DNA of 64,000 bases, from assembly GCF_022569295.1 (NCBI RefSeq), contig NZ_JAKFIA010000001.1, forward strand, positions 1,689,001 through 1,753,000, in the 5' to 3' direction. Made by a program: the position numbers and the translations under genes. The first letter of the stretch is position 1. Every line of letters starts with the position of its first letter. The DNA comes from Pedomonas mirosovicensis (lineage in GTDB: Bacteria > Pseudomonadota > Alphaproteobacteria > Sphingomonadales > Sphingomonadaceae). Shown here piece after piece: positions 1-64,000 of the stretch. Under the pieces are notes generated by a model. It searched no databases, was not told where the DNA came from, and saw only the letters and a list, made by a program, of their open reading frames with translations.

Positions 1-1
1 C

Positions 2-316
2 GGCTTTCTCAAGTCCGGCAAGTACTTGGTCAAGTTCGATGCGCGGGTTCCCGCGCAAGGGGACATGACGCTGTGCGTGCCGCTGCCGGGCAATCACGCC
101 AGCTACGCGGTCTCGGTGCTCCATGACCGCGACATGGATGGCAAGACGGATCTCTGGAGCGACGGTTTCGGCGTCTCCAACAACCCCAAGCTCAAGTTCG
201 CCAAGCCGGAAACCGCCGAGGCGGCGTTCACCGCGCCCAAGGGCGTGGGCGTCATGCGGATCGTCCTCAACTATGTCTCGGGCTTGAGTGTAAAGCCGAT
301 TCGGGAGTCGGAGTAA
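2..316 (+). CDS. DUF2141 family protein, 5' end cut by window edge
   Basis: The frame is open from the first bases, so the gene begins outside the window and only about the last 104 residues are seen. The text SVLHDRDMDGKTDLWSDGFG followed by an F-x-KP-x-x-A-x-F stretch is the signature of the DUF2141 family, small secreted beta-rich proteins. It stops 3 bases before the lipid kinase start, so the two are almost certainly co-transcribed. DUF2141 genes are found in sphingolipid gene neighbourhoods, which fits this location, but no biochemical role is established. Family call is good; function is unknown. Confidence 0.75.
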   Translation, partial: GFLKSGKYLVKFDARVPAQGDMTLCVPLPGNHASYAVSVLHDRDMDGKTDLWSDGFGVSNNPKLKFAKPETAEAAFTAPKGVGVMRIVLNYVSGLSVKPIRESE

Positions 317-319
317 TTC

Positions 320-1291
320 ATGTCTCTGGTTGCACTGCTGTCCAATCCCTTATCGACCAGGAACAAGGATCTGCTCCCGCGCATCCGTGACATCGTGGCG
401 TCGTGCCCCAATCTGTTCCATGTCGAGCTGAGCGACATCAACGAGATCCCCGATGCCCTCAAGCTCATCGCCTCGGTGAAGCCGGCGGTCATCGTCATCA
501 ACGGCGGGGACGGCACGGTGCAGGCCGCGCTGACCGAGCTTTACCACGCCCGGCCATTCGGCGACGCCATGCCGCCGGTGGCGGTGCTGCCCAACGGCAA
601 GACCAACCTCATCGCCGCTGATCTCGGCGCGTCCGGCGATCCGTTGACGGCCCTGCGCCGCATTCTGGAGATCGCGCGCGGCGACCTTGCCGCCCATGTG
701 GTGGAGCGCCGCCTCATCGCCCTGTCGGACGGGCAGGGCAACCGCCCGGTGCTGGGCATGTTCCTCGGCGCGGCGGGCCTCCTGAACGCGCTGCTGTTCT
801 GCCGCAACCGCATCTATCCGCTGGGCCTGTCCAACAAGCTGTCCCACTTCCTCGCGGCGGTGGCGACGCTCATCGGTGTCATCATCGGCGGCAAGTCCCG
901 CCTGTCGCCGGTGCGCTCCGAGCCGCTCAAGGTCACCGTGCGCGGGGTCGGCACCTATGAGGGGCGGTTCTTCGTCCTTCTGGTGACGACGCTGGAGAAG
1001 CTGCTGCTCGGCGTGCGGCCGGCAAAACCTGCGGCCAAGGACTCGCTCAAGATGATCTGCCTTGAGCAGCGCCGCATGAGCATCCTCCGCACCGCCATCT
1101 CCATGCTGCTGCTGCGCTCAAGGAAGGTGGAGGAAACCCCCGGCCTGCATCTGGACGGCGGCTCCGAAATTCTCATCGAAGGCCGCAACCCGGCCGTGCT
1201 GCTGGACGGCGAGATCTACAAGGCCGCTCCCGGCCGGCCGATCGTGCTGACCCAGACCGCGCCCCAGCCGTTCCTGTCTCTCGCTGCGTGA
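320..1291 (+). CDS. Diacylglycerol-kinase-family lipid kinase, probable ceramide kinase
   Basis: A 323-residue protein with the diacylglycerol kinase catalytic fold. The nucleotide-binding motif NGGDGTVQAAL lies near residues 60-71, followed by VLPNGKTNL. These enzymes transfer phosphate from ATP to a lipid hydroxyl at the inner membrane. The gene sits 3 bases after DUF2141 and points toward the serine palmitoyltransferase arm. In Caulobacter a kinase of this family next to spt (CpgB) phosphorylates ceramide during ceramide phosphoglycerate synthesis, so ceramide kinase is the most likely role here. That role is inferred from neighbourhood; a diacylglycerol or sphingoid-base kinase is the alternative. 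ATG start with no stronger internal alternative. Confidence 0.8.
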   Translation: MSLVALLSNPLSTRNKDLLPRIRDIVASCPNLFHVELSDINEIPDALKLIASVKPAVIVINGGDGTVQAALTELYHARPFGDAMPPVAVLPNGKTNLIAADLGASGDPLTALRRILEIARGDLAAHVVERRLIALSDGQGNRPVLGMFLGAAGLLNALLFCRNRIYPLGLSNKLSHFLAAVATLIGVIIGGKSRLSPVRSEPLKVTVRGVGTYEGRFFVLLVTTLEKLLLGVRPAKPAAKDSLKMICLEQRRMSILRTAISMLLLRSRKVEETPGLHLDGGSEILIEGRNPAVLLDGEIYKAAPGRPIVLTQTAPQPFLSLAA

Positions 1292-1311
1292 GGGTGCGGG
1301 ATTTTGTTTTT

Positions 1312-1372
1312 CCAAGGGGGTCTCGGACCCCCTTGGATCCCCCTTTAGTTCTACGGACGCACTTGGCCACTC
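1312..1372 (+). repeat. REPIN-like hairpin repeat A (single copy)
   Basis: A perfect stem, CCAAGGGGGT with ACCCCCTTGG around a short CTCGG loop (1312-1336), is followed by the conserved flank ATCCCCCTTTAGTT then ACGGACGC. It lies in the 119-base gap between the lipid kinase and the NTase-like gene. It could stop transcription, but the flank is shared with the other copies listed here, so it is a dispersed repeat and not just a terminator. Confidence 0.7.
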
Positions 1373-1410
1373 CTGATGGCGCAAACCTTGATCCAGTTGG
1401 CAGACGATGA

Positions 1411-2385
1411 ATGACAGGTACGGCCGTTAAAGAACATCTCCCGTCGGAGGCAATAACCGACCTCGTTGCCGCGCAGCTGGAAGCGCCGGCCCATCCGGTG
1501 GTCGTTGCCTTCGCCGAGCGGGTGGCCGCACGCTACGGCGCGGCGGCCGAGGCCGTGCTGTTCTACGGCTCGGCCCTTCGCACGGGCGATCTCTCCGGCA
1601 CCTTGCTCGACTTCTACGTGCTGGTGGACAGCTACCGCCACGCCTACGGCAGCACGGGCCTTGCCATCGCCAACCGGCTCATCCCGCCCAACGTCTTCTA
1701 TGCGGAGGAAGTGATCGAGGGCGTCACCTACCGCGCCAAATACGCGGTTCTGAGCACCGCGCACTTCCGTCATCTCGCCAGCCCCGCCTGCTTCAACGTC
1801 TCGGTGTGGGCGCGCTTCGCCCAGCCGTCGCTCCTGGTGTGGGTGCGGGAAGGGCGGGAGGACATCCCCCGCTCGGTCGCCGCCGCCGTCGCGCAAGCCC
1901 CGGCGACGCTCCTGCGGGCCGCCCGCCCGATGCTGCCCGCTGAAACCACCGTCCGCGAACTTTGGGTCGCCGCCTTCGGTCTCACCTACGGCTCGGAACT
2001 GCGCGCTGAGAAGAAGGGCAAGGGCTTGGAGCTCTTCGACCTCGCGCCCGACTACTACCTCGCCATCACCGCGCCCGCCCTTGAAGCGGCAGGCATCCCC
2101 GCCGCCGTATCGGGCGATCAGGTCTCGCTTCCTGCCGCCACCGCCCCCCAGCGCCTCGCGGGCCGCATCGCGTGGTCGCTCCGCAGCCTGCAAGGCAAGC
2201 TGCTCTCCGCGCTGCGCCTCATCAAGGCGACCGCCACCTTCACCGGCGGCATCGACTATCTCGCGTGGAAGATCACCCGCCATTCCGGCGTCGCCGTCGA
2301 GATCAAGCCCTGGCACCGCCGCCACCCCATCATCGGCGGCCTCGTCCTGTTCCGCGATCTCAAGCGCAAGGGCGCGATCCGGTAA
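1411..2385 (+). CDS. Nucleotidyltransferase-like protein of the sphingolipid locus
   Basis: A 324-residue soluble protein. Near residues 50-70 it has YGSALRTGDLSGTLLDFYVL, which resembles the G-S plus downstream acidic pattern of the nucleotidyltransferase superfamily (G-S-x-A-R-G...S-D-x-D), but the usual paired aspartates are reduced to a single D before FYVL. The rest has no motif I can name. It follows the lipid kinase on the same strand, separated by one hairpin repeat. Caulobacter carries proteins beside its ceramide kinase (CpgA, CpgC) that are needed to build ceramide phosphoglycerate, and this may be an equivalent. Activity on a nucleotide or lipid is not shown by the sequence. Confidence 0.6.
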   Translation: MTGTAVKEHLPSEAITDLVAAQLEAPAHPVVVAFAERVAARYGAAAEAVLFYGSALRTGDLSGTLLDFYVLVDSYRHAYGSTGLAIANRLIPPNVFYAEEVIEGVTYRAKYAVLSTAHFRHLASPACFNVSVWARFAQPSLLVWVREGREDIPRSVAAAVAQAPATLLRAARPMLPAETTVRELWVAAFGLTYGSELRAEKKGKGLELFDLAPDYYLAITAPALEAAGIPAAVSGDQVSLPAATAPQRLAGRIAWSLRSLQGKLLSALRLIKATATFTGGIDYLAWKITRHSGVAVEIKPWHRRHPIIGGLVLFRDLKRKGAIR

Positions 2386-2419
2386 TTCCTTGAAGTTACT
2401 TTGATAAGCTTTTCTTTTT

Positions 2420-2680
2420 GCAGGGGTCTTGGGCCCCTGCACCCCGTTCGTTTTCGGGCCGCGTTTCCAGTGCATGCTGGAACCACCTCCCAATCAATTC
2501 CTTGAATCGACCGCGCCCGTCACCGGCCCTCTGTGCCTGCCCCTACAATTTTGAATAATAGTAAGGAGCAGGCGCGCCACCTTGTTCAGCACGCGCGGCC
2601 GTATGACCAGGTGCATCCTGATAAGTGAAGGGGGGCAGGGGGTTAAGACCCCCTGCAAACATAAGAACCCCAAAGAAAAA
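2420..2680. repeat. REPIN-like inverted pair B
   Basis: Two hairpins face each other: GCAGGGG-TCTTGGG-CCCCTGC type at 2420-2440 and GCAGGGGG-TTAAGA-CCCCCTGC at 2635-2656. Each is followed, reading inward, by a related flank: CCCCGTTCGTTTTCGGGCCG on the left, and on the right (reverse strand) CCCCCTTCACTTATCAGG. The pair fills the 343-base gap between two convergent genes (NTase-like and spt). Nothing else convincing lies in the gap. Confidence 0.75.
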
Positions 2681-2728
2681 GGCGGAGCCTCTCGGCCCCG
2701 CCTCACTCTTGCTCAAACACCGAAGCCC

Positions 2729-3967
2729 TCAGGCCGAGGTCAGCGGAATGTCGAGGAATTCCTGCCCCAGCGGGTAGCCGGCCGCGCCGGCGGCGGCGGT
2801 GAAGCGCTCGATGATGGTTTTCACCTGTTCCGGCCGGTGCTCGGCGCACAGCGACATGCGGATGAGGTAGAGCCCGTGCGGGGTTGCGGGCGGGCGGGCC
2901 ATGTTCACGTAGACGCCGTTTGCCAAGAGGCTGGCCCACAGCTTCACGGTCACGTCCTGATCCGGGCAGATCACGGCGATGATGGCGCTTTCCGCTTCCT
3001 TGGTGCCCAGCTGGAAGCCGGCGGCCTTGAGGCCGGCGTGCAGGTTGCGGCTGTTTTCCATCAGCTGCTTGCGGCGGTCGGCCTGGGCTGCGATCAGCTC
3101 GATGGCCTTGCGCGCGGTGGCGACCACTGATGGGGGCAGCGAGGCGGTAAACACGTAGGGGCGGCAGACGACGCGCAGGATGTCGAACTTCGGGTGGTTG
3201 GAGACCACGAAGCCGCCGATGGTGCCGACCGACTTGGAGAAGGTGCCGACGACGAAATCAACGTCATCCTCAACGCCCGCCGCTTCCACGACGCCGCGGC
3301 CCTTTTCGCCGAAGAAGCCCATGGCGTGGGCCTCGTCGTCGAGGATGGTGGCGTCATGCGCCTTGGCGACGGCGACCAGTTCCTTGAGGCGGGCGATGTC
3401 GCCCAGCATGGAATAGACGCCTTCCAGCACCACCAGCTTGCCCGCGTCCTTGGGCAGGCGGCGCAGGCGCTTGTCCAGGTCTTCCGGCGAGTTGTGCTTG
3501 AAGCGCACCACGTCGGCGTTGCCGAGCATGCAGCCGTCGTAGATGGAGGCGTGGCTGTCGGCGTCGATGACGATGTAGTCACCCTTGCCGACGAGCGTCG
3601 AGCACATCCCTAAGTTGGCCTGGTAGCCGGTCGAAAACACCATGGCGTGCTGCATGCCGTAGAAGTCGGCCAGCGTCTGCTCCAGCGCCTTGTGCCCGGC
3701 GTAGGTGCCGTTCAGCACGCGGCTGCCGGTGGTGCCGGAGCCGAACTGCTCCAGCGCGTCCTGCCCGGCCTTGATGACTTCCGGGTGGAAGGTCAGGCCC
3801 ATGTAGTTGTAGGTGCCGACCAGAATGGTGTGCTTGCCGTTGATGATGGCCTCGGTCGGGGAGACCACCTTTTCCATCACCACGCGGAACGGGTCCGGCA
3901 GGCCGGTGGCGTTCAGCGCCGCGCGCTCCGCAATCAGCGAGTCGAACTTGGCGAGAAGGTCAGCCAT
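2729..3967 (-). CDS. spt: Serine palmitoyltransferase
   Basis: A 412-residue PLP enzyme of the alpha-oxoamine synthase family that condenses L-serine with a long acyl thioester to give 3-ketosphinganine, the first step of sphingolipid synthesis. PLP-site residues are all visible: His139 in DADSHAS, Asp211 and His214 in ILDDEAHAMG, and the Schiff-base Lys245 in GTFSKSVGTIGG. The D-H-K spacing (3 and 31) matches the Sphingomonas enzyme. The ATG lies inside the end of the upstream acp gene (8-base overlap, ATGGCTGA), so translation is probably coupled. 2-amino-3-ketobutyrate ligase or KAPA synthase are the family alternatives, but the acp and acyl-ligase neighbours decide for SPT. Confidence 0.93.
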   Translation of the reverse strand: MADLLAKFDSLIAERAALNATGLPDPFRVVMEKVVSPTEAIINGKHTILVGTYNYMGLTFHPEVIKAGQDALEQFGSGTTGSRVLNGTYAGHKALEQTLADFYGMQHAMVFSTGYQANLGMCSTLVGKGDYIVIDADSHASIYDGCMLGNADVVRFKHNSPEDLDKRLRRLPKDAGKLVVLEGVYSMLGDIARLKELVAVAKAHDATILDDEAHAMGFFGEKGRGVVEAAGVEDDVDFVVGTFSKSVGTIGGFVVSNHPKFDILRVVCRPYVFTASLPPSVVATARKAIELIAAQADRRKQLMENSRNLHAGLKAAGFQLGTKEAESAIIAVICPDQDVTVKLWASLLANGVYVNMARPPATPHGLYLIRMSLCAEHRPEQVKTIIERFTAAAGAAGYPLGQEFLDIPLTSA

Positions 3968-4217
3968 TGGCCCGGTCCTTCAGGATCTTCTCGACCGCCG
4001 TTGCCACATGACCCACGGTTTCCAGGTCCGGCAGCATGTTCAGCGGCAGGGTGATGTCGAATTCGTCCTCGATTGCCGCCACCAGGTCCATCACGGTCAA
4101 CGAGTCAAATTCCAGATCATTGGCGAACGACGTGTCGGGCGTCAGCGCGATGCCCTTCTTGTTGAACGGGGCGATCAGGCGGGTGAGAACTTCGTAGATT
4201 TGTTGGTGCGACAGCAT
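3960..4217 (-). CDS. acpR: Acyl carrier protein dedicated to sphingolipid synthesis
   Basis: An 85-residue ACP. Ser39 in NDLEFDSLTVMDLV is the phosphopantetheine attachment site. A longer reading frame exists upstream, but the ATG at 4217 gives the normal ACP length and N-terminus. It overlaps spt by 8 bases and follows the epimerase gene by 192 bases. The Caulobacter ceramide locus has the same order (spt, acp, epimerase, acyl-ACP ligase), where the carrier protein presents the fatty acyl chain. That role here is inferred from synteny. Confidence 0.88.
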   Translation of the reverse strand: MLSHQQIYEVLTRLIAPFNKKGIALTPDTSFANDLEFDSLTVMDLVAAIEDEFDITLPLNMLPDLETVGHVATAVEKILKDRANG

Positions 4218-4409
4218 AAACGACGACCTAATTGAATGTGTGGGCACCCTATGCTCCGACAATATGGTCAAAGCGGGGCATGGGCAGGGCGCTGGAGCAG
4301 CTTTCGAGCAGGGCGAATGCCCTGCGGTGAACAAAAGTGCGACCAACAAAGACTTTGCCCTGCCGGTTGGCCCGTCTCATAGCGGGACTTGGGCGTTACA
4401 GCCAACCCC

Positions 4410-5369
4410 TCACAGCCACCCTTGGGCCTGATACCAGCGGGCTGTGGCCAAGAGGCCGTCGTCCAGGCAGATGGAGGGCTGCCAGCCGGTGAGGTGCTGA
4501 AGGGTGTCGTCCGCCGTGGTCCAATCGGGGTGGAGGAGTTCGCGCACCTTGCCGGGCGTCACCATCGGCACGCGCCCGAGGAACGGGGCGAGCGCCGCGT
4601 TGGCCGAGCCCAGCCCGCGCAGCAGCAGGCTTGGAACGGGCACCGAGACCACCCGCTTGCCGAGCGTCGCGCCGATGCGCCGGTAAAGCTCGATGAGGCC
4701 ATAGCCCTGCGGCTGGCCGTCGTGCACTTCGGCCAATGCCCCGTGCAGGCGGCCGTCCGCCTCGAGAGCGGCGGCGAGCGCCGTGCACAGGTCAGAGACG
4801 TGGATGAGGGAGACGCGGGCCTTTGCATTGGGCAGCGGGGCAAGGCCCAGCTTGGCGCTCTGGAACAGGCTGAGGGTTTCCCGGTCGCCGGGGCCGTAGA
4901 CGGCGGGCGGGCGCACGATCGCCCAGCTCTCCTTGGCCAGGGCGCGCACGGCCTCTTCGGCCTGCCGCTTGCTCCAGGCGTAGTCGGAGAGGTCCGGCTC
5001 CCGCGCGGCGAGCGACGACACATGAATGAACCGCTCCACCCCGCTGCCCGCGCAGGCGGCCAGCATCCGTGTCGTGCCCTCGATGTTGGCGCGGGCGAAG
5101 TCGTCGCGGGTGCGGCCCTTGATGGCGCCCGCCACGTGGATGCAGGCATTTGCGCCCTTCACCAGTTCAGTGAGCGAGCGCTCGTCCTCCAGGCTGCCCT
5201 TCACCCAGGTGATGCCGGAGTCCAGCACCGATTGGGGGCGGCGGGTCAGCGCGCGCACGTCCCAGCCGCTCCTTGCGAGCTGGCGGATCAGGTGCGCGCC
5301 GACAAAGCCCGTCGCGCCGGTGACGGCGACGATCCGGTTCGTAAGCGGCGTATGGGCGGTCCCGCTCAA
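4410..5369 (-). CDS. cerR: NAD-dependent epimerase/SDR, probable ceramide reductase CerR
   Basis: A 319-residue extended short-chain dehydrogenase. The N-terminal dinucleotide motif is VTGATGFVGAHL, and the catalytic Ser/Tyr-x3-Lys appears as VSSLA and YAWSK. The TTG at 5369 overlaps the stop codon of the preceding acyl ligase (TTGA). I chose it because the Rossmann strand begins a few residues later, and upstream codons only extend into the neighbour's coding region. In Caulobacter the epimerase between the ACP and the acyl-ACP ligase (CerR) reduces the 3-keto group in ceramide synthesis. Same place, same family, so the same role is likely. Confidence 0.82.
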   Translation of the reverse strand: MSGTAHTPLTNRIVAVTGATGFVGAHLIRQLARSGWDVRALTRRPQSVLDSGITWVKGSLEDERSLTELVKGANACIHVAGAIKGRTRDDFARANIEGTTRMLAACAGSGVERFIHVSSLAAREPDLSDYAWSKRQAEEAVRALAKESWAIVRPPAVYGPGDRETLSLFQSAKLGLAPLPNAKARVSLIHVSDLCTALAAALEADGRLHGALAEVHDGQPQGYGLIELYRRIGATLGKRVVSVPVPSLLLRGLGSANAALAPFLGRVPMVTPGKVRELLHPDWTTADDTLQHLTGWQPSICLDDGLLATARWYQAQGWL

Positions 5370-7264
5370 GCAGCGACGCTGAGCGGGACGATCTGGCCGG
5401 AGAGGTACAGCTGGCGCGCCTTGGAGCGGCTCAGCTTGCCCGAGGAGGTGCGCGGCAGGCTGCGCGGCGGCACCAGCTCGACGATGCAGTTCATGCCGGT
5501 GATCTGGCGCACCTTGGCGCGGATTTCCTCGCGCAGGCGAATGCGCTCGGCCGGGTCGGAGGCGCGGCACTGCACCAGCACGGCGGGGCGTTCCTCGCCG
5601 TTGGCCTCGGTCACGGCAAAGGCGGCGATGTCGCCGTTCTTGAAGCCCGGCAGCTGTTCAACGGCCCACTCGATGTCCTGCGGCCAGTGGTTCTTGCCGT
5701 TGATGATAATCATGTCCTTGGCGCGGCCGATGATATAGAGCGAGCCGTCCAGCAGGTAGCCCATGTCGCCGGTGTCGAGCCAGCCGTCGGGGCTGAGGCA
5801 TGCGGCGGTCGCTTCGGGGTCGCGGAAGTAGCCCTTCATGATGGAGGGGCCCTTCACCAGCACGCGGCCGATGGCGCGTTCCGGCAGAATCTGGTCGTCC
5901 TCGTCGCGGATCTCGATGACGTGATCCGGCAGCGGCTTGCCGCAGTTGACGATGGCGCGATAGCGCACCGGCTGGCGCGGGTCGCGCGGGGCGGTGTCGC
6001 CCGAGAGCATGCGCTCGTCCACCAGGTCGGTGACGATGCCCTGGCCCACCGGCGTGAAGCTGATGGCAACGGTCGCCTCGGCCAGGCCGTAGGACGGCAT
6101 GAACGCGCCGGGGTTGAAGCCGGCGGGCGCGAAGGCGTCGATGAAGGCCTGCATCACGTCGGGGCGGATCATGTCGCCGCCGTTGCCCGCCACCCGCCAG
6201 CGCGACAGGTCGAAGGTCCCGGCCACGTCCGAGGGTGCCCGGCGCGCGGTGATGTCGTAGCCGAAGGTCGGGCTGTAGGAGATGGTGCTGCCCTTGTTCT
6301 CCGAGATCAGCTTCAGCCACGTCAGCGGGCGGCGCACGAACTCGTCGGTCGGGATCAGGTCGGTCGAAACCTGGCTGGTCAGCGTCGCCAGGAAGCAGCC
6401 CACCAGGCCCATGTCGTGATAGAACGGCAGCCAGGAAATGCAGCGGTCATTCGGCTGCACCTTGGTGCCGTGGAACGCCTGGCCGTGGCAGTTGGCCAGC
6501 ATGGCGCGATGCGTCACCTCGACGCCGTGCGGGAAGCGGGTGCTGCCCGAGGAATACTGGAGGTAGGCCACATCGTCCGGGTGGGCCTGCGGCAGCTCGC
6601 CGTCCGCTTCCGGCAGGGCCGCGAACGCGTCCCAGTCGCCCACGAACACCGCGCCCAGGCCGTCGGCGGCCTCGCGGATCAGGTCGATGAGGCCGCTGGG
6701 GGCCAGCACAACCTTGGGTTCGCTGCTGGAGAGCTGGTTGCGGATCTGCTGCACATAGCCTTCGCGCCCGCCGAACGAGGTCGGCAGCGGCAGCGGCACC
6801 GGCAGGCCGGTCGCATAGGCGCAGGCGCTAAACGCAATCATGAAGGCCGAGGAGGTCTCGGCGATCAGCGCCACGCGGTCGCCGCGCTCGACGCCCAGCT
6901 TCATTAGCCGGCGGGCGTGGGAGATCGCGCCTTCGCGCAGGGCGGCGAACGGCAGCACTTCCTTCAGGTCGCCGCGCGCCGTGTAGACGTTGAAGCCGCG
7001 CACGCCCTGGGCGGCGTAATCCAGCGCCTCGGTGAACGTCTCGAAGTCGGCATAACGACGGGGCAGAGTGTCTTCCGTCGGCGTCGGCGTCAGCGCCGCG
7101 GCGTTTGCCCGCGCTGCCCGCTGTCCATTCAATTGCTCCGCCACCCCGTTCACGATGTCGGCATTGAGTTGCTGCGAAGTCGAATTCAGCAACGCTGCGC
7201 TCCCGTCTCTAATCACTGACCCAGCTCCACGCATGACTCGTGGCCTGTGTCTCAAAACTGTCAT
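5366..7264 (-). CDS. aasR: Fatty acyl-AMP / acyl-ACP ligase of sphingolipid synthesis
   Basis: A protein of about 632 residues in the ANL adenylate-forming family. Motifs include the P-loop-like YLQYSSGSTRFPHGV, PFYHDMGLVG, the hinge region TGDMGYLLDG and the late lysine motif RTSSGKLSRSKAR. The SSGSTR form and the FAAL-like insert region point to fatty acyl-AMP ligases that load an acyl carrier protein and not CoA. The partner ACP is two genes downstream. The first 55-70 residues are poorly conserved: ATG codons at 7264 and 7234 are both possible and neither has a strong ribosome binding site. First gene of the minus-strand sphingolipid operon. Confidence 0.85.
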   Translation of the reverse strand: MTVLRHRPRVMRGAGSVIRDGSAALLNSTSQQLNADIVNGVAEQLNGQRAARANAAALTPTPTEDTLPRRYADFETFTEALDYAAQGVRGFNVYTARGDLKEVLPFAALREGAISHARRLMKLGVERGDRVALIAETSSAFMIAFSACAYATGLPVPLPLPTSFGGREGYVQQIRNQLSSSEPKVVLAPSGLIDLIREAADGLGAVFVGDWDAFAALPEADGELPQAHPDDVAYLQYSSGSTRFPHGVEVTHRAMLANCHGQAFHGTKVQPNDRCISWLPFYHDMGLVGCFLATLTSQVSTDLIPTDEFVRRPLTWLKLISENKGSTISYSPTFGYDITARRAPSDVAGTFDLSRWRVAGNGGDMIRPDVMQAFIDAFAPAGFNPGAFMPSYGLAEATVAISFTPVGQGIVTDLVDERMLSGDTAPRDPRQPVRYRAIVNCGKPLPDHVIEIRDEDDQILPERAIGRVLVKGPSIMKGYFRDPEATAACLSPDGWLDTGDMGYLLDGSLYIIGRAKDMIIINGKNHWPQDIEWAVEQLPGFKNGDIAAFAVTEANGEERPAVLVQCRASDPAERIRLREEIRAKVRQITGMNCIVELVPPRSLPRTSSGKLSRSKARQLYLSGQIVPLSVAA

Positions 7265-7368
7265 CCAGCATGGACTTTTGCCTGTCAGTCGCGTTCAAAA
7301 TCCGGCCCGACTGTGGCAGGATCAAGGCGATTGCTCCTGCATCCTGTTCCTATGAAGTGTCTTTCCAA

Positions 7369-7953
7369 ATGTCTCAAGCCCCTTTGAATACTGCGCGTTT
7401 GAAGGATCTGGCGCTGCATTACGTCTCCCGTTACGCCACCACGCGCCACAAGCTCGCCACGTACCTGCGGCGCAAGGTGCGGGAGAAGGGCTGGGAAACC
7501 GGGGCGGACGTTGACATTTCTATGACAGACGAAGGCGAGGCAAGCGCCGCCGAGGCCGCCATAAACGAGACGCTGGATTACGTCGCTCGCCTCGGCGCGG
7601 TTGATGACGCCGCCTTCGCCGAAGGGCGGGCGCGGGCGCTCACCCGGCGGGGGATGGGCGCGCACCGCATCCGGCAGGCCCTCAGCGGGGCGGGCATCGA
7701 GCGGGGCGTGGCGGACGAAGCCATTGCCGAGACGGACGCGCTGGAGGCCGCCATCGCTTTTCTTCGCCGTCGCCGCTGGGGCCCGTTCGGCGAAGGCGCA
7801 CCGCATGATCCAGACGCCCGGCGCAAGGCCTTCGCCGCCATGATGCGCGCCGGCCACCCGCCAGACCTTGCCGGCAAGCTCCTCCGCCTCGTGTCCGAGG
7901 AGGAGTTGGAGCAGTTCCCGCGCAGAGCGCGAAGGCTGATTGTTTCCTTATAA
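7369..7953 (+). CDS. recX: Regulatory protein RecX
   Basis: A 194-residue helical protein with the RecX features ALHYVSRYATTRHKLATYLRR at the N-terminus and LGAVDDAAFAEGRARALTRRGMG in the middle. RecX binds the RecA filament and limits recombination. A longer frame reaches back to 7240, but the ATG at 7369 begins just before the conserved region. It is divergent from the acyl-ligase gene and is not next to recA here. End of gene is followed by repeat pair C. Confidence 0.88.
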   Translation: MSQAPLNTARLKDLALHYVSRYATTRHKLATYLRRKVREKGWETGADVDISMTDEGEASAAEAAINETLDYVARLGAVDDAAFAEGRARALTRRGMGAHRIRQALSGAGIERGVADEAIAETDALEAAIAFLRRRRWGPFGEGAPHDPDARRKAFAAMMRAGHPPDLAGKLLRLVSEEELEQFPRRARRLIVSL

Positions 7954-7959
7954 TAAGGT

Positions 7960-8150
7960 TCTGTTTGCGGGGGGTCGCTCAGCCAGTGGCTTCGCCCCCT
8001 GCGACCCCCTTCGTTTTGCCAAAGGCGTTTCCAGAGGTCGCTGGAACCGCGCTCCAGCCAAACACTCTTTAATTCGGCCGCGTTCAGTCAGCGCCGGAAC
8101 CACGTCCCGATAGGGGAGTGCAGAGGGTCTGGGACCCCTCTGCAAAAAAA
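7960..8150. repeat. REPIN-like inverted pair C
   Basis: The left hairpin (about 7967-8002) has arms GCGGGGGG and CCCCCTGC with a longer imperfect loop, followed by ACCCCCTTCGTTTTG and a GCGTTTCCAG block also present in pair B. The right hairpin (8120-8143) is GCAGAGGGT-CTGG-GACCCCTCTGC, and read on the minus strand it is followed by ACTCCCCTATCGGGACG. The pair fills the gap between the convergent genes recX and the mocA-type gene. Confidence 0.7.
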
Positions 8151-8167
8151 TCAAAAGTATAAGTAAC

Positions 8168-9787
8168 TTACAAGACTTTCTGCGAGCGCGTTACCAGCAA
8201 TGCTTCGGCGTCCTCCGGCGTGTCCACGTCCGCCAGCACGCCGGTTGAGGCGGCGTCCACCTCGGTTACTTCATCCTGAAGTTCGGCCAGCAGGTGTTTT
8301 GCGCCCACGTCGCCGCTGAGGGCCAGCAGGCGGGGGAAGTGTTTGCGGCCCCACAGCACCGGGTTGCCGCGGCGGCCGCCGTGCACCGGCACGCAGATGG
8401 TGCGGCCCGCCGCCGGGTCGAAATGGCTGGCCAGCGTCCGGAGCGTTGCGGGCGTTACCTCCGGCATGTCGCCAAGGCAGATGAAGGACCCGGCCCAAGC
8501 CTCTGGCGTATTTGATATTCCAGCATGAATGGAGGTGCTGAGACCCTGCGCGAAGTCCGGGTTGTGGACGAAGCGCACGGGCTCGCCCTTGAGGGCGGCG
8601 CGCACCTGGTCCGCCTCGCAGCCGGTCACCACCACGGGCGGCGGCAGGCCCGCCTCGCGCACGGCCCGCGCCACGTGGGCGAGGATTGGGCGGCCGTCCA
8701 CCTCGATCAGCAGCTTGTTGCGCGGCCCCATGCGGCGGGACTGCCCGGCGGCCAGGATGATCGCGCCCACCGGGCCCGGCCGGTCTTCGGCGATCTCGGG
8801 GCTGAGGCGCGGGGCGGGGCGCTCGGGGATTTCGTCGATCAGTCCGCCCACGCCCATGCGGGCGATGGTGCCGCTGTCCACCGGCAGTCCCGCCACCAGC
8901 CGTTCAAGAACCGTGTCCAGCCCGTTGGGCTTGGGGGAGCGGGCGCAGCCCGGCAGGCCGAGCACCGGCCGCCCGCCGATATCCCCAAGGCACAGCAGGT
9001 TGCCGGGGTCGACCGGCATCCCGAGCCGTTCGATCTGGCCACCCGCGCGCGCGATGGCGGCCGGAATTACGTCCTGCCGGTCGGCGATGGCCGAGGCGCC
9101 GATGATAAGAACGAGGTCTTCGCGCGCATCCCACAGCGCCTCGGTCAGCGCGGGCGTGTCGTGCGAGACCACCTGCGTCCGGTCGAGCCGCAGGCCGAGC
9201 GGCGCGAGGCGCGCGGCGGTCACTCGCTCGGTCTTGTCGAACAGGGCGTCCTTCTGGCCGGGCAGCCGCGTCTGGATCAGCGCCACCCGCATCGGCCGGA
9301 AGGGGTGGAGGCGCAGCCGCACCATCTGCGCGGCCGTCAGCGCCGTTTCCACCTGGCTCTTGGGGACAGCGTAGGGAATGATCTTGATGGTCGCCACCAT
9401 CTGGCCCGCCGCCACGCGGGTGGCCGGGGGCAGGGTGGCCAGCGTCATGGCCTCGTCGACCAGGTTGAGCCGGTGCACCGCATCGGGTTCGAACGTCACC
9501 ACGCCGGGCGCTTCCGCGTGGATGTTGCAGCGGCCGGTCGCGGCGTGGCCCAGACGCAGGCCGGGTGTTGCCAGCCGCTCGGCCAGCAGCCGCGCCGCCG
9601 TGTCTTCCGGCAGGTCGCCCGCCTCCAGTTGCGCCACCACCACTTGCCGTATCCCGGCGGCCGCCAGCTGCGCCGCGTGTTCGTCCGTCAGCCGCGTGCC
9701 TTTCTTCAATCGCCGGCCGTCAAGGCTCAGGCTGTGGGCGAGGATCGCGCCCACCGCGTCTTTCGGGGCAACGGGTCCGAAGCGCAT
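8168..9787 (-). CDS. Molybdopterin-binding domain fused to MobA/MocA-like cytidylyltransferase
   Basis: A 539-residue two-domain protein. Residues about 1-330 resemble the molybdopterin-binding (MoaB/MogA/MoeA-type) domain, with VLIIGASAIADRQDVIPAAI. Residues about 340-539 are an NTP transferase with the start motif GAIILAAGQSRRMGPRNKLL and FICLGDMPEV, as in MocA, which joins CMP to molybdopterin for xanthine-dehydrogenase-type enzymes. It overlaps the xdhC stop (TGATG), so the two are translated together. The fused form is a known architecture. No molybdoenzyme gene lies in the window, so the client enzyme is elsewhere. Confidence 0.85.
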   Translation of the reverse strand: MRFGPVAPKDAVGAILAHSLSLDGRRLKKGTRLTDEHAAQLAAAGIRQVVVAQLEAGDLPEDTAARLLAERLATPGLRLGHAATGRCNIHAEAPGVVTFEPDAVHRLNLVDEAMTLATLPPATRVAAGQMVATIKIIPYAVPKSQVETALTAAQMVRLRLHPFRPMRVALIQTRLPGQKDALFDKTERVTAARLAPLGLRLDRTQVVSHDTPALTEALWDAREDLVLIIGASAIADRQDVIPAAIARAGGQIERLGMPVDPGNLLCLGDIGGRPVLGLPGCARSPKPNGLDTVLERLVAGLPVDSGTIARMGVGGLIDEIPERPAPRLSPEIAEDRPGPVGAIILAAGQSRRMGPRNKLLIEVDGRPILAHVARAVREAGLPPPVVVTGCEADQVRAALKGEPVRFVHNPDFAQGLSTSIHAGISNTPEAWAGSFICLGDMPEVTPATLRTLASHFDPAAGRTICVPVHGGRRGNPVLWGRKHFPRLLALSGDVGAKHLLAELQDEVTEVDAASTGVLADVDTPEDAEALLVTRSQKVL

Positions 9788-10764
9788 CAGGCGTCTCCCT
9801 GCCGCGATGCGGCATGCTCAGGGTCCCGCCGCAGGGCGGCGGTCATCTGGGCGGCGATCGAAAGCGCGATCTCGGCGGGGGCGCGCGCGCCGATGTTCAG
9901 CCCCGCCGGGCCGTGGATGCGCGCGCAGTCTTCCTCGCCGAAGCCGTGGGCTTTCAGGCGCTCCAGCCGCGCGGCGTGGGTTTTGCGCGAGCCCAGCGCC
10001 GCGATGTAGAAGGCGGGGGATTGAAGCGCCGCCACCAGCGCCGGGTCGTCCAGCTTGGGGTCGTGGGTGAGGGTGATGACGGCGGAGCGGCTGTCCGGGC
10101 ACCATGCCCGCAGCGCCTCGTCCGGCCACAGCGGCGAGACATCCAGCCCCACGAACCGGCCGGCCGCGAACGCGCCGCGCGGGTCGATGACGAAGGGCGC
10201 ATAGCCCAGCGCGGTCACCATCGGCACCAGCGCCTGGGCGATGTGCACCGCGCCGATGATCGCCACCCGCAGCGGCGGCTCGTAGGTGGCAAGAAACTCA
10301 TCCTCGCCCGGCTTGGCGCCGGGCTCCGCCTCCTCGCTTTGGCCGCTGGGGATGTGGGTTCGCACCATGACGCCGCGCCCGGCCTGCCGCTCGGCGAGAA
10401 TGCGGCGCATCAGCCTTGGGGCGAAGTGTTCATCGTCCACCGGCTGCACCAGCACGCAGATGCGCCCGCCGCAGGCCAGCCCGACCTGCCACGCCTCACT
10501 GTTGCTCACGCCGTAGTCCAGCCGCACCGCCCGGTTCTGCGCCAGTGCTTCTTGCGCGTTCACGATCACGTCGCCTTCCACGCAGCCGCCGCTGACCGAG
10601 CCCTGGAACAGGCCGTCGGCCCGCAGCACCATGTGGGAGCCGGTGCGGCGCGGCGCGGAGCCCCAGGTTTCGATGACGGTGGCCAGCGCGACCCGGTGGC
10701 CCTCGGCAAGCCAGGTCAATGCCGAGGTGAAGAGGAAGGCGGTTTCGTCGGTTGTCTCGGCCAT
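9787..10764 (-). CDS. xdhC: XdhC/CoxI family molybdenum cofactor insertion chaperone
   Basis: A 325-residue protein with the XdhC N-terminal text ATVIETWGSAPRRTGSHMVL and SVSGGCVEGDV, and a C-terminal Rossmann-like part with YVIDPRGAF-type sequence and ALGSRKTHAAR. XdhC-type proteins bind molybdenum cofactor, support its sulfuration and deliver it to xanthine dehydrogenase-like enzymes. The ATG at 10764 has GGGA upstream; an ATG 24 bases earlier is possible. Forms an operon with the downstream mocA-type gene (1-base overlap). Confidence 0.87.
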   Translation of the reverse strand: MAETTDETAFLFTSALTWLAEGHRVALATVIETWGSAPRRTGSHMVLRADGLFQGSVSGGCVEGDVIVNAQEALAQNRAVRLDYGVSNSEAWQVGLACGGRICVLVQPVDDEHFAPRLMRRILAERQAGRGVMVRTHIPSGQSEEAEPGAKPGEDEFLATYEPPLRVAIIGAVHIAQALVPMVTALGYAPFVIDPRGAFAAGRFVGLDVSPLWPDEALRAWCPDSRSAVITLTHDPKLDDPALVAALQSPAFYIAALGSRKTHAARLERLKAHGFGEEDCARIHGPAGLNIGARAPAEIALSIAAQMTAALRRDPEHAASRQGDA

Positions 10765-11422
10765 GGGGGCGTCCCGCGTTGTCGGCATCGCTCGTGTGCG
10801 TGCTGATACCGGAGGCGCGGCCTATCCTTCAAGCGTCACAGGCATAAAGGGGGTGTTCTGGCTGTCCGGTCAAATATCGATGATCTGGCCGGCGCCCTGC
10901 CGGCGAGGCCTCTCGGGGCGGGTGCCGCGGAAATTGATAGAATTAATTACATCTTTACAATGGTTTGCGCGAAGTTCGTATACTATCGCCGGTTCGATCG
11001 AGGCGGTCCAAACGCGGCGAGTCGATGCCGATTCGCGGTGGGGTGAAGGGGGAAACCCCCTTGAACCCACCTGTTCTGGGTATTAGCAACCGGTAGGGGG
11101 GTTCTGCAAAATGGTCGTATGGTTAACGATATCCGGTTCGCCTGGCAGAGGACGAGGTTGAATTGGTTACAAATAATCCATATGATCGTACGCCGTTGGC
11201 AAGATGCTGTTAACAAACGGACTTTTTGTTAATTGCTTCAGCTTACAGCGACCTTTTGAGGGGGAGGTCTGGCCGATTGATCAACGAAATACTTTGATAA
11301 GTTTAAATATTGCGTCCTTAGAACCGGGGGCTTCAGGTCTTTGTAAATTGGACGCAGTGGCAACCTGTGCTAACTGAGCGTCATGGCACATTTCTGTGGT
11401 GCATAGCGTTGGAAGGAACCAA
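10765..11422. other. 658-base non-coding region upstream of the cold-shock gene
   Basis: No convincing gene. It becomes AT-rich toward the right. It contains hairpin repeat D, an AT-rich inverted repeat TTAACAAA...TTTGTTAA at 11210-11232, and about 190 bases before the cold-shock start that could form a long leader. Divergent from xdhC, so it must hold both promoters; I cannot place them with confidence. Confidence 0.5.
11046..11085 (+). repeat. Hairpin repeat D (degenerate REPIN-like copy)
   Basis: AAGGGGGAAACCCCCTT is a perfect palindromic hairpin at 11046-11062, followed by GAACCCACCTGTTC. The hairpin matches the other copies, but the flank is only weakly similar, so this may be a decayed member of the family or an independent hairpin. 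Confidence 0.45.
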
Positions 11423-11992
11423 ATGGCGGAAAGGGTTCAAGGAGGGGAGAACCTCGACCGGCAGTCTGAAGCCATAGCGGAAGAAGTCACCGGGACTGTA
11501 AAATGGTTTGATGCCGTAAAAGGATACGGCTTCCTGGTGCCTTCAGGCGGTGGTGGAGATGTCTTGGTTCACTTTACTGTGTTGCGGGAGGTGGGTCGCC
11601 GTACCTTGCCTGAAGGGGCGACGATAACCTGCCTTGCCGTGAAGCGGGATCGGGGCCGCCAGGCGTCGAAGATCCTTAATCTGGATCTCTCGACGGCGAT
11701 CGGGCCAGACCCTGAAACGGTTTTGCAGCGTGTCGCTGAGCGGACCGATCCGCTCTCGCTCCTGCCCCTGGCGGGGAATTTTGAAACCGTTACGGTAAAG
11801 TGGTTCAATCGGTTGAAGGGGTATGGCTTTCTATCGCGCGGAGCCGGAACGCAAGATATCTTCGTTCACATGGAGACGCTCCGGCGGGCCAACATTCTGG
11901 AGTTGATACCTGGTCAGACCTTGCAGGCCAGGATCGCATCCGGTGAGAAGGGTCCGTTGGCGGTCGTCGTCGAACAGGTGAGCGACGCGTGA
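11423..11992 (+). CDS. Two-domain cold-shock protein
   Basis: A 189-residue protein with two cold-shock (OB-fold) domains. Domain 1 (about residues 22-85) has [14 protein letters not shown] and VLVHF. Domain 2 (about 120-185) has [14 protein letters not shown] and IFVHM. These are the RNP1 and RNP2 nucleic-acid-binding motifs. The ATG at 11423 is preceded by GGAAGGAAC; the frame also runs 9 codons further up. Paired cold-shock domains like this are common in Alphaproteobacteria and act as RNA chaperones. A DUF192 gene follows 10 bases later on the same strand. Confidence 0.9.
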
Positions 11993-12002
11993 AGTCGAAG
12001 GC

Positions 12003-12572
12003 ATGATTAGAAAAACAACCCCGTTTGGGGCATCCCTGGGGGCGGGCGCGGCGATTGTCGCGCTCGCTCTTGTTGTGCATGTATCGAACATGTCCGAGGT
12101 CCGGTCGGTTACTGATGCCGTGTTCGGCATTCCCGGCGCCCAGGCGAAGGAGCAGGGGGCGCAGGGCTGGGGCACGCCGCAGCGCCTGGCAACGTCGGAG
12201 CTGGCCATCGTCACCGGGTCCGGCAAGCGCCATGACTTCTCCGTGGAGGTGGCGCGCACGGCGGAGGAGCAGGCCATCGGCATGATGTTCCGCCAGGCGG
12301 TGCCGGAGGACACGGGAATGCTGTTCCTGTTTCCCTCGCCCAGGCCCGCGTCCTTCTGGATGCGGAACACCTACGTTCCGCTGGATCTCATTTTCATCCG
12401 CAAGGATGGCCGCATCGAGAGCATTCTCCCCAACGCCAGGCCGGAGTCGCTGGATCTGCTCCAGTCAAACGGTCCGGTGATCGCGGTGCTGGAGCTTGCC
12501 GGCGGCCTGTCGGAGCGTCTCGGGCTTTCGGCTGGGGACCGCGTCCTTCACAAGGACCTGCCCCAGGGCTGA
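12003..12572 (+). CDS. DUF192 family exported protein
   Basis: A 189-residue protein with an N-terminal hydrophobic segment (about residues 10-28), so it is anchored in or exported across the inner membrane. The DUF192 core includes FSVEVARTAEEQAIGMMFR, GMLFLF and SFWMRNTYVPLDLIFI, followed by VLELAGGLSERLGL. The biochemical function of DUF192 is not known. It starts 10 bases after the cold-shock gene, so they share a transcript, and a terminator follows at 12583. Confidence 0.87.
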   Translation: MIRKTTPFGASLGAGAAIVALALVVHVSNMSEVRSVTDAVFGIPGAQAKEQGAQGWGTPQRLATSELAIVTGSGKRHDFSVEVARTAEEQAIGMMFRQAVPEDTGMLFLFPSPRPASFWMRNTYVPLDLIFIRKDGRIESILPNARPESLDLLQSNGPVIAVLELAGGLSERLGLSAGDRVLHKDLPQG

Positions 12573-12582
12573 TCCCGGCCAG

Positions 12583-12614
12583 GGCCGCGCGGGCATTCCT
12601 GCGCGGCCGCTTTT
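12583..12614 (+). terminator. Rho-independent terminator after DUF192 gene
   Basis: Stem GGCCGCGC with GCGCGGCC around a 10-base loop, followed by GCTTTTGC. It ends the cold-shock/DUF192 transcript. Confidence 0.7.
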
Positions 12615-12836
12615 GCAATTCCCTGCACCATATTGAAAGCGGGCGCCTGTTGCGCTGCGCGCGTTCCGGCGCGCGCTGATTTCTTGCCGGGCTTCCCTCC
12701 GGCGTCTTCGCGCCATGCCTCTGGTATTCGTCGTATATCTGCCTTGTTGGCGCAGTGAGGCCTGTGTATAATCAAAATAGAATAAAATAATAAAACTAAT
12801 GACAGAATAACCGAGGACGCGTTCGGGGAGGATCAA

Positions 12837-13370
12837 ATGAAAACATCCGGACTTATCGGTGTGTTGTCGGCTTGTGTTCTGCTTGTGGGCTGCGACTCTG
12901 GCAGCGAGGTGAAACAGGCCTTCATGGCCAAATATGGCAAGGATCTTTGCCTTGAGGTCGCGGAGAGCTTTCCGTTTTCCATCACCTATCAAAACGACAT
13001 TTCCGAAGCGCCGGAGTCCAGATGGGCGCTCCCGCTGGTCGAGGAGGGCGTGCTGACGGAAGGCGAAGTCATGGAATCCGGAACGCCGCCCATGGTCCTC
13101 AAAACGGTCAGTTTTGACCTCAGCGAGCAGGGCCGCTCGTTCCTGCAGGACAACCGGCTCTGCTATGGCAAGACCGAGGTGGACCGGATCCTGAACACGC
13201 GGGAATATGGCGAGAGCGGCAAGCGCTTCCTCGACGCGCAGGTGGTGCTGATGCATGTGGTCACCGCGCCCTGGGCGAAGAATCCGGCGCTCAAGGGGCA
13301 GATCAAGTCCGGCCGCGAGGTGGTGGAGCGCACCCTGCGCGGCTCCGAAGACGGCTGGATTTTGCACTAA
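12837..13370 (+). CDS. Hypothetical lipoprotein
   Basis: A 177-residue protein with a lipoprotein signal peptide ending in the lipobox LLVGC (Cys19), so it should be lipid-anchored. A strong Shine-Dalgarno GGGGAGGA precedes the ATG. The mature part is mixed in charge with two further cysteines, in DLCLEVAESF and NRLCYGK, that could pair. I do not recognise the family. It is convergent with the DUF4823 lipoprotein gene, separated by a bidirectional hairpin. The 264-base gap upstream is AT-rich near the start, consistent with a promoter. Confidence 0.75.
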   Translation: MKTSGLIGVLSACVLLVGCDSGSEVKQAFMAKYGKDLCLEVAESFPFSITYQNDISEAPESRWALPLVEEGVLTEGEVMESGTPPMVLKTVSFDLSEQGRSFLQDNRLCYGKTEVDRILNTREYGESGKRFLDAQVVLMHVVTAPWAKNPALKGQIKSGREVVERTLRGSEDGWILH

Positions 13371-13377
13371 GTCCACT

Positions 13378-13420
13378 CGCCGGCCGATGTTCAACGTCGG
13401 CCGGCGCTTGTCTTCTTTGT
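13378..13420. terminator. Bidirectional terminator between two convergent lipoprotein genes
   Basis: Ten-base stem CGCCGGCCGA with TCGGCCGGCG around a 9-base loop (13378-13406), followed by CTTGTCTTCTTTG. Confidence 0.65.
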
Positions 13421-13465
13421 TCTGGTCTGCCGCCAGTAAGGCGGCGGTCGCAGTTGTGGCGAGTG

Positions 13466-13990
13466 CTAGTAGTAAAGGGACTGGATGTAGCTGTTGACTG
13501 GCTCGGGCAGCAGATCCTGTGGGTGATCGCCGCCGAAGGTGCCCTTTTTGCTCTTGCCGGTGATGATGCTGCTGGCCAGGCTCTGGCCTGTCTCGCCGTC
13601 GTAAACCGAGATTTTAATCTCGATTTTGTCTCGTTTTCCTGACCACTCCGTGGCCCGGTCTTCCCAATGGAGGACTTCCGGAACAACAAGATAGCCGTGC
13701 TGCTCGCCATTCGGAAGATTTCTTAGGCAAGCAAGGTCCCGGCACTGCACGGATACATCGACGCTACTGACATAGCGCGCGAAAGCTGCGCGAACTGCCA
13801 TCGTCGTCTGGTTGCCGGAGCCTGCATACTGTCGGGCACCATAGACGCCATCGGCCGGCGTGGCGATAAGAACGGACTTGCTCATTTGCAGCTTGGCCGA
13901 TGGCTGTAGAACGGCGTGGTGCTCGTAGGTTGCTGAGCAGCCCGACAGTAGCACGGCTGCAGCTGCAGTAAGTAGAGCAATGGGGCGCAT
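13466..13990 (-). CDS. DUF4823 family lipoprotein
   Basis: A 174-residue protein beginning MRPIALLTAAAAVLLSGCSA, a lipoprotein signal peptide with Cys18. The mature part has the DUF4823 pattern: a Rossmann-like strand KSVLIATPADGVYGARQYAGSG and a later VVPEVLHWEDRATEWSGKRD. The ATG at 13990 has AGGAG at good distance; the frame extends 11 codons further but without a signal. Function unknown. Divergent from enolase. Confidence 0.8.
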   Translation of the reverse strand: MRPIALLTAAAAVLLSGCSATYEHHAVLQPSAKLQMSKSVLIATPADGVYGARQYAGSGNQTTMAVRAAFARYVSSVDVSVQCRDLACLRNLPNGEQHGYLVVPEVLHWEDRATEWSGKRDKIEIKISVYDGETGQSLASSIITGKSKKGTFGGDHPQDLLPEPVNSYIQSLYY

Positions 13991-15609
<1,619 letters not shown>

Positions 15610-15666
15610 TAAAAAGTAATTGTGACTTGTGTGGCATGATGCTGCCACACACCACATCTTGAGAGG

Positions 15667-15699
15667 GCGCCGGTTCGAAAAAACGGACCGGCGCTTTTT
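15667..15699 (+). terminator. Rho-independent terminator after eno
   Basis: Stem GCGCCGGT with ACCGGCGC around an A-rich loop, followed by TTTTT. Confidence 0.85.
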
Positions 15700-15734
15700 C
15701 TAGTAAATTCCATCGTTTTGGTTAATCGTAGCCC

Positions 15735-16091
15735 TTGACGGGACGATTCAGCCATGTTGATTTAAAAGCCGTGGAAACAGAATCGCCCCTCTTTCACCTG
15801 ATTCGTCAGGCACTTGTGCCCGCTGGCTGCATCATAGCCATCGGCTACTTTGCCTATCACACGTTTCAGGGTGAGCATGGGCTGCGGGCCTACTCGGTTT
15901 ACGAGTCCCAACTCCGCGAGTTGTCCACCACCGCCAAGCAGGTGCGGGCGCAGCGCGAAACGCTGGAGCATCGCGTGGCGCTGCTCTCGCCGGAGCACAT
16001 CGACCCCGACTATGCGGACGAGCTCGTCCGCCGCCATCTCGGCCTCGCCCACCCGGACGAAGACGTCATCATGCTGGAGCCGCGCCGCTAG
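15735..16091 (+). CDS. ftsB: Septum formation initiator FtsB/DivIC
   Basis: A protein of about 118 residues with one membrane segment (ALVPAGCIIAIGYFAYHTF) followed by a coiled coil (LRELSTTAKQVRAQRETLEHRVALL) and the C-terminal DPDYADELVRRHLGLAHPDEDV typical of FtsB. It bridges FtsL and FtsQ in the divisome. The start is unsure: TTG at 15735 and GTG at 15771 are both possible, and neither has a clear ribosome binding site. Position between enolase and the pdh operon is typical. Confidence 0.85.
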   Translation: MTGRFSHVDLKAVETESPLFHLIRQALVPAGCIIAIGYFAYHTFQGEHGLRAYSVYESQLRELSTTAKQVRAQRETLEHRVALLSPEHIDPDYADELVRRHLGLAHPDEDVIMLEPRR

Positions 16092-16122
16092 GTTGGCGCT
16101 CCAGTTTTTGTTTGAGTTGTTT

Positions 16123-16360
16123 GCAGGAGGGACTTGTCCCTCCTGCACCTCCCATTCGTTTTTCGGGCCGCGCGTGGCGGAGCCGTCTTCCCCGCTGGAG
16201 TTCGGTTGGATCGGGCCAGGCCTGTCATCGCAGCGGGTGTCTCCTGAACGACATCAAAGGGCCGCACCCGGCACCACCGGCACGCCCGAGTTTGTGCCCG
16301 CATGACCGGGGGCGTCCCGATAAGGAATGGGGGATCGAAAGGGGGATGAATCCCCCTTTC
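16123..16360. repeat. REPIN-like inverted pair E
   Basis: The left hairpin GCAGGAGGGA-CTTG-TCCCTCCTGC (16123-16146) is followed by ACCTCCCATTCGTTTTTCGG then GCCGCG. The right hairpin GAAAGGGGGAT-GA-ATCCCCCTTTC (16337-16360) is followed on the minus strand by GATCCCCCATTCCTTATCGG then GACGC. The right half lies inside the open frame of the lysR remnant, giving it a foreign C-terminal tail. Confidence 0.75.
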
Positions 16361-17299
16361 AACCTTAACTTCCGAACTTCCTTTACGCCCCGGCCATCCC
16401 GCCCTTTGCCTGCCCCCCGCGACAGGTCGAGGAAGTTGCGGCCGATGGCGGGGATGTTGCCGCGCAGGTGCGCCAGCGCCAGCCGGGCGACGGGCTGCGC
16501 GTCGGCGAGGCTGCGGTAGGCGACGCCCGCCACCGCCAGCTGCCGCATGGAGGCGGGCACGAGCGAGACCCCCAGTTCCGCCGCCACCAGCGAAAGCACG
16601 GAGACGATTTGCGGGGCGGGCTGGCCGATAATCGGCTCGAACCCCACCGCCCGGCAGGCGTCCACCGCCGCGTCGAACAGGGTCGGGCCGATCGGCTTGG
16701 GCGTCAGGATGAAGGGGTCCGCGTGCAGGCTGGTGAGGTGGATTTCCTGCTGGTCGTCCTCCAGCGCGGCGGCGCGGGCAGAGGGCAGGGCGGCGATCAG
16801 CGGCTCGTCGGGGAAGGGGTGGGCCTGGATGTCATCGCCGTCGATGGCTCCGGGGCGCAGGAAGGCGAGGTCCAGGCTGCCGTCGCGCAGGCCGGCGACC
16901 AGCCCGTTGCTGTTGCGCTCCTCCAGCGTCAGGTCCACATCCGGGAACCTGCGGCGGAAGGCGCGGATGGAGGCGGGCACCACCGTGTTGAGCACGGCCG
17001 AGCCGGTGAAGCCCACCCGCAGCGTGCCGGTCTCGCCGCGTGCCGCCCGCTGGGCGCTGCGGATGGCCGCGCGCGCCTGGTCGGGCATGGTCCGCACCGC
17101 CTCCAAAAACGCGCGTCCGGCTTCGGTCAGCTCCGCGCCGTGCGGCACCCGGTGGAAGAGGGCGGCGCCGATTTCGGTTTCAAGGTCGCGGATCTGCTGG
17201 CTGAGCGGCGGCTGGCCGATGCCCACCGCGCGCGGCGGCTCGGGTGAAGTTGCCTTCCTCCGCCACGGCGAGGAAGTAGCGGATGTGGCGCAGCTCCAT
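16225..17299 (-). pseudogene. LysR-family regulator, frameshifted
   Basis: From the ATG at 17299 (GGAG upstream) the product reads MELRHIRYFLAVAEEGNFTR then AAAR, the start of a LysR winged helix. The continuation VGIGQPPLSQQIRDLETEIG lies in another frame. Removing one base at the CC at 17226-17227 restores a normal domain, so there is a +1 insertion. The ligand-binding domain (about 200 residues) is otherwise open. The C-terminal 40 or so residues are encoded by repeat pair E, so the normal stop appears lost or displaced. Divergent from an alpha/beta hydrolase that it would be expected to regulate. It is either a pseudogene or a consensus-sequence error. Confidence 0.75.
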
Positions 17300-17411
17300 G
17301 CGGTATCTCCAAAACCTATCACAATATACTCTATCATATATTGGACGAATGAAGCTGCCGGAGTCATCTTTTTCCCGTGACGACATTGATATGACGTTCG
17401 GAGACAGTCCG

Positions 17412-18153
17412 ATGACCAGCCCTACCTCTCTTGGCCGTACGCCTCTTGTGTTCCTGCCGGGCCTGCTGTGCGATGACCGTCTGTGGCTCCAGCAGGCCGA
17501 GGCGCTCAAGGATATCGCCGATCCCATGATCGCCGATCTGACGCAGGACGACAGCGTCGAGGCCATGGCGGCGCGGGTGCTGGCGTCGGCTCCGCCGCGC
17601 TTTGCGCTCGCTGGCCTGTCGATGGGCGGCTATGTGGCGTTCGAGATCATGCGCCAGCAGCCCGAGCGGGTGACGCGGCTGGCCCTGTTCGATACCAGCG
17701 CCTCGCCGGATACGCCCCAGCGCGCTGCCTTGCGCCGGGCCAGCATCGACTCGCTCAAGGTCGGCCGGTTCATGGGCGTCACCAAGCGGATGCTGCCCCA
17801 ACTGGTTCACGCCCAGCATGTGGACAGCCCGGTGGGCGACGCGGTGCGCGACATGGCCGAGCGCATCGGCGGCGAGGCGTTCGTGCGCCAGCAGACCGCC
17901 GTTCTCGCCCGCCCGGACTCGCGCCCGACGCTTCTCTCTATCCATGTGCCGACCATGATCGTGGTGGGGGGCGGATGACGTGACGACCCCGCTCGAACAG
18001 GCGCAGGTGATGCACGAGGGCATTGCCGGTTCCGAGCTGCATGTCCTGCCTTCGTGCGGCCACCTGCCACCGCTGGAGCAGCCCGAGGAGGCCACCCGCC
18101 TCCTGCGCCAGTGGCTCCAGGCGGGCGAGGCCTGGCACGCCCTGGCGGCCTGA
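17412..18153 (+). pseudogene. Alpha/beta hydrolase, frameshifted
   Basis: The ATG at 17412 has GGAG upstream. Residues include LVFLPGLLCDDRLW, the nucleophile elbow LAGLSMGGYVAF (Ser) and FDTSASPDTPQR. The frame meets a stop at 17976 right after IVVGG. Skipping one G in the six-G run at 17966-17971 gives VVGADDVTTPLEQ, which supplies the acidic residue, and then SCGHLPPLEQPE, which supplies the catalytic His, ending at 18153. So a single extra G breaks the gene before its Asp and His. Substrate unknown. It is divergent from the lysR remnant, which has a similar one-base lesion. Confidence 0.78.
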
Positions 18154-18199
18154 GCGCCGCGGCGCTGGTTCGCCCTCCCCAGACCAATCCCCCCGGAGA

Positions 18200-18234
18200 G
18201 GGGTGCTTGACCTTCGGTTAAGCACCCCTTTTTT
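18200..18234 (+). terminator. Rho-independent terminator after hydrolase
   Basis: Stem GGGGTGCTT with AAGCACCCC around a GACCTTCGGTT loop, followed by TTTTTTA. A textbook terminator. Confidence 0.9.
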
Positions 18235-18419
18235 ATCTGTTCCGTTGGCCGCACCCGCCGTTGGCCAATGCGCCCATTCCCCCTTGCAATCGCCGTTGCG
18301 ACCCAACATCCTTGCCCTGCGTTGTGTTTACCATCCAGGCATCCTTCATGCCTTCATTGTGAAAATACCTTGGCGCGGCGGTATTGCTGGGCTAACAACA
18401 ATATGACAAGTTAGAAACA

Positions 18420-18435
18420 AACCGAACGTTCGGTT
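18420..18435. promoter_or_regulatory. 16-bp perfect palindrome upstream of pdhA, TetR-type operator candidate
   Basis: AACCGAACGTTCGGTT is a perfect palindrome lying 18 bases before the pdhA ATG and just upstream of its ribosome binding site GGAGGG. Its form resembles operators bound by TetR-family dimers. No tetR gene is present nearby, so the regulator is unknown. A bound protein here would block initiation or early elongation. Confidence 0.55.
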
Positions 18436-18453
18436 ATAAGTGGAGGGGTGATT

Positions 18454-19553
18454 ATGTCGCCATCGCCCGACACCGGAGCGGCAAACGCCGGTGGCAAGCA
18501 GAAGGGGAAGGGGCGGAACCGCCGGGAAGAGATGGACGCGCTGCGGACCAGCCGCATCCCGACCCCGGACTATCCCGAACCCTACAAGGCCAGCTTTGAT
18601 GAGCTGAAGCAGTATTACCGCGAGATGCTGCTGATCCGCCGCTTCGAGGAGCGCGCGGGCCAGATGTACGGCCTCGGCCTCATCGGCGGGTTCTGCCACC
18701 TTTACATCGGCCAGGAAGCCGTCGTTGTCGGCATCCAGGCGGCCCTCGAGAAGGGCGACAGCATCATCACCGGCTACCGCGACCACGGCCACATGCTGGC
18801 CTGCGGCATTGATTCCAAGGCGGTGATGGCGGAGCTTACGGGCCGCGCCGGGGGCATTTCCCGCGGCAAGGGCGGCTCGATGCACATGTTCTCCGTCGAG
18901 CACGGCTTTTACGGCGGCCACGGCATCGTCGGCGCCCAGGTGTCGCTCGGCACCGGTCTTGCCTTCTCCCACAAGTACAAGAACGACGGCAAGCTCTGCG
19001 TCGCCTACTTCGGCGACGGCGCGGCCAACCAGGGCCAGGTGTACGAGAGCTTCAACATGGCCGAACTCTGGAAGCTCCCGATCATCTACGTGATCGAGAA
19101 CAACCAGTACGCCATGGGCACCAGCGTCAACCGTTCGTCGGCGGAGGACCAGCTGTTCCGCCGTGGCGAGAGCTTCCGCATCCCCGGCATCCAGGTGAAC
19201 GGCATGGACGTGCTGGAAGTGCGCGGCGCGGCCAATGCGGCGGTCGAGTGGGTGCGCGGCGGCAACGGTCCGATCCTCCTCGAGATGAAGACCTACCGCT
19301 ATCGCGGCCACTCCATGTCCGATCCGGCCAAGTACCGCTCCAAGGAAGAGGTGGAGCAGGTGCGCGAGCAGTCGGACCCCATCGAGGGCACCAAGCGCCG
19401 CCTGCTGGAATCCGGCAAGGTCACCGAGGACGAGCTGAAGGCCATCGACAAGGAGATCCGCGCGATCGTCGCCGAAGCGGCCGATTTCGCCCAGACCTCG
19501 CCCGAGCCGGACCCGTCCGAGCTTTACACTGACGTACTGGTGGAGAACTATTG

Positions 19554-19554
<1 letters not shown>
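18454..19554 (+). CDS. pdhA: Pyruvate dehydrogenase E1 component, alpha subunit
   Basis: A 366-residue thiamine-diphosphate subunit. The ThDP motif is [22 protein letters not shown]-like (GDG...N), with [11 protein letters not shown] after it and the phosphorylation-loop-like region [11 protein letters not shown]. It decarboxylates pyruvate together with PdhB. The ATG at 18454 sits 7 bases after GGAGG; a GTG two codons earlier is less likely. The N-terminal 35 residues are basic and probably flexible. First gene of pdhABC; its stop overlaps the pdhB start (TGATG). Confidence 0.96.
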
Positions 19555-20948
<1,394 letters not shown>

Positions 20949-20967
20949 GCCGGGGGAGCACAAGCAT

Positions 20968-22314
20968 ATGCCGATCGACATTCTCATGCCCGCCCTGTCT
21001 CCCACCATGGAGACGGGCACGCTGGCCAAGTGGCTGGTGAAGGAAGGCGATACGGTCAGCGCCGGTCAGGTGCTGGCCGAGATCGAGACCGACAAGGCGA
21101 CGATGGAGTATGAATCGGCCGACGAAGGCACCGTCGGCAAGATTCTGGTGGCCGAGGGCACGGAAGACGTGGCCGTTGGCACCAAGATCGCCGTGCTGCT
21201 GGAAGAGGGCGAAAGCGCCGATGCGCTGGCCGGTGCGTCCGAGCAGCGCCAGGCCGCTCCCGGCCAGAAGGCGGAGAGCCCCAAGGCCGAAGCTGCCCAG
21301 GCCGAGCGGAAGGAAGCCGTCCAGCCGCAGCAGCAGGCTCCCGAGGCGCCTGCCGCCGCCCGTCCGCAAGCTGCTCCGGCCGTCGCTTCCCAGCAGGGTG
21401 GCGAGCGCATCAAGGCGTCCCCGCTGGCCCGCCGCATCGCGGGTCAGAAGGGCATCGACCTTGCGGCCGTGAAGGGCTCGGGCCCCAATGGCCGCATCGT
21501 CAAGGCGGACATCGAGGCCTTCCAGCCCGGCGCTGCGGCTCCCGCCGCCGCACCGGCTCCGGCCCCGGCGGCTGCCGCTGCTCCGGCCCAGCCTGCCGCG
21601 CCCAGCTACGGCCCGCCGGCCGACGTGCCGTTCGAAGAGGTCAAGCTCTCGAACATGCGGAAGGTCATCGCGCGCCGTCTGCAGGAGAGCAAGCAGACCG
21701 TCCCGCACTTCTACTTGACGGTCGATTGCGAGATCGACGCGCTGCTCAAGGTCCGCAAGGAGCTGAACGGGCGGCTGGAGAAGGACGGCGTCAAGGTCTC
21801 CGTCAACGACTTCGTGATCCGCGCCGTGGCGCTGGCGCTCAAGAAGGTGCCCGCCGCCAACGTGCAGTTCGCGGGCGACAAGATGTACTGGTTCAAGCGC
21901 CAGGACATCTCGGTGGCCGTCGCCATCGAGGGCGGCCTCGTCACGCCGGTCGTGAAGGATGCCGGTTCGCTCGGCCTTGGCGAGATCTCCCGCCAAGTGG
22001 CTTCGCTGGCCGAGAAGGCGAGGAGCGGCAAGCTCGCCCCTGAGGAGTATCAGGGCGGCACCTTCTCCATCTCCAACCTCGGCATGTACGGCATCAAGCA
22101 GTTCGAGGCGGTCATCAACCCGCCGCAGGCCTGCATCCTCGCCGTCGGTGCGGGCGAGCAGCGCGCGGTCATCAAGGACGGCGCGGTTGCCGCCGCCACG
22201 GTGATGAGCGTCACCCTGTCGTGCGATCACCGCGCGGTCGATGGCGCGGTCGGCGCCGAATTCCTCCAGGCGTTCAAGCGCCTGATCGAGGACCCGCTGC
22301 TGATGCTGGCGTAA
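20968..22314 (+). CDS. pdhC: Dihydrolipoamide acetyltransferase (PDH E2)
   Basis: 448 residues. Lipoyl domain (residues 1-78, Lys in ETDKATME), Ala/Pro-rich linker, peripheral-subunit-binding domain ([21 protein letters not shown]), a second linker, then the catalytic domain with the active-site [13 protein letters not shown] near the C-terminus. It moves acetyl groups to CoA and forms the complex core. The ATG at 20968 is preceded by GGGGGAG; longer frames run into pdhB. Its lipoyl domain closely resembles that of pdhB, suggesting domain duplication. Confidence 0.96.
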
Positions 22315-22328
22315 GCATCGAATCCGTG

Positions 22329-22358
22329 GGGCGGGGGAGGCAACTCCTCCGCCCTTTC
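22329..22358 (+). terminator. Hairpin between pdhC and lpd
   Basis: Stem GGGCGG...CCGCCC with inner GAG/CTC, followed by TTTCGGGTTTTT. It may reduce read-through from pdhABC into lpd. Confidence 0.6.
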
Positions 22359-22444
22359 GGGTTTTTGAGCAAAGTTGTTAGAGAGTTTTTCTATCTCCCT
22401 GAAACGCCTGAAGTTTTTGCGTTACGGGATGAGGAGACATGCAC

Positions 22445-23860
22445 ATGGCATCCCAGTTCGACGTTGTGGTGGTGGGCGGTGGCCCCGGCGGCTATGTGGC
22501 AGCGATCCGCGCCGCCCAGCTTGGCCTGAACACGGCGGTTGTGGAGCGCGAGCACCTGGGCGGCATCTGCCTCAACTGGGGCTGTATCCCAACGAAGGCG
22601 CTGCTGCGCTCCAGCGAGATGTACCACAACATGCAGAACGCCGCGGCCTACGGCCTCAAGGCGGACAACGTGTCGTTCGATCTCCAGGCGATCGTCAAGC
22701 GCTCGCGCGGCGTCTCCGGCCAGCTGAGCGCGGGCGTCAAGACGCTCCTCAAGAAGAACAAGGTGCAGGTGTTTGACGGCGAAGCCAAGCTCACCGCCAA
22801 GAACAAGCTCACCGTCTCCAAGGACGGCAAGGCGGTCGAGGACGTCTCCTTCAAGCACGTCATCCTCGCCACCGGCGCGCGGCCCCGCGAGCTGCCGCAC
22901 CTGAAGGCGGATGGCGAGCGCATCTGGAACTACAAGCACGCCCTCGTGCCCAACACCGTGCCGGGCAAGCTGCTGGTCATCGGCTCGGGCGCCATCGGCG
23001 TCGAGTTCGCCAGCTTCTTCTCCGACCTCGGCTCCAAGGTCACCATCGTCGAGATGATCGACCGCATCCTCCCCGTGGAGGATGAAGAGGTCTCCGCCTT
23101 CGTCGCCAAGGCCTTCACCAAGCAGGGCATCACCGTTCGCACCAAGGCGGGCGTCACCAAGCTGGAGAAGAAGGGCGAGGGCATTGCCGCCACCATCGAG
23201 GCCGAGGGCAAGAGCGAGGTGGTCGAGTTCGACCGCGTGATCCTCGCCATCGGCATTCAGGGCAATGTGGAGAACATCGGCCTTGAGACGCTGGGTATCG
23301 CCGTCGAGCGCGGCCAGATCGTGACGGACGGCTTTGGTCGCACCAACGTCCCCGGCGTCTGGGCCATCGGCGACGTGGCCGGTGCGCCGTGGCTCGCCCA
23401 CAAGGCCAGCCACGAGGGCGTCACCGCCGCCGAGAGCATCGCCGTCGAACTGGGCAAGGGCAAGGACGTGCATCCGCACCCGCTCAACAAGGCCAACATT
23501 CCGGGCTGCACCTACTGCCGCCCGCAGGTCGCCAGCGTCGGCCTCACCGAAGCCAAGGCGAAGGCCGCGGGCTACGAGGTGCGCGTCGGCAAGTTCCCGT
23601 TCATCGGCAACGGCAAGGCGATTGCGCTCGGCGAGCCCGAGGGCTTCATCAAGACCGTGTTCGACGCCAAGACCGGCGAGATGCTGGGCGCCCACATGGT
23701 CGGCGCGGAGGTGACCGAGCTGATCCAGGGCTACGTCGTCGCCCGCCAGCTCGAGACCACCGAGGCCGAGCTGATGCAGACCATCTTCGCCCACCCGACC
23801 CTCAGCGAAATGATGCACGAGGCCGTGCTCGACGCCTACGGCCGCGCCATCCATTTCTAG
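22445..23860 (+). CDS. lpd: Dihydrolipoyl dehydrogenase (E3)
   Basis: A 471-residue FAD disulfide oxidoreductase that reoxidises dihydrolipoyl groups. FAD motif VVVGGGPGGYVAAIRAAQLG, redox-active cysteines in GGICLNWGCIPTKAL, NAD motif VIGSGAIGVEFASF, and C-terminal HAHPTLSE-type text (FAHPTLSEMMHEAV). The ATG at 22445 lies 8 bases after GAGGAG; the ATG at 22439 is too close to it. Last gene of the pdh cluster, followed by repeat F. Confidence 0.96.
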   Translation: MASQFDVVVVGGGPGGYVAAIRAAQLGLNTAVVEREHLGGICLNWGCIPTKALLRSSEMYHNMQNAAAYGLKADNVSFDLQAIVKRSRGVSGQLSAGVKTLLKKNKVQVFDGEAKLTAKNKLTVSKDGKAVEDVSFKHVILATGARPRELPHLKADGERIWNYKHALVPNTVPGKLLVIGSGAIGVEFASFFSDLGSKVTIVEMIDRILPVEDEEVSAFVAKAFTKQGITVRTKAGVTKLEKKGEGIAATIEAEGKSEVVEFDRVILAIGIQGNVENIGLETLGIAVERGQIVTDGFGRTNVPGVWAIGDVAGAPWLAHKASHEGVTAAESIAVELGKGKDVHPHPLNKANIPGCTYCRPQVASVGLTEAKAKAAGYEVRVGKFPFIGNGKAIALGEPEGFIKTVFDAKTGEMLGAHMVGAEVTELIQGYVVARQLETTEAELMQTIFAHPTLSEMMHEAVLDAYGRAIHF

Positions 23861-23882
23861 AGTTAAAATTGGGAGATTATAC

Positions 23883-23935
23883 GCAGGAGGGTCTTAACCC
23901 TCCTGCACCTCCCATTTGTTTATCGGGCCGCGCCC
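23883..23935 (+). repeat. REPIN-like hairpin repeat F (single copy)
   Basis: GCAGGAGGGT-CTTA-ACCCTCCTGC (23883-23906) followed by ACCTCCCATTTGTTTATCGG then GCCGCG. The flank is nearly identical to that of the left half of pair E, 7.7 kb away. Its place after lpd suggests it also ends that transcript. Confidence 0.78.
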
Positions 23936-24025
23936 TGTCTTTACGGGACGCCAAAATACCAAAGCCGGGCAGGGGCCTCCCTGTCCGGCTTCTGTGTATT
24001 GGTCGGTGTGCGCGGATAAGTGCCA

Positions 24026-24047
24026 GTTTTGCAATTAATTGCAAAAC
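24026..24047. repeat. 22-bp perfect AT-rich palindrome
   Basis: The half site GTTTTGCAATT is followed directly by its exact reverse complement. It abuts the minus-strand terminator at 24043-24079. It could be a protein-binding site or a second hairpin of that terminator. Confidence 0.55.
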
Positions 24048-24079
24048 GAAAAGACCCCGCAGGGGGCATACCCGCGGGG
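24043..24079 (-). terminator. Minus-strand terminator, first of two matching copies
   Basis: On the minus strand CCCCGC...GCGGGG is followed by TCTTTTCGTTTT. No gene is known to end here, so an unannotated minus-strand transcript is implied. A 17-base core is identical to the copy at 24638. Confidence 0.6.
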
Positions 24080-24433
24080 CCTGATGGAAAGGTTCGAATG
24101 CTCTTTCCTGCAGAGATGGGTCTGACTATACGCCATCCATCCAGGCCCACAACGGCCTTATAGTCGAATATCCAGAGCCCGGTGTAACGCGGGCACAGCG
24201 GATTGAACCTGCCCTAAGGCTCTGATTGGTAGGTCGTATCCACTGCTGGGGGTTTTAAGAAATATAAAAGAATTACAACAACTTACGACCATGACTGTGT
24301 TGTCATGTCCAACGCGGCTTGCTTCCATGCTGCTTGCCCGCCTGGCTGGTTGAGGGCATCGGCAATGCATCCTGCCGACAACCGCCTTGATCCGCACATT
24401 GCGGAAATCTCCGGGCTGGAAAGGAGGATGAAA

Positions 24434-24538
24434 ATGCTAGTTTCTGCAGAGATCTTGACGGTCATTATATCACTGCTGGCGCTGTTGATCTCGGCAATCC
24501 GATTAGGATTGTCGCTTGAGAGGCGGCGCAAGGAGTAG
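24434..24538 (+). CDS. 34-residue hydrophobic peptide, possible type I toxin or small membrane protein
   Basis: MLVSAEILTVIISLLALLIS continues AIRLGLSLERRRKE: one membrane helix followed by a strongly basic tail. The Shine-Dalgarno AAGGAGG lies exactly 6 bases before the chosen ATG. Another ATG at 24428 directly follows it and is too close. Length, single helix and charged tail resemble small holin-like or type I toxin peptides. Supporting context is the convergent minus-strand hairpin terminator at 24638, and a CCTCCTT at about 24597-24603 that is complementary to the ribosome binding site. It is below the usual size limit for gene callers. Function is inference only. Confidence 0.5.
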   Translation: MLVSAEILTVIISLLALLISAIRLGLSLERRRKE

Positions 24539-24637
24539 ACGGCCGCTAACGGGAGCGCATCCGGGCGGTGCTGGATGCCTTGGGCATCGCCTGGAACCTC
24601 CTTATGGTCCGGAGCTTCCCTGTGGCCCGCATCGCCA

Positions 24638-24672
24638 AACGAAAAGACCCCGCCGGATTGACGCCAGCGGGG
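24638..24672 (-). terminator. Minus-strand terminator, second of two matching copies
   Basis: CCCCGC...GCGGGG on the minus strand followed by TCTTTTCGTTT. It shares AAACGAAAAGACCCCGC (plus-strand reading) with the copy at 24043. A minus-strand RNA beginning near 24750-24800 would end here. Confidence 0.6.
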
Positions 24673-24801
24673 CCTTGTAGAGCGAGAACTATGTTCTGCA
24701 TTCTGGAACAGGAAGAGCATAAAAAATTTCGCGTCAGCACGCAAACCCCTCATGGTCGAATACCGCACTCCGTGACCTAAATTGTTATAATTAAACACAT
24801 A

Positions 24802-24939
24802 TTAGACCACGGAGCCCTTGTAGCGGCTCGCCTCGCTTGGTCCTATGGCGATGCCCGGCTGGTTGGTTGATTGACCCGGCGGCTGCGTCCCGCTGGCCAG
24901 TATGGCCGCCGCCGCCACAGCGATTTGAGCCCCCCGCAT
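24802..24939 (-). CDS. Hypothetical 45-residue peptide with possible signal sequence
   Basis: MRGAQIAVAAAAILASG resembles a short signal peptide; the rest is Gln/Pro/Ser-rich and ends ASRYKGSVV. AGAGAGGG lies just before the ATG. It lies in the gene-poor patch with no homolog that I recognise. It may be a small exported peptide or a chance ORF. Confidence 0.3.
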   Translation of the reverse strand: MRGAQIAVAAAAILASGTQPPGQSTNQPGIAIGPSEASRYKGSVV

Positions 24940-25778
24940 AAGCCCTCTCTTGCCCTGGTCTATCCAGTCCCGGTCTGGTGCTGCCCGCCAATATACCTAA
25001 TTTTTTGTAATTAAGTACTGGCAAGGGCAGGGCGACTATCGTCAAAAAAGCATTTCAAGAGGTTTTTTCCTTGACATTTTATAGGAAAATACCTATCGTT
25101 TCCCCATCGCGATAGGGTTGTTGAGTCGGTTGCATCTCCCGTCCCTGCGTTGGGACCGCAGGTTTTTGTTGGCGCTTTGGGTGGCCTCGCCGGGCGCGCC
25201 GTTCGCGGCGCAGGGGTCATCGTCGCGGGGGCGTTCTTCCCCGCCTGGGGCAAATCAGGATCACAGGATCAAGGGCACCCTGCCGAGGTCAGGGTGGATA
25301 TGGCGCCGAACATCGGCGGACACGCCATCATGTCCGGACAGGACCGCAGGGGGCGGTCAGCGGCACAGGCGCGCCGGGTTCGCGTATGAAAGTCGGTTCA
25401 TGTGTTCAGGGTCCGGTGGCGGTTGCTGTCACCGGTTATGCCGGTACGGTGCCCTTGTGGCACGGTTGAGGGCCGGTACGCGTATCCTTTGCCCAACTCC
25501 GGACAACGGAGTCTCCGGACAGCGGGCAGTCGTCCAGAGCAGCAGGCGGGGCGTCAGCTCACGCTTGCGGCGAAAAGCCAATCACAAACGCTTGCAGCGG
25601 CAAGCGAACCGCGACCGCCTGCGACGGCAGGCCTGTCCCCAAACCCTCGATCCGCCCCGCCCGAGTTGACCCTGATCCACCGACACCGAAACGGCCCTCA
25701 ACCACCGGCACCACCGCAGCAGGATTGATCGGCACGAAAGAGCAGGAAGGGGCCTCGCGTTATGAGGCTTAATGAGGC
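24940..25778. other. 839-base region without a supported gene
   Basis: It contains a strong-looking promoter at 25071 and then about 650 bases of GC-rich sequence with short hairpins (for example GTGCC-CTTGT-GGCAC near 25449-25463, and GCTTGC/GCAAGC near 25590). Frames of 79-183 codons exist on both strands, but none has a ribosome binding site, family motif or convincing start. It may be a non-coding RNA or the remnant of a gene. Confidence 0.4.
25071..25116 (+). promoter_or_regulatory. Sigma70-type promoter with overlapping inverted repeats
   Basis: TTGACA (25071-25076), 17-base spacer, TATCGT (25094-25099). Inside the spacer is ATAGG-6-CCTAT (25081-25096), and CCTATCG at 25092 pairs again with CGATAGG at 25110-25116. 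This looks like a repressed promoter. No recognised gene follows. Confidence 0.5.
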
Positions 25779-26093
25779 TTACTCGCCCCGGCGGCTTTCC
25801 TCGCTCTGGAAGCGGGTTTTCTCCTCATCCGGGCTGGCCCGCACCTCGCCGCGCGCCGGGCGCATGGTGCCATTGTTGGCGGTCGGCGGGGCCTCGTCCG
25901 CGTTGGGCGGGCCGTTGGGGTTGTCCTCCACCTGGTTGCGAAGGGCTTCCTCCTCGCCCTGCAGCGAGGCGCGAGCGGCGGCCTTGGCCTCCAGCTGGCG
26001 GTTTTCCGTCCGCTTGCGGTGCTGCTCGGCCTCGCCGGCGAAGGAGGGTTGATCGGGGGCGGCGTCATGACGCCGGTTCGGATCATTGGTCAT
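25779..26093 (-). CDS. Hypothetical hydrophilic protein
   Basis: 104 residues, very rich in Glu, Arg, Asn, Ala and Pro, with a central heptad-like stretch (EAEQHRKRTENRQLEAKAAA) that could be a short coiled coil. It lacks hydrophobic segments and is probably disordered. The ATG at 26093 has GAGAG upstream; the frame continues 47 codons further without a better start. Divergent from the CoA-transferase gene. No family recognised; it may be a small stress-related protein. Confidence 0.5.
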   Translation of the reverse strand: MTNDPNRRHDAAPDQPSFAGEAEQHRKRTENRQLEAKAAARASLQGEEEALRNQVEDNPNGPPNADEAPPTANNGTMRPARGEVRASPDEEKTRFQSEESRRGE

Positions 26094-26143
26094 GGCATCT
26101 CTCGTCAGGGATCGGCGTTTGCCGGCGAACGCCGGCTTCCTGA

Positions 26144-27844
<1,701 letters not shown>

Positions 27845-27888
27845 TCGGGCGCTGGGCGGAAAAGGGGAAGGGGTGATTGCAGGGGGCT

Positions 27889-27935
27889 TGCCCCCTGCTG
27901 CCCATCCGTTTCTCGGTTGCGGTTCAGGTTCTAAA
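27889..27935 (+). repeat. REPIN-like hairpin repeat G (single copy)
   Basis: GCAGGGGG-CTTG-CCCCCTGC (27889-27908) followed by TGCCCATCCGTTTCTCGG then TTGCGG, a slightly diverged version of the shared flank. Located just after the CoA-transferase stop. Confidence 0.68.
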
Positions 27936-27996
27936 ATCAGCCGCTGGATCAACGATCTGGCGGCTGTTTTTTTTTCCCCGCCCACGAATGCGGGCC

Positions 27997-28143
27997 TCAG
28001 TGCCTGCCTCTTCCCATGCGAAGGCGGCTCTCCCGATGGTGAAGATAGACGAGCAGTTTCACAAGCCCGAGTCCAAGGGTGCTGACAACCGCAGCCATGA
28101 TGACCGGAGCGAAGTCGATAAGGGAAAAGTTCAGAAAACTCAC
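27997..28143 (-). CDS. 48-residue single-pass membrane peptide
   Basis: It starts with GTG overlapping the stop of the upstream ORF (GTGA, 4 bases). It reads VSFLNFSLIDFAPVIMAAVV and continues STLGLGLVKLLVYLHHRESRL: one long hydrophobic helix and a basic tail. The 4-base coupling to another small membrane ORF makes chance unlikely. It is too short for routine gene calling. Function unknown. Confidence 0.45.
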   Translation of the reverse strand: MSFLNFSLIDFAPVIMAAVVSTLGLGLVKLLVYLHHRESRLRMGRGRH

Positions 28144-28334
28144 AGCTCATCCTCCACGGAAAGATGGTTCAGCGTTAAAAACGCGGCCACCAGCAGGGCA
28201 ATGCCCGCCGCGCCCCAAAGGCCGGGGTTGGATGGCCATTCCCCGTCCAGCATGGGGATGACAAATGCCCCCACGATGCAGGTCGCGGCCATGCTGGTGA
28301 ACAGGCTGGCGACTTGAGAAATCCACGCATTCAT
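28140..28334 (-). CDS. 64-residue two-helix membrane protein
   Basis: MNAWISQVASLFTSMAATCI then VGAFVIPML forms the first helix, and LWGAAGIALLVAAFLTLNHL the second; it ends SVEDEL. A longer frame begins at 28445, but the part before the chosen ATG is basic and low in hydrophobicity, and the ribosome binding site is weak for all candidates. It is followed with a 4-base overlap by the 48-residue ORF. The pair could be subunits of a small membrane assembly. No family recognised. Confidence 0.5.
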   Translation of the reverse strand: MNAWISQVASLFTSMAATCIVGAFVIPMLDGEWPSNPGLWGAAGIALLVAAFLTLNHLSVEDEL

Positions 28335-28465
28335 CCGTTCAGTTCGGAACCGATGATTGTTCCTGTTTTCGAATAACATCGCATTATGCTTGTCTTTTCT
28401 TTTTAGGACCTTAGCGCGGCCCCTTGTTCCTGAAAAGTTCCGCATGGTCGAATGGGCGGGGCAAC

Positions 28466-28493
28466 AAAAAAGCCGCCGGATTGGGCCGGCGGC
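28466..28493 (-). terminator. Terminator after carbonic anhydrase gene
   Basis: Minus strand: GCCGCCGG...CCGGCGGC followed by TTTTTTG. Confidence 0.8.
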
Positions 28494-28531
28494 TCTTTGG
28501 GATCTTTAAGATCGGTCTGGATCGTTGGGGG

Positions 28532-29233
28532 TTAGTCCCACGGCAGCTCGACCGGCTTGAACTGGTCGGTGCCCGCTTCCATCAGCTGGAGGATGCCGTC
28601 GGCGACGGCGAAGTAGGCGCCGTGCAGCTTGAGCGTGCCTGCCTTCTCCCGCTCCTCGACGAAGGGGAAGGTCCGCAGGTTCTGGAGGCTCTGGCGGATG
28701 GCGGCCAGTTCCAGCGCCCGCTGCGGGTCCATGTCCGGGGCGATCTCGTAGGCCATCAGGATCTGGTCGCGCACCGGGTTGATGATGGACATCCACCGGT
28801 CGATGAAGCTGATGGGCTCGCCCAGCTTTTCCTCCCGGCCCAGCTTGCCGGCCAGCGAGGCGGCGATGCCGCCGCAGCGGGCGTGGCCCATCACCACGAT
28901 GTGCTCCACCTCAAGGCCGGTGACGGCGAACTCGATGGCGGCGCTGGCGCCGTGGCGGCTGCCGCTGGTGCCGGTTTCGAACGGCGGCACCAGGTTGGCG
29001 ACGTTACGCAGCACGAACATCTGCCCCGGTTCGGCGTCGAAGATGATGGTGGGGTCGACCCGGCTGTCGCAGCAGGCGATGACCATAACCTTGGGCGATT
29101 GGCCCTTGTTGGCCAGCGAGTCATATCGTTCCCGGTGACGATTGTAAGTCTCTTTCCGGAAACGGCGGTATCCGTCGATCAGCGCCTCGAACTCGCGCTG
29201 GGACGGCGTGGCGTCTTGGGATTCGTCTGACAT
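28532..29233 (-). CDS. Beta-class carbonic anhydrase
   Basis: A 233-residue zinc enzyme interconverting CO2 and bicarbonate. Zinc ligands are visible in VIACCDSRVDP (Cys, with the Asp-Arg dyad) and HARCGGI (His and Cys). The rest, including FVLRNVANLVPP and AAIEFAVTGLEVEHIVVMG, is typical. The ATG at 29233 begins the usual N-terminus; one 6 codons earlier is possible. Divergent from lipA, with its own terminator at 28466. Confidence 0.92.
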   Translation of the reverse strand: MSDESQDATPSQREFEALIDGYRRFRKETYNRHRERYDSLANKGQSPKVMVIACCDSRVDPTIIFDAEPGQMFVLRNVANLVPPFETGTSGSRHGASAAIEFAVTGLEVEHIVVMGHARCGGIAASLAGKLGREEKLGEPISFIDRWMSIINPVRDQILMAYEIAPDMDPQRALELAAIRQSLQNLRTFPFVEEREKAGTLKLHGAYFAVADGILQLMEAGTDQFKPVELPWD

Positions 29234-29298
29234 GGCTGCTAAAAACGGCAATCCGGCGGGAGCGTCAATAGGCTTTCTGTTTCGTTAACGGAGGCACC

Positions 29299-30336
29299 GT
29301 GTCGCAACCGGCGCAAAACCGCGCTCGCCAGGGCGCCGTCCGTCTTGGAATGAGCGGCGCAAAGGTTTATGTGGGGTGCATGAACAAGCCAGAACTTCTT
29401 TCGGCCGGCGGCCGTCCGGTCCTGCGTAAGCCCGAGTGGCTGAGGGTCAAGGCACCAACCTCGCAGGAGGTGGCGGAGACTCGCCAGCTCATGCGACGGC
29501 TGAAGCTCCACACGGTGTGCGAGGAAGCCGCCTGTCCGAACCTGGGCGAGTGCTGGAAGCAGAAGCACGCGACCGTGATGATCCTGGGCGACACCTGCAC
29601 CCGGGCCTGCGCCTTCTGCAACGTGAAGACCGGCATGCCGCGCCCCGTCGACCCGATGGAGCCCGCTCACGTGGCCGAGGTCGCGGTGGAGATGGGGCTG
29701 GAGCACATCGTCATCACCTCGGTCGACCGGGATGACCTGCCCGACGGCGGCGCGAACCAGTTCGTCCGCGTCATCGAGGAGCTTCGCAAGCGCGCGCCGG
29801 GCACCACCATCGAGATCCTGACGCCCGATTTCCGCAACAAGATGCAGACGGCGGTCGAGCGGATCGTCGCGGCCCGGCCGGATGTCTACAACCACAATCT
29901 GGAAACCGTGCCGAGGCTCTATCCCACCATCCGGCCCGGCGCGCGCTACTACCATAGCTTGCGCCTTCTGGAGACGGTGAAGAAGCTGGACCCCTCCATC
30001 TTCACCAAGTCCGGCATCATGGTCGGGCTGGGCGAGGAGCGGCTGGAGGTCCATCAGGTGATGGACGACATGCGCTCGGCCGATATCGACTTCCTCACCA
30101 TCGGCCAGTATCTCCAGCCGACGCCCAGGCACGCCAAGGTGGAGCAGTTCGTCACGCCGCAGGAATTCAACGCCTATGCCAGCATGGCCAAGGCCAAGGG
30201 CTTCCTTCTGGTGTCGTCGAGCCCGCTGACGCGGTCGAGCTACCACGCGGGGGCGGATTTCGCCCGGTTGAAGGCGGCCCGGCTCGAGAAGCTGGCCCAG
30301 GAACGGGATGGGGCTGGGCGCGGTAAGGGCGCCTGA
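29299..30336 (+). CDS. lipA: Lipoyl synthase
   Basis: A 345-residue radical SAM enzyme that inserts sulfur into octanoyl groups on lipoyl domains. Both cluster motifs are intact: [12 protein letters not shown] (auxiliary 4Fe-4S) and CTRACAFC (radical SAM). [19 protein letters not shown] and [17 protein letters not shown] are typical. The GTG at 29299 has GGAGG at ideal spacing, but it gives about 45 residues before the conserved [11 protein letters not shown]; the ATG at 29380 would give the more usual length. Its clients PdhB and PdhC are encoded upstream. The stop overlaps the next start (TGATG). Confidence 0.95.
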
Positions 30337-30818
30337 TGCCTCGCCATGTCGAGAAGCGCGTTCTGCCCTACACCCGCGAGCAGTTGTTTGATCTGGTCGC
30401 GGATGTAGGCGCTTACCCGCAGTTTCTGCCCTGGGTGATGGGCTGCCGGGTCCGCTCGAGGACGCCCGAGTTGCTGGTGGCCGATCTCATGGTCGGCTTC
30501 AAGGTGTTTCGGGAGACCTTCACGTCGAAGGTGACGCTCGATCGGCCGAACCGCATCCACGTTGATTACGTGAACGGTCCGCTCAAGTACCTGCACAACG
30601 ACTGGACGTTCACCGAAGCCGGGGAGAAGGCGACGGCCATCGACTTCTTCGTCGACTTCGAGTTCAAGAACCGCCTGTTCGAGAGCATGGCCGGCGCCGT
30701 GTTCCATGAGGCGGTCAAGCGCATGGTCACGGCGTTCGAGAAGCGCGCGGCTGCCGTTTACGGCGCGGGCGGGGATTCTTCCGGCATCAACAAGTCGAGC
30801 GCCACGCGCACCGCCTGA
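30336..30818 (+). CDS. SRPBCC/COQ10-START family protein (RatA-like)
   Basis: 160 residues. YTREQLFDLVADVGAYPQFLPWV and DLMVGFKVFRETFTSKV mark the polyketide-cyclase/COQ10 START fold, which binds hydrophobic ligands. Bacterial relatives include ubiquinone-binding COQ10 and the ribosome-associated RatA. The gene follows lipA with a 1-base overlap, a conserved alphaproteobacterial arrangement. I cannot decide between ubiquinone chaperone and RatA-like roles. The 3' end overlaps the convergent cinA by 61 bases, so the last 20 or so residues share DNA with it. Confidence 0.82.
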   Translation: MPRHVEKRVLPYTREQLFDLVADVGAYPQFLPWVMGCRVRSRTPELLVADLMVGFKVFRETFTSKVTLDRPNRIHVDYVNGPLKYLHNDWTFTEAGEKATAIDFFVDFEFKNRLFESMAGAVFHEAVKRMVTAFEKRAAAVYGAGGDSSGINKSSATRTA

Positions 30819-31276
30819 AGGCGGATCTCGTCCCGGCCGAGCTCGGGGTCGAAGAAACGGGTGTCGGCCACGGCGTTCTCCGGGTCGTCGCCGCGGCGGG
30901 CCAGCGCGAACACCACCATGCCCACCGGCTTCATCTCGCTGCCGCCGCCGGGGCCGGCGATGCCGGTCACGCCCACGGCCACGTCGGCGTTGGACTTGAG
31001 CAGCGCGCCATGGGCGATGGCCCAGGCCACCGCGACGGACACCGCGCCGAACGTCTCCAGCACGTCGAGGCTGACGCCCAGCGTCTCCATCTTCGCTTCG
31101 TTGGAATAGACCACGAAACCCCGGTCCAGCACGTCGGACGAGCCGGGAACGTCGGTCAGGGCCGCGGCCACCAGACCTCCGGTGCAGGATTCCGCCGTTG
31201 CGACGCGCAAGCCCCGCGCCCGGCAGGCTTCAATGACGGCCTGGGCCTTGGCGGAGATGTCATCGGGAAACAGCAT
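30758..31276 (-). CDS. CinA C-terminal domain protein (NMN amidohydrolase)
   Basis: 172 residues, a stand-alone CinA C-terminal (PncC) domain: VATAESCTGGLVAAALTDVPGSS at the N-terminus and GVTGIAGPGGGSEMKPVGMV in the core. PncC deamidates nicotinamide mononucleotide in NAD recycling. Convergent with the RatA-like gene, with a 61-base overlap of the 3' ends, and placed between lipA and ispDF as in many Alphaproteobacteria. Confidence 0.88.
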   Translation of the reverse strand: MLFPDDISAKAQAVIEACRARGLRVATAESCTGGLVAAALTDVPGSSDVLDRGFVVYSNEAKMETLGVSLDVLETFGAVSVAVAWAIAHGALLKSNADVAVGVTGIAGPGGGSEMKPVGMVVFALARRGDDPENAVADTRFFDPELGRDEIRLQAVRVALDLLMPEESPPAP

Positions 31277-31447
31277 GTCATGCCTTTCTGTCCGAAAGCG
31301 ATGCGAGCCAGCTGGCCCTTTGGTCTGTCTTCCGCACGCCGCCCGCAGGCAGTGTCCGAAAGGCGGCTCTCCTAAAGCGGAATGCTTCGCAACGCAACTC
31401 GGGTTTGAAAACCCCGCCCATGCCTTGGCTTTGGCCTTAGCCTCGTC

Positions 31448-32631
31448 TCAACAGATCGGCAGGCGCACCGTCACCACCGCCTGCGCGGCGATGCCCTCCT
31501 GTCGGCCGGTGAAACCCAGTCCTTCGGTGGTGGTTGCTTTAACGCTGACGCGAGGCCCTGTCAGCCGCAGAATTTCCGCAACGCGCGCCGCCATCGCCGC
31601 CCGGTGCGGGCCCACCTTCGGCCGCTCGCACACCAGCGTCACGTCCACGTGCTCGATGATGCCGCCCTTGGCTTCCACCAGCGCGCGGGCATGGTCGAGG
31701 AACTTCCATGAAGGCGCGCCTTTCCATTGCGGGTCAGACGGGGGAAGTGCTGGCCGATGTCGCCTTCGCTGATGGCCCCCAGAATCGCGTCGGTGAGGGC
31801 ATGGAGCCCCACGTCCGCGTCCGAATGGCCGGCAAGGCTGCGGTCGTGCGGCACCTTGATCCCGCACAGCCACACGTGGTCGCCGGCGGCGAAGCGGTGA
31901 ACGTCGTAGCCGAAGCCGGAACGGAAGCTGGACATGCTCATCAGTATCTCGCCCGCCCGCTGCCAGTCGCCCGGCAGCGTTACCTTGATGTTGCGCTCAT
32001 CGCCCTCAACCAGCGCGACCTCGTGGCCTTGCGCCTTGAGGACGCCGGTATCGTCCGTGAAGCTCTCATTGCCTGCGGCATGGGCCGCCCGGTGGGCCGC
32101 CAGCAGCGGCTCGAAGCGGAAGCACTGGGGCGTTTGCACCCGCCACAGCCCCTCCCGAGAGACGGCATCGCCCTGGCGCAGCCAGCCGTCCTGGCCGGGT
32201 TCCTCGCGGCACAGGGTGTCGACCACCGGCAGGGCGGGGGTTGCCCCCGGCGCGTTCTCCAGCGCCGCCAGCAGCCGGTCGATGAGCCCGTGCGTCACGA
32301 ACGGCCGGGCGGCGTCGTGGATGAGGATGCGCTGCGCGCCGCCCTCAAGCGCAATGGCCTCCAGCCCGCGCCGCACCGACTCCTGCCGGGTTGCGCCGCC
32401 GATGATGGGCGCGCCCACATCAAGGCCGTCCGCGGCCTCGCGGAAGGCGGCCTCGTCGTCGGCGTGGATGACCACGCGCACCGCATCGATGGCAGGATGG
32501 GCGCTAAGGCGCTCCAGCGACCAGCGCACCAGCGGCTTGCCGCCGAGCGCGCAGTACTGTTTCGGCTTGTCTGCGCCGCTGCGGGACCCGCGCCCCGCCG
32601 CGACGATAAGGGCTATGGTTTGGTACGTCAT
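31448..32631 (-). CDS. ispDF: Bifunctional IspD/IspF, split by a one-base frameshift
   Basis: The fused isoprenoid enzyme has IspD at the N-terminus ([19 protein letters not shown], about residues 1-230) and IspF after it ([39 protein letters not shown]). After GDIGQHFP the frame is wrong; the correct continuation [20 protein letters not shown] lies in another frame and runs to the stop at 31448. One base is missing from a G run (plus strand) at 31740-31744, where six would restore a full protein. The MEP pathway is normally essential, so a sequencing or assembly error is the best explanation. As written, the last part of IspF would not be made. Confidence 0.85.
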
Positions 32632-32779
32632 GCCGCGCCCTTATTACGGTATGCCCGGCTTGGCAAACAACCGTCTCTCGTGTAGATCGAGTGCCTGTTT
32701 TTTGTGCAATGGCCGGGTGGTTGTCGTTAAGCGTGCCGTGCCCTGGTCATTTGCTGTGCAAAGCGGACCCCGAGAACCC

Positions 32780-33778
32780 ATGCAGAAGCTCAAGCCCATC
32801 AAAGTCGGCCCCGTTGAGATTGCGAGTCCCGTAATCCTTGCGCCCATGACCGGCGTGAGCGACCTGCCGTTCCGCAAGCTGGTGAAGCGCTATGGCGCGG
32901 GCCTCACCGTCACCGAGATGGTGGCGTCGGAGGCCATGGTGCGCGCCACCCGCCAGTGCATGCTGAAGGTCGCCTGGGCGCCGGAGGAAGAGCCCGTCTC
33001 CATGCAGCTGGTCGGCACTGACCCCGCCATCATGGCCGAGGCGGCGAAGCTCAACGAGGATCAGGGCGCAGCCATCATCGACATCAACATGGGCTGCCCG
33101 GTGAAGAAGGTGGTCAACGGCTGGGCGGGCTCGGCGCTGATGCGCGACCTCGACCACGCGACGAAGATCGTGGAAAGCGTGGTGAAGGCGGTGAAGGTGC
33201 CCGTCACCCTCAAGATGCGGATGGGCTGGGATCACAACTCCCTTAACGCGCCCGAACTCGCCCGTCGGGCGGAGGACGTGGGCGTGCAGATGATTACCGT
33301 CCACGGCCGCACCCGCAACCAGATGTATTCCGGCACGGCGGACTGGGCCTTCATCCGCCGCGTGAAGGAAGCGGTCAAAGTGCCCGTCATCGCCAATGGC
33401 GACATCAATGAGTACGACGACTGCACGGCGGCGCTAGAGCAGTCCGGCGCGGACGGCATCATGATCGGGCGCGGCACCTATGGCCGCCCGTGGTTCATCG
33501 CCCATGCCATGCATTTCCTGGAGACCGGCATTCGCCTGCCCGAGCCGGATCTTGCCCACCAGTACGCCCTGGTGCGCGAGCACTACAACATGATGATCGA
33601 GCATTACGACGAGCGCACCGGCGTCGGTATCGCCCGCAAGCATGTGGGCTGGTACACCAAGGGGCTGCGCGGCGGGGCGACCTTCCGCAACACCTTCAAC
33701 TTCATCCCGACACCGCAGGAAGCTCTTCAGGCCTTGGACGATTTCTACGCGCCGCTGCTGGAACGTCAGGCCGCATGA
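32780..33778 (+). CDS. dusB: tRNA-dihydrouridine synthase B
   Basis: A 332-residue flavoenzyme that reduces uridines in tRNA. Signatures are [41 protein letters not shown] (catalytic Cys), [14 protein letters not shown] and ANGDI followed by [11 protein letters not shown] longer frame is open upstream opposite ispD but is not real; the ATG at 32780 starts the known N-terminus. The stop overlaps the ntrB ATG (ATGA). The dusB-ntrB link is typical of Alphaproteobacteria and ties dusB to the Ntr transcript. Confidence 0.95.
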
Positions 33779-34905
33779 TCGAGCGCGTTCCGGTCATCGC
33801 TGCGGCCCGGCGTCGCCAGCCCAGGACTCCCTCGGCGGCGCTGCTGCTCGATATCGTCAATACCCTGCCGGGGCCGGTGCTGTGCTTTGATGAGAATGGC
33901 GTGGTGCGCTTCGCCAACACGGCGGCGGAAGACTTCTTCAACATGTCGGCGCTGATGCTGGAGGAGCGGGGGCTCACCCACGTGCTGCCGGCGGACAGCT
34001 CGCTGCTCGCCCTGCTGGAGGAGGCGCGCCAGCAGCAGTCCTCGTTTGCGGGCCACGCGGTGGAGTTGGCCTTCATCGGCGGCGGGCAGGTGGTGGCGGA
34101 TATCTCCGTGACGCCCCTGGCCGAACAGCCGGGCTGGCTGCTGCTCATGCTCCAGTCCCGCTCCATCACCCAGCTCATCGACCGCCATCTCACCCACCAG
34201 GGCGCGGCCCGCTCGGTGGTGGGCGTCGCCGCCATGCTGGCGCACGAGATCAAGAACCCGCTCTCCGGCATTCGCGGCGCGGCGCAATTGCTGGAGGACG
34301 GGGCGGATGAGGGCAGCCAGGAGCTGACCCGCCTCATCTGCGCCGAGGTAGACCGCATCCGCGCACTCGTCGACCGGATGGAAGGCTTTACCGACACCCG
34401 GCCGATGGAGCGCCAGCCGGAGAACATCCACCAGATCCTCGGCCATGTGCGTCGCATCGCCGAGAACGGCTTTGCGAAAAATCTCACCATCCGCGAGCGC
34501 TACGATCCGTCCCTGCCGCCGGTTCTCGCCAACAGGGACCGGCTGGTGCAGGTGTTCCTCAACCTCGTCAAGAACGCGGCGGAAGCAGCGGGCGAGGGCG
34601 GGGAAATCCAGCTCACCACCGCGTACCGGCACGGCGTCAAGATGGCGCTGCGCGGCGCCAAGAGCCGCATCTCCCTGCCGCTGGAGATTTGCGTCATCGA
34701 CAGCGGCCCCGGCGCGCCGCCGGAACTGGCCGACCACATGTTCGAGCCCTTCGTCTCCACCAAGCCCAACGGCTCCGGCCTCGGGCTGGCGCTGGTGGCC
34801 AAGGTGATCGGCGATCACGGCGGCGTCATCGAATACGAACGCCAGGCCGAGCCGCCCCGCACCATCTTCCGCATTCTTCTGCCGCTTGCATCGGACGTAG
34901 CATGA
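33775..34905 (+). CDS. ntrB: Nitrogen regulation sensor kinase NtrB
   Basis: A 376-residue soluble histidine kinase. PAS-like region at residues about 25-130, H-box [20 protein letters not shown] with His157, N-box [10 protein letters not shown]-boxes [10 protein letters not shown] and GSGLGLALV. It phosphorylates NtrC according to PII status. No membrane segment, as expected. It overlaps dusB upstream and ntrC downstream by 4 bases each, so the three are coupled. Confidence 0.95.
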
Positions 34906-36368
34906 CCGACACCGCCACCATTCTTGTTGCCGACGACGATGAGGCGATCCGCACCGTGCTGCGTCAGGCGCTGGTGCGTGCGGGCCATGAGGTGAAGACC
35001 ACCGATACCGCCGCTGGGCTCTGGAAGTGGGTGGAGGACGGGCTGGGCGATGTCATCATCACGGACGTGGTGATGCCGGATGAAAGCGGGCTCGACCTGC
35101 TGCCCCGCATTGCAGCCCGCCGGCCGGACTTGCCCGTCATCGTCATGAGCGCGCAGAACACGCTGGCAACCGCCGTCAAGGCGACGGAGCGCGGCGCATT
35201 CGAGTATCTGCCGAAACCCTTCGATATCAATGAACTGAAGGGCGTCGTTCAGAGCGCGATCGAGCGCATCCGCTCCGGCCGGGCGACCGCCCGGCGCGAG
35301 GCCGAGCAGCAGCCGGAAGACGAGCTGCCGATGATCGGCCGCTCTGCGGTGATGCAGGAAGTCTACCGCACCATGGCGCGGGTGATCCCGACCGACCTGA
35401 CGGTGATGATCCTTGGCGAATCCGGCACCGGCAAGGAGCTGGTCGCCCGCGCCCTGCATGAGCTTGGCAGTCGCCGCAACGGGCCGTTCGTCGCCGTCAA
35501 CATGGCGGCCATCCCGCGGGAGCTGATCGAATCCGAGCTCTTCGGCCACGAGCGCGGGGCCTTCACCGGGGCCTCCAACCGCTCCATCGGCCGGTTCGAG
35601 CAGGCCCAGGGCGGAACCCTGTTCCTGGATGAGATCGGCGACATGCCCATCGACGCCCAGACCCGCCTGCTCCGTGTGCTGCAGGAGGGGGAGTACACCC
35701 TCGTTGGCGGCCAGAAGGCCAAGCGGGCGGATGTTCGCATCATCTCCGCCACAAATAAGGACCTGCGAAAGCTCATCGAGGCCGGGCGTTTCCGCGAGGA
35801 TCTCTACTACCGCCTCAACGTCGTCCCCGTCCGCCTGCCGCCCCTGCGGCTGCGCGCTGACGACATCCCCGAGCTTGCCCGCCACTTCCTCGACATGGCG
35901 CACCGCGAGGGCCTGCCGCTCCGCACGCTCGACAAGTCCGCCGTTGATTGGCTGCGCCAGTATTCGTGGCCCGGCAACGTGCGCGAGCTGGAGAACCTCA
36001 TGCGTCGCCTCGCGGCGCTCGCCCGCGATGACGTGATTACCGCTGGCGCCATCGAGGTGGAGCTGAAGGAAAGCCTTGCCGAACCCGAACAGTTCCAGTC
36101 CGTGCCGCAGGCCGGGCAGGGGCTGGCCGAGTCGGTGGAGCAGCATCTGGCCCGCTACTTCGCCACCTTCGGGCAGGACCTGCCGCCCGATGGCCTCTAT
36201 GACCGCATCATTCAGGAGGTCGAGCGCCCGCTGCTGCTCATGTCGCTGGCCGCCACCCGCGGCAACCAGATCCGCGCCGCCAAGCTGCTCGGCCTCAACC
36301 GCAATACCCTCCGCAAGAAGCTGAGCGATCTCGGCATCAACGCGGCGACGCTCAAGCGGGTGAGATAA
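34902..36368 (+). CDS. ntrC: Nitrogen regulation response regulator NtrC
   Basis: 488 residues. Receiver domain with phospho-acceptor Asp55 in [15 protein letters not shown]+ domain with Walker A GESGTGKE, intact sigma54-contact loop GAFTGA, and a C-terminal Fis-type helix-turn-helix ([19 protein letters not shown]). It activates sigma54 promoters under nitrogen limitation. It overlaps ntrB by 4 bases. Confidence 0.96.
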
Positions 36369-36746
36369 CTCTGGTTGAGGCCGGTTGAGGAAAGACGGGT
36401 TTGCAGGAGGAGCCCCGTGCGCGCAGGCGCAAGGGCCACGGCGGCCAGAAGGCCAGGGAGCAGGGCGCTGGCCCGGCCCACGGGTTTCAGAGAGCTCATG
36501 CAATCTCCCGCTGTTAGCCGGGCGAACGGTAGCATGCAGTTGCGTTCGCGCAAGCGTGGGTAGAATGGTTGCAATAATCCCTTAATGCGGCCATGGTCGC
36601 GGAGGCAGGCTTCCCCGGAAGTCCGCCATTTTCCTGAGGCGCGCAGTTTCGGCTCGTCTTATTCTGCTGCGCGTGTGCAACACTGTATTTGAACTGCCAC
36701 GCTTTCACGTTAGAGTGCTGCATTGGTTCATCGTCCTTGGCAGAGC
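36369..36746. other. 378-base gap between ntrC and ntrY
   Basis: No supported gene. Short minus-strand frames overlap the flanking genes and lack motifs. There is a GGCGGACTT/AAGCCTGCC-like imperfect hairpin near 36598-36625. The ntrY promoter must lie here, but I cannot place it. Confidence 0.45.
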
Positions 36747-39002
36747 ATGATCTCTCTCTCCCAGCCAATCCGACGTTGGCGCATCCGGCGCCGCCAGTTC
36801 GACCAGTGGGCCGCTGAGGCCAATCTCTGGCCGAAGCTGGAGGTAGGGTTGGCCGCCCTCACGCTCATCATTGGCGTGGGGAGTTACTTCACCCTCTCCA
36901 ACCAGGCGACGGTGGTGCGGATCAACTCGCCGCATCTGCTGACCTGGATCATCATTGCCAATGCCATTCCGCTCAGCATCGTCGCCTTCCTGGTGGTGCG
37001 GCGGCTGACCGTGCTGCTGGCGAACCGGCGGCGGGGGCTGGCGGGCTCTCAGTTGCACATCCGCCTCGTTGGCCTGTTTTCGATGGTCGCCATCATCCCG
37101 ACCGTGCTGGTCGTCGGCTTTGCCACCTACCTGTTCGATTCCGGCCTCCAGTTCTGGTTCTCCGACAGGGTACGCACCGTGCTCGACAATGCGGACCAGG
37201 TGGCGCAGGCCTATGTGCGCGAGAACCGGGACCGTATTCGCGGCGATCTTCTCGCCATGGCTGGCGATCTCAGCCGGCAGGCCCCGGTGCTGGGCCGCGA
37301 CGTGCAGGCGTTCACGGACGTGGTGCTGTGGCAGGCCTTGGCGCGTGATCTCACCGAGGCCATCGTCTTTCAGGTCGCGCCCGACCGGGCGATGGATGTG
37401 GTCAGCCGCATCAGCCTCGACCCCAACGTGACGACCGCCCGTCTGCCGGAAGATGCGGTCAACCGAGCGGCGACCGGCAACGTGGTGGTGATCGAGGGGC
37501 GGGGCGAGGACAACAACCGCGTCCAGGCGCTTATCCGGCTGGACGGCTACAAGAACACCTTCCTCTACGTCAGCCGCAAGGCGAGCCCGCAGGTGCTCGA
37601 TCAGGTAGCGCGCACCCAGTCCGCCCTGTCTGACTACCGCCAGCTGGTGCAGCGCCGCAACGACTTGCAGCTGCGCTTCAACATCATCCTGGTCGTCATC
37701 TCGCTGCTCATCCTGCTCATTTCCATGTGGGCGGCGCTGTGGCTGGCCAACCGTCTGGTGGCTCCCATTGGCCGGCTCGTCCGCGCGGCGGATCGGGTGG
37801 GCCGGGGCGACCTTACCGTGCGTGTGCCGGTGCGCGGCAGTCCCGATGAGTTCGGCGTGCTCGCCCGCGCCTTCAACCGCATGACCACCCAGCTTGAGGC
37901 GCAGACCAGTGCGCTCGTGGCCGCCAATACCCAGCTCGACCAGCGCCGCCGCTTCACCGAGGCGGTGCTCTCCGGCGTGTCGGCGGGCGTGCTCGGCGTG
38001 TCGGCGGAGGGGCGGGTGACACTGCCCAACCGCTCCGCGGCAATCCTTCTGGAGACGGAGGAGGCCAGCCTCTCCGGCCGGCCGCTCAGTCAGGTGGCGC
38101 CGGAGCTGGCGCCGCTGCTTGACGAGGCGCGCCAGTCGCCCGATCGCAACGCCAGCGGCCAGATCGCGGTGCGTCGCGGTCATGTGCACCGCACGCTGAT
38201 GGCACAGGTCAGCCCGGAGACGCGCGGCGGCGAACTGGCGGGTTGGGTCATCACCTTCGACGACATCACCCAGCAGCTGGCGGATCAGCGCCGCGCGGCC
38301 TGGTCGGATGTGGCCCGGCGCATCGCCCACGAGATCAAGAACCCGCTCACGCCCATCCAGCTGGCGGCGGAGCGGCTGCGGCGCAAGTATTTAAAAGAGA
38401 TCGAAAGCGATCCGCAGACCTTCTCCAACTGCACGGATACGATCATCCGGCAGGTGGGGGATCTGCGCCGCATGGTGGACGAGTTCTCGTCCTTTGCCCG
38501 GATGCCCAAGCCCGTGTTCCAGCCCGAGCCGGCGCTGGACATCATTCGCCAGGCCCTGTTCCTGCAGGAGGTGGCTCATACGGATGTCGCCTTCACGCTG
38601 GATGCGCCCGAGAACCTGCCCGTGATGGTGTGCGACCGTCGGCAGATCGGCCAGGCGCTTACCAATCTCATCAAGAATGCGGTGGAGGGCACCCAGGCCC
38701 GCCGCGACGAGGCGGGACCGGCATCGGGCTACCAGCCTGCCATTGCCGTCTCGGCGCGGATGGAGGGGTGCCTGCTTGCCATCGCCATTGAGGACAACGG
38801 CATCGGCTTCCCGCCGGAGCTGAAGAACCGGCTCACCGAGCCCTATGTCACCACCCGCGCCAAGGGCACGGGGCTGGGGCTCGCGATCGTGAAAAAGATT
38901 GTGGAGGACCATGAAGGCGCGCTCGAACTGCGCGATCGTCCTGAAGGGGGGGGCGATCGCATTCCTGCAGTTCGATCTCGCCGCATTGGCGTCGCTCGTT
39001 GA
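36747..39002 (+). CDS. ntrY: Sensor kinase NtrY, probable frameshift at C-terminus
   Basis: About 751 residues as read. Three membrane segments in the first 150 residues, a periplasmic domain, a further helix near 320, HAMP, a PAS-type region and a kinase core with [29 protein letters not shown] and GTGLGLAIV. The end is odd: after RPEGGG the text becomes DRIPAVRSRRIGVAR. Dropping one base from the eight-G run at 38946-38953 gives EGGAIAFLQFDLAALASLVE, the usual final strand of the ATPase domain, ending at 39066 inside ntrX. So the run is probably one G too long. It partners NtrX. Confidence 0.88.
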   Translation: MISLSQPIRRWRIRRRQFDQWAAEANLWPKLEVGLAALTLIIGVGSYFTLSNQATVVRINSPHLLTWIIIANAIPLSIVAFLVVRRLTVLLANRRRGLAGSQLHIRLVGLFSMVAIIPTVLVVGFATYLFDSGLQFWFSDRVRTVLDNADQVAQAYVRENRDRIRGDLLAMAGDLSRQAPVLGRDVQAFTDVVLWQALARDLTEAIVFQVAPDRAMDVVSRISLDPNVTTARLPEDAVNRAATGNVVVIEGRGEDNNRVQALIRLDGYKNTFLYVSRKASPQVLDQVARTQSALSDYRQLVQRRNDLQLRFNIILVVISLLILLISMWAALWLANRLVAPIGRLVRAADRVGRGDLTVRVPVRGSPDEFGVLARAFNRMTTQLEAQTSALVAANTQLDQRRRFTEAVLSGVSAGVLGVSAEGRVTLPNRSAAILLETEEASLSGRPLSQVAPELAPLLDEARQSPDRNASGQIAVRRGHVHRTLMAQVSPETRGGELAGWVITFDDITQQLADQRRAAWSDVARRIAHEIKNPLTPIQLAAERLRRKYLKEIESDPQTFSNCTDTIIRQVGDLRRMVDEFSSFARMPKPVFQPEPALDIIRQALFLQEVAHTDVAFTLDAPENLPVMVCDRRQIGQALTNLIKNAVEGTQARRDEAGPASGYQPAIAVSARMEGCLLAIAIEDNGIGFPPELKNRLTEPYVTTRAKGTGLGLAIVKKIVEDHEGALELRDRPEGGGDRIPAVRSRRIGVAR

Positions 39003-39055
39003 GGCGGGCGACGGAGCTGTCAGGAACCAGGGTGAGGATATAACAAGAGTGGGTC

Positions 39056-40456
<1,401 letters not shown>

Positions 40457-40678
40457 CGGAAGGGGTGGGCCAAATAGGGCTGGGCGCGGCCGTAATACAA
40501 CCATGCCGCAGGCGTTTTAGGTTGTGTTTCTTGGGCCGCGCTGCCATAGTTGACTAAGAAACCTCTAGCATAACAACTATCTAGCGTTTTCACTCGTAAT
40601 AATACGTAAGGTCCGTTCACGGTTGTTCCTGTGAGGGAGCAGCCGGGCGAACCCAAAAAGGAGCCAAGCGAGGGCTTA

Positions 40679-40930
40679 ATGGCGGAAAAACCAAACAACC
40701 TTCAGGACATTTTTCTGAACAATGTTCGTAAGAACAAAACGCCGGTGACGATGTTCTTGGTCAATGGCGTCAAGTTGCAAGGCGTGATTACCTGGTTCGA
40801 CAACTTCTCGGTTTTGCTGCGGCGCGATGGGCATTCGCAGCTCGTTTATAAACATGCCATCTCAACCGTCATGCCGGCCGCTCCGATCTCCCTGTTCGAG
40901 CAGGAAGGTCAGGCTGGCGAGGGAGCGTAA
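40679..40930 (+). CDS. hfq: RNA chaperone Hfq
   Basis: 83 residues: [40 protein letters not shown] and the Sm2 motif [10 protein letters not shown]. Hexameric RNA chaperone for small RNAs. The ATG at 40679 gives the standard N-terminus; the frame is open 16 codons earlier. hflX follows in the usual hfq-hflX order, 8 bases downstream. The 222-base gap before it likely contains the hfq promoter, with a TAATAAT near 40597. Confidence 0.97.
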
Positions 40931-40938
40931 CGGTACCT

Positions 40939-42279
40939 TTGTCCAAACAACGGCGTAACAGTTCGTCTGACAAGACTGGAACGGCTCAGTCCGGAAACGG
41001 GCTGGGCCGTGCGCCTTTGCGCGCCCTTGTTCTGCATCCGGAACAGCGCAGTGAAGGGCAGGGTCCCCGCTCGGTCGAGGCCGAGCTGGAAGAGGCCGTT
41101 GGTCTTGCCGAGGCCATTTTCCTCGAGGTCGTGGCCGCCGAAAGCGTGCCCATCCGCCGCGCCCGTCCTGCAACCCTGTTCGGGCCGGGGCAGGTGGAGC
41201 AGTTGGCGGCTCTCGTGAAGGAGAGGGAGGTCGGCCTCGTCGTCATCAATGGCGCTGTGTCTCCGGTTCAGCAGCGCAACCTCGAGAAATCGTTCGGCTG
41301 CAAGGTCATCGATCGCACCGGCCTGGTGCTCGAAATCTTCGGTGAGCGGGCCCACACCCGCGAAGGCGCGCTCCAGGTGGAGCTGGCGCACCTTATGTAC
41401 CAGCAGAGCCGCCTGGTCCGCACCTGGACCCACCTTGAGCGTCAGCGCGGCGGCTTCGGCTTTCTTGGCGGCCCTGGTGAAACTCAGATTGAGACCGACC
41501 GCCGCCTGATCCGCGATCGCATCGCCAAACTGCGCCGCGAGCTGGAGGATGTGCGCCGCACCCGCACCCTGCATCGCCAGCGCCGCCAGAAGGCGCCCTA
41601 TCCGGTGGTCGCGCTGGTGGGCTACACCAACGCGGGCAAGTCCACGCTGTTCAACCGCATGGCGGGCGCGTCCGTCATGGCGGAGAACCTGCTGTTCGCC
41701 ACCCTTGATCCCACCATGCGGGCGATCAAGGTGGGGCGGGAGGACAAGGTGATCCTCTCCGACACGGTGGGCTTCATCTCCAACCTGCCGACCCAGCTCG
41801 TCGCAGCCTTCCGGGCCACGCTGGAAGAAGTGGTGGAGGCGGATATCGTGCTGCACGTGCGCGACATCTCCCACCCGGACACCGAGGCCCAGAAGCAGGA
41901 TGTAATGTCCGTTCTCGATGAGATGGGCGTGCTGGAGGATGGCGGGCCGGTCATCGTGGAAATCCTCAACAAGGTCGACCAGTTGCCGCCCGAGGCCCGT
42001 GCTTCGGTCGAAGGGCTGGCGGCGCGGGACGACAATGTTCTGGCCGTCAGCGCCTTGACCGGAGAAGGGGTGGACACTCTGCTCGCCCGTCTTGGCGACT
42101 ACCTCTATGCCCACGCCCGGCTTTACGACATGGACCTCGATGTTAGCGACGGCCGCCGCCTCGCATGGCTCTACAACAATGGCGATGTGCTGGAGCGCCG
42201 GGACGAGGGCGAGACGGTCCACGTCCGCGTGCGCCTCACGCCCCAGCAGTACGGGCGCTATCAAGAGCTTGCGGGGTAG
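40939..42279 (+). CDS. hflX: Ribosome-associated GTPase HflX
   Basis: 446 residues. The N-terminal HflX domain includes ARPATLFGPGQVEQL and VINGAVSPVQQRNLEK, followed by RGGFGFLGGPGETQIETDRR, and the G domain has GYTNAGKSTLFN (G1), DTVGF (G3) and NKVD (G4). It binds the ribosome and splits stalled or hibernating ribosomes. The TTG start at 40939 is 8 bases after hfq. Ends at repeat pair H. Confidence 0.94.
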   Translation: MSKQRRNSSSDKTGTAQSGNGLGRAPLRALVLHPEQRSEGQGPRSVEAELEEAVGLAEAIFLEVVAAESVPIRRARPATLFGPGQVEQLAALVKEREVGLVVINGAVSPVQQRNLEKSFGCKVIDRTGLVLEIFGERAHTREGALQVELAHLMYQQSRLVRTWTHLERQRGGFGFLGGPGETQIETDRRLIRDRIAKLRRELEDVRRTRTLHRQRRQKAPYPVVALVGYTNAGKSTLFNRMAGASVMAENLLFATLDPTMRAIKVGREDKVILSDTVGFISNLPTQLVAAFRATLEEVVEADIVLHVRDISHPDTEAQKQDVMSVLDEMGVLEDGGPVIVEILNKVDQLPPEARASVEGLAARDDNVLAVSALTGEGVDTLLARLGDYLYAHARLYDMDLDVSDGRRLAWLYNNGDVLERRDEGETVHVRVRLTPQQYGRYQELAG

Positions 42280-42283
42280 TTTA

Positions 42284-42375
42284 CGCAGGGGTCTCGGACC
42301 CCTGCGTCCTTTCATTTTAGGGACGCACCTAGGCTTTTTAAACGAGCGGTAGTGCAGAGGGGCTGCGCCCCCTGA
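42284..42375. repeat. REPIN-like inverted pair H (short)
   Basis: The left hairpin CGCAGGGGT-CTCGG-ACCCCTGCG (42284-42306) is followed by TCCTTTCATTTTAGGGACGC. The right hairpin CAGAGGGGC-TGC-GCCCCCTG lies at about 42354-42374. Only about 50 bases separate them, so this is the most compact pair, located between the convergent genes hflX and mazG. Confidence 0.65.
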
Positions 42376-42397
42376 AAAGCGCAACAAAAGCAAAATA

Positions 42398-43240
42398 CTA
42401 AGACTGCTTTTTCACCTTTTGCCACAGCACTTCCATGGCATCCAGATCCAGCTTGGAGAAGCCTTCGCCGGCCGTGTGCTCCATGGCGCGGAAGCGGCTT
42501 TCGAACTTGTGGGTTGCCCGGCGCAGGGCGCCTTCCGCATCAATATCCAGCTTGCGGGCGAGGTTGACGACGGCGAACAGCAGGTCGCCCACTTCATCCT
42601 CAACCCGGTCGGCGTTGCCCGTAGAGACGGCCTCGCGCACTTCCTCCAGTTCTTCCTCGATCTTGGGCACCACATCCTCGGCGGCGCGCCAGTCGAAGCC
42701 CACGCGCGCGGCGCGAGCCTGGATTTTCTGGGCGCGGAGCAGGGCGGGTAGGGCGGTTGCCACCCCATCGAGGGCGCTGTGCGGCTCCGGCCCCTTAGCG
42801 GCCTTGCCGGCCCGCTCGCGCGCTTTCAACTCTTCCCAGGCCCGGGTCTGCTCCTCGGCGGTCTTGACGGTAGCGTCACCGAACACATGAGGATGACGGC
42901 GGATCATCTTGGCATTGATAGCTTCGGCCACGCTTCCTATATCAAAGGAGCCTTCTTCCTCCGCCATTCGGGCGTGATAAACCACCTGAAGAAGCAAATC
43001 GCCCAATTCCTCGCGCAGGGCAGACCGGTCTCCAAGGCGAATGGCCTCGGCGACTTCGTAGGCCTCTTCGAGGGTGTAAGGCGCGATGGTCTCGAAGGTC
43101 TGTTCCAGATCCCAGGGACATCCGCTTTCAGGGTCGCGCAGGGTGGCCATTATCTCGACCAGGCGGGCGAAGGTTTCTGCGGCTTTGGCTCGTTGTTCCG
43201 GCAGCGGTGAAGCGTTCAAACCTTCGGACATGCAGTTCAT
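42398..43240 (-). CDS. mazG: Nucleoside triphosphate pyrophosphohydrolase MazG
   Basis: 280 residues with two MazG domains: DPESGCPWDLEQTFETIAPYTLEEAYEV with EELGDLLLQVV, and a second with KIEEELEEVREAV and VEDEVGDLLFAVVNLARKL. The EExxE...ExxD acidic sets bind magnesium. It hydrolyses NTPs, including ppGpp precursors, in house-cleaning. ATG at 43240 or 43231. Confidence 0.94.
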   Translation of the reverse strand: MNCMSEGLNASPLPEQRAKAAETFARLVEIMATLRDPESGCPWDLEQTFETIAPYTLEEAYEVAEAIRLGDRSALREELGDLLLQVVYHARMAEEEGSFDIGSVAEAINAKMIRRHPHVFGDATVKTAEEQTRAWEELKARERAGKAAKGPEPHSALDGVATALPALLRAQKIQARAARVGFDWRAAEDVVPKIEEELEEVREAVSTGNADRVEDEVGDLLFAVVNLARKLDIDAEGALRRATHKFESRFRAMEHTAGEGFSKLDLDAMEVLWQKVKKQS

Positions 43241-43309
43241 CCCATGTTCAGGGTATATAGGCGAAAAAGGCTTTAATGCACCAAGGCGTGCGTCAGCAAG
43301 GAGACAGCG

Positions 43310-43567
43310 ATGGCTTGGACCTCAACGCGATTGGCCGTTTTGGGAGCGATTCTGCTGGCATCCATCGTGTCGGTGATCGCTGTCGGCCAGCGTGAACTGT
43401 CCAGGAGCAAGCCCGCGATGGCCGAGCTGAGCCTGGCGGCTTATCCCGACAACAGCATGCTGACACCGGCCGGCTACCGTCATCAGGACCATATGAAGTC
43501 CGCTTTGATCTACGAACGTCGGGCTCTGGCCCGGTTGGGCCTTGAGCCGCATTTCGCGCGGCTTTAA
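43310..43567 (+). CDS. Hypothetical 85-residue membrane-anchored protein
   Basis: AAGGAG precedes the ATG. Residues about 6-26 (RLAVLGAILLASIVSVIAVG) form a membrane helix or signal anchor, and the remainder (ELSRSKPAMAELSLAAYPDN) is a short periplasmic domain with YRHQDHMKSALIYERRAL. No family recognised. Divergent from mazG. Confidence 0.6.
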   Translation: MAWTSTRLAVLGAILLASIVSVIAVGQRELSRSKPAMAELSLAAYPDNSMLTPAGYRHQDHMKSALIYERRALARLGLEPHFARL

Positions 43568-43670
43568 TCGGCGTGGCATAAGGGCAGAGATCCGAATTTC
43601 CTAAATTTCCTCAGCCAAGGGTTCCATTCCCGGCCTTGATGAGAAGCCAGCAAGAACTCTTCCATTTCCT

Positions 43671-44114
43671 TCACTTTTCCTGAGCAGGCGTGGGCCTGGC
43701 TCGAGACCGGGCATGACGCCACCATGCGTCAATGGACCATGCACCAGGGCCGAAGGCGGCCAGCAGCAGAAAGCCGCCCGCAATCGCAAGATTCTTGTTG
43801 AAATTGATCATCTGCGCCTGATCGGATGGCACAAGGTGAAACAACACGGCCGTGGCGATGGCGAAAGCGGCCATGCCAAGGCCAGCCAAACGCGACAGGA
43901 GACCGAAGGCCACAGCCAGGCCGCCACCAATCTCGACGCAGATGACCAGCGGCAGCAATGCGCTTGGCACGCCCTGGGTTTCCATGGTCTGGCTCGTGGC
44001 CGCATAGGTGGCGATCTTCGACCATCCGGAGGTAATGAAGATGTAAGCCAGCAGCAGCCGACCGATGAGCGCCAGGGCTGGCTCAAGTCGGGTAAGGCCA
44101 TGGGCGTCGGTCAT
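43671..44114 (-). CDS. DoxX family membrane protein
   Basis: 147 residues with four membrane helices: ALIGRLLLAYIFITSGWSKI, LLPLVICVEIGGGLAVAFGL, AGLGMAAFAIATAVLFHL and LAIAGGFLLLAAFGPGAWS. The F-I-x-S-G-W-x-K-I motif and H-x-x-x-x-D-Q pattern are typical DoxX. Function of such small DoxX proteins is mostly unknown, with links to redox metabolism. The ATG at 44114 follows GGAG. Confidence 0.85.
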   Translation of the reverse strand: MTDAHGLTRLEPALALIGRLLLAYIFITSGWSKIATYAATSQTMETQGVPSALLPLVICVEIGGGLAVAFGLLSRLAGLGMAAFAIATAVLFHLVPSDQAQMINFNKNLAIAGGFLLLAAFGPGAWSIDAWWRHARSRARPTPAQEK

Positions 44115-44362
44115 GGTCAGGCTCCGGGAGTTATTGGGCATCACGCGCAACGGCGGGCGATCGACACCATGGCTGGGAAATCCGGTCCGCAGGAAAGGTT
44201 CCTCACGTTGCAGTGAAGCCCAATCGAAAGACGCATAATCTATGTTATGTTAAATATCGTCCATGGGAAGGCTGCCGAGCCCCCCATTTCCGTGCCATTC
44301 CGGATTGCCGCGGATGGTGCCGTTTGCCATGATCGGCCGTCATCGACCTGCCGGAATGACGT

Positions 44363-44809
44363 ATGACTGTTTCTCCGCCTTCGGCCCACGAGCGAACGCT
44401 GCACTTTGATACCGAGGCGCTTTCCGCCTTTCTCGATCAAGCCTTTTCGCCAAAGGCGCGTGGACTTCTCGGGGCCGTCGAACTGGTCGAGCTGGATCAC
44501 GTCCGTATGAGGCTGGACCCCAGGCCTTCCATGCTTCGCCCGGGTGGCGTTGTTTCAGGCCCGGCCATGATGGGTCTGGTGGATGTTGCCGCCTATGCCG
44601 TGATCCTGGCCCATATCGGCCCTGTGGCCATGGCTATGACCAACACCCTCACCATCAACTTCCTGCGCGTCTGCCGTATGGAGCCTGTGTATGCCGATGC
44701 CCGGTTGCTTAAGCTGGGCCGTCGCCTGGCCTCGGTCGACGTCCGCCTCTGGCAAGGCTCGGAAGACCGGTTGGTAGCACAGGCGACGGTCGGTTACGCA
44801 TTGCCCTAG
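44363..44809 (+). CDS. PaaI-family hotdog-fold thioesterase
   Basis: 148 residues. LRPGGVVSGPAMMGLVDVAA holds the conserved glycine and active-site Asp region, followed by TNTLTINFLRVCRMEPVYADARLLKLGRR-type strands. Likely hydrolyses a small acyl-CoA. Its stop overlaps the convergent mipA-type stop by 4 bases. Substrate unknown. Confidence 0.83.
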   Translation: MTVSPPSAHERTLHFDTEALSAFLDQAFSPKARGLLGAVELVELDHVRMRLDPRPSMLRPGGVVSGPAMMGLVDVAAYAVILAHIGPVAMAMTNTLTINFLRVCRMEPVYADARLLKLGRRLASVDVRLWQGSEDRLVAQATVGYALP

Positions 44810-45603
44810 AATCGATAGCCCACGCCCACGACCATGGCCGGCTGCCACTTGTGCTCATTGATCGGGCTATCGGCCGCATCTCCAAGATATCGGGTCAGCA
44901 CGGCAGTGGCGTTGAGGTGCCAATGGCGGTTCAGCGCGACAAGCCCGGTCAACGACATGGAAACGTCCTTCAGTCCGCTATCAGCGTCGAATGCTGGCAG
45001 GCCTGAACGGGCGGATTGCTCGGCGCTGATGCCGAAGTACCGCTGCGTATGCTTGTTGCTGGCCCAGGTTGCCGAAACGGCTGGAATCAGCATCATCTGC
45101 TTGCTGGGCTTGAACTGGTAGTTCGCCGTGACATCGACCAGCGTGCCATCCGTGCCGCCGAAGCTGCGGGTGAGGCCGGCAGTCAGGGCCATGTTGTCGA
45201 TGGGCCGATAGCGGGCGAATACCCGGCCGCCCACTGCATCCTTCACCTTTCCAAGGCCTTCCGGCGAATCCTTAGCCCGGCGCCCACGCACGAACACCGC
45301 GCCCGCGCCGACGTCGATCTTGTCCGTTTCCAAGAGGAAAGCGCCGAAGCCGTCGCGGAAGTTGGCGAAGAACGACTTGTAACGCAGGTCGAACATCGGC
45401 AGCGGCAGTATACGATAGTCGTCCGAGCCCTCGTAGTCCGGTACGGCTGCGATGCCGACGCCAACCATCCCGGAAAGTTCGTCCGACTTATCTTCGGCAA
45501 GTGCCGGAGCCGCGCCGATGGCAAGCCCGGCCGCCAGCGCCAGAGCGGCCACCCTGACGCAGCTGGGCACATGAACCTTGGCCTGAACCTTGGGATGCAA
45601 CAT
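44806..45603 (-). CDS. MipA/OmpV family outer-membrane protein
   Basis: 265 residues with a signal peptide (ALALAAGLAIGAAPALAED) and a beta-barrel pattern ending in the C-terminal aromatic GVGYRF. VGVGIAAVPDYEGSDDYRIL is the family hallmark near the mature N-terminus. MipA/OmpV proteins are envelope proteins; some scaffold murein enzymes. The ATG at 45603 follows AAAGGGAAA; a start 14 codons earlier is less likely. Confidence 0.86.
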   Translation of the reverse strand: MLHPKVQAKVHVPSCVRVAALALAAGLAIGAAPALAEDKSDELSGMVGVGIAAVPDYEGSDDYRILPLPMFDLRYKSFFANFRDGFGAFLLETDKIDVGAGAVFVRGRRAKDSPEGLGKVKDAVGGRVFARYRPIDNMALTAGLTRSFGGTDGTLVDVTANYQFKPSKQMMLIPAVSATWASNKHTQRYFGISAEQSARSGLPAFDADSGLKDVSMSLTGLVALNRHWHLNATAVLTRYLGDAADSPINEHKWQPAMVVGVGYRF

Positions 45604-45770
45604 GGAATTTCCCTTTAGCTGGAAAAGATACAGCATAACCCTCACGGTTCGCTAACGCGTTTCGGGTTTATATTGATCCATTGCGGAAATAGTATAGCGC
45701 CCGCTTGGCCACCCTTGCCTGAATGTCGGAAAGACTTGCCGATTTCAATGGTTTACTCGCCATTGATGCC

Positions 45771-45787
45771 GGAGGGGTGCCCCCTCC
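45771..45787. terminator. Hairpin before MBL-fold gene end
   Basis: GGAGGGG-TGC-CCCCTCC, a perfect 7-bp stem in the 223-base gap between mipA and the MBL-fold gene. It lacks the conserved repeat flank, so I treat it as a possible terminator. Confidence 0.4.
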
Positions 45788-45826
45788 TCTTCCATGCATC
45801 ACGGTGCCAGATGCCGCTGGGACAGC

Positions 45827-46585
45827 TTACAGCTCAACTTCCATACCGTCGTAGCCGGGCTCGACATGGAGCGGCAGGCGGGCCTTCAGTTCGTCGTAGT
45901 CCAGTTCCCAGTTCATGTGGGTCAGGATGGCCCGCTTCGGCTTGAACTTGTCGATCCACTGGAGGGTCTGGCCGAGATGCGGGTGCGTCGGGTGCGGATC
46001 ATAGCGCAGGGCATCGACGATCCACAGGTCCAGATCATAGAGGTATTGTTCGGACTGGGCCGGAATCGCATTCAAATCCGTCGTATAGGCGAGCTTGCCA
46101 AAGCGGTAGCCGATCGAGGTGATGCCGCCGTGAACAAGCGGGAACGGTTGTACCGTCACCGGGCCGATGGCGAGCGGGCTTTGTTCGTCAATCACATGCA
46201 GGTTGGCAATGGCCGGGTAATCTTTGAAGCCCGTGAAGATATAGCCGAAGCGCTGGCTGAGGGTGGTGGCTGTCGCCTCATTGGCATAGCACTCAAGGGG
46301 CCGGCGGTTGGAGTGGTAGAGGCCGCGCAGATCGTCGATGCCGTGGGTGTGGTCTGCGTGATCGTGGGTGTAGAGCACCGCATCGAGCTTCTTCACCTCC
46401 GCGTCCAGCAGCTGCTCGCGCAGGTCCGGCGAGGTGTCCACGAGGATCTTGGTGCCCTGATCCTCTACCAGGATGGAAACGCGGCGGCGGCGGTTCTTCG
46501 GGTTCTTCGGGTCGCAGCGCCCCCACAGGTTGCCCACCCTCGGAACGCCGCCCGACGTACCGCACCCTAGAATACGAACCTTCAT
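45827..46585 (-). CDS. MBL-fold metallohydrolase (PhnP-like)
   Basis: 252 residues. ILGCGTSGGVPRVGNLWGRC and YTHDHADHTHGIDDLR (metal-binding HxHxDH) place it in the metallo-beta-lactamase fold near PhnP, which cleaves cyclic phosphodiesters. LVDTSPDLREQLL and LTHMNWELDYDEL are also conserved. Stands downstream of the tatD cluster on the same strand, separated by repeat pair I. The natural substrate is unknown. Confidence 0.88.
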   Translation of the reverse strand: MKVRILGCGTSGGVPRVGNLWGRCDPKNPKNRRRRVSILVEDQGTKILVDTSPDLREQLLDAEVKKLDAVLYTHDHADHTHGIDDLRGLYHSNRRPLECYANEATATTLSQRFGYIFTGFKDYPAIANLHVIDEQSPLAIGPVTVQPFPLVHGGITSIGYRFGKLAYTTDLNAIPAQSEQYLYDLDLWIVDALRYDPHPTHPHLGQTLQWIDKFKPKRAILTHMNWELDYDELKARLPLHVEPGYDGMEVEL

Positions 46586-46668
46586 AAGCCTCTACCTCGT
46601 GTCATGCCCGGCGTGCCGCTCTTATCGCAACGCATGGAGTGCAGGATAGCCTTCGGCTTTGGTTTTTC

Positions 46669-46835
46669 GCAGGGGATTTCAATCCCCTGCACCCCTGATC
46701 TTTCATGGCTGTGTGCGGCACAACCGGCTCGGCCGTATCTGCACTGGAAATCTCAATGGGCCGCAACCGTTATAAAGCGTGCGGCCCTTTTAAACGAACG
46801 GGAGGTTGCCAAGAGGGGTAAGCCCCTCTTGGCAA
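46669..46835. repeat. REPIN-like inverted pair I
   Basis: The left hairpin GCAGGGGAT-TTCA-ATCCCCTGC (46669-46690) is followed by ACCCCTGATCTTTCATGG. The right hairpin TTGCCAAGAGGGG-TAAG-CCCCTCTTGGCAA (46806-46835) is followed on the minus strand by CCTCCCGTTCGTTTAAAAGG then GCCGCACGC, close to pair E. The pair fills the gap between tatD and the MBL-fold gene, both on the minus strand, so it is not limited to convergent gaps. Confidence 0.75.
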
Positions 46836-46856
46836 AAATCCAATTTAAAAAATAAC

Positions 46857-47636
46857 TTAGCTCGCCTTGCTGAACAGGCGGAAGAAGTTGGCCGTGGTGG
46901 CCTGCGCCAGTTCGTCCACCGTCTGCCCGCGCAGGTCCGCGAGGAAATTGGCAGTGTGAGTGACGTAGGACGGCTCGCATGGCTTGCCGCGCATGGGCAC
47001 GGGCGCGAGGAACGGGCTGTCGGTTTCGATCAGCAGCCGGTCCTGCGGAATGATCTTCGCCGTCTCCTGCAAGTCCTTGGCGTTCTTGAAGGTTACGATG
47101 CCAGAGATGGAGATGTAAAAGCCCAGCTCCAGCGCGATCTCGCCAAACGCCTGGCTCGCGGTGAAGCAGTGGATGACACCGGGGAAGGCCCCCTTCTCCA
47201 TTTCCTCACGCAGGATGTTGGCGGTGTCCTCCTCCGCATCGCGGGTGTGGACGATCAGCGGCAGGCCGGTCTCTCGGCTGGCGGCAATGTGGGCGCGGAA
47301 GCTGGTGATCTGCTGTTCGCGTGGGCTGTGGTCGTAGTAGTAGTCCAGCCCGGTCTCGCCGATGCCGATGACCTTGGGGTGGTCGCTCGCCGTTACCAGC
47401 CGCTCCGTGTCTACGTCCGGGTGGGTTTCGGCCTCGTGCGGGTGGATGCCGACGCTGGCGAACACGTCTGCCTCCTGCTCGGCAAGGCCCACCACCTCGG
47501 CCCATTCATGCGCCTTGGTGGAGATGTTGAGAAAGCGCCCGATACCGGCGGCGCGCGCCCGCGCCAGCACGCCGGACACATCTTCCCGCAAGCCCTTGTA
47601 GTTCAGGTGGCAGTGGCTATCGACCAGCATCAGCAC
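46857..47636 (-). CDS. tatD: TatD family metal-dependent hydrolase
   Basis: 259 residues. VDSHCHLNYKGL (HxH metal site), IGIGETGLDYYYDHSP, LPLIVHTRDAEEDT and IETDSPFLAPVP are the TatD-family landmarks. These TIM-barrel enzymes have DNase/exonuclease activity. Directly downstream of metG (13 bases), a conserved arrangement. Confidence 0.94.
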   Translation of the reverse strand: MLMLVDSHCHLNYKGLREDVSGVLARARAAGIGRFLNISTKAHEWAEVVGLAEQEADVFASVGIHPHEAETHPDVDTERLVTASDHPKVIGIGETGLDYYYDHSPREQQITSFRAHIAASRETGLPLIVHTRDAEEDTANILREEMEKGAFPGVIHCFTASQAFGEIALELGFYISISGIVTFKNAKDLQETAKIIPQDRLLIETDSPFLAPVPMRGKPCEPSYVTHTANFLADLRGQTVDELAQATTANFFRLFSKAS

Positions 47637-47649
47637 GCCCTACTCCGTT

Positions 47650-49242
47650 TTACGCCTTCTTCGCTTCCGCCTCGCCGTCCTCGGCGGGCAGCTCCAGCCT
47701 CGGGAAGATGGGGCTTGGCGGGCTCAGGGTAAAGCCGCTGTCCTTGTGGCGTTGATACCAGGCGGCGTCGTCCAGCGCGGCGAAGCTGCGCTCGCCTTCC
47801 GGAATGCCGAGCGTCTCCAGCAGCTTGGCCATGGATGCTGGCACCACCGGTTGAATGGCGATGGCAAGGTCGTGGATGGCCTTCACCAGCACCGCCAGCA
47901 CCGCTTCCATGCGGGCCGGGTCGGTTTTCCGCAGCGCCCACGGGGCCTGGTGATCGATGTACTGATTGCAGGCGAACACGCCGCGCATCCATGCTTCGAT
48001 GCCTTGGGAAAGCTCAAACTTCTCAAAACGTTCGATGAGTTCGCGGGTGGCGGACTTCACCTCACCCAGCAGCGCCTCATCCTCGGCATTGCTCCCCTCG
48101 CCCACACTTGGCAGCGTGCCGCCCAGGTTCTTGGCGATGAAGGAGAGCGTGCGCTGGGCAAGATTGCCAAAGCTGTTGGCCAGCTCGGCGTTCGCGCGGG
48201 CAACAATGGCTTCGTGGCTGTAGCTGCCATCCTGTCCAAACGGCACCTCGCGCAGGAAGAAGTAGCGCACCGGGTCGATGCCGTAGAGGTCGGCCAGCCC
48301 ATTGGGGTCGATGACGTTGCCTACCGACTTGGACATTTTCTCGCCGCGGTTGAACAGGAAGCCATGGCAGAAGATTTGGCGGGGCAGCGGCAGGTTGGCG
48401 GACATAAGGAACGCAGGCCAGTAAACGGCGTGGAAGCGCACGATGTCCTTGCCGATCACATGCACGTCGGCGGGCCAGAACTTCCGGAAAGATTTAGAGT
48501 CTACAGCAGGATAGCCGACGCCAGTCATGTAGTTGGTGAGCGCATCCACCCACACGTACATCACGTGGCCCTCGGCCCCCGGCACCGGGATGCCCCAGTT
48601 GAAGCTGGTGCGGCTGATGGAAAGGTCCTTCAGCCCGCCCTTGACGAAGCTCAGCACCTCGTTGCGGCGGCTCTCGGGGCGGATGAAGTCCGGATTGGCC
48701 TCGTAGTGGGCCAGCAACCGGTCCTGATATTTGCTGAGGCGGAAGAAGTAGCTCTCCTCCACTGTCCACTCAACCGGCGTGCCCTGTGGGGAGAGTTTGG
48801 TGCCGTCTTCCTGCGTGGTCAGCTCGCTTTCGTCGTAGAAGGCTTCGTCCCGCACCGAGTACCAGCCCTCGTAGCGGTCGAGGTAGATATCGCCCGCCGC
48901 TTCCATCGCCTTCCAGATCGCCTGGCTCGCCTCATAGTGGGCGGGCTCGCTGGTGCGGATGAACCGGTCGTAGGAAATATCGAAGCGGTCATCCATGGCC
49001 TGGAACATCGGGGCCATCTTGTCTGCCATCTCGCGGGCTGTGAGGCCATGCTTGCGGCCGGTCTGTTCCATTTTCAGGCCGTGCTCGTCCGTGCCAGTCA
49101 GGAAGAACACGTCCTCGCCCATCAGCCGGTGAAACCGGGCGATGACATCGGAGGCGATCGCCTCATAGGCGTGGCCGATGTGCGGCGCGCCGTTGGGATA
49201 GGCAATGGCTGTGGTGATGTAGAAGCGGTTGCGGTCGGCCAT
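47650..49242 (-). CDS. metG: Methionyl-tRNA synthetase
   Basis: 530 residues. TTAIAYPNGAPHIGHAYEAI carries the HIGH motif, FLTGTDEHGLKMEQT follows, and GEKMSKSVGN is the KMSKS loop. The cysteines of a zinc knuckle are absent, as in the shorter class of bacterial enzymes. It attaches methionine to tRNA. holB ends 3 bases before its start and tatD follows. Confidence 0.96.
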   Translation of the reverse strand: MADRNRFYITTAIAYPNGAPHIGHAYEAIASDVIARFHRLMGEDVFFLTGTDEHGLKMEQTGRKHGLTAREMADKMAPMFQAMDDRFDISYDRFIRTSEPAHYEASQAIWKAMEAAGDIYLDRYEGWYSVRDEAFYDESELTTQEDGTKLSPQGTPVEWTVEESYFFRLSKYQDRLLAHYEANPDFIRPESRRNEVLSFVKGGLKDLSISRTSFNWGIPVPGAEGHVMYVWVDALTNYMTGVGYPAVDSKSFRKFWPADVHVIGKDIVRFHAVYWPAFLMSANLPLPRQIFCHGFLFNRGEKMSKSVGNVIDPNGLADLYGIDPVRYFFLREVPFGQDGSYSHEAIVARANAELANSFGNLAQRTLSFIAKNLGGTLPSVGEGSNAEDEALLGEVKSATRELIERFEKFELSQGIEAWMRGVFACNQYIDHQAPWALRKTDPARMEAVLAVLVKAIHDLAIAIQPVVPASMAKLLETLGIPEGERSFAALDDAAWYQRHKDSGFTLSPPSPIFPRLELPAEDGEAEAKKA

Positions 49243-49245
49243 GGC

Positions 49246-50283
49246 TCACACAAGATTCGAGGAACGGACAGACGCCATCGCGACGATCCGTGACAGCTCG
49301 AACACCACGGATTTGGGATCGAGCGCCAGAGGGACCGCTGCGCCGGCAAGATCGCGTGCCTTCTCCCACAGCGACACGATACGCGCAAGATCGGCCGTCT
49401 CCGCTTCCTCCGCTAAGGTAGCGAGCCGCTCGGGCACCAATTCCAGAAACGCCTCGTATCGGGATTGCATCGCGGCGGCGGAAAGCACTCCGGCCAGTTC
49501 CATCGCCAGCGCGCCGCTCGGGTCGCCCGTGCGGACCAGGAGGTCCAGCGCCTTCTCCAGCCCCTGGATATCGAGCCCTGCGAAGCGCAGAGCCCGGCCG
49601 GGGCACCCCTGCGCGATCGGCACCAGTTGCTCGATCTCGGCTGAGGTAAGTTCGGGCCGCACGCTCTGCAGCGCGGCGTGAACACTGGCCGCTTCCAGCG
49701 GGGCGAGCACCAGCCGGCGACAGCGGGAGCGGATGGTGGGCAACAGGCGGCCCGGCGCATGACTGACCAGCACGAACAGGGTTCGCACCGGCGGCTCCTC
49801 CAGCATCTTAAGGAGGGCGTTGGCGGCGGCCCGGTTCATGTCGTCCGCCGCATCCACGATGACAACGCGCCAGCCGCCGTCCGCCGGCGTCGTGCCGAGG
49901 AATGGAATGAGCGCGCGCACCTGATCGACGCCGATCTCCTTGGCCAGCTTGCCCTTGTCGTTCTCGGCGCGCTCCAGCACCTTGAGGCCCGGGTGACTGC
50001 CGGCTGCCATGAGGCGCGCGGCGTGGTGTTCGGGGTCCACCTCCAGGCTCTTCGGCCCTGCGCCCCCGAACAGGCCGTCCGCCTCCCCCGCCCCGCCGCC
50101 CGAAAGCACGAACCGGGCGATGCGGTAGGCCAGCGTCGCCTTGCCGACGCCGCGCGGGCCGGTCAGCAACCAGGCGTGGTGCAGGCGGCCGGTGCTCCAG
50201 GCATCCAGAAAGCTCCGCTCGGATGCAGCATGGCCGAACAGGTTCGGATTGGTCATCGGGGTTACAGGGCTGTCGTCGCTCAC
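49246..50283 (-). CDS. holB: DNA polymerase III delta' subunit
   Basis: 345 residues. HAWLLTGPRGVGKATLAYRIARF contains the P-loop (GPRGVGKAT), followed by VVIVDAADDMNRAAANALLKMLEEPP and the sensor region IRSRCRRL (SRC motif). Clamp-loader subunit of the replicase. GTG start overlapping the tmk stop (GTGA), the usual tmk-holB pairing. Confidence 0.94.
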   Translation of the reverse strand: MSDDSPVTPMTNPNLFGHAASERSFLDAWSTGRLHHAWLLTGPRGVGKATLAYRIARFVLSGGGAGEADGLFGGAGPKSLEVDPEHHAARLMAAGSHPGLKVLERAENDKGKLAKEIGVDQVRALIPFLGTTPADGGWRVVIVDAADDMNRAAANALLKMLEEPPVRTLFVLVSHAPGRLLPTIRSRCRRLVLAPLEAASVHAALQSVRPELTSAEIEQLVPIAQGCPGRALRFAGLDIQGLEKALDLLVRTGDPSGALAMELAGVLSAAAMQSRYEAFLELVPERLATLAEEAETADLARIVSLWEKARDLAGAAVPLALDPKSVVFELSRIVAMASVRSSNLV

Positions 50284-50909
50284 AGGCCCAGCCTTTTGCT
50301 CACCACGGCCTCGATGGCGGCGGAGACATCGGCCACAGGCGTGCTTGCGTCCACCACCGCGCAGCGATCGGCGAAGCGGTGAGCGAGGTCGAGAAAGCCC
50401 TGCCGCAGCGCCTCGTGGAAGCGGATATCGTGCGCCTCGAACCGGGTCTCAATGCCATGGCGGCCCGCCGCCCGCGCAAGACCGATCTCCGGCGGCAGGT
50501 CGAGCACCAGCGTCAGGTCCGGCCACAGAGGCCCGGTGCTGAGCGTGTGCAGTTGGAGCAGCGTCTCCAGTGCCACGCCTTTGGCGGTGCCCTGATAGAC
50601 CAGGGTGCTGTCCACATAGCGGTCGCACAGCACCCACGCGCCGCGTTCGAGCGCGGGGCGGATGAGGCGAGTTATATGGTCGTGGCGGGCGGCGTTCAGC
50701 AGCAGGGTTTCGGTCACGGCGTCCCAGCGGTCGACCGAACCTTCCACGATCAGGCTGCGGATGGTCTCCGCCCCTTCCGTGCCGCCGGGCTCCCGGGTGG
50801 TCACCACCTCGATGCCCCGCTGCTGCAACCAGGCCGCAAGATGGCGGATGTGGGTGGACTTGCCGGCCCCCTCTCCGCCCTCCAGCGTGATGAACCGCCC
50901 CCGCGCCAC
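50280..50909 (-). CDS. tmk: Thymidylate kinase
   Basis: 209 residues. P-loop FITLEGGEGAGKSTHIRHLA, the DRYVDSTLVYQG motif, and the LID region RAAGRHGIETRFE. Phosphorylates dTMP to dTDP. The GTG start follows the dacA stop directly (TAAGTG), and holB overlaps its end. Confidence 0.95.
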   Translation of the reverse strand: MARGRFITLEGGEGAGKSTHIRHLAAWLQQRGIEVVTTREPGGTEGAETIRSLIVEGSVDRWDAVTETLLLNAARHDHITRLIRPALERGAWVLCDRYVDSTLVYQGTAKGVALETLLQLHTLSTGPLWPDLTLVLDLPPEIGLARAAGRHGIETRFEAHDIRFHEALRQGFLDLAHRFADRCAVVDASTPVADVSAAIEAVVSKRLGL

Positions 50910-52109
50910 TTACTTGCCTGCCACAGCCGCAGCCGGGGCCGCCGGGGCGTCCGAGCCGCCGAACAGGGCATTCTTCATGCCCGCCCAGGCGCGGGCGAAG
51001 AAGCCCGCTTCCTCGATGCTTGCGCCTGCCTTCAGCGGATAGCTCAGCGGCTTCTGGCCCGGCGCAGTGATGATGAGATCAGCCACGTGCTGACCCTTCT
51101 TGATCGGGGCCGGAATCGGGCCGGTATAGCTCACCTTCACCTGCAGCTTACCGCGCGAGGCGCGGGTGGTGGTGATGGCGGCATCCTGGTCGAGCACCAG
51201 GGGCACGGTGTCCTCCGTGCCCAGCCACACCGGGGCTTGTTCGACAACCGAGCCCTTCTTCATCAGCTTGTAGGTCTTGAAGGTGCGGAAGCCCCACTCC
51301 AGCAGCTTCACGGATTCATTCACGCGCGCCGACATGGAGGGCAGACCGTTCAGCACCATCACCAGACGCTGGCCGTCCTGCACCGCCGAGCCGGTGAAGC
51401 CGTAGCCCGCGGCTTCGGTATGGCCGGTCTTCACGCCGTCGGCCCCGCGCACCCGCCCCAGAATGGGGTTGCGGTTGGGCTGGGTGATCGGCTTGCCGTT
51501 CATGGTCTGGCCGAACGTGAAGGACGGCATGTTGTAGAACTGCTTGTAGAGGTCCGGAAAGTCGTTGATCGTCCGCGTGGCCAGGATAGCGAGATCGCGG
51601 GAGGAGACATACTCTTCCGGGTCTGGCCAGCCGGTGGTGTTGGCGAAGTGGGAGTTGGTCAGCCCCATCTTCTTGGCGGTCTCGTTCATCAGGTCGACAT
51701 AGGCCTGCTCGGAGCCCGCCAGTCCTTCGGCCAGCACCACGCAGGCATCGTTGCCGGAAACGGTGACGATGCCGTGGAGCAGGTCTTCCACGGTCACTTG
51801 CGCGCCGACCGGCAGGAACATGGTGGAGCCGCGGTTGTTCCACGCCCGCCAGGTCTCGGGGGAGACGGTGATCTTGTCCGTCAGTTTCACCGTGCCCTTC
51901 TTGATCATATCGAAGGCCACGTAGACCGTCATCATCTTGCCCATGGAGGACGGCGGCATGGGTTCGTCCGCATTCTTCTCGTAGAGCACCGTGCCGGTAT
52001 CGGCGGAGACGAGATAGGCGAACGGGGCAATTGTCTCGAATGTCGGCACCTGGGCCAGGGCGCTGCTGGCAACAAGCACACCGGCAAAACCCAATACGAA
52101 ACGCTTCAT
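50910..52109 (-). CDS. dacA: D-alanyl-D-alanine carboxypeptidase (low-mass PBP, DacA/PBP5 type)
   Basis: 399 residues with a signal peptide (FVLGFAGVLVASSALAQ). Active-site SSMGK (SxxK), SGN in TVSGNDACVVLAEG, and KTG in DGVKTGHTEAAGYG are all present. The C-terminal domain is the PBP5 beta-rich type. It trims the terminal D-Ala of peptidoglycan peptides in the periplasm. GAGGA precedes the ATG at 52109; the longer frame upstream overlaps rlpA and is not real. Confidence 0.94.
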   Translation of the reverse strand: MKRFVLGFAGVLVASSALAQVPTFETIAPFAYLVSADTGTVLYEKNADEPMPPSSMGKMMTVYVAFDMIKKGTVKLTDKITVSPETWRAWNNRGSTMFLPVGAQVTVEDLLHGIVTVSGNDACVVLAEGLAGSEQAYVDLMNETAKKMGLTNSHFANTTGWPDPEEYVSSRDLAILATRTINDFPDLYKQFYNMPSFTFGQTMNGKPITQPNRNPILGRVRGADGVKTGHTEAAGYGFTGSAVQDGQRLVMVLNGLPSMSARVNESVKLLEWGFRTFKTYKLMKKGSVVEQAPVWLGTEDTVPLVLDQDAAITTTRASRGKLQVKVSYTGPIPAPIKKGQHVADLIITAPGQKPLSYPLKAGASIEEAGFFARAWAGMKNALFGGSDAPAAPAAAVAGK

Positions 52110-52137
52110 GGAAAGTCCTCGACTTTGCAACAGTTGG

Positions 52138-53061
52138 TTAGCTGATCGGCCGCAGCGTGACACGGGCGTCGGAATAGCCTGCCGCGCGGATCTCCGCCAG
52201 CACGATTTCCGCCGCCTGGCGGTTGTCGAACGGGCCGATTTGCACGCGATAGAAGCCGCGGGCGGTTGGCTCCACGAGGGTGGAGCCGAACCGGCGCAGG
52301 TTGAGCGCCAGGGTGTCGGCCCGCTCGCTGTTCGAGAGGGCTGCGACCTGAATATAGACCATGCCCGCCTTTGCTGGCTGGGCGGAGGGGGGCGCCGCTT
52401 GCATCGGCGCGCTTGGCAACGGTGCGGGCGGTGGCGGCAGCGCGGTCTGCACCACAGGCGCGCTGGCGTATTGCGGCTGAGGTTGCGTCGGAACAGGCGC
52501 GGGCATCGGAGCGGCCTGGGCAACCGTCGCCTGGGGCAGCGCCGGCGTGATATTGCCGTTGGCATCCGGATAGACGCGTCGCACCCGCACCGGGGCCGTG
52601 CCCTGCTGGTCGAACCCGAGCAGCTGGGCGGCCCTGCGCGACAGATCGATGATGCGATCCTTGACAAACGGCCCGCGATCGTTGACCCGCACCACCAGCT
52701 GCCGCCCGTTGTTGAGGTTGGTTACCTCGACATAGCTCGGCATGGGCAGAACCCGGTGAGCGGCGCTGATGGCGTTCATGTCGAAGGTTTCGCCGTTGGC
52801 GGTCGTTTTCGCGTGGAACTGCGGCCCATACCACGAAGCGATGCCGGTCTCCTCGTAGTCCTTGATATCCTCCGGGTAGTACCACCTGTCCCCCACCTTG
52901 TAGGGATTGCCGATCTTCACCACGCCGCCGGGCCCCGGCTTCACCGTGGCCCCCTGCCCGGCAAGAGAGCCGGATGTGGCGCGCACGCTGTCGGTGGACG
53001 CGCAGGCGGTCGTCATTCCTGCGCCGAGCAGCAGCAGGCAGAGGCGAAGCAGCCTAGCCAT
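52138..53061 (-). CDS. rlpA: Septal ring lytic transglycosylase RlpA
   Basis: 307 residues. Lipoprotein-type signal (LCLLLLGAGMTTACAS), double-psi beta-barrel domain with GIASWYGPQFHAKTTANGE and VVRVNDRGPFVKDRIIDLS, a Pro/Gln linker, and a C-terminal SPOR domain (YIQVAALSNSERADTLALNL). It acts on denuded septal glycan. The ATG at 53061 overlaps the mltB stop by 8 bases (ATGGCTAG). Neighbours mltB and dacA are also wall enzymes. Confidence 0.93.
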   Translation of the reverse strand: MARLLRLCLLLLGAGMTTACASTDSVRATSGSLAGQGATVKPGPGGVVKIGNPYKVGDRWYYPEDIKDYEETGIASWYGPQFHAKTTANGETFDMNAISAAHRVLPMPSYVEVTNLNNGRQLVVRVNDRGPFVKDRIIDLSRRAAQLLGFDQQGTAPVRVRRVYPDANGNITPALPQATVAQAAPMPAPVPTQPQPQYASAPVVQTALPPPPAPLPSAPMQAAPPSAQPAKAGMVYIQVAALSNSERADTLALNLRRFGSTLVEPTARGFYRVQIGPFDNRQAAEIVLAEIRAAGYSDARVTLRPIS

Positions 53062-54250
53062 CGAGGGCATCGGCCAGCTGGGCAACGGAAAGCGCATAGA
53101 AGTTCGAGCAGTTATATTCGAGGAAAGCACGGTAGTTTTCGGTTGTCAGGAAAGCGGGGCCGTCCGGCCCGTCGGGCTCGACCAGGCTCATCGGCGTCTC
53201 GGGCGCAGGCCAGACCTGCCCGGCGGAAGTTGCCACCAGCCCCAGCGTCTGCCATTCGGCGGCGGTCAGCCAGCGGCTGTGCTTCTCGATAACGCGGCTG
53301 CATTCCTCCGGCAGGTTCTCCTGCCGCAGCGCTGCGCGGTCGAGCGTGGCCGGCACCTTCACCTCGAAGCCCCAGGGCAGGCCCGCCTGCCAGCCGTGGC
53401 TCACCAGATAGTTGGCGGTGGAGGCGAACACGTCGGTCATGTCGCTCCACAGGTTGCGCCTCCCGTCACCGTCGCCGTCAACGGCGAAGCGCAGGTAGCT
53501 GGTCGGCATGAACTGGGTATGGCCGAACGCGCCGGCCCAGGAGCCGCGCAGGTCCTCGGGCGTCGCCATGTTCCGGTCGATGATCTGGAGGGCGGCCCAC
53601 AGTTCGCGACGGAACAGCTCGGAACGGCGGCCTTCGTAAGCGAGCGTCGCCAGCGCCGGCAGGATGGGGAAATTGCCGGTGTAGCTGCCGTAGTTGGTCT
53701 CCATGCCCCAGATGGCGAGCAGCACGCCCGAGGGCACGCCGTATTGCTGCGTGGCGTAGGAGACGGCGTCTGCCACTTCCTGCTTGCGGTTGAGGCCGCG
53801 CGCAATCTTCTGCGGGGTCAGTCGCTTGGAGAGGTAGGTGCTGAACGACGGCGTGACGGAGTTGGGCGCCTGCGCCCGGTCCAGCCGGATAACGGTTTCG
53901 GATTCCGTCATGCCATCGAGGGCGACGTCGAGCGTCGTCTCCGCCATTCCGGCGGCCAGAGCCGCCGCGCGCACGTCGACGAGCCAGGCATCGAAGCTCT
54001 GGCCGGGTTTTGCCTCCGGCAACACATCAAAGGATGCCAAGGTCAGCCGATCCGTCGCTGGATCTGCCGGGATCGCGCCACCGGAAGCCGGCGACACCGC
54101 TGCTGGAATGCCCGTTCCTGTGTCTGTTCTGGTCGCCTGCCGGGTTGCAGCAGGGGATGTCGCCGAAACGGACATCCCGCCTTCATCTGAAGAAATACAC
54201 CCCGTCAGGGCTGTGATAGCCGCAAGCGGCCCTAGCCATGCACGTTTCAT
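53054..54250 (-). CDS. Lytic murein transglycosylase (MltB/SltB-type)
   Basis: About 398 residues. The lipoprotein signal ends at LTGC. The catalytic Glu lies in LLAIWGMETNYGSYTGNFPI, and AGAFGHTQFMPTSYL and DGDGRRNLWSDMTDVFASTANYL are conserved. C-terminal TTENYRAFLEYNCSNFYALS is typical. Two adjacent ATGs at 54253 and 54250. First gene of the minus-strand cluster running to tatD. Confidence 0.93.
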   Translation of the reverse strand: MKRAWLGPLAAITALTGCISSDEGGMSVSATSPAATRQATRTDTGTGIPAAVSPASGGAIPADPATDRLTLASFDVLPEAKPGQSFDAWLVDVRAAALAAGMAETTLDVALDGMTESETVIRLDRAQAPNSVTPSFSTYLSKRLTPQKIARGLNRKQEVADAVSYATQQYGVPSGVLLAIWGMETNYGSYTGNFPILPALATLAYEGRRSELFRRELWAALQIIDRNMATPEDLRGSWAGAFGHTQFMPTSYLRFAVDGDGDGRRNLWSDMTDVFASTANYLVSHGWQAGLPWGFEVKVPATLDRAALRQENLPEECSRVIEKHSRWLTAAEWQTLGLVATSAGQVWPAPETPMSLVEPDGPDGPAFLTTENYRAFLEYNCSNFYALSVAQLADALDG

Positions 54251-54535
54251 CATCGTCCCGCCCAATCGAGACGATTCTGTGCCATAGCGGGCCAGTCGAT
54301 CCAAGGAAAAATGCGGCCAGACGAGCCTTGGGGCGGATGCCTCGGGGAACCGGGCCGGCCATTCCGGCCCCGCCCATGCCGCAGGCGAAGCGAGGCCGTT
54401 CAACGACAGAATATGGCGGCCTGCTGCCGCCCGTCCCTGCCCTGGCCAGGCATTCACAGCGCCTATGGCGCAATCTTCCTCTTGCGTGCCGCGCCAAGAT
54501 GGGGAATGAGAGCGTTTCGCCGCTGATGCCGCCGT

Positions 54536-54625
54536 GGAGGGATGGCCGAGTGGTTTAAGGCACCGGTCTTGAAAACCGGCGTGGGTGCAAGCTCACCGTG
54601 GGTTCGAATCCCACTCCCTCCGCCA
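54536..54625 (+). tRNA. tRNA-Ser (UGA anticodon)
   Basis: A 90-base cloverleaf with encoded CCA. Acceptor GGAGGGA pairs with TCCCTCC, anticodon loop CTTGAAA gives TGA, there is a long variable arm (class II, GTGGGTGCAAGCTCAC), and the T-loop is GGGTTCGAATCCC. Confidence 0.97.
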
Positions 54626-54860
54626 CCCGGCTCGAGATTTGATTGCCAGTTTCGGCGCCCTGCATGGCAAAGTCCCATTTAAATCGCTTGCGGCCTTGTT
54701 TAATTGGAATCGGGCCCCATATTATTTCTATCGATATTGATTTTTGAATCTTGCTTTGGCCCTCTGGTGTCGGGCGATCTTCCTTCAAAATCGACTGTAC
54801 CTGATTGTCGCGCACGTTGCTCGACGTGAAATTTTCTATGCCGATTGAAAGGAAATCGTC

Positions 54861-55070
54861 ATGAATACCGGAATTGTTAAGTTCTTCAACACCACCAAGG
54901 GCTTTGGCTTCATTCAACCCGACAATGGCGCACAAGACGTGTTCGTCCATATCTCGGCGGTTGAGCGCTCTGGCATGCACACGCTCACCGAGGGCCAGAA
55001 GGTGAACTTCGAAGTTGTTCGGGACAACCGCTCGGGCAAGAGCGCGGCGGAGAACCTTCAGGCTGCGTAA
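54861..55070 (+). CDS. cspA: Cold-shock protein, single domain
   Basis: 69 residues: [20 protein letters not shown] (RNP1) and [14 protein letters not shown] (RNP2). RNA chaperone. AAAGGAAA precedes the ATG. The 235 bases between the tRNA and the start are AT-rich and probably form a promoter plus a long leader, common in cold-shock genes. A terminator follows. Confidence 0.95.
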
Positions 55071-55130
55071 GCCTTTACCTTCGATCTATGACCACGGATG
55101 TACTGGCACAGATCGTTGAGAAAGCGGGAG

Positions 55131-55161
55131 AGGCCGGGTCTGTGCCCGGCCTTTTCTTTTT
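55131..55161 (+). terminator. Rho-independent terminator after cspA
   Basis: AGGCCGGG with CCCGGCCT around a TCTGTG loop, followed by TTTCTTTTTC. Confidence 0.85.
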
Positions 55162-55188
55162 CTGGCGTTTAAGAAGGAGCCAAATGCC

Positions 55189-55422
55189 ATGACCGAGCTC
55201 AATAAGGACAACCTTTTCCGCCCTGTTCCATCAAGAACCGAAACCAAGGCAGACATTACCAACAGGGTAGCCCGCGAAATCATCAAGGCTGAAACCGACC
55301 GCCGCCATGCCAAGACCGAACTGCTGCGGGCGGCCCGCCTCGCGCAAGAGGCCCAGAATTTGGAAACGGCGGCAGGGTCGGCAACGAAACCCCGGGCCAG
55401 AAAGGCCTCGCAGGGCCGCTAA
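55189..55422 (+). CDS. Hypothetical 77-residue basic protein
   Basis: AAGAAGGAGCC precedes the ATG. A helical central region (TNRVAREIIKAETDRRHAKT) and a lysine/arginine-rich tail. No family recognised; the charge suggests nucleic-acid contact. It lies between cspA and nsrR. Confidence 0.6.
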   Translation: MTELNKDNLFRPVPSRTETKADITNRVAREIIKAETDRRHAKTELLRAARLAQEAQNLETAAGSATKPRARKASQGR

Positions 55423-55491
55423 CACCTGTCCTTATCCGCACGCCAATTCCCGCACGTCGACCTGCCATGGATCCTGATTTGAACGGTCCGG

Positions 55492-55950
55492 CTATGCGGA
55501 CCCTTCGGCCGGTTGCGTGTTCCGTGCATCTTCTTCCCGCGTGAACAGCTTGGCGAGGTCCGCTTTCTTGGTGATGAGGTCGGCAAGGGTATAGCGGTCG
55601 AGCACGGCCATGAAGGCTGCCATGGCCTCGCGCAGCGCGCCGGTGAAGCCGCAGGCCGGGGCGATGACGCACGAGCCGCAGTCCACCAGATTGAACCCCT
55701 CCTCCGTATGGCGCACGATCGCGCCTACGTTGATCTCCTCCGGCGGGCGGGCGAGACGAATGCCGCCGAAGCGGCCACGCACGCTGGAGACATAGCCGGC
55801 CTTTCCCAGATCGTGCACCACCTTCATCAGATGGTTTTGGGAAACGCCGTAAGCCTTGGCGATTTCAGGAACCGAGCATAGCGTCTCCGGCCGCGCGCCG
55901 AGGTAAAGCAGCACCCGCATGGCATAGTCGGTATAGCGCGTGAACCGCAT
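55492..55950 (-). CDS. nsrR: NO-sensing repressor NsrR (Rrf2 family)
   Basis: 152 residues. Winged helix with RFTRYTDYAMRVLLYLGARP and GVSQNHLMKVVHDLGKAGYV. The three Fe-S cysteines lie in LVDCGSCVIAPACGF with the spacing of NsrR. Nitric oxide destroys the cluster and lifts repression. Divergent from hmp, with a matching operator between them. Confidence 0.9.
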   Translation of the reverse strand: MRFTRYTDYAMRVLLYLGARPETLCSVPEIAKAYGVSQNHLMKVVHDLGKAGYVSSVRGRFGGIRLARPPEEINVGAIVRHTEEGFNLVDCGSCVIAPACGFTGALREAMAAFMAVLDRYTLADLITKKADLAKLFTREEDARNTQPAEGSA

Positions 55951-56033
55951 GGCTCCTCCTCATCCCGCCGAGGCGCTGCTGTGACATAATGTACCCATAT
56001 AGGGATTCCCGTTGCTTCATACAAAGCGGCTTT

Positions 56034-56058
56034 ATACATGTATTAAAAATACAGGTAT
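56034..56058. promoter_or_regulatory. NsrR operator
   Basis: ATACATGTATT-AAA-AATACAGGTAT, an 11-3-11 inverted repeat with one mismatch, matches the form of known NsrR sites. It lies 118 bases before the hmp ATG and 83 bases before the nsrR ATG, so it could control both. Confidence 0.8.
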
Positions 56059-56176
56059 GAGGCGATCAGGCAGCAAACGGTTGCTCCGTCAGGGGTTTTC
56101 GCCCCGCCCGAACGCCCCATCCCCCGGGTTTTGTAAGCCGCGTGCCCCAGGAGTGGGGCTGATACTGGAGATAGAA

Positions 56177-57388
56177 ATGTCCAAGACACTCTCCCCGAAC
56201 ACCATCGCGCTGGTGAAGGCGACCGTACCGGCGCTTCAGGCCCACGGGCTCGAGATCGTGCGGACCATGTACGCCCGCATGTTCCAGAATCCGGCCATCC
56301 GGGACCTGTTCAACCAGTCCCACCACGGTGGCGATGCCCCGCAGCAACGGGCGCTGACCATGGCGATCCTTGCCTATGGCAGCAACATCGACAACCTGGG
56401 CGTGCTGACGGCGGCGGTGGAGCGCATCGCTCAGAAGCATGTCGGCCTTCAGATCCTGCCCGAGCACTACCCGTATGTGGCCGAGGCCCTGCTGGGCGCG
56501 ATCAAGGAGGTGCTGGGCGATGCGGCGACCGAGGAGATCCTCGCTGCCTGGGGCGAGGCCTACTGGTTCCTCGCTGATATCCTCATCAACCGCGAGGCGC
56601 AGCTTTATCAGGAAAACGCGGCGGTTGAGGGCGGTTGGACCGGCTGGCGCGAGTTCGTGGTGGAAGATGCTCGCTCGGAGAGCACGGTCATCACCTCCTT
56701 CCTGCTGCGCCCCAAGGATGGCGGCAAGGTTACGCTGCACAAGCCGGGCCAGTATCTGACCTTCTGGCTGGAGATCCCCGGCCAGCCGGCCACCAAGCGC
56801 AACTACAGCATTTCCAGTGCGCCCAACGGAGAGACCTACCGCATCTCGGTGAAGCGCGAGCCCCATGGTCTTGCCTCCCGCTGGATGCATGAGGCGGCCA
56901 GACCCGGCACGGTGCTGAAGGTTGCCGCTCCATCCGGCGACTTCTTCCTGGCAGAAAAGCCGCAGCGCCCGGTGGTTCTGCTGTCGGGCGGCGTTGGCCT
57001 GACGCCGATGGTCTCCATGCTGGAAGCCCATGCCATCAATGGCTGGGACACGGCGGTTCACTTCGTCCACGGCACGCAGGATGGTTCCACCCACGCGCTG
57101 GGCGAGCATGTGCGCTCGGTTGCATCCACCTGCCCTGACGGCAAGGTGTCGGTGTTCTATGAGACACCCCGCGCCGAGGATGAGAAGGGCCGTCATTTTG
57201 ACGAGGTTGGCTTCATCACCGAAGGCTGGCTTGCGGCCAATACGCCGGTTGCCGCGGCTGAATATTACCTCTGCGGCCCCAAGCCGTTCATGCGGGCGAT
57301 GGTGGAAGCCCTGACCCGGCTGGGTGTCGGCGCTGATCGCATCCACTATGAGTTCTTCGGCCCGGCGGACGAGCTGCTGGCGGCCTGA
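56177..57388 (+). CDS. hmp: Flavohemoglobin (nitric oxide dioxygenase)
   Basis: 403 residues. Globin domain (1-140) with the proximal His in AQKHVGLQILPEHYPYV, FAD-binding domain with RNYSISSAP and GLASRWMH, and NAD domain with GGVGLTPMVSMLEA and CGPKPFMRAM. It converts NO to nitrate with O2 and NADH. The ATG at 56177 follows GGAGA; the frame is open upstream through the operator, so longer starts are excluded. Terminator at 57411. Confidence 0.96.
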   Translation: MSKTLSPNTIALVKATVPALQAHGLEIVRTMYARMFQNPAIRDLFNQSHHGGDAPQQRALTMAILAYGSNIDNLGVLTAAVERIAQKHVGLQILPEHYPYVAEALLGAIKEVLGDAATEEILAAWGEAYWFLADILINREAQLYQENAAVEGGWTGWREFVVEDARSESTVITSFLLRPKDGGKVTLHKPGQYLTFWLEIPGQPATKRNYSISSAPNGETYRISVKREPHGLASRWMHEAARPGTVLKVAAPSGDFFLAEKPQRPVVLLSGGVGLTPMVSMLEAHAINGWDTAVHFVHGTQDGSTHALGEHVRSVASTCPDGKVSVFYETPRAEDEKGRHFDEVGFITEGWLAANTPVAAAEYYLCGPKPFMRAMVEALTRLGVGADRIHYEFFGPADELLAA

Positions 57389-57410
57389 GCCGATCCTTGC
57401 CTTATCCCAT

Positions 57411-57443
57411 GGGGAGGGTGGCTTGGCGCCGCCCTCCCCTTTT
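57411..57443 (+). terminator. Rho-independent terminator after hmp
   Basis: GGGGAGGG with CCCTCCCC around a 13-base loop, followed by TTTT. Confidence 0.8.
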
Positions 57444-57564
57444 CATGTGCGCCGCTGCCTGATCCTGCCTGGAGCGCAAATGGGAACCGCCCGCTCTTCC
57501 CCGCGCTCCCTTTTGAGATTGCCCAATCCGTATAGCAGGCCAATCCGTACAGCAGGGATGCGTC

Positions 57565-58203
57565 ATGAACGACAGTGAACGCCAGGTCATCGATAGTCTC
57601 TTCGCCCGGCTTCGGCAGGTGGAGGCGCAGTCGCCGCCGCGCGATGCCGAGGCCGAACGGCTGATCGAGGAGCATCTGACCGCCCAGCCTGGGGCAAGCT
57701 ATTACATGGCCCAGACCGTCATCGCCCAGGAACAAGCGCTGGAAGCTGCCCAGGCCCGCATCACCGAGCTGGAGCGTGAGTTTTACAGCCGGGGCGGCGG
57801 TGGTTTTCTCTCCAGCATCCTGGGCGGGCGCGACCACAGCTATCGCTCCTCCCCTCACCAGTCTTACCGCGCGGGACCCCAGTCCTACCAGTCCGGGCCG
57901 TGGGCGGGCCTTGGCGGCGCACGGCGCTATGGCTATGGCGCGGGGCTCCGCGCCCACACGCCGGGTGGCGGGTTTCTGGCGGGCGCGGCGCAAACCGCCA
58001 TGGGCGTGGCGGGCGGCGTGCTCATCGGCAACCTTATCGCCAACGCCTTCTCGGGGCACGACGTCTCGGCCGCCGAAGCCGGAGGCGACTACGCCCCTGG
58101 TGTCGGGCCGGGCGAGGATACCGGCGCTGCCGGCAGCGAAGTCGGCGGCGAGGATTTCACGGGAGACGACATCTCCGGCGACTTCGGCATGGATGAATTT
58201 TAG
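57565..58203 (+). CDS. DUF2076 family protein
   Basis: 212 residues. MNDSERQVIDSLFARLRQVE, PRDAEAERLI and AQTVIAQEQALEAAQARITELE form a coiled-coil N-terminus. A Gly/Ser/Tyr-rich middle is followed by a short hydrophobic stretch (AQTAMGVAGGVLIGNLIANAF) and an acidic Gly-rich tail. This is the DUF2076 layout; function is unknown, and periplasmic or membrane association is likely. Confidence 0.88.
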   Translation: MNDSERQVIDSLFARLRQVEAQSPPRDAEAERLIEEHLTAQPGASYYMAQTVIAQEQALEAAQARITELEREFYSRGGGGFLSSILGGRDHSYRSSPHQSYRAGPQSYQSGPWAGLGGARRYGYGAGLRAHTPGGGFLAGAAQTAMGVAGGVLIGNLIANAFSGHDVSAAEAGGDYAPGVGPGEDTGAAGSEVGGEDFTGDDISGDFGMDEF

Positions 58204-58228
58204 ATAAAACGCCGGGAGATCACCCCGC

Positions 58229-59083
58229 CTACCGGTAGAGCAGCACCGGGATGAGGCAGGTGCGGATCATCTGGGTGGTCGTGCTGCCAACGATCAGCTG
58301 GCGGATGCGCGAGTGGCCGTAGGCTCCCATGACGAGCAGGTGGATCTGCTGGGATTTCACATAGTCGCTGATAACCGCCTCCGGTTCGCCCGGCAGTCGC
58401 TCCAGCGTGTAAGGCTGGTTGGCGGCGATCAACCGCTCCCGCGCCCATTCCAGATGCCCCTCGGCGGCGGGGCTGGCCCCAGCCACCATCACCACATGCC
58501 GCTCCAACCCGGCAAGCAGCGGGTTGCCGCATAGCTCCTCCACTGCCCGGCGGGAGGATGCCGCGCCATCGTAGGCGACAAGCACCCGCTCGATCGGCCG
58601 GAAGGCGCGCGCTGCCACCAGCACGGGCCGGTGGGTGGCCCGTACCAGCCGTTCCACGCTGCTGCCCAGGTGCAGCCGGTCGAAGTCCGCCGCCTCCCCG
58701 CGCTTGCCAATCACGATGACGGCGGCGCTTTCCTCCAGCGCGCTTACCGCGTCCACCAGGCTGCCGTGGCGGCACCGAAGACTCACCTGCGCGATGCCGC
58801 CGTGATGCAGGCGCGCCTCTGCATCCTGCAGAAGCGCCGTGCCGCGCTGCATCAGAACCTGGTTGCGCTGCTCGTCGAGCACGGTCAGTTCTTGGATGAG
58901 CCGGTCCTGCGCGCCAAATCCCATGCCGCCGCTGAAGTCCGCGTAGGCCAGGCCCTCGTACTGCCGCTGGACCACATGGATGAGTTCGACCGGCAGCCGC
59001 AGCCGGGCGGCGGCCCATCCTGCGTGGTCGCACACGCTGGGGCCGTAAACCGATCCGTCGATGCAAGCGATGATCTTCCGCAT
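58229..59083 (-). CDS. Tandem universal stress protein
   Basis: 284 residues with two UspA domains. The first begins KIIACIDGSVYGPSVCDHA, the second near residue 160 with RVLVAYDGAASSRRAVEELC. The nucleotide-binding GAYGHSRIRQLIVGSTT (G-2x-G-9x-G-S/T) is intact in the second. Cytoplasmic stress-survival protein. Convergent with the DUF2076 gene, 25 bases apart. Confidence 0.92.
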   Translation of the reverse strand: MRKIIACIDGSVYGPSVCDHAGWAAARLRLPVELIHVVQRQYEGLAYADFSGGMGFGAQDRLIQELTVLDEQRNQVLMQRGTALLQDAEARLHHGGIAQVSLRCRHGSLVDAVSALEESAAVIVIGKRGEAADFDRLHLGSSVERLVRATHRPVLVAARAFRPIERVLVAYDGAASSRRAVEELCGNPLLAGLERHVVMVAGASPAAEGHLEWARERLIAANQPYTLERLPGEPEAVISDYVKSQQIHLLVMGAYGHSRIRQLIVGSTTTQMIRTCLIPVLLYR

Positions 59084-59324
59084 GGTGCCGGTTCCTGATT
59101 AGAAGAATGGCGCGGGTGCCCTTGGCAGGCAAAGGGAATCTGCTTGCTTTGGAAATATTTTCGCCCGCGCGGCCGGCAAGCGCGGAGGGCATCTCTTCTG
59201 CCGGTTGACCAGCTGGAAGGATAGCCCTTTCAAAGTCTGGAGCGGGTGAATTGCTTGCAGCAGATCGCCCGCTCCAGGTTTTGTTTCTTAACGGCAGGGT
59301 ATTCCGCCCTGCTCGAGCACAGTT

Positions 59325-59633
59325 TTAGGCGATGACCTTCTGGGCGAGTTCGGTGTTGTATGCCCGGATGATGCCCGGAATGAGGAAGGCATCGACGAGC
59401 ACCCAAATGCCAACGGCACCCAGGATAAAGATGCCAACGCCGAAGAAGATGGTGATAAGCCCGAGAATAGCCAGCACAAGCTGGGCAATCGCGGTACCCG
59501 TCCGCCCCATGTAGAAACGGTGCGCGCCAAACGTACCGATAAAGAACCAGAGAAGATAGGCAACGCCGATCGATTTGCTGTTCGCCTGAAAGAGCATCTG
59601 CGAAAGGGCGGCGTTCTTTGCCTCGTTTTCCAT
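59325..59633 (-). CDS. TM2 domain membrane protein
   Basis: 102 residues. AYLLWFFIGTFGAHRFYMGR then TGTAIAQLVLAILGLITIFF and IFILGAVGIWVLVDAFLIPG. The G-x-H-R-F-Y-x-G and W-x-x-x-D-x-F-L-I motifs define TM2 domains. Role unknown. Confidence 0.92.
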   Translation of the reverse strand: MENEAKNAALSQMLFQANSKSIGVAYLLWFFIGTFGAHRFYMGRTGTAIAQLVLAILGLITIFFGVGIFILGAVGIWVLVDAFLIPGIIRAYNTELAQKVIA

Positions 59634-59814
59634 GTAAGCCCCCTGAACAAGGTGATTAAGCCCCGGCCGGAGTCATTAACCCCGTCCGCGCATTCGGCCC
59701 CGCCGGTTTGGTGCCGACGATGGCGCCTGCCGATTTATAAGCTGATAATCCTAACGAAGTCGAAATGATTTTGCCGATGCCCGTCAGTCCTGACGGGGGA
59801 CTTGCCGTCTTGGT

Positions 59815-61311
59815 TCAAAAGGCATGCTTGGCGACAAAGTGCACCCGGTTCAGCTTGCCCGTATCGCCGTTCAGCAACTTGCGCCTGCCGTAGCGGTATT
59901 CGATGCCGAGATCGAGCGGCTTGACCGGCGAGTAGAACAGGTTAACCGCTACGCTGTGGGCATTCTCGTTGGCTGTGGCCGGGGCGAGCCCGGTGGGATA
60001 GTCGACGTCCTGGAATGAGCCCATGATGTTGGTCCGCAGCTTGTCGGTAAAGCCGATGCGGAAGGCGACAAAGCCCGCCAGCACGTCGACCCGCTCCAGG
60101 TCCGCGCCGCCGCCTGCCGTGTCGGCGAGATAGAGCACGTCCGGCGCAAAGTTAAAGCCCACGTATCGTCCGATGCCCTTGCCATAGGTCAGCATGAAGC
60201 GAATGTCGTAGGGGCCGTCCTTGCCGAAGGGGATGCGGCCCGCTGCCGAGACGCCCCAGCTGAAGCTCCTCTCCTTCTCGATCGGGGTGTTGACCGAGAG
60301 CTGGCGCGCCAGGCCCGATAGGGTGAACTGGCCGAACGAGGGGGTGTAGGTGAGCTTGAGGGTGGCATCGGGCAGGTGGTCGTCGTCGTTCTCGACCAAC
60401 ACCGGCGTCGCAGGCGTGATGCTGGAGGTCTCCGGGTTCTCCAGCGCGAAGGCCATGGCGAACTGCTTGGAGAACTCATGCGTGTAGCGTACCTGCATCT
60501 GCCGCACGAAGATGGTGCCCTCGGTTACGCCGACGAAGTCCGCCGCTTCCGGCAGCACGGTGACGTTCTGAAAGTTGCTCCAGTCCTGTCCGAAGGTCCA
60601 GCCGTCGTAAGTGATGAAGGCGCGGCGCAGGGCGAAGTTGTAGCCGTTGGTGGTGCGCTCCGAACCTTGCGTGCCCGGCGAGGTCTGGAAGTCGGATTCG
60701 ATATGCGCCGCAACGACCTTGTCTCCCACCGGCGTTTCCGTGGTGAGGATGATGCGGGTCTGCTTGGCATGGGCATCGAAGTCGGCGCCCTCGCCCGGCG
60801 CGTCGTCCACCGGGATGAACTGCGGCAGGTAGAAGTCGCGGCCCAGGCTGTTGGTGGCGGTATCGCCATCGCGATAATCGCTGACGATCGCGTCAGCCTT
60901 GATGAACCCGCTCAGTCGGAAAGTGGTGTTGCCAACGCGGAAGCCGGTGCCAGGCGGTTGCGCCTGGGCGGATTGGCTGGAGGCGCTCTTGGGCTGGGTT
61001 GGCGGCTCCTCCGGCGGCACGGCGGCCACGGTCGTCTGGGAGGGGGGCGTCACAGGCGCAACCGCCGATGCCACCGGGCCCGCAGCTGGCGCAACCTCCG
61101 TGGGCGATTGGGTTGCCGAAGCCTGGCTCTGCTGCCGCTTGGTGGCCTCCAGTTCCTGCCGCACGTCCCGCAGCGCCTCTTCCAGCTGGCGCACGCGCTG
61201 CTCCAGAACGGCGGTCCGGTCCGCCTGCTGCGCGCCGGCGGGATGCGCGGCCAGGGCAATGCATGCCGCGCCGGCCAGAAGCACGGGTTTCCGCTGAATG
61301 CCAGTCACCAT
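59815..61311 (-). CDS. DcaP-like trimeric outer-membrane porin
   Basis: 498 residues. Signal peptide (LLAGAACIALAAHPAGAQQ), a periplasmic coiled coil (TAVLEQRVRQLEEALRDVRQ), a Pro/Gln/Ala-rich spacer, then a barrel of about 380 residues starting FRLSGFIKADAIVSDYRDGD and ending FVAKHAF with a C-terminal Phe. This is the DcaP layout, porins for dicarboxylates or aromatic acids. The ATG at 61311 follows AGGGGGAC. The nearby MHS transporter may handle similar substrates. Confidence 0.85.
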   Translation of the reverse strand: MVTGIQRKPVLLAGAACIALAAHPAGAQQADRTAVLEQRVRQLEEALRDVRQELEATKRQQSQASATQSPTEVAPAAGPVASAVAPVTPPSQTTVAAVPPEEPPTQPKSASSQSAQAQPPGTGFRVGNTTFRLSGFIKADAIVSDYRDGDTATNSLGRDFYLPQFIPVDDAPGEGADFDAHAKQTRIILTTETPVGDKVVAAHIESDFQTSPGTQGSERTTNGYNFALRRAFITYDGWTFGQDWSNFQNVTVLPEAADFVGVTEGTIFVRQMQVRYTHEFSKQFAMAFALENPETSSITPATPVLVENDDDHLPDATLKLTYTPSFGQFTLSGLARQLSVNTPIEKERSFSWGVSAAGRIPFGKDGPYDIRFMLTYGKGIGRYVGFNFAPDVLYLADTAGGGADLERVDVLAGFVAFRIGFTDKLRTNIMGSFQDVDYPTGLAPATANENAHSVAVNLFYSPVKPLDLGIEYRYGRRKLLNGDTGKLNRVHFVAKHAF

Positions 61312-61549
61312 TCTGTCCCCCTTCGCCATCTGCCGCTGCGGCCGGTGCGAGTGGCCTTGAGCGGCCATGTCTGGGCTTTTTCTGCCGCGGTTGAACGGCA
61401 GGCTTGGCTGTTGGGTTCACGGCCAAGGGTCGAATTCCCGAATTTTCGGGAACTGCGCGGCGAATAGGTCACAGGAGGTATCCTCTTGCGCGGGGCTGCG
61501 GGATCGGGGAACCTCCCCGCCACCATGGAACGACCGGGGGATTACGGAT

Positions 61550-62092
61550 ATGGCGAAGGTGGATACCAGCCGGATCATTGAAACTGAGCGGCTTATCTTG
61601 CGCCCGCACGGGGTGGAGGATTTTGCGGCCTGCGTTGCCGTGTGGGGCAACCCTGAGGTGACCCGCTATATCGGCGGCCGTCCGCAAACGCCTGAGGAGT
61701 GCTGGCACCGCCTTCTGCGCTACGCGGGCCACTGGTCGCTGCTGGGTTTCGGCTACTGGGCGGTCGAGGAGAAGGCGAGCGGGCGTTTCATCGGCGACAT
61801 CGGTTTTTCGGACTTCCATCGCCCGATGGAGGAAAGCCTGAACTTCACCACCGCGCCGGAGGTCGGCTGGGTATTGTCGCCCGACGTGCATGGCAAGGGC
61901 TATGCCACTGAGGCGGTGCAGGCGGCCCTCGGCTGGGGCGACGCCTATTTTAAGGGACAGCGCTTCGTCTGCATGATCCACCCGGATAACCGCGCTTCAA
62001 GCCGGGTGGCGGAGAAGACCGGTTTCATCCCTTACGCCCACACGGACTTCAAGGGAGCGCCGACGGTGCTCTACGAGCGGCCGGCGCGCTAG
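61550..62092 (+). CDS. GNAT family N-acetyltransferase (RimJ/RimL-like)
   Basis: 180 residues. ETERLILRPHGVEDFAACVA at the N-terminus and the acetyl-CoA loop SPDVHGKGYATEAVQAALGW (HGKGYATEA), then NRASSRVAEKTGF. Substrate unknown. The open frame extends 61 codons further up without a start signal; the ATG at 61550 begins the domain. Divergent from the porin. Confidence 0.9.
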   Translation: MAKVDTSRIIETERLILRPHGVEDFAACVAVWGNPEVTRYIGGRPQTPEECWHRLLRYAGHWSLLGFGYWAVEEKASGRFIGDIGFSDFHRPMEESLNFTTAPEVGWVLSPDVHGKGYATEAVQAALGWGDAYFKGQRFVCMIHPDNRASSRVAEKTGFIPYAHTDFKGAPTVLYERPAR

Positions 62093-62138
62093 CCCCTGCC
62101 CTTCGCGCAGGAGGGTAAGACCTTCTGAAAACAGAAGA

Positions 62139-62164
62139 AGCCCTGCCTTTCGGCAGGGCTTTCT
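62139..62164. terminator. Terminator between GNAT and MFS genes
   Basis: AGCCCTGCC-TTTC-GGCAGGGCT followed by TTCT on the plus strand. The opposite strand reads into TTCTTCTGT, so it may work both ways for these convergent genes. Confidence 0.75.
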
Positions 62165-62211
62165 GAAGTTTGGCTGTTGCTTATCAACAGTCTTGCAGGA
62201 CGACGGCCTTC

Positions 62212-63891
62212 TTATTCCGTAATCCGGCGACGGAAGGTCTCCGGCAGGAACAGGAGGCCGACCACCAGGGTGATGCCCGCCACCACGATCGGATACCACA
62301 GGCCGTAGTAGATATCGCCCGTGGCTGCGACCATGGCGAAGGCCGTGGTGGGCAGGAACCCGCCGAACCAGCCGTTGCCGATGTGATAGGGCAGCGACAT
62401 GGAGGTGTAGCGGATCCTGGTCGGGAACAGCTCCACCAGCATGGCGGCGATCGGGCCATAGACCATCGTCACGTAGAGGACGAGCAGGAACAGGATGCCG
62501 ACCACGACCGGACGGTTGATCTCATCCGGGTTCGCTTTTTCCGGGTAGCCGGCAGCGGTCAGGGCCGCCTTGACCTTGGCCTGGAAGCCGGCGATGGCCG
62601 CCGCCTTGTCCGCACCCGCAAGGTTTGCCGGGTTCACGGCGTCGATCACCGTATCGCCGATGCGAACCTGCGCCACCGAGCCCGGCGCGGCATCCACATT
62701 GTGGTAGGAGACGCCCGCCTTGGCGAGGAACGACTTGGCGATGTCGCACGACTTGGCGTCATACTTGTTCTTGCCGATCGGGTCGAACTGGAGCGAGCAC
62801 TCGTCCTGATGGGCGATGACGGTCACCGGCGCGCTCTGCTGCGCCTGGTAGAGGGCCGGATTGGCCGCCTGGGTCAGGCCGCTGAACAGCGGGAAGTAGG
62901 TGAGCATCGCCAGCGCGCAGCCCGCCAGGATGATGGGCTTGCGGCCGATCCGGTCCGACAGCCAGCCGAAGAAGATGAAGAATGGCGTGGCGAGCGCGAG
63001 CGCGATGGCGATGAGGATGTTGGCCGTCGCGCCGTCCACCCGCAGTGTCTTCTCAAGGAAGAACAGGGAGTAGAACTGGCCCGTGTACCAGACCACCGCC
63101 TGGCCGGCGACCGCGCCGAACAGGCACAGCAGCACGAACTTCAGGTTGCCCCACTTGGCGAAGGATTCGGTGAGCGGCGCCTTGGAGGTTTTTCCTTCCG
63201 ATTTCATCTTCTGGTAAACCGGGCTCTCGCTCAGCTGCAGGCGGATCCACAGCGAAACCGCGAGCAGGATGATCGAGATCAGGAACGGCACGCGCCAGCC
63301 CCAGTCCGCGAAGGTTTCCTCGCCGATAAGGGTCCGGCAGGCAATGACGATGAGCAGCGCGGCAAAGAGGCCGAGCGTTGCCGTCGTCTGGATCCAGCTG
63401 GTATAGAGGCCGCGCTTGCCCTCGGGGGCGTGCTCGGCCACGTAGGTGGCGGCGCCGCCGTATTCACCGCCCAGCGCCAACCCCTGGATGAGCCGCAGCG
63501 CGAGCAGGATGATCGGCGCGGTCACGCCGATGGAGGCGTAGCTGGGCAGCACGCCGACCAGGAAGGTCGACAGGCCCATCAGGCCCATGGTGACCAGGAA
63601 GGTGTACTTGCGGCCCACCAGATCGCCGATCCGGCCGAACACGATGGCGCCGAAGGGGCGCACCGCGAAGCCGGCGGCAAAAGCCGCAAGAGCGAAGATG
63701 AACGCCGTGGTCTCGTTCACCCCCGAGAAGAAGTGAGTGGAAATGTAGCCGGCCAGAAGGCCGTAAAGATAGAAGTCATACCACTCGAACACGGTGCCGA
63801 GGGATGACGCGGCAATGACGAGCTTTTCGTTCCTGGCCACTTCGGGGCCGGAAAGGCCGTTCGTCATGCCGGCAGCAACGCTGTCAGCCAT
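62212..63891 (-). CDS. MHS-family MFS transporter with large extramembrane insert
   Basis: 559 residues, against about 430-440 for most metabolite:H+ symporters. The MHS start SSLGTVFEWYDFYLYGLLAG, the MFS motif GRIGDLVGRKYTFL and ALGGEYGGAATYVAEHAPEGKRG are clear, with 12 expected helices. Between helices near residues 365-480 lies an insert of roughly 110 residues with two cysteines (DECSLQFD and SCDIAKSFL). GGGGAGAGG precedes the ATG at 63891. Substrate unknown; an organic acid is likely for the family. The promoter would lie in the last 109 bases of the window. Confidence 0.9.
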   Translation of the reverse strand: MADSVAAGMTNGLSGPEVARNEKLVIAASSLGTVFEWYDFYLYGLLAGYISTHFFSGVNETTAFIFALAAFAAGFAVRPFGAIVFGRIGDLVGRKYTFLVTMGLMGLSTFLVGVLPSYASIGVTAPIILLALRLIQGLALGGEYGGAATYVAEHAPEGKRGLYTSWIQTTATLGLFAALLIVIACRTLIGEETFADWGWRVPFLISIILLAVSLWIRLQLSESPVYQKMKSEGKTSKAPLTESFAKWGNLKFVLLCLFGAVAGQAVVWYTGQFYSLFFLEKTLRVDGATANILIAIALALATPFFIFFGWLSDRIGRKPIILAGCALAMLTYFPLFSGLTQAANPALYQAQQSAPVTVIAHQDECSLQFDPIGKNKYDAKSCDIAKSFLAKAGVSYHNVDAAPGSVAQVRIGDTVIDAVNPANLAGADKAAAIAGFQAKVKAALTAAGYPEKANPDEINRPVVVGILFLLVLYVTMVYGPIAAMLVELFPTRIRYTSMSLPYHIGNGWFGGFLPTTAFAMVAATGDIYYGLWYPIVVAGITLVVGLLFLPETFRRRITE

Positions 63892-64000
63892 TGTGGTTCC
63901 TCTCCCCTTGTAATCGCCCTGTTCTGTTGTTGTCGGGCGGCGTGGTCCGCTCCTCAGGACCATGGTTGAAGGCTACGCCCTTTACGCCTCTCCGCTACCG

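Follow-up and report, generated by a model that had tools for sequence, protein, structure and literature searches.

The genome of Pedomonas mirosovicensis carries a family of small, non-coding hairpin repeats, dispersed between genes and often arranged as inverted dimers, which we regard, on balance, as REP-type elements of REPIN architecture that were mobilised in trans in the past and have been retained under constraints on stem pairing, on a mirror-matched tract and on dissimilarity between dimer partners. The mirror coupling of stem and tract is the new part of this finding. The family came to notice in a window of 64,000 nucleotides, for which a sequence-only reading had described GC-rich hairpins with alike flanking bases. 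Direct reading bore out both at the noted sites except 11046, where the flank is absent and a covariance model of the family, termed R1, gave only a partial match of 13.9 bits; thirteen of the copies claimed by that reading are family members, and the 11046 hairpin is excluded.

R1, built from 11 copies of the window, re-found all 11 at about E ≤ 5e-8. A search of the whole genome (3.63 Mb), the matches of which serve as held-out evidence beyond the window copies, returned at least 150 copies at E ≤ 6e-4 on both contigs. Over 864 kb, sampled as stretches that were for the most part evenly spaced, R1 gave 96 matches at E ≤ 0.1, and extrapolation suggests a total of about 300–400 copies in the genome. 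The stems of these 96 copies differ while pairing is kept, as had been proposed: their covariation score was 0.439, compared with 0.218 ± 0.013 in shuffles and at most 0.135 with slid partners. A scan for the hairpin plus the distal flank, in which the pyrimidine tract was ignored, yielded 163 copies (164 before removal of duplicates), as opposed to about three in shuffled sequence. TTCGTTT was conserved to 79–94% per base among the 163 copies and GGGCCGCG to 68–97%, figures inflated by the selection of these copies on flank score. In all, the sampled stretches cover about 36% of the genome (about 1.3 Mb). None of the repeats reached the gathering score of an Rfam family. These results confirm that the family is a real structure, present above chance; the reading had named a lack of further copies and a chance-level flank as outcomes that would speak against it, and neither occurred.

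A half-unit consists, in order, of a T-rich run, a hairpin with a purine 5′ arm, a short pyrimidine tract, TTCGTTT and CGGGCCGCG(CCC). The stems are purine-rich and mostly 9–13 bp long, typical 5′ arms being GCAGAGGG, GCAGGAGGG, GCAGGGG(G) and CAAGGGGG, and the usual linker is TGCA. In some copies the small loop is replaced by a recurrent insert, approximately GCTCAG(C/G)CAGTG(G/C)CTTCG, which is itself a small hairpin (7969–8010 in the window; in other stretches L113:19765, L127:1403, L128:14745, L133:3200, L141:10730 and L144:12623); another recurrent loop insert contains GTGCGCGGAGGCGCAC.

Single copies in the window are copy 1 (1311–1360, plus strand; hairpin 1311–1337, class D, AAGGGGG, flank TCCCCC...CGGACGC; 57.1 bits), which lies between tandem genes, copy 8 (23878–23931, plus; hairpin 23883–23906, class B, with flank; 51.2 bits) and copy 9 (27873–27920, plus; hairpin 27879–27898, with flank; 32.5 bits). 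Copy 8 is followed by a strong hairpin at 23962–23991, with which a region of about 1.8 kb lacking a confident gene call (23930–25770) begins. The five facing pairs are as the reading had described them. At a convergent junction, copy 2 (2413–2462, plus; hairpin 2419–2441, class C, with flank; 50.9 bits) is the left dimer half and copy 3 (2613–2662, minus; hairpin 2635–2656, class C, with flank; 51.1 bits) the right one. Copy 4 (7961–8019, plus), the left half of the next dimer, scores only 12.5 bits because its loop is extended by an insertion, GCTCAGCCAGTGGCTTCG; the right half, copy 5 (8102–8148, minus; hairpin 8119–8144, class A), combines GAGGGG with CTCCCC and has a short flank (42.3 bits). 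Copy 6 (16118–16171, plus; hairpin 16122–16147, class B, GGAGGG with CCTCCC, with flank; 56.0 bits) is the left partner of copy 7 (16312–16365, minus; hairpin 16337–16360, class D, GAAAGGGGG with ATCCCCC, with flank; 52.7 bits). Copy 7 sits within the 3′ end of a LysR-type ORF (16225–17367, minus), which reads through the repeat hairpin and thereby gains about 60 residues; the helix-turn-helix of this ORF matches Pfam only from profile position 22, and the gene may be decayed or mis-started. The junction between the HflX and MazG genes holds copy 10 (42278–42326, plus; hairpin 42283–42307, class C, with flank; 45.8 bits) as left half and a degenerate right half, copy 11 (42353–42375, minus), which was read by eye and falls below the R1 threshold. 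Copy 12 (46663–46712, plus; hairpin 46669–46690, with flank; 41.2 bits) is antisense to both of its neighbours, the minus-strand MBL-fold and TatD genes, and its dimer partner, copy 13 (46781–46837, minus; hairpin 46806–46835, GAGGGG with CCTCCC, linker TTGGCAA, with flank; 39.4 bits), is sense to TatD.

Orientation within pairs is strongly biased: 55 pairs face inward, with the flanks inside, one faces outward and five are head-to-tail. Dimers mostly span 110–250 bp, and solo halves are common. For most short dimers examined, one strand is predicted to fold as a cloverleaf, in which two hairpins flank a central stem formed from both flanks. The heterodimer at 16112–16370, folded as DNA, is predicted to do so (z −4.2), and the C-C dimer at 2409–2666, with its same-class halves, is predicted as one long hairpin without a cloverleaf. 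The flank is thus probably conserved because the two flanks form the third helix of the dimer. The sequence-only reading had seen no role for the flank; two likely roles, as central stem of the dimer and as mirror tract (see below), take the place of that statement. Co-evolution of the flanks within dimers was not detected, the segments M1, M2 and post-M2 being no more alike within pairs than between pairs (z −1.4, −2.2 and 0.5, respectively).

Dimer partners avoid belonging to the same class: 4 of 54 dimers were same-class, with 11.1 expected (P 0.007), and identical arms occurred in none, with 2.5 expected (P 0.08). Long perfect palindromes are unstable, which would be a sufficient reason for partners to be dissimilar. 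The same argument has been made for REP heterodimers, a preference for which is published for most REP families and was described as lacking an obvious explanation (PMC3733652). The present family gives a clear example of such avoidance between dimer partners.

With genes called by a simple codon-usage finder at 774 junctions in 41 stretches, elements were present at 34 of 136 convergent and 22 of 527 tandem junctions and at none of 111 divergent ones; the larger copy set placed two copies in junctions called divergent. At tandem junctions, the sense half mostly lies 5–30 nt after the stop codon and its antisense partner further on; 24 of the 40 copies there are sense and 16 antisense; the window dimer at 46669/46835 likewise lies between two minus-strand genes. 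These layouts indicate that the dimer, rather than the single hairpin, is the natural unit and that orientation does not simply follow the gene; a rule of copies being oriented with the gene was rejected, as convergent junctions satisfy it trivially and tandem ones contradict it. REPs in Sphingomonas wittichii and Pseudomonas entomophila have been described with the same pattern of location (PMC3733652). Copies just past stop codons may be the ones that survived, if promoters and coding sequence are intolerant of insertion.

The pyrimidine tract that follows the hairpin mirrors the purine arm. Copies with the arm GAGGG (class A) carry the tract CTCCC in 28 of 31 cases and CCCTC in none, and those with GGAGGG (class B) carry CCTCCC in 40 of 45 and CCCTCC in none; together, 68 of 76 have the mirror tract and 0 of 76 the Watson-Crick complement. 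Where the G-run of the arm is uninterrupted, the C-run usually is too (12 of 77 interrupted), and the lengths of the two runs are correlated (rho 0.29, p 0.0065). Mutual information between arm and tract exceeded permutations by 1.26 bits (z 29). The excess between arm and loop was 0.41 bits, smaller although the loop adjoins the arm, and that between the arm and the M2 base in the distal flank was about zero. Hairpins with a six-base mirror-matched third tract occur at 22 per Mb in this genome, whereas 1.15 Mb from relatives contained none. Stem class as a lineage marker was rejected, since distal-flank similarity carries no class signal (nearest neighbour of the same class in 0.276, with 0.262 expected). 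The mirror relation spans only 4–6 triads, and an additional G at the stem top leaves the tract unextended, GGAGGGG still taking CCTCCC.

A mirror relation is a parallel complement, which is the polarity of a Hoogsteen third strand and unlike that expected from base pairing or copying. The coupling suggests selection for an intrastrand three-stranded fold. Selection may act on each repeat such that it folds into an intrastrand triple helix within the cell, arm and third tract co-evolving through exchange of triads (A.A-T or T.A-T replacing G.G-C or C.G-C). We consider this bolder reading somewhat less likely than not; if true, it would provide many natural compensatory tests of triplex formation within one genome. 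The order of the strands is R-Y-Y in transcript sense, which would need protonated C, and R-R-Y on the opposite DNA strand, which corresponds to a purine motif that in DNA is stable at neutral pH. A close parallel is the BoxC/PIT/TM_ECO element of E. coli, likewise an intergenic hairpin with a third, mirror-matched tract, the inverted pairs of which always combine two types (A with B), a likeness in pairing (PMC4666352). That motif adopts its fold in vitro, but footprinting in vivo did not detect it (PMC4666352). The strand order of BoxC is Y-R-R, whereas here the third tract stands 3′ to the Y arm of one strand and 5′ to the R arm of the other; BoxC/PIT has about 10 triads, as against 4–6 here, and TM_ECO lacks the 3′-end location of the present family. 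As the E. coli motif is highly conserved, with one conserved 37-mer in BoxC/PIT, it offers little compensatory evidence; several stem classes whose tract follows the arm, as found here, are the evolutionary signature sought, and designed swaps would be straightforward.

The coupling could instead have been inherited, if four or five founder modules of arm, loop and tract, mirror-matched by chance, were shuffled by gene conversion. A few classes do dominate, and loop type is partly associated with class (the excess of 0.41 bits above), so some of the arm-tract coupling reflects shared descent. Yet common loops are shared by three or four classes, coupling to the arm is threefold stronger for the tract than for the loop although the loop is nearer the arm, and the same mirror rule, run length included, holds in every class; we regard inheritance as a rather doubtful account of the coupling. 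It would touch the triplex step only and is compatible with the reading as REP dimers.

Two other explanations bear on the elements as a whole. One holds that they are host-selected terminators or mRNA 3′-end stabilisers, in which hairpin, C-tract and UUCGUUU end or protect the transcript of the preceding gene. Like rho-independent terminators, they place a GC-rich hairpin after the stop codon, mostly 5–30 nt past it and never at divergent junctions of the 41-stretch sample, and sense-strand G.T mispairs, tolerable in an RNA hairpin, outnumber A.C mispairs by 47 to 23, an excess that is suggestive only, because several of the cases are related by descent and a few come from hairpins outside the family. 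However, the pyrimidine tract of 4–6 nt and about one further base stand between the stem and TTCGTTT, so that the U-rich tract is displaced, beginning about 5–8 nt after the stem; the 16 antisense copies among 40 at tandem junctions do not fit a terminator, and neither the conserved GGGCCGCG block nor inward pairing is explained. Moreover, canonical terminators occur at 9 of 32 convergent ends with an element and at 30 of 166 without, and, over gene ends, at 11 of 46 and 61 of 473, respectively; these frequencies are about alike, if anything higher with the element, so that replacement of canonical terminators by it is not supported. The suggestion that the copies may also serve as terminators thus stands only weakly, and we consider a host-selected terminator or stabiliser function unlikely as the explanation of the family. 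Ordinary U-tailed terminators are seen at 18199–18229 and 2679–2704; the latter (2704–2679, minus) lies between copy 3 and the stop codon, showing that terminators and repeats coexist. The elements could also be derelict MITEs of an ordinary DDE insertion sequence, with hairpin and flank as a long terminal inverted repeat, which would account for inverted ends around a variable centre and for dispersed, lineage-specific copies. But the two end stems of a dimer are less alike than chance would give, the opposite of terminal inverted repeats, solo halves are common, and about 1.3 Mb held no ORF-bearing version with the same ends; no repeated ORF lay between outer copies in the sampled stretches (about 36% of the genome). 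A MITE origin appears highly improbable.

We thus return to REP-type elements of REPIN architecture. Like REPINs and GTAG-tagged REPs, which are associated with RAYT transposases, the family comprises hundreds of hairpin repeats between genes, forms inverted dimers with clover-like predicted folding, lies at gene 3′ ends and shows compensatory stem changes (PMC3116915, PMC3733652). It differs from them in a long conserved flank inside the dimer and in the mirror tract, and it lacks a RAYT/Y1 gene, the GTAG tag and the near-identical population of REP 16-mers typical of REPINs. The CGTC-tagged REPs of Alphaproteobacteria likewise have no dedicated transposase, are mostly dimers, often with heterodimers preferred, and adjoin ORF 3′ ends (PMC3733652), but CGTC is absent from the hairpin ends here, and the stems are purine-rich and mostly of 9–13 bp. 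Within 8 nt of either hairpin end, CGTC/GACG was found in 0 of 163 copies and GTAG/CTAC in 1 of 163. The pattern CGTCATTCCCGC-N-GCGGGAAT, which we take to be CGTC-REP-like, had no exact match in this genome. A RAYT-type transposase, postulated elsewhere in the genome by the sequence-only reading, was not borne out: no RAYT/HUH transposase was found in the host's own genome, with 0 matches to PF01797 (Y1_Tnp) at 97.9% completeness. At the level of the dimer, the architecture is like that of a REPIN or a CGTC-REP, and the features that define either were sought and not found. The label REPIN-like accordingly holds for architecture (inverted dimers, intergenic location, many copies, restriction to a lineage, absence from a syntenic junction) and not for mechanism, as transposase, tag and recent near-identical copies are all absent. 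We envisage that the repeats once spread as structured DNA in single-stranded form, with mobilisation in trans by an enzyme that has since been lost or escapes recognition. Their stems would since have diversified yet kept Watson-Crick pairing as well as the mirror match between purine arm and tract, which would be expected of a third tract that binds the hairpin as an intrastrand triplex, and would have stayed unlike those of the partner hairpin, such that the dimer avoids collapse into one long palindrome.

The family is private to the host lineage among the lineages sampled. Among 40 relatives, which represent 24 further genera of the family as well as other members of the order but include no congener, R1 gave no match at E ≤ 0.001. 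At stricter thresholds, with only the best candidates per genome scored, it likewise gave none in 300 genomes from the order and 384 from the class, and 80 HflX loci (850 kb) held zero copies. The HflX-MazG junction, 118 nt here, is filled by the dimer. In the relative KLAP49, HflX and MazG are convergent and separated by about 10–15 nt, as judged by eye; among 73 relatives with both genes, about half of the junctions are at most 50 nt, and the syntenic junction is often at most 60 nt, with the element absent. By HflX, the nearest named relatives are a Pseudomonadota MAG without further classification (72%) and, for the most part, members of the Sphingomonadales (about 58–64%), which suggests a Sphingomonadales-like alphaproteobacterium. 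The best non-self similarity among sampled copies was about 87% over 76 nt; none were near-identical. The repeat was thus probably gained in the host lineage, and long ago, the case for gain by insertion resting on one syntenic junction and on relatives at no more than 72% protein identity.

Elsewhere in the sampled stretches, a near-identical ORF (99–100% identity) occurs twice (L115:4357–5151 and L153:4281–5073), one copy being called as two ORFs, and is probably an insertion-sequence gene. In the window, positions 55058–55160 (plus), downstream of a tRNA at 54536–54622, match the Rfam alphaproteobacterial sRNA ar35 with 51.6 bits.

Follow-up and report, generated by a model that had tools for sequence, protein, structure and literature searches.

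An open reading frame for a small peptide lies in the gap between two genes assigned by Pfam. One (22439-23860) is of the dihydrolipoamide dehydrogenase type, and its product has pyridine nucleotide-disulphide oxidoreductase domains. The other, which starts at 26303, is an acetyl-CoA hydrolase/transferase gene with Brevundimonas, Sphingomonas, Novosphingobium, and Caulobacter relatives among its best matches, which points to an alphaproteobacterial organism. The gap is part of the window, the whole 64,000-nucleotide stretch of DNA analyzed here, to which plain coordinates refer. A first-pass annotation had described a 34-residue peptide with a single helix, preceded by an AAGGAGG ribosome binding site (RBS) and a leader of at least 100 bases, with a minus-strand terminator further downstream. 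These features were recovered: hydropathy reaches 2.57 as a mean over 19 residues, the ATG lies 6 nt downstream of AAGGAGG, about 140 nt separate a conserved start element from the ATG, and the terminator maps to 24644-24676. Missed at that stage were a second minus-strand terminator (24052-24082) and a 21-nt direct repeat, D2 (24097-24117 / 24433-24453), which marks the actual antisense site. The two terminators form a similar pair 593 bp apart (45-nt direct repeat D1); the upstream one ends the small RNA (sRNA) predicted for the window toxin, win1, and the downstream one ends win2, the sRNA of a second, tandem cassette (Table 1).

Table 1. Parts of the two tandem cassettes in the window. Covariance model R1 was built from the sRNA family, the window copy included; "training member" marks matches that also belonged to the model's own alignment.
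Feature	Position	Strand	Basis
Predicted antitoxin sRNA win1, ~110 nt, divergent from toxin	24046-24156	-	R1 match 24045-24176; fold z -2.5
Intrinsic terminator of antitoxin sRNA	24052-24082	-	12-bp stem and U run; 13-bp terminator helix common to the sRNAs
sRNA antisense segment, complementary to toxin RBS/start region	24085-24117	-	Local score 35; duplex -44.2 kcal/mol
Element GGATATTCGACTATAAG at predicted sRNA start, common to other cassettes	24157-24173	-	Cassette sequence comparison; putative promoter
Element TTACGACCATGAC at predicted mRNA start, similar to the sRNA-start motif	24283-24295	+	Alignment A7; putative promoter/start site
Structured 5' leader of toxin mRNA	24290-24433	+	Covariance model R2 match 24279-24427, E 1.4e-39 (training member)
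Translation initiation region (RBS, ATG, first codons), predicted sRNA target	24417-24453	+	Complementarity, duplex, and co-folding
Shine-Dalgarno AAGGAGG	24421-24427	+	Sequence; in the minimum-energy fold it pairs for the most part with leader 24330-24335
Toxin-like peptide MLVSAEILTVIISLLALLISAIRLGLSLERRRKE, 34 aa	24434-24538	+	Four paralogues; codon position 2 changed least
Toxin mRNA 3' hairpin, including CCTCCTT mostly paired to GGGAG	24551-24602	+	Folding; equivalent hairpin in paralogues
Second predicted antitoxin-type sRNA win2, orphan, tandem cassette	24638-24760	-	R1 match 24638-24768, E 1.6e-28 (training member)
Second-cassette leader, no toxin ORF after it	24797-24929	+	R2 match, E 1.8e-20 (training member)

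One order of parts is common to the window and two further copies described below, cA and cB: the terminator of the divergent RNA, the sRNA body, an GGATATTCGACCATGAG-like element, an AT-rich spacer, an TACGACCATAG element, a leader of about 140-165 nt, the RBS, the peptide, and a 3' hairpin. A typical cassette has a predicted sRNA of about 110 nt with its own terminator, upstream of the toxin and divergent from it, back to back with a structured mRNA leader of about 140 nt. This divergent arrangement is found in the window, cA, cB, and the toxin-deleted copy cD, and not in cC; the tandem cassette of the window lacks the initiation region and the peptide.

In almost every cassette, an TATTCGACYATRAG-like element is present as an inverted pair where the two divergent RNAs are predicted to start (in the window at 24157-24173, 24283-24295, 24749-24764, and 24800-24814, and in the paralogues too), and could be a common promoter or regulator site. 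No sigma-70 promoter was recognizable near the predicted starts, and a scan of 23.8-25.3 kb for SOS control sites (GTTC-N7-GTTC / GAAC-N7-GAAC) returned none. The motif TNHGACCATRRNG has 24 sites and its reversed form 6, but most of the 24 lie outside cassettes, and the motif is therefore not diagnostic. Between 24930 and 25760 there follows a further 0.8 kb with no assigned function, which contains a sigma-70-like site (25071-25099) and inverted repeats.

The toxin-like peptide and its mRNA

Relatives of the window peptide are encoded at three other sites of the same genome, C1:964644-964742 (-), C1:1091606-1091701 (-), and C2:181382-181480 (+), which we call cA (L012), cB (L013), and cC (L014), respectively. 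Profile E values across all four peptides of this genome run from 7e-18 to 6e-17, and likeness is also found pairwise. With three paralogues in this one genome, the 34-residue reading frame is far beyond chance; for two of them the leader DNA is conserved as well (68-75% identity). Like the small hydrophobic toxins of the type I class, the four peptides are 32-34 residues long with a single hydrophobic helix and an arginine-rich tail; they also have an RLGLS motif, which together with one tail arginine is among the nine invariant positions of their alignment. Substitutions between copies fall mostly at codon positions 1 and 3 and rarely at position 2 (7/1/11 between the window and cA), and therefore the amino-acid pattern looks to be under selection.

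The peptide had no match in Pfam even at E 10, which disposes of Hol_Tox (holin-like toxin), an idea prompted by copy cC. NCBIfam gave no accepted match; the best, YnaM/YnfT (NF041477), covers the helix with E 0.59, and membership was rejected at 10.5 bits, far under the cut-off of 35.

The five leaders support a fold of local hairpins with 27 pairs, six of them with changes on both sides. In their alignment 84% of cells are paired, against 30-53% when it is slid, a count that leans in the structure's favor because the structure was derived from the same alignment. Three of the four toxin mRNAs fold better than shuffled sequences (z -2.9 to -4.0), while cB does not (z -0.4), and the 3' hairpins carry no clear U run. 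A long-range 5'-3' clamp of the hok/AapA type, to which the alignment fold pointed, was discarded, as pairing of the leader with the 3' region was no better than for shuffled leaders and covariation was weak.

Predicted pairing of the sRNAs with the toxin start regions

One half of D2 lies in the sRNA body and the other at the peptide's start, which makes the minus-strand sRNA a predicted antisense partner of the toxin start. Over its whole length, 24085-24117 against 24417-24453, the match has a local score that 0 of 1000 dinucleotide shuffles reach, and its duplex has a z of -3.5. The sequences of cA, cB, and cC differ, yet each sRNA body mirrors the RBS and start of its own toxin. Cognate local scores are 35, 30, 34, and 37 (each p<0.001, none being reached in 1000 dinucleotide shuffles apiece), against 11-26 for non-cognate combinations of the four toxin-bearing cassettes, and the true assignment of sRNAs to toxins is the best among the 24 possible, for pairs that are not fully independent because the paralogues share ancestry. 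Duplexes of cognate partners have energies of -42 to -53 kcal/mol; when the predicted RNAs are co-folded in full, the gain is -14.9 to -19.8 kcal/mol in cognate and -3.6 to -10.3 kcal/mol in non-cognate pairs among these four. Orphan sRNAs blur the energy contrast: win2 forms a duplex of -46.1 kcal/mol with cA, and the co-folding gains with cA are -13.3 kcal/mol for win2 and -14.7 kcal/mol for the sRNA of cD. Taken over the toxin-bearing copies, each sRNA appears specific in that it fits its own partner best, with a pairing sequence divergent between copies. All four of these cassettes have the RNA side of a type I system, an adjacent, separate predicted RNA gene complementary to the toxin mRNA, here with its own terminator.

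These matches also bear on whether the cassette might be a non-coding dispersed repeat, MITE or REP-like, in which both the reading frame and the complementarity arose by chance. Such a repeat would account for a unit of about 500 bp present in dispersed intergenic copies. It would not lead one to expect a peptide whose amino acids are conserved while synonymous changes separate the copies, an antisense match that in every copy follows the start region of that copy although the sequences have diverged, or a rearranged copy, cC, that keeps the match with its sRNA now downstream; we regard it as highly improbable.

The first-pass annotation implied a convergent minus-strand RNA, with its end at the 24644 terminator, as the partner of the peptide, and suggested that a CCTCCTT downstream of the peptide could pair with the RBS and so occlude it. 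The terminator and the CCTCCTT (24597-24603) both exist, and the sRNA of cC is indeed both downstream and convergent. But the body of win2 has no significant match to the window toxin (score 20, p=0.118), nor does it overlap the predicted toxin transcript, while none of the three paralogues has CCTCCTT within 95 nt past its stop and, in the window, the motif pairs with GGGAG in the mRNA 3' hairpin. We therefore reject win2 as the antitoxin and CCTCCTT as an RBS-blocking element, and consider control of the peptide by this route scarcely credible. The wider call of a type I toxin-antitoxin-like locus gains support from the paralogues, the upstream sRNA, and the cognate complementarity, even though its parts had been wrongly assigned.

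Cassette copies and loss of toxins

Model R1, built from five sRNA copies, detects seven in the genome, the two that played no part in building it being cD (C1:2633471-2633605, E 2.5e-13) and cE (C1:61604-61734, E 2e-8). The count of seven covers copies that keep a conserved leader, sRNA, or peptide, and others would be missed. Copying has, by all appearances, taken the cassette to six or more intergenic sites, with two of the seven copies in tandem in the window. Copy cD keeps the leader and the last toxin codons, with the initiation region and helix deleted, and its sRNA still mirrors GAAAGGAGG...ATG / GAAAGGAGGCCATTTGCATGACC, of which GAAAGGAGGCCATTTGCATGACC reads as a fossil of the lost toxin start. 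Only the sRNA is left in cE. In cC, where the sRNA is relocated downstream, the match to the toxin persists and an ATA stands where the start codon is expected; the 5' part of its sRNA region also contains a short tandem repeat, GGTTATGACGGCTATGAC (L014 ~2165-2205, near C2:181664-181704), found in none of the other copies.

The tally is seven sRNAs and four toxins, three of which have an ATG. This distribution weighs on a second alternative, in which the product is a small regulated membrane peptide rather than a toxin, its expression tuned by the sRNA in a membrane regulatory role such as has been suspected for TimP. The sequence evidence for RNA control fits that reading equally well, and TimP at its endogenous level permits growth (PMC7667032). 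However, three of the seven cassettes have lost the toxin and a fourth has no ATG for it, with every sRNA kept, an asymmetry that a harmful product predicts; several dispersed, private pairs also fit addiction-type modules. A benign regulated peptide is thus the less satisfying account, and we think it unlikely.

Outside this genome, the peptide profile found no true relative in 300 family and 400 order genomes, nor did the leader model in 400 family and 385 class genomes (overlapping sets that contained no further genome of the genus); weak matches were dismissed as brief segments within coding genes or within other reading frames. A GTDB peptide-pattern scan found no relative, and IMG/VR, phages, and plasmids gave no match. 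The conservation of the peptide that had been proposed as a check accordingly holds within the genome and not beyond it, and the toxin-sRNA family is known from one genome only.

Proposed mechanism and relation to known systems

We estimate a probability of roughly 0.8 that the window locus is a type I toxin-antitoxin cassette, and the copies together very probably make up a multicopy family, type I toxin-antitoxin-like and new, whose antitoxin lies on the side opposite to that noted earlier. One RNA would combine a long structured leader with a single-helix membrane peptide of 34 residues, presumably toxic on overproduction. A divergent sRNA, about 110 nt long and transcribed across a diverged direct repeat of the toxin start region, would pair over the Shine-Dalgarno sequence and start codon of the toxin mRNA and so block ribosome entry and hence translation, and the duplex would probably be cleaved by RNase III. 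Each sRNA would act on the toxin of its own cassette; copying to intergenic sites would be followed by loss or disabling of toxins, with the antitoxin genes persisting. The paralogues, leader, terminators, cognate-specific complementarity, and toxin losses are present in the DNA itself. We infer transcription, toxicity, and RNase III involvement by analogy with the known class, and translational block and physiological role are likewise inferences.

In its back-to-back divergent sRNA and toxin genes, its small single-helix toxin, and its long 5' leader, the cassette resembles zor-orz, tisB-istR1, shoB-ohsC, dinQ-agrB, and timP-timR. Paralogous loci with cognate-specific pairing are known for zor-orz (PMC3919570), and the toxin-less cassettes parallel the 'orz-only' loci, likewise toxin-less, of Escherichia coli (PMC11264685). 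In this E. coli group, however, the sRNA pairs within the leader, overlapping neither initiation site nor coding sequence (PMC4147584), and TimR binds more than 60 nt upstream of the RBS (PMC7667032), whereas pairing here covers the Shine-Dalgarno sequence, the start codon, and the first codons. The Pfam and NCBIfam searches gave no homology to the zor-orz/tisB-istR toxins.

The Fst/RNA II system par(pAD1), of a family hosted by Enterococcus and Staphylococcus, has oppositely read RNAs across direct repeats, and pairing sequesters the initiation site; its toxin has 33 residues, a single helix, and a charged tail, and poorly conserved repeats keep paralogues apart (PMC7472228). The direct repeats 24085-24117 / 24417-24453 similarly cover the initiation site and are probably read in opposite directions. 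The par genes are convergent with a shared bidirectional terminator, whose loops start pairing, unlike most copies here (cC excepted), which are divergent, and unlike the cassettes in general, which have separate terminators. The peptides have no Fst/Ldr match in Pfam at E 10, and the PXXXG motif is absent from all four. By the features tested, the cassette belongs to neither the zor-orz/tisB-istR nor the Fst/Ldr family, combining the divergent layout of the former with the start-site pairing of par(pAD1).

A more speculative extension, which we hold to be possible though doubtful, is a self-spreading cassette in which recombination or gene conversion between the direct repeats encoding the pairing partners renews the private toxin-sRNA specificity. 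Tandem duplication and later loss of opposite halves would turn a divergent sRNA into a convergent one, with the tandem stage represented by the window and the switched stage by cC, and sRNA copies without a toxin would persist as immunity or as regulators.

With their tiny toxins and rapidly evolving RNAs, type I systems are difficult to detect, and few are known in this bacterial group; in the literature, mostly outside subscription journals, we found none described for it. Seven sister cassettes, four with divergent private pairings, provide a natural series for the evolution of sRNA-target specificity, and the toxin-less copies make a retained function of orphan antitoxins testable.

A search of 23.9-25.1 kb against Rfam gave no match above gathering score; the best, a trpB motif at 24043-24143 (-) with 30.2 bits against 59, probably reflects only the terminator of the antitoxin sRNA. 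Elsewhere in the window, 55058-55160 (+), about 430 bp past a tRNA gene (54536-54622), matches the alphaproteobacterial sRNA ar35 of Rfam with 51.6 bits (E 1e-6).
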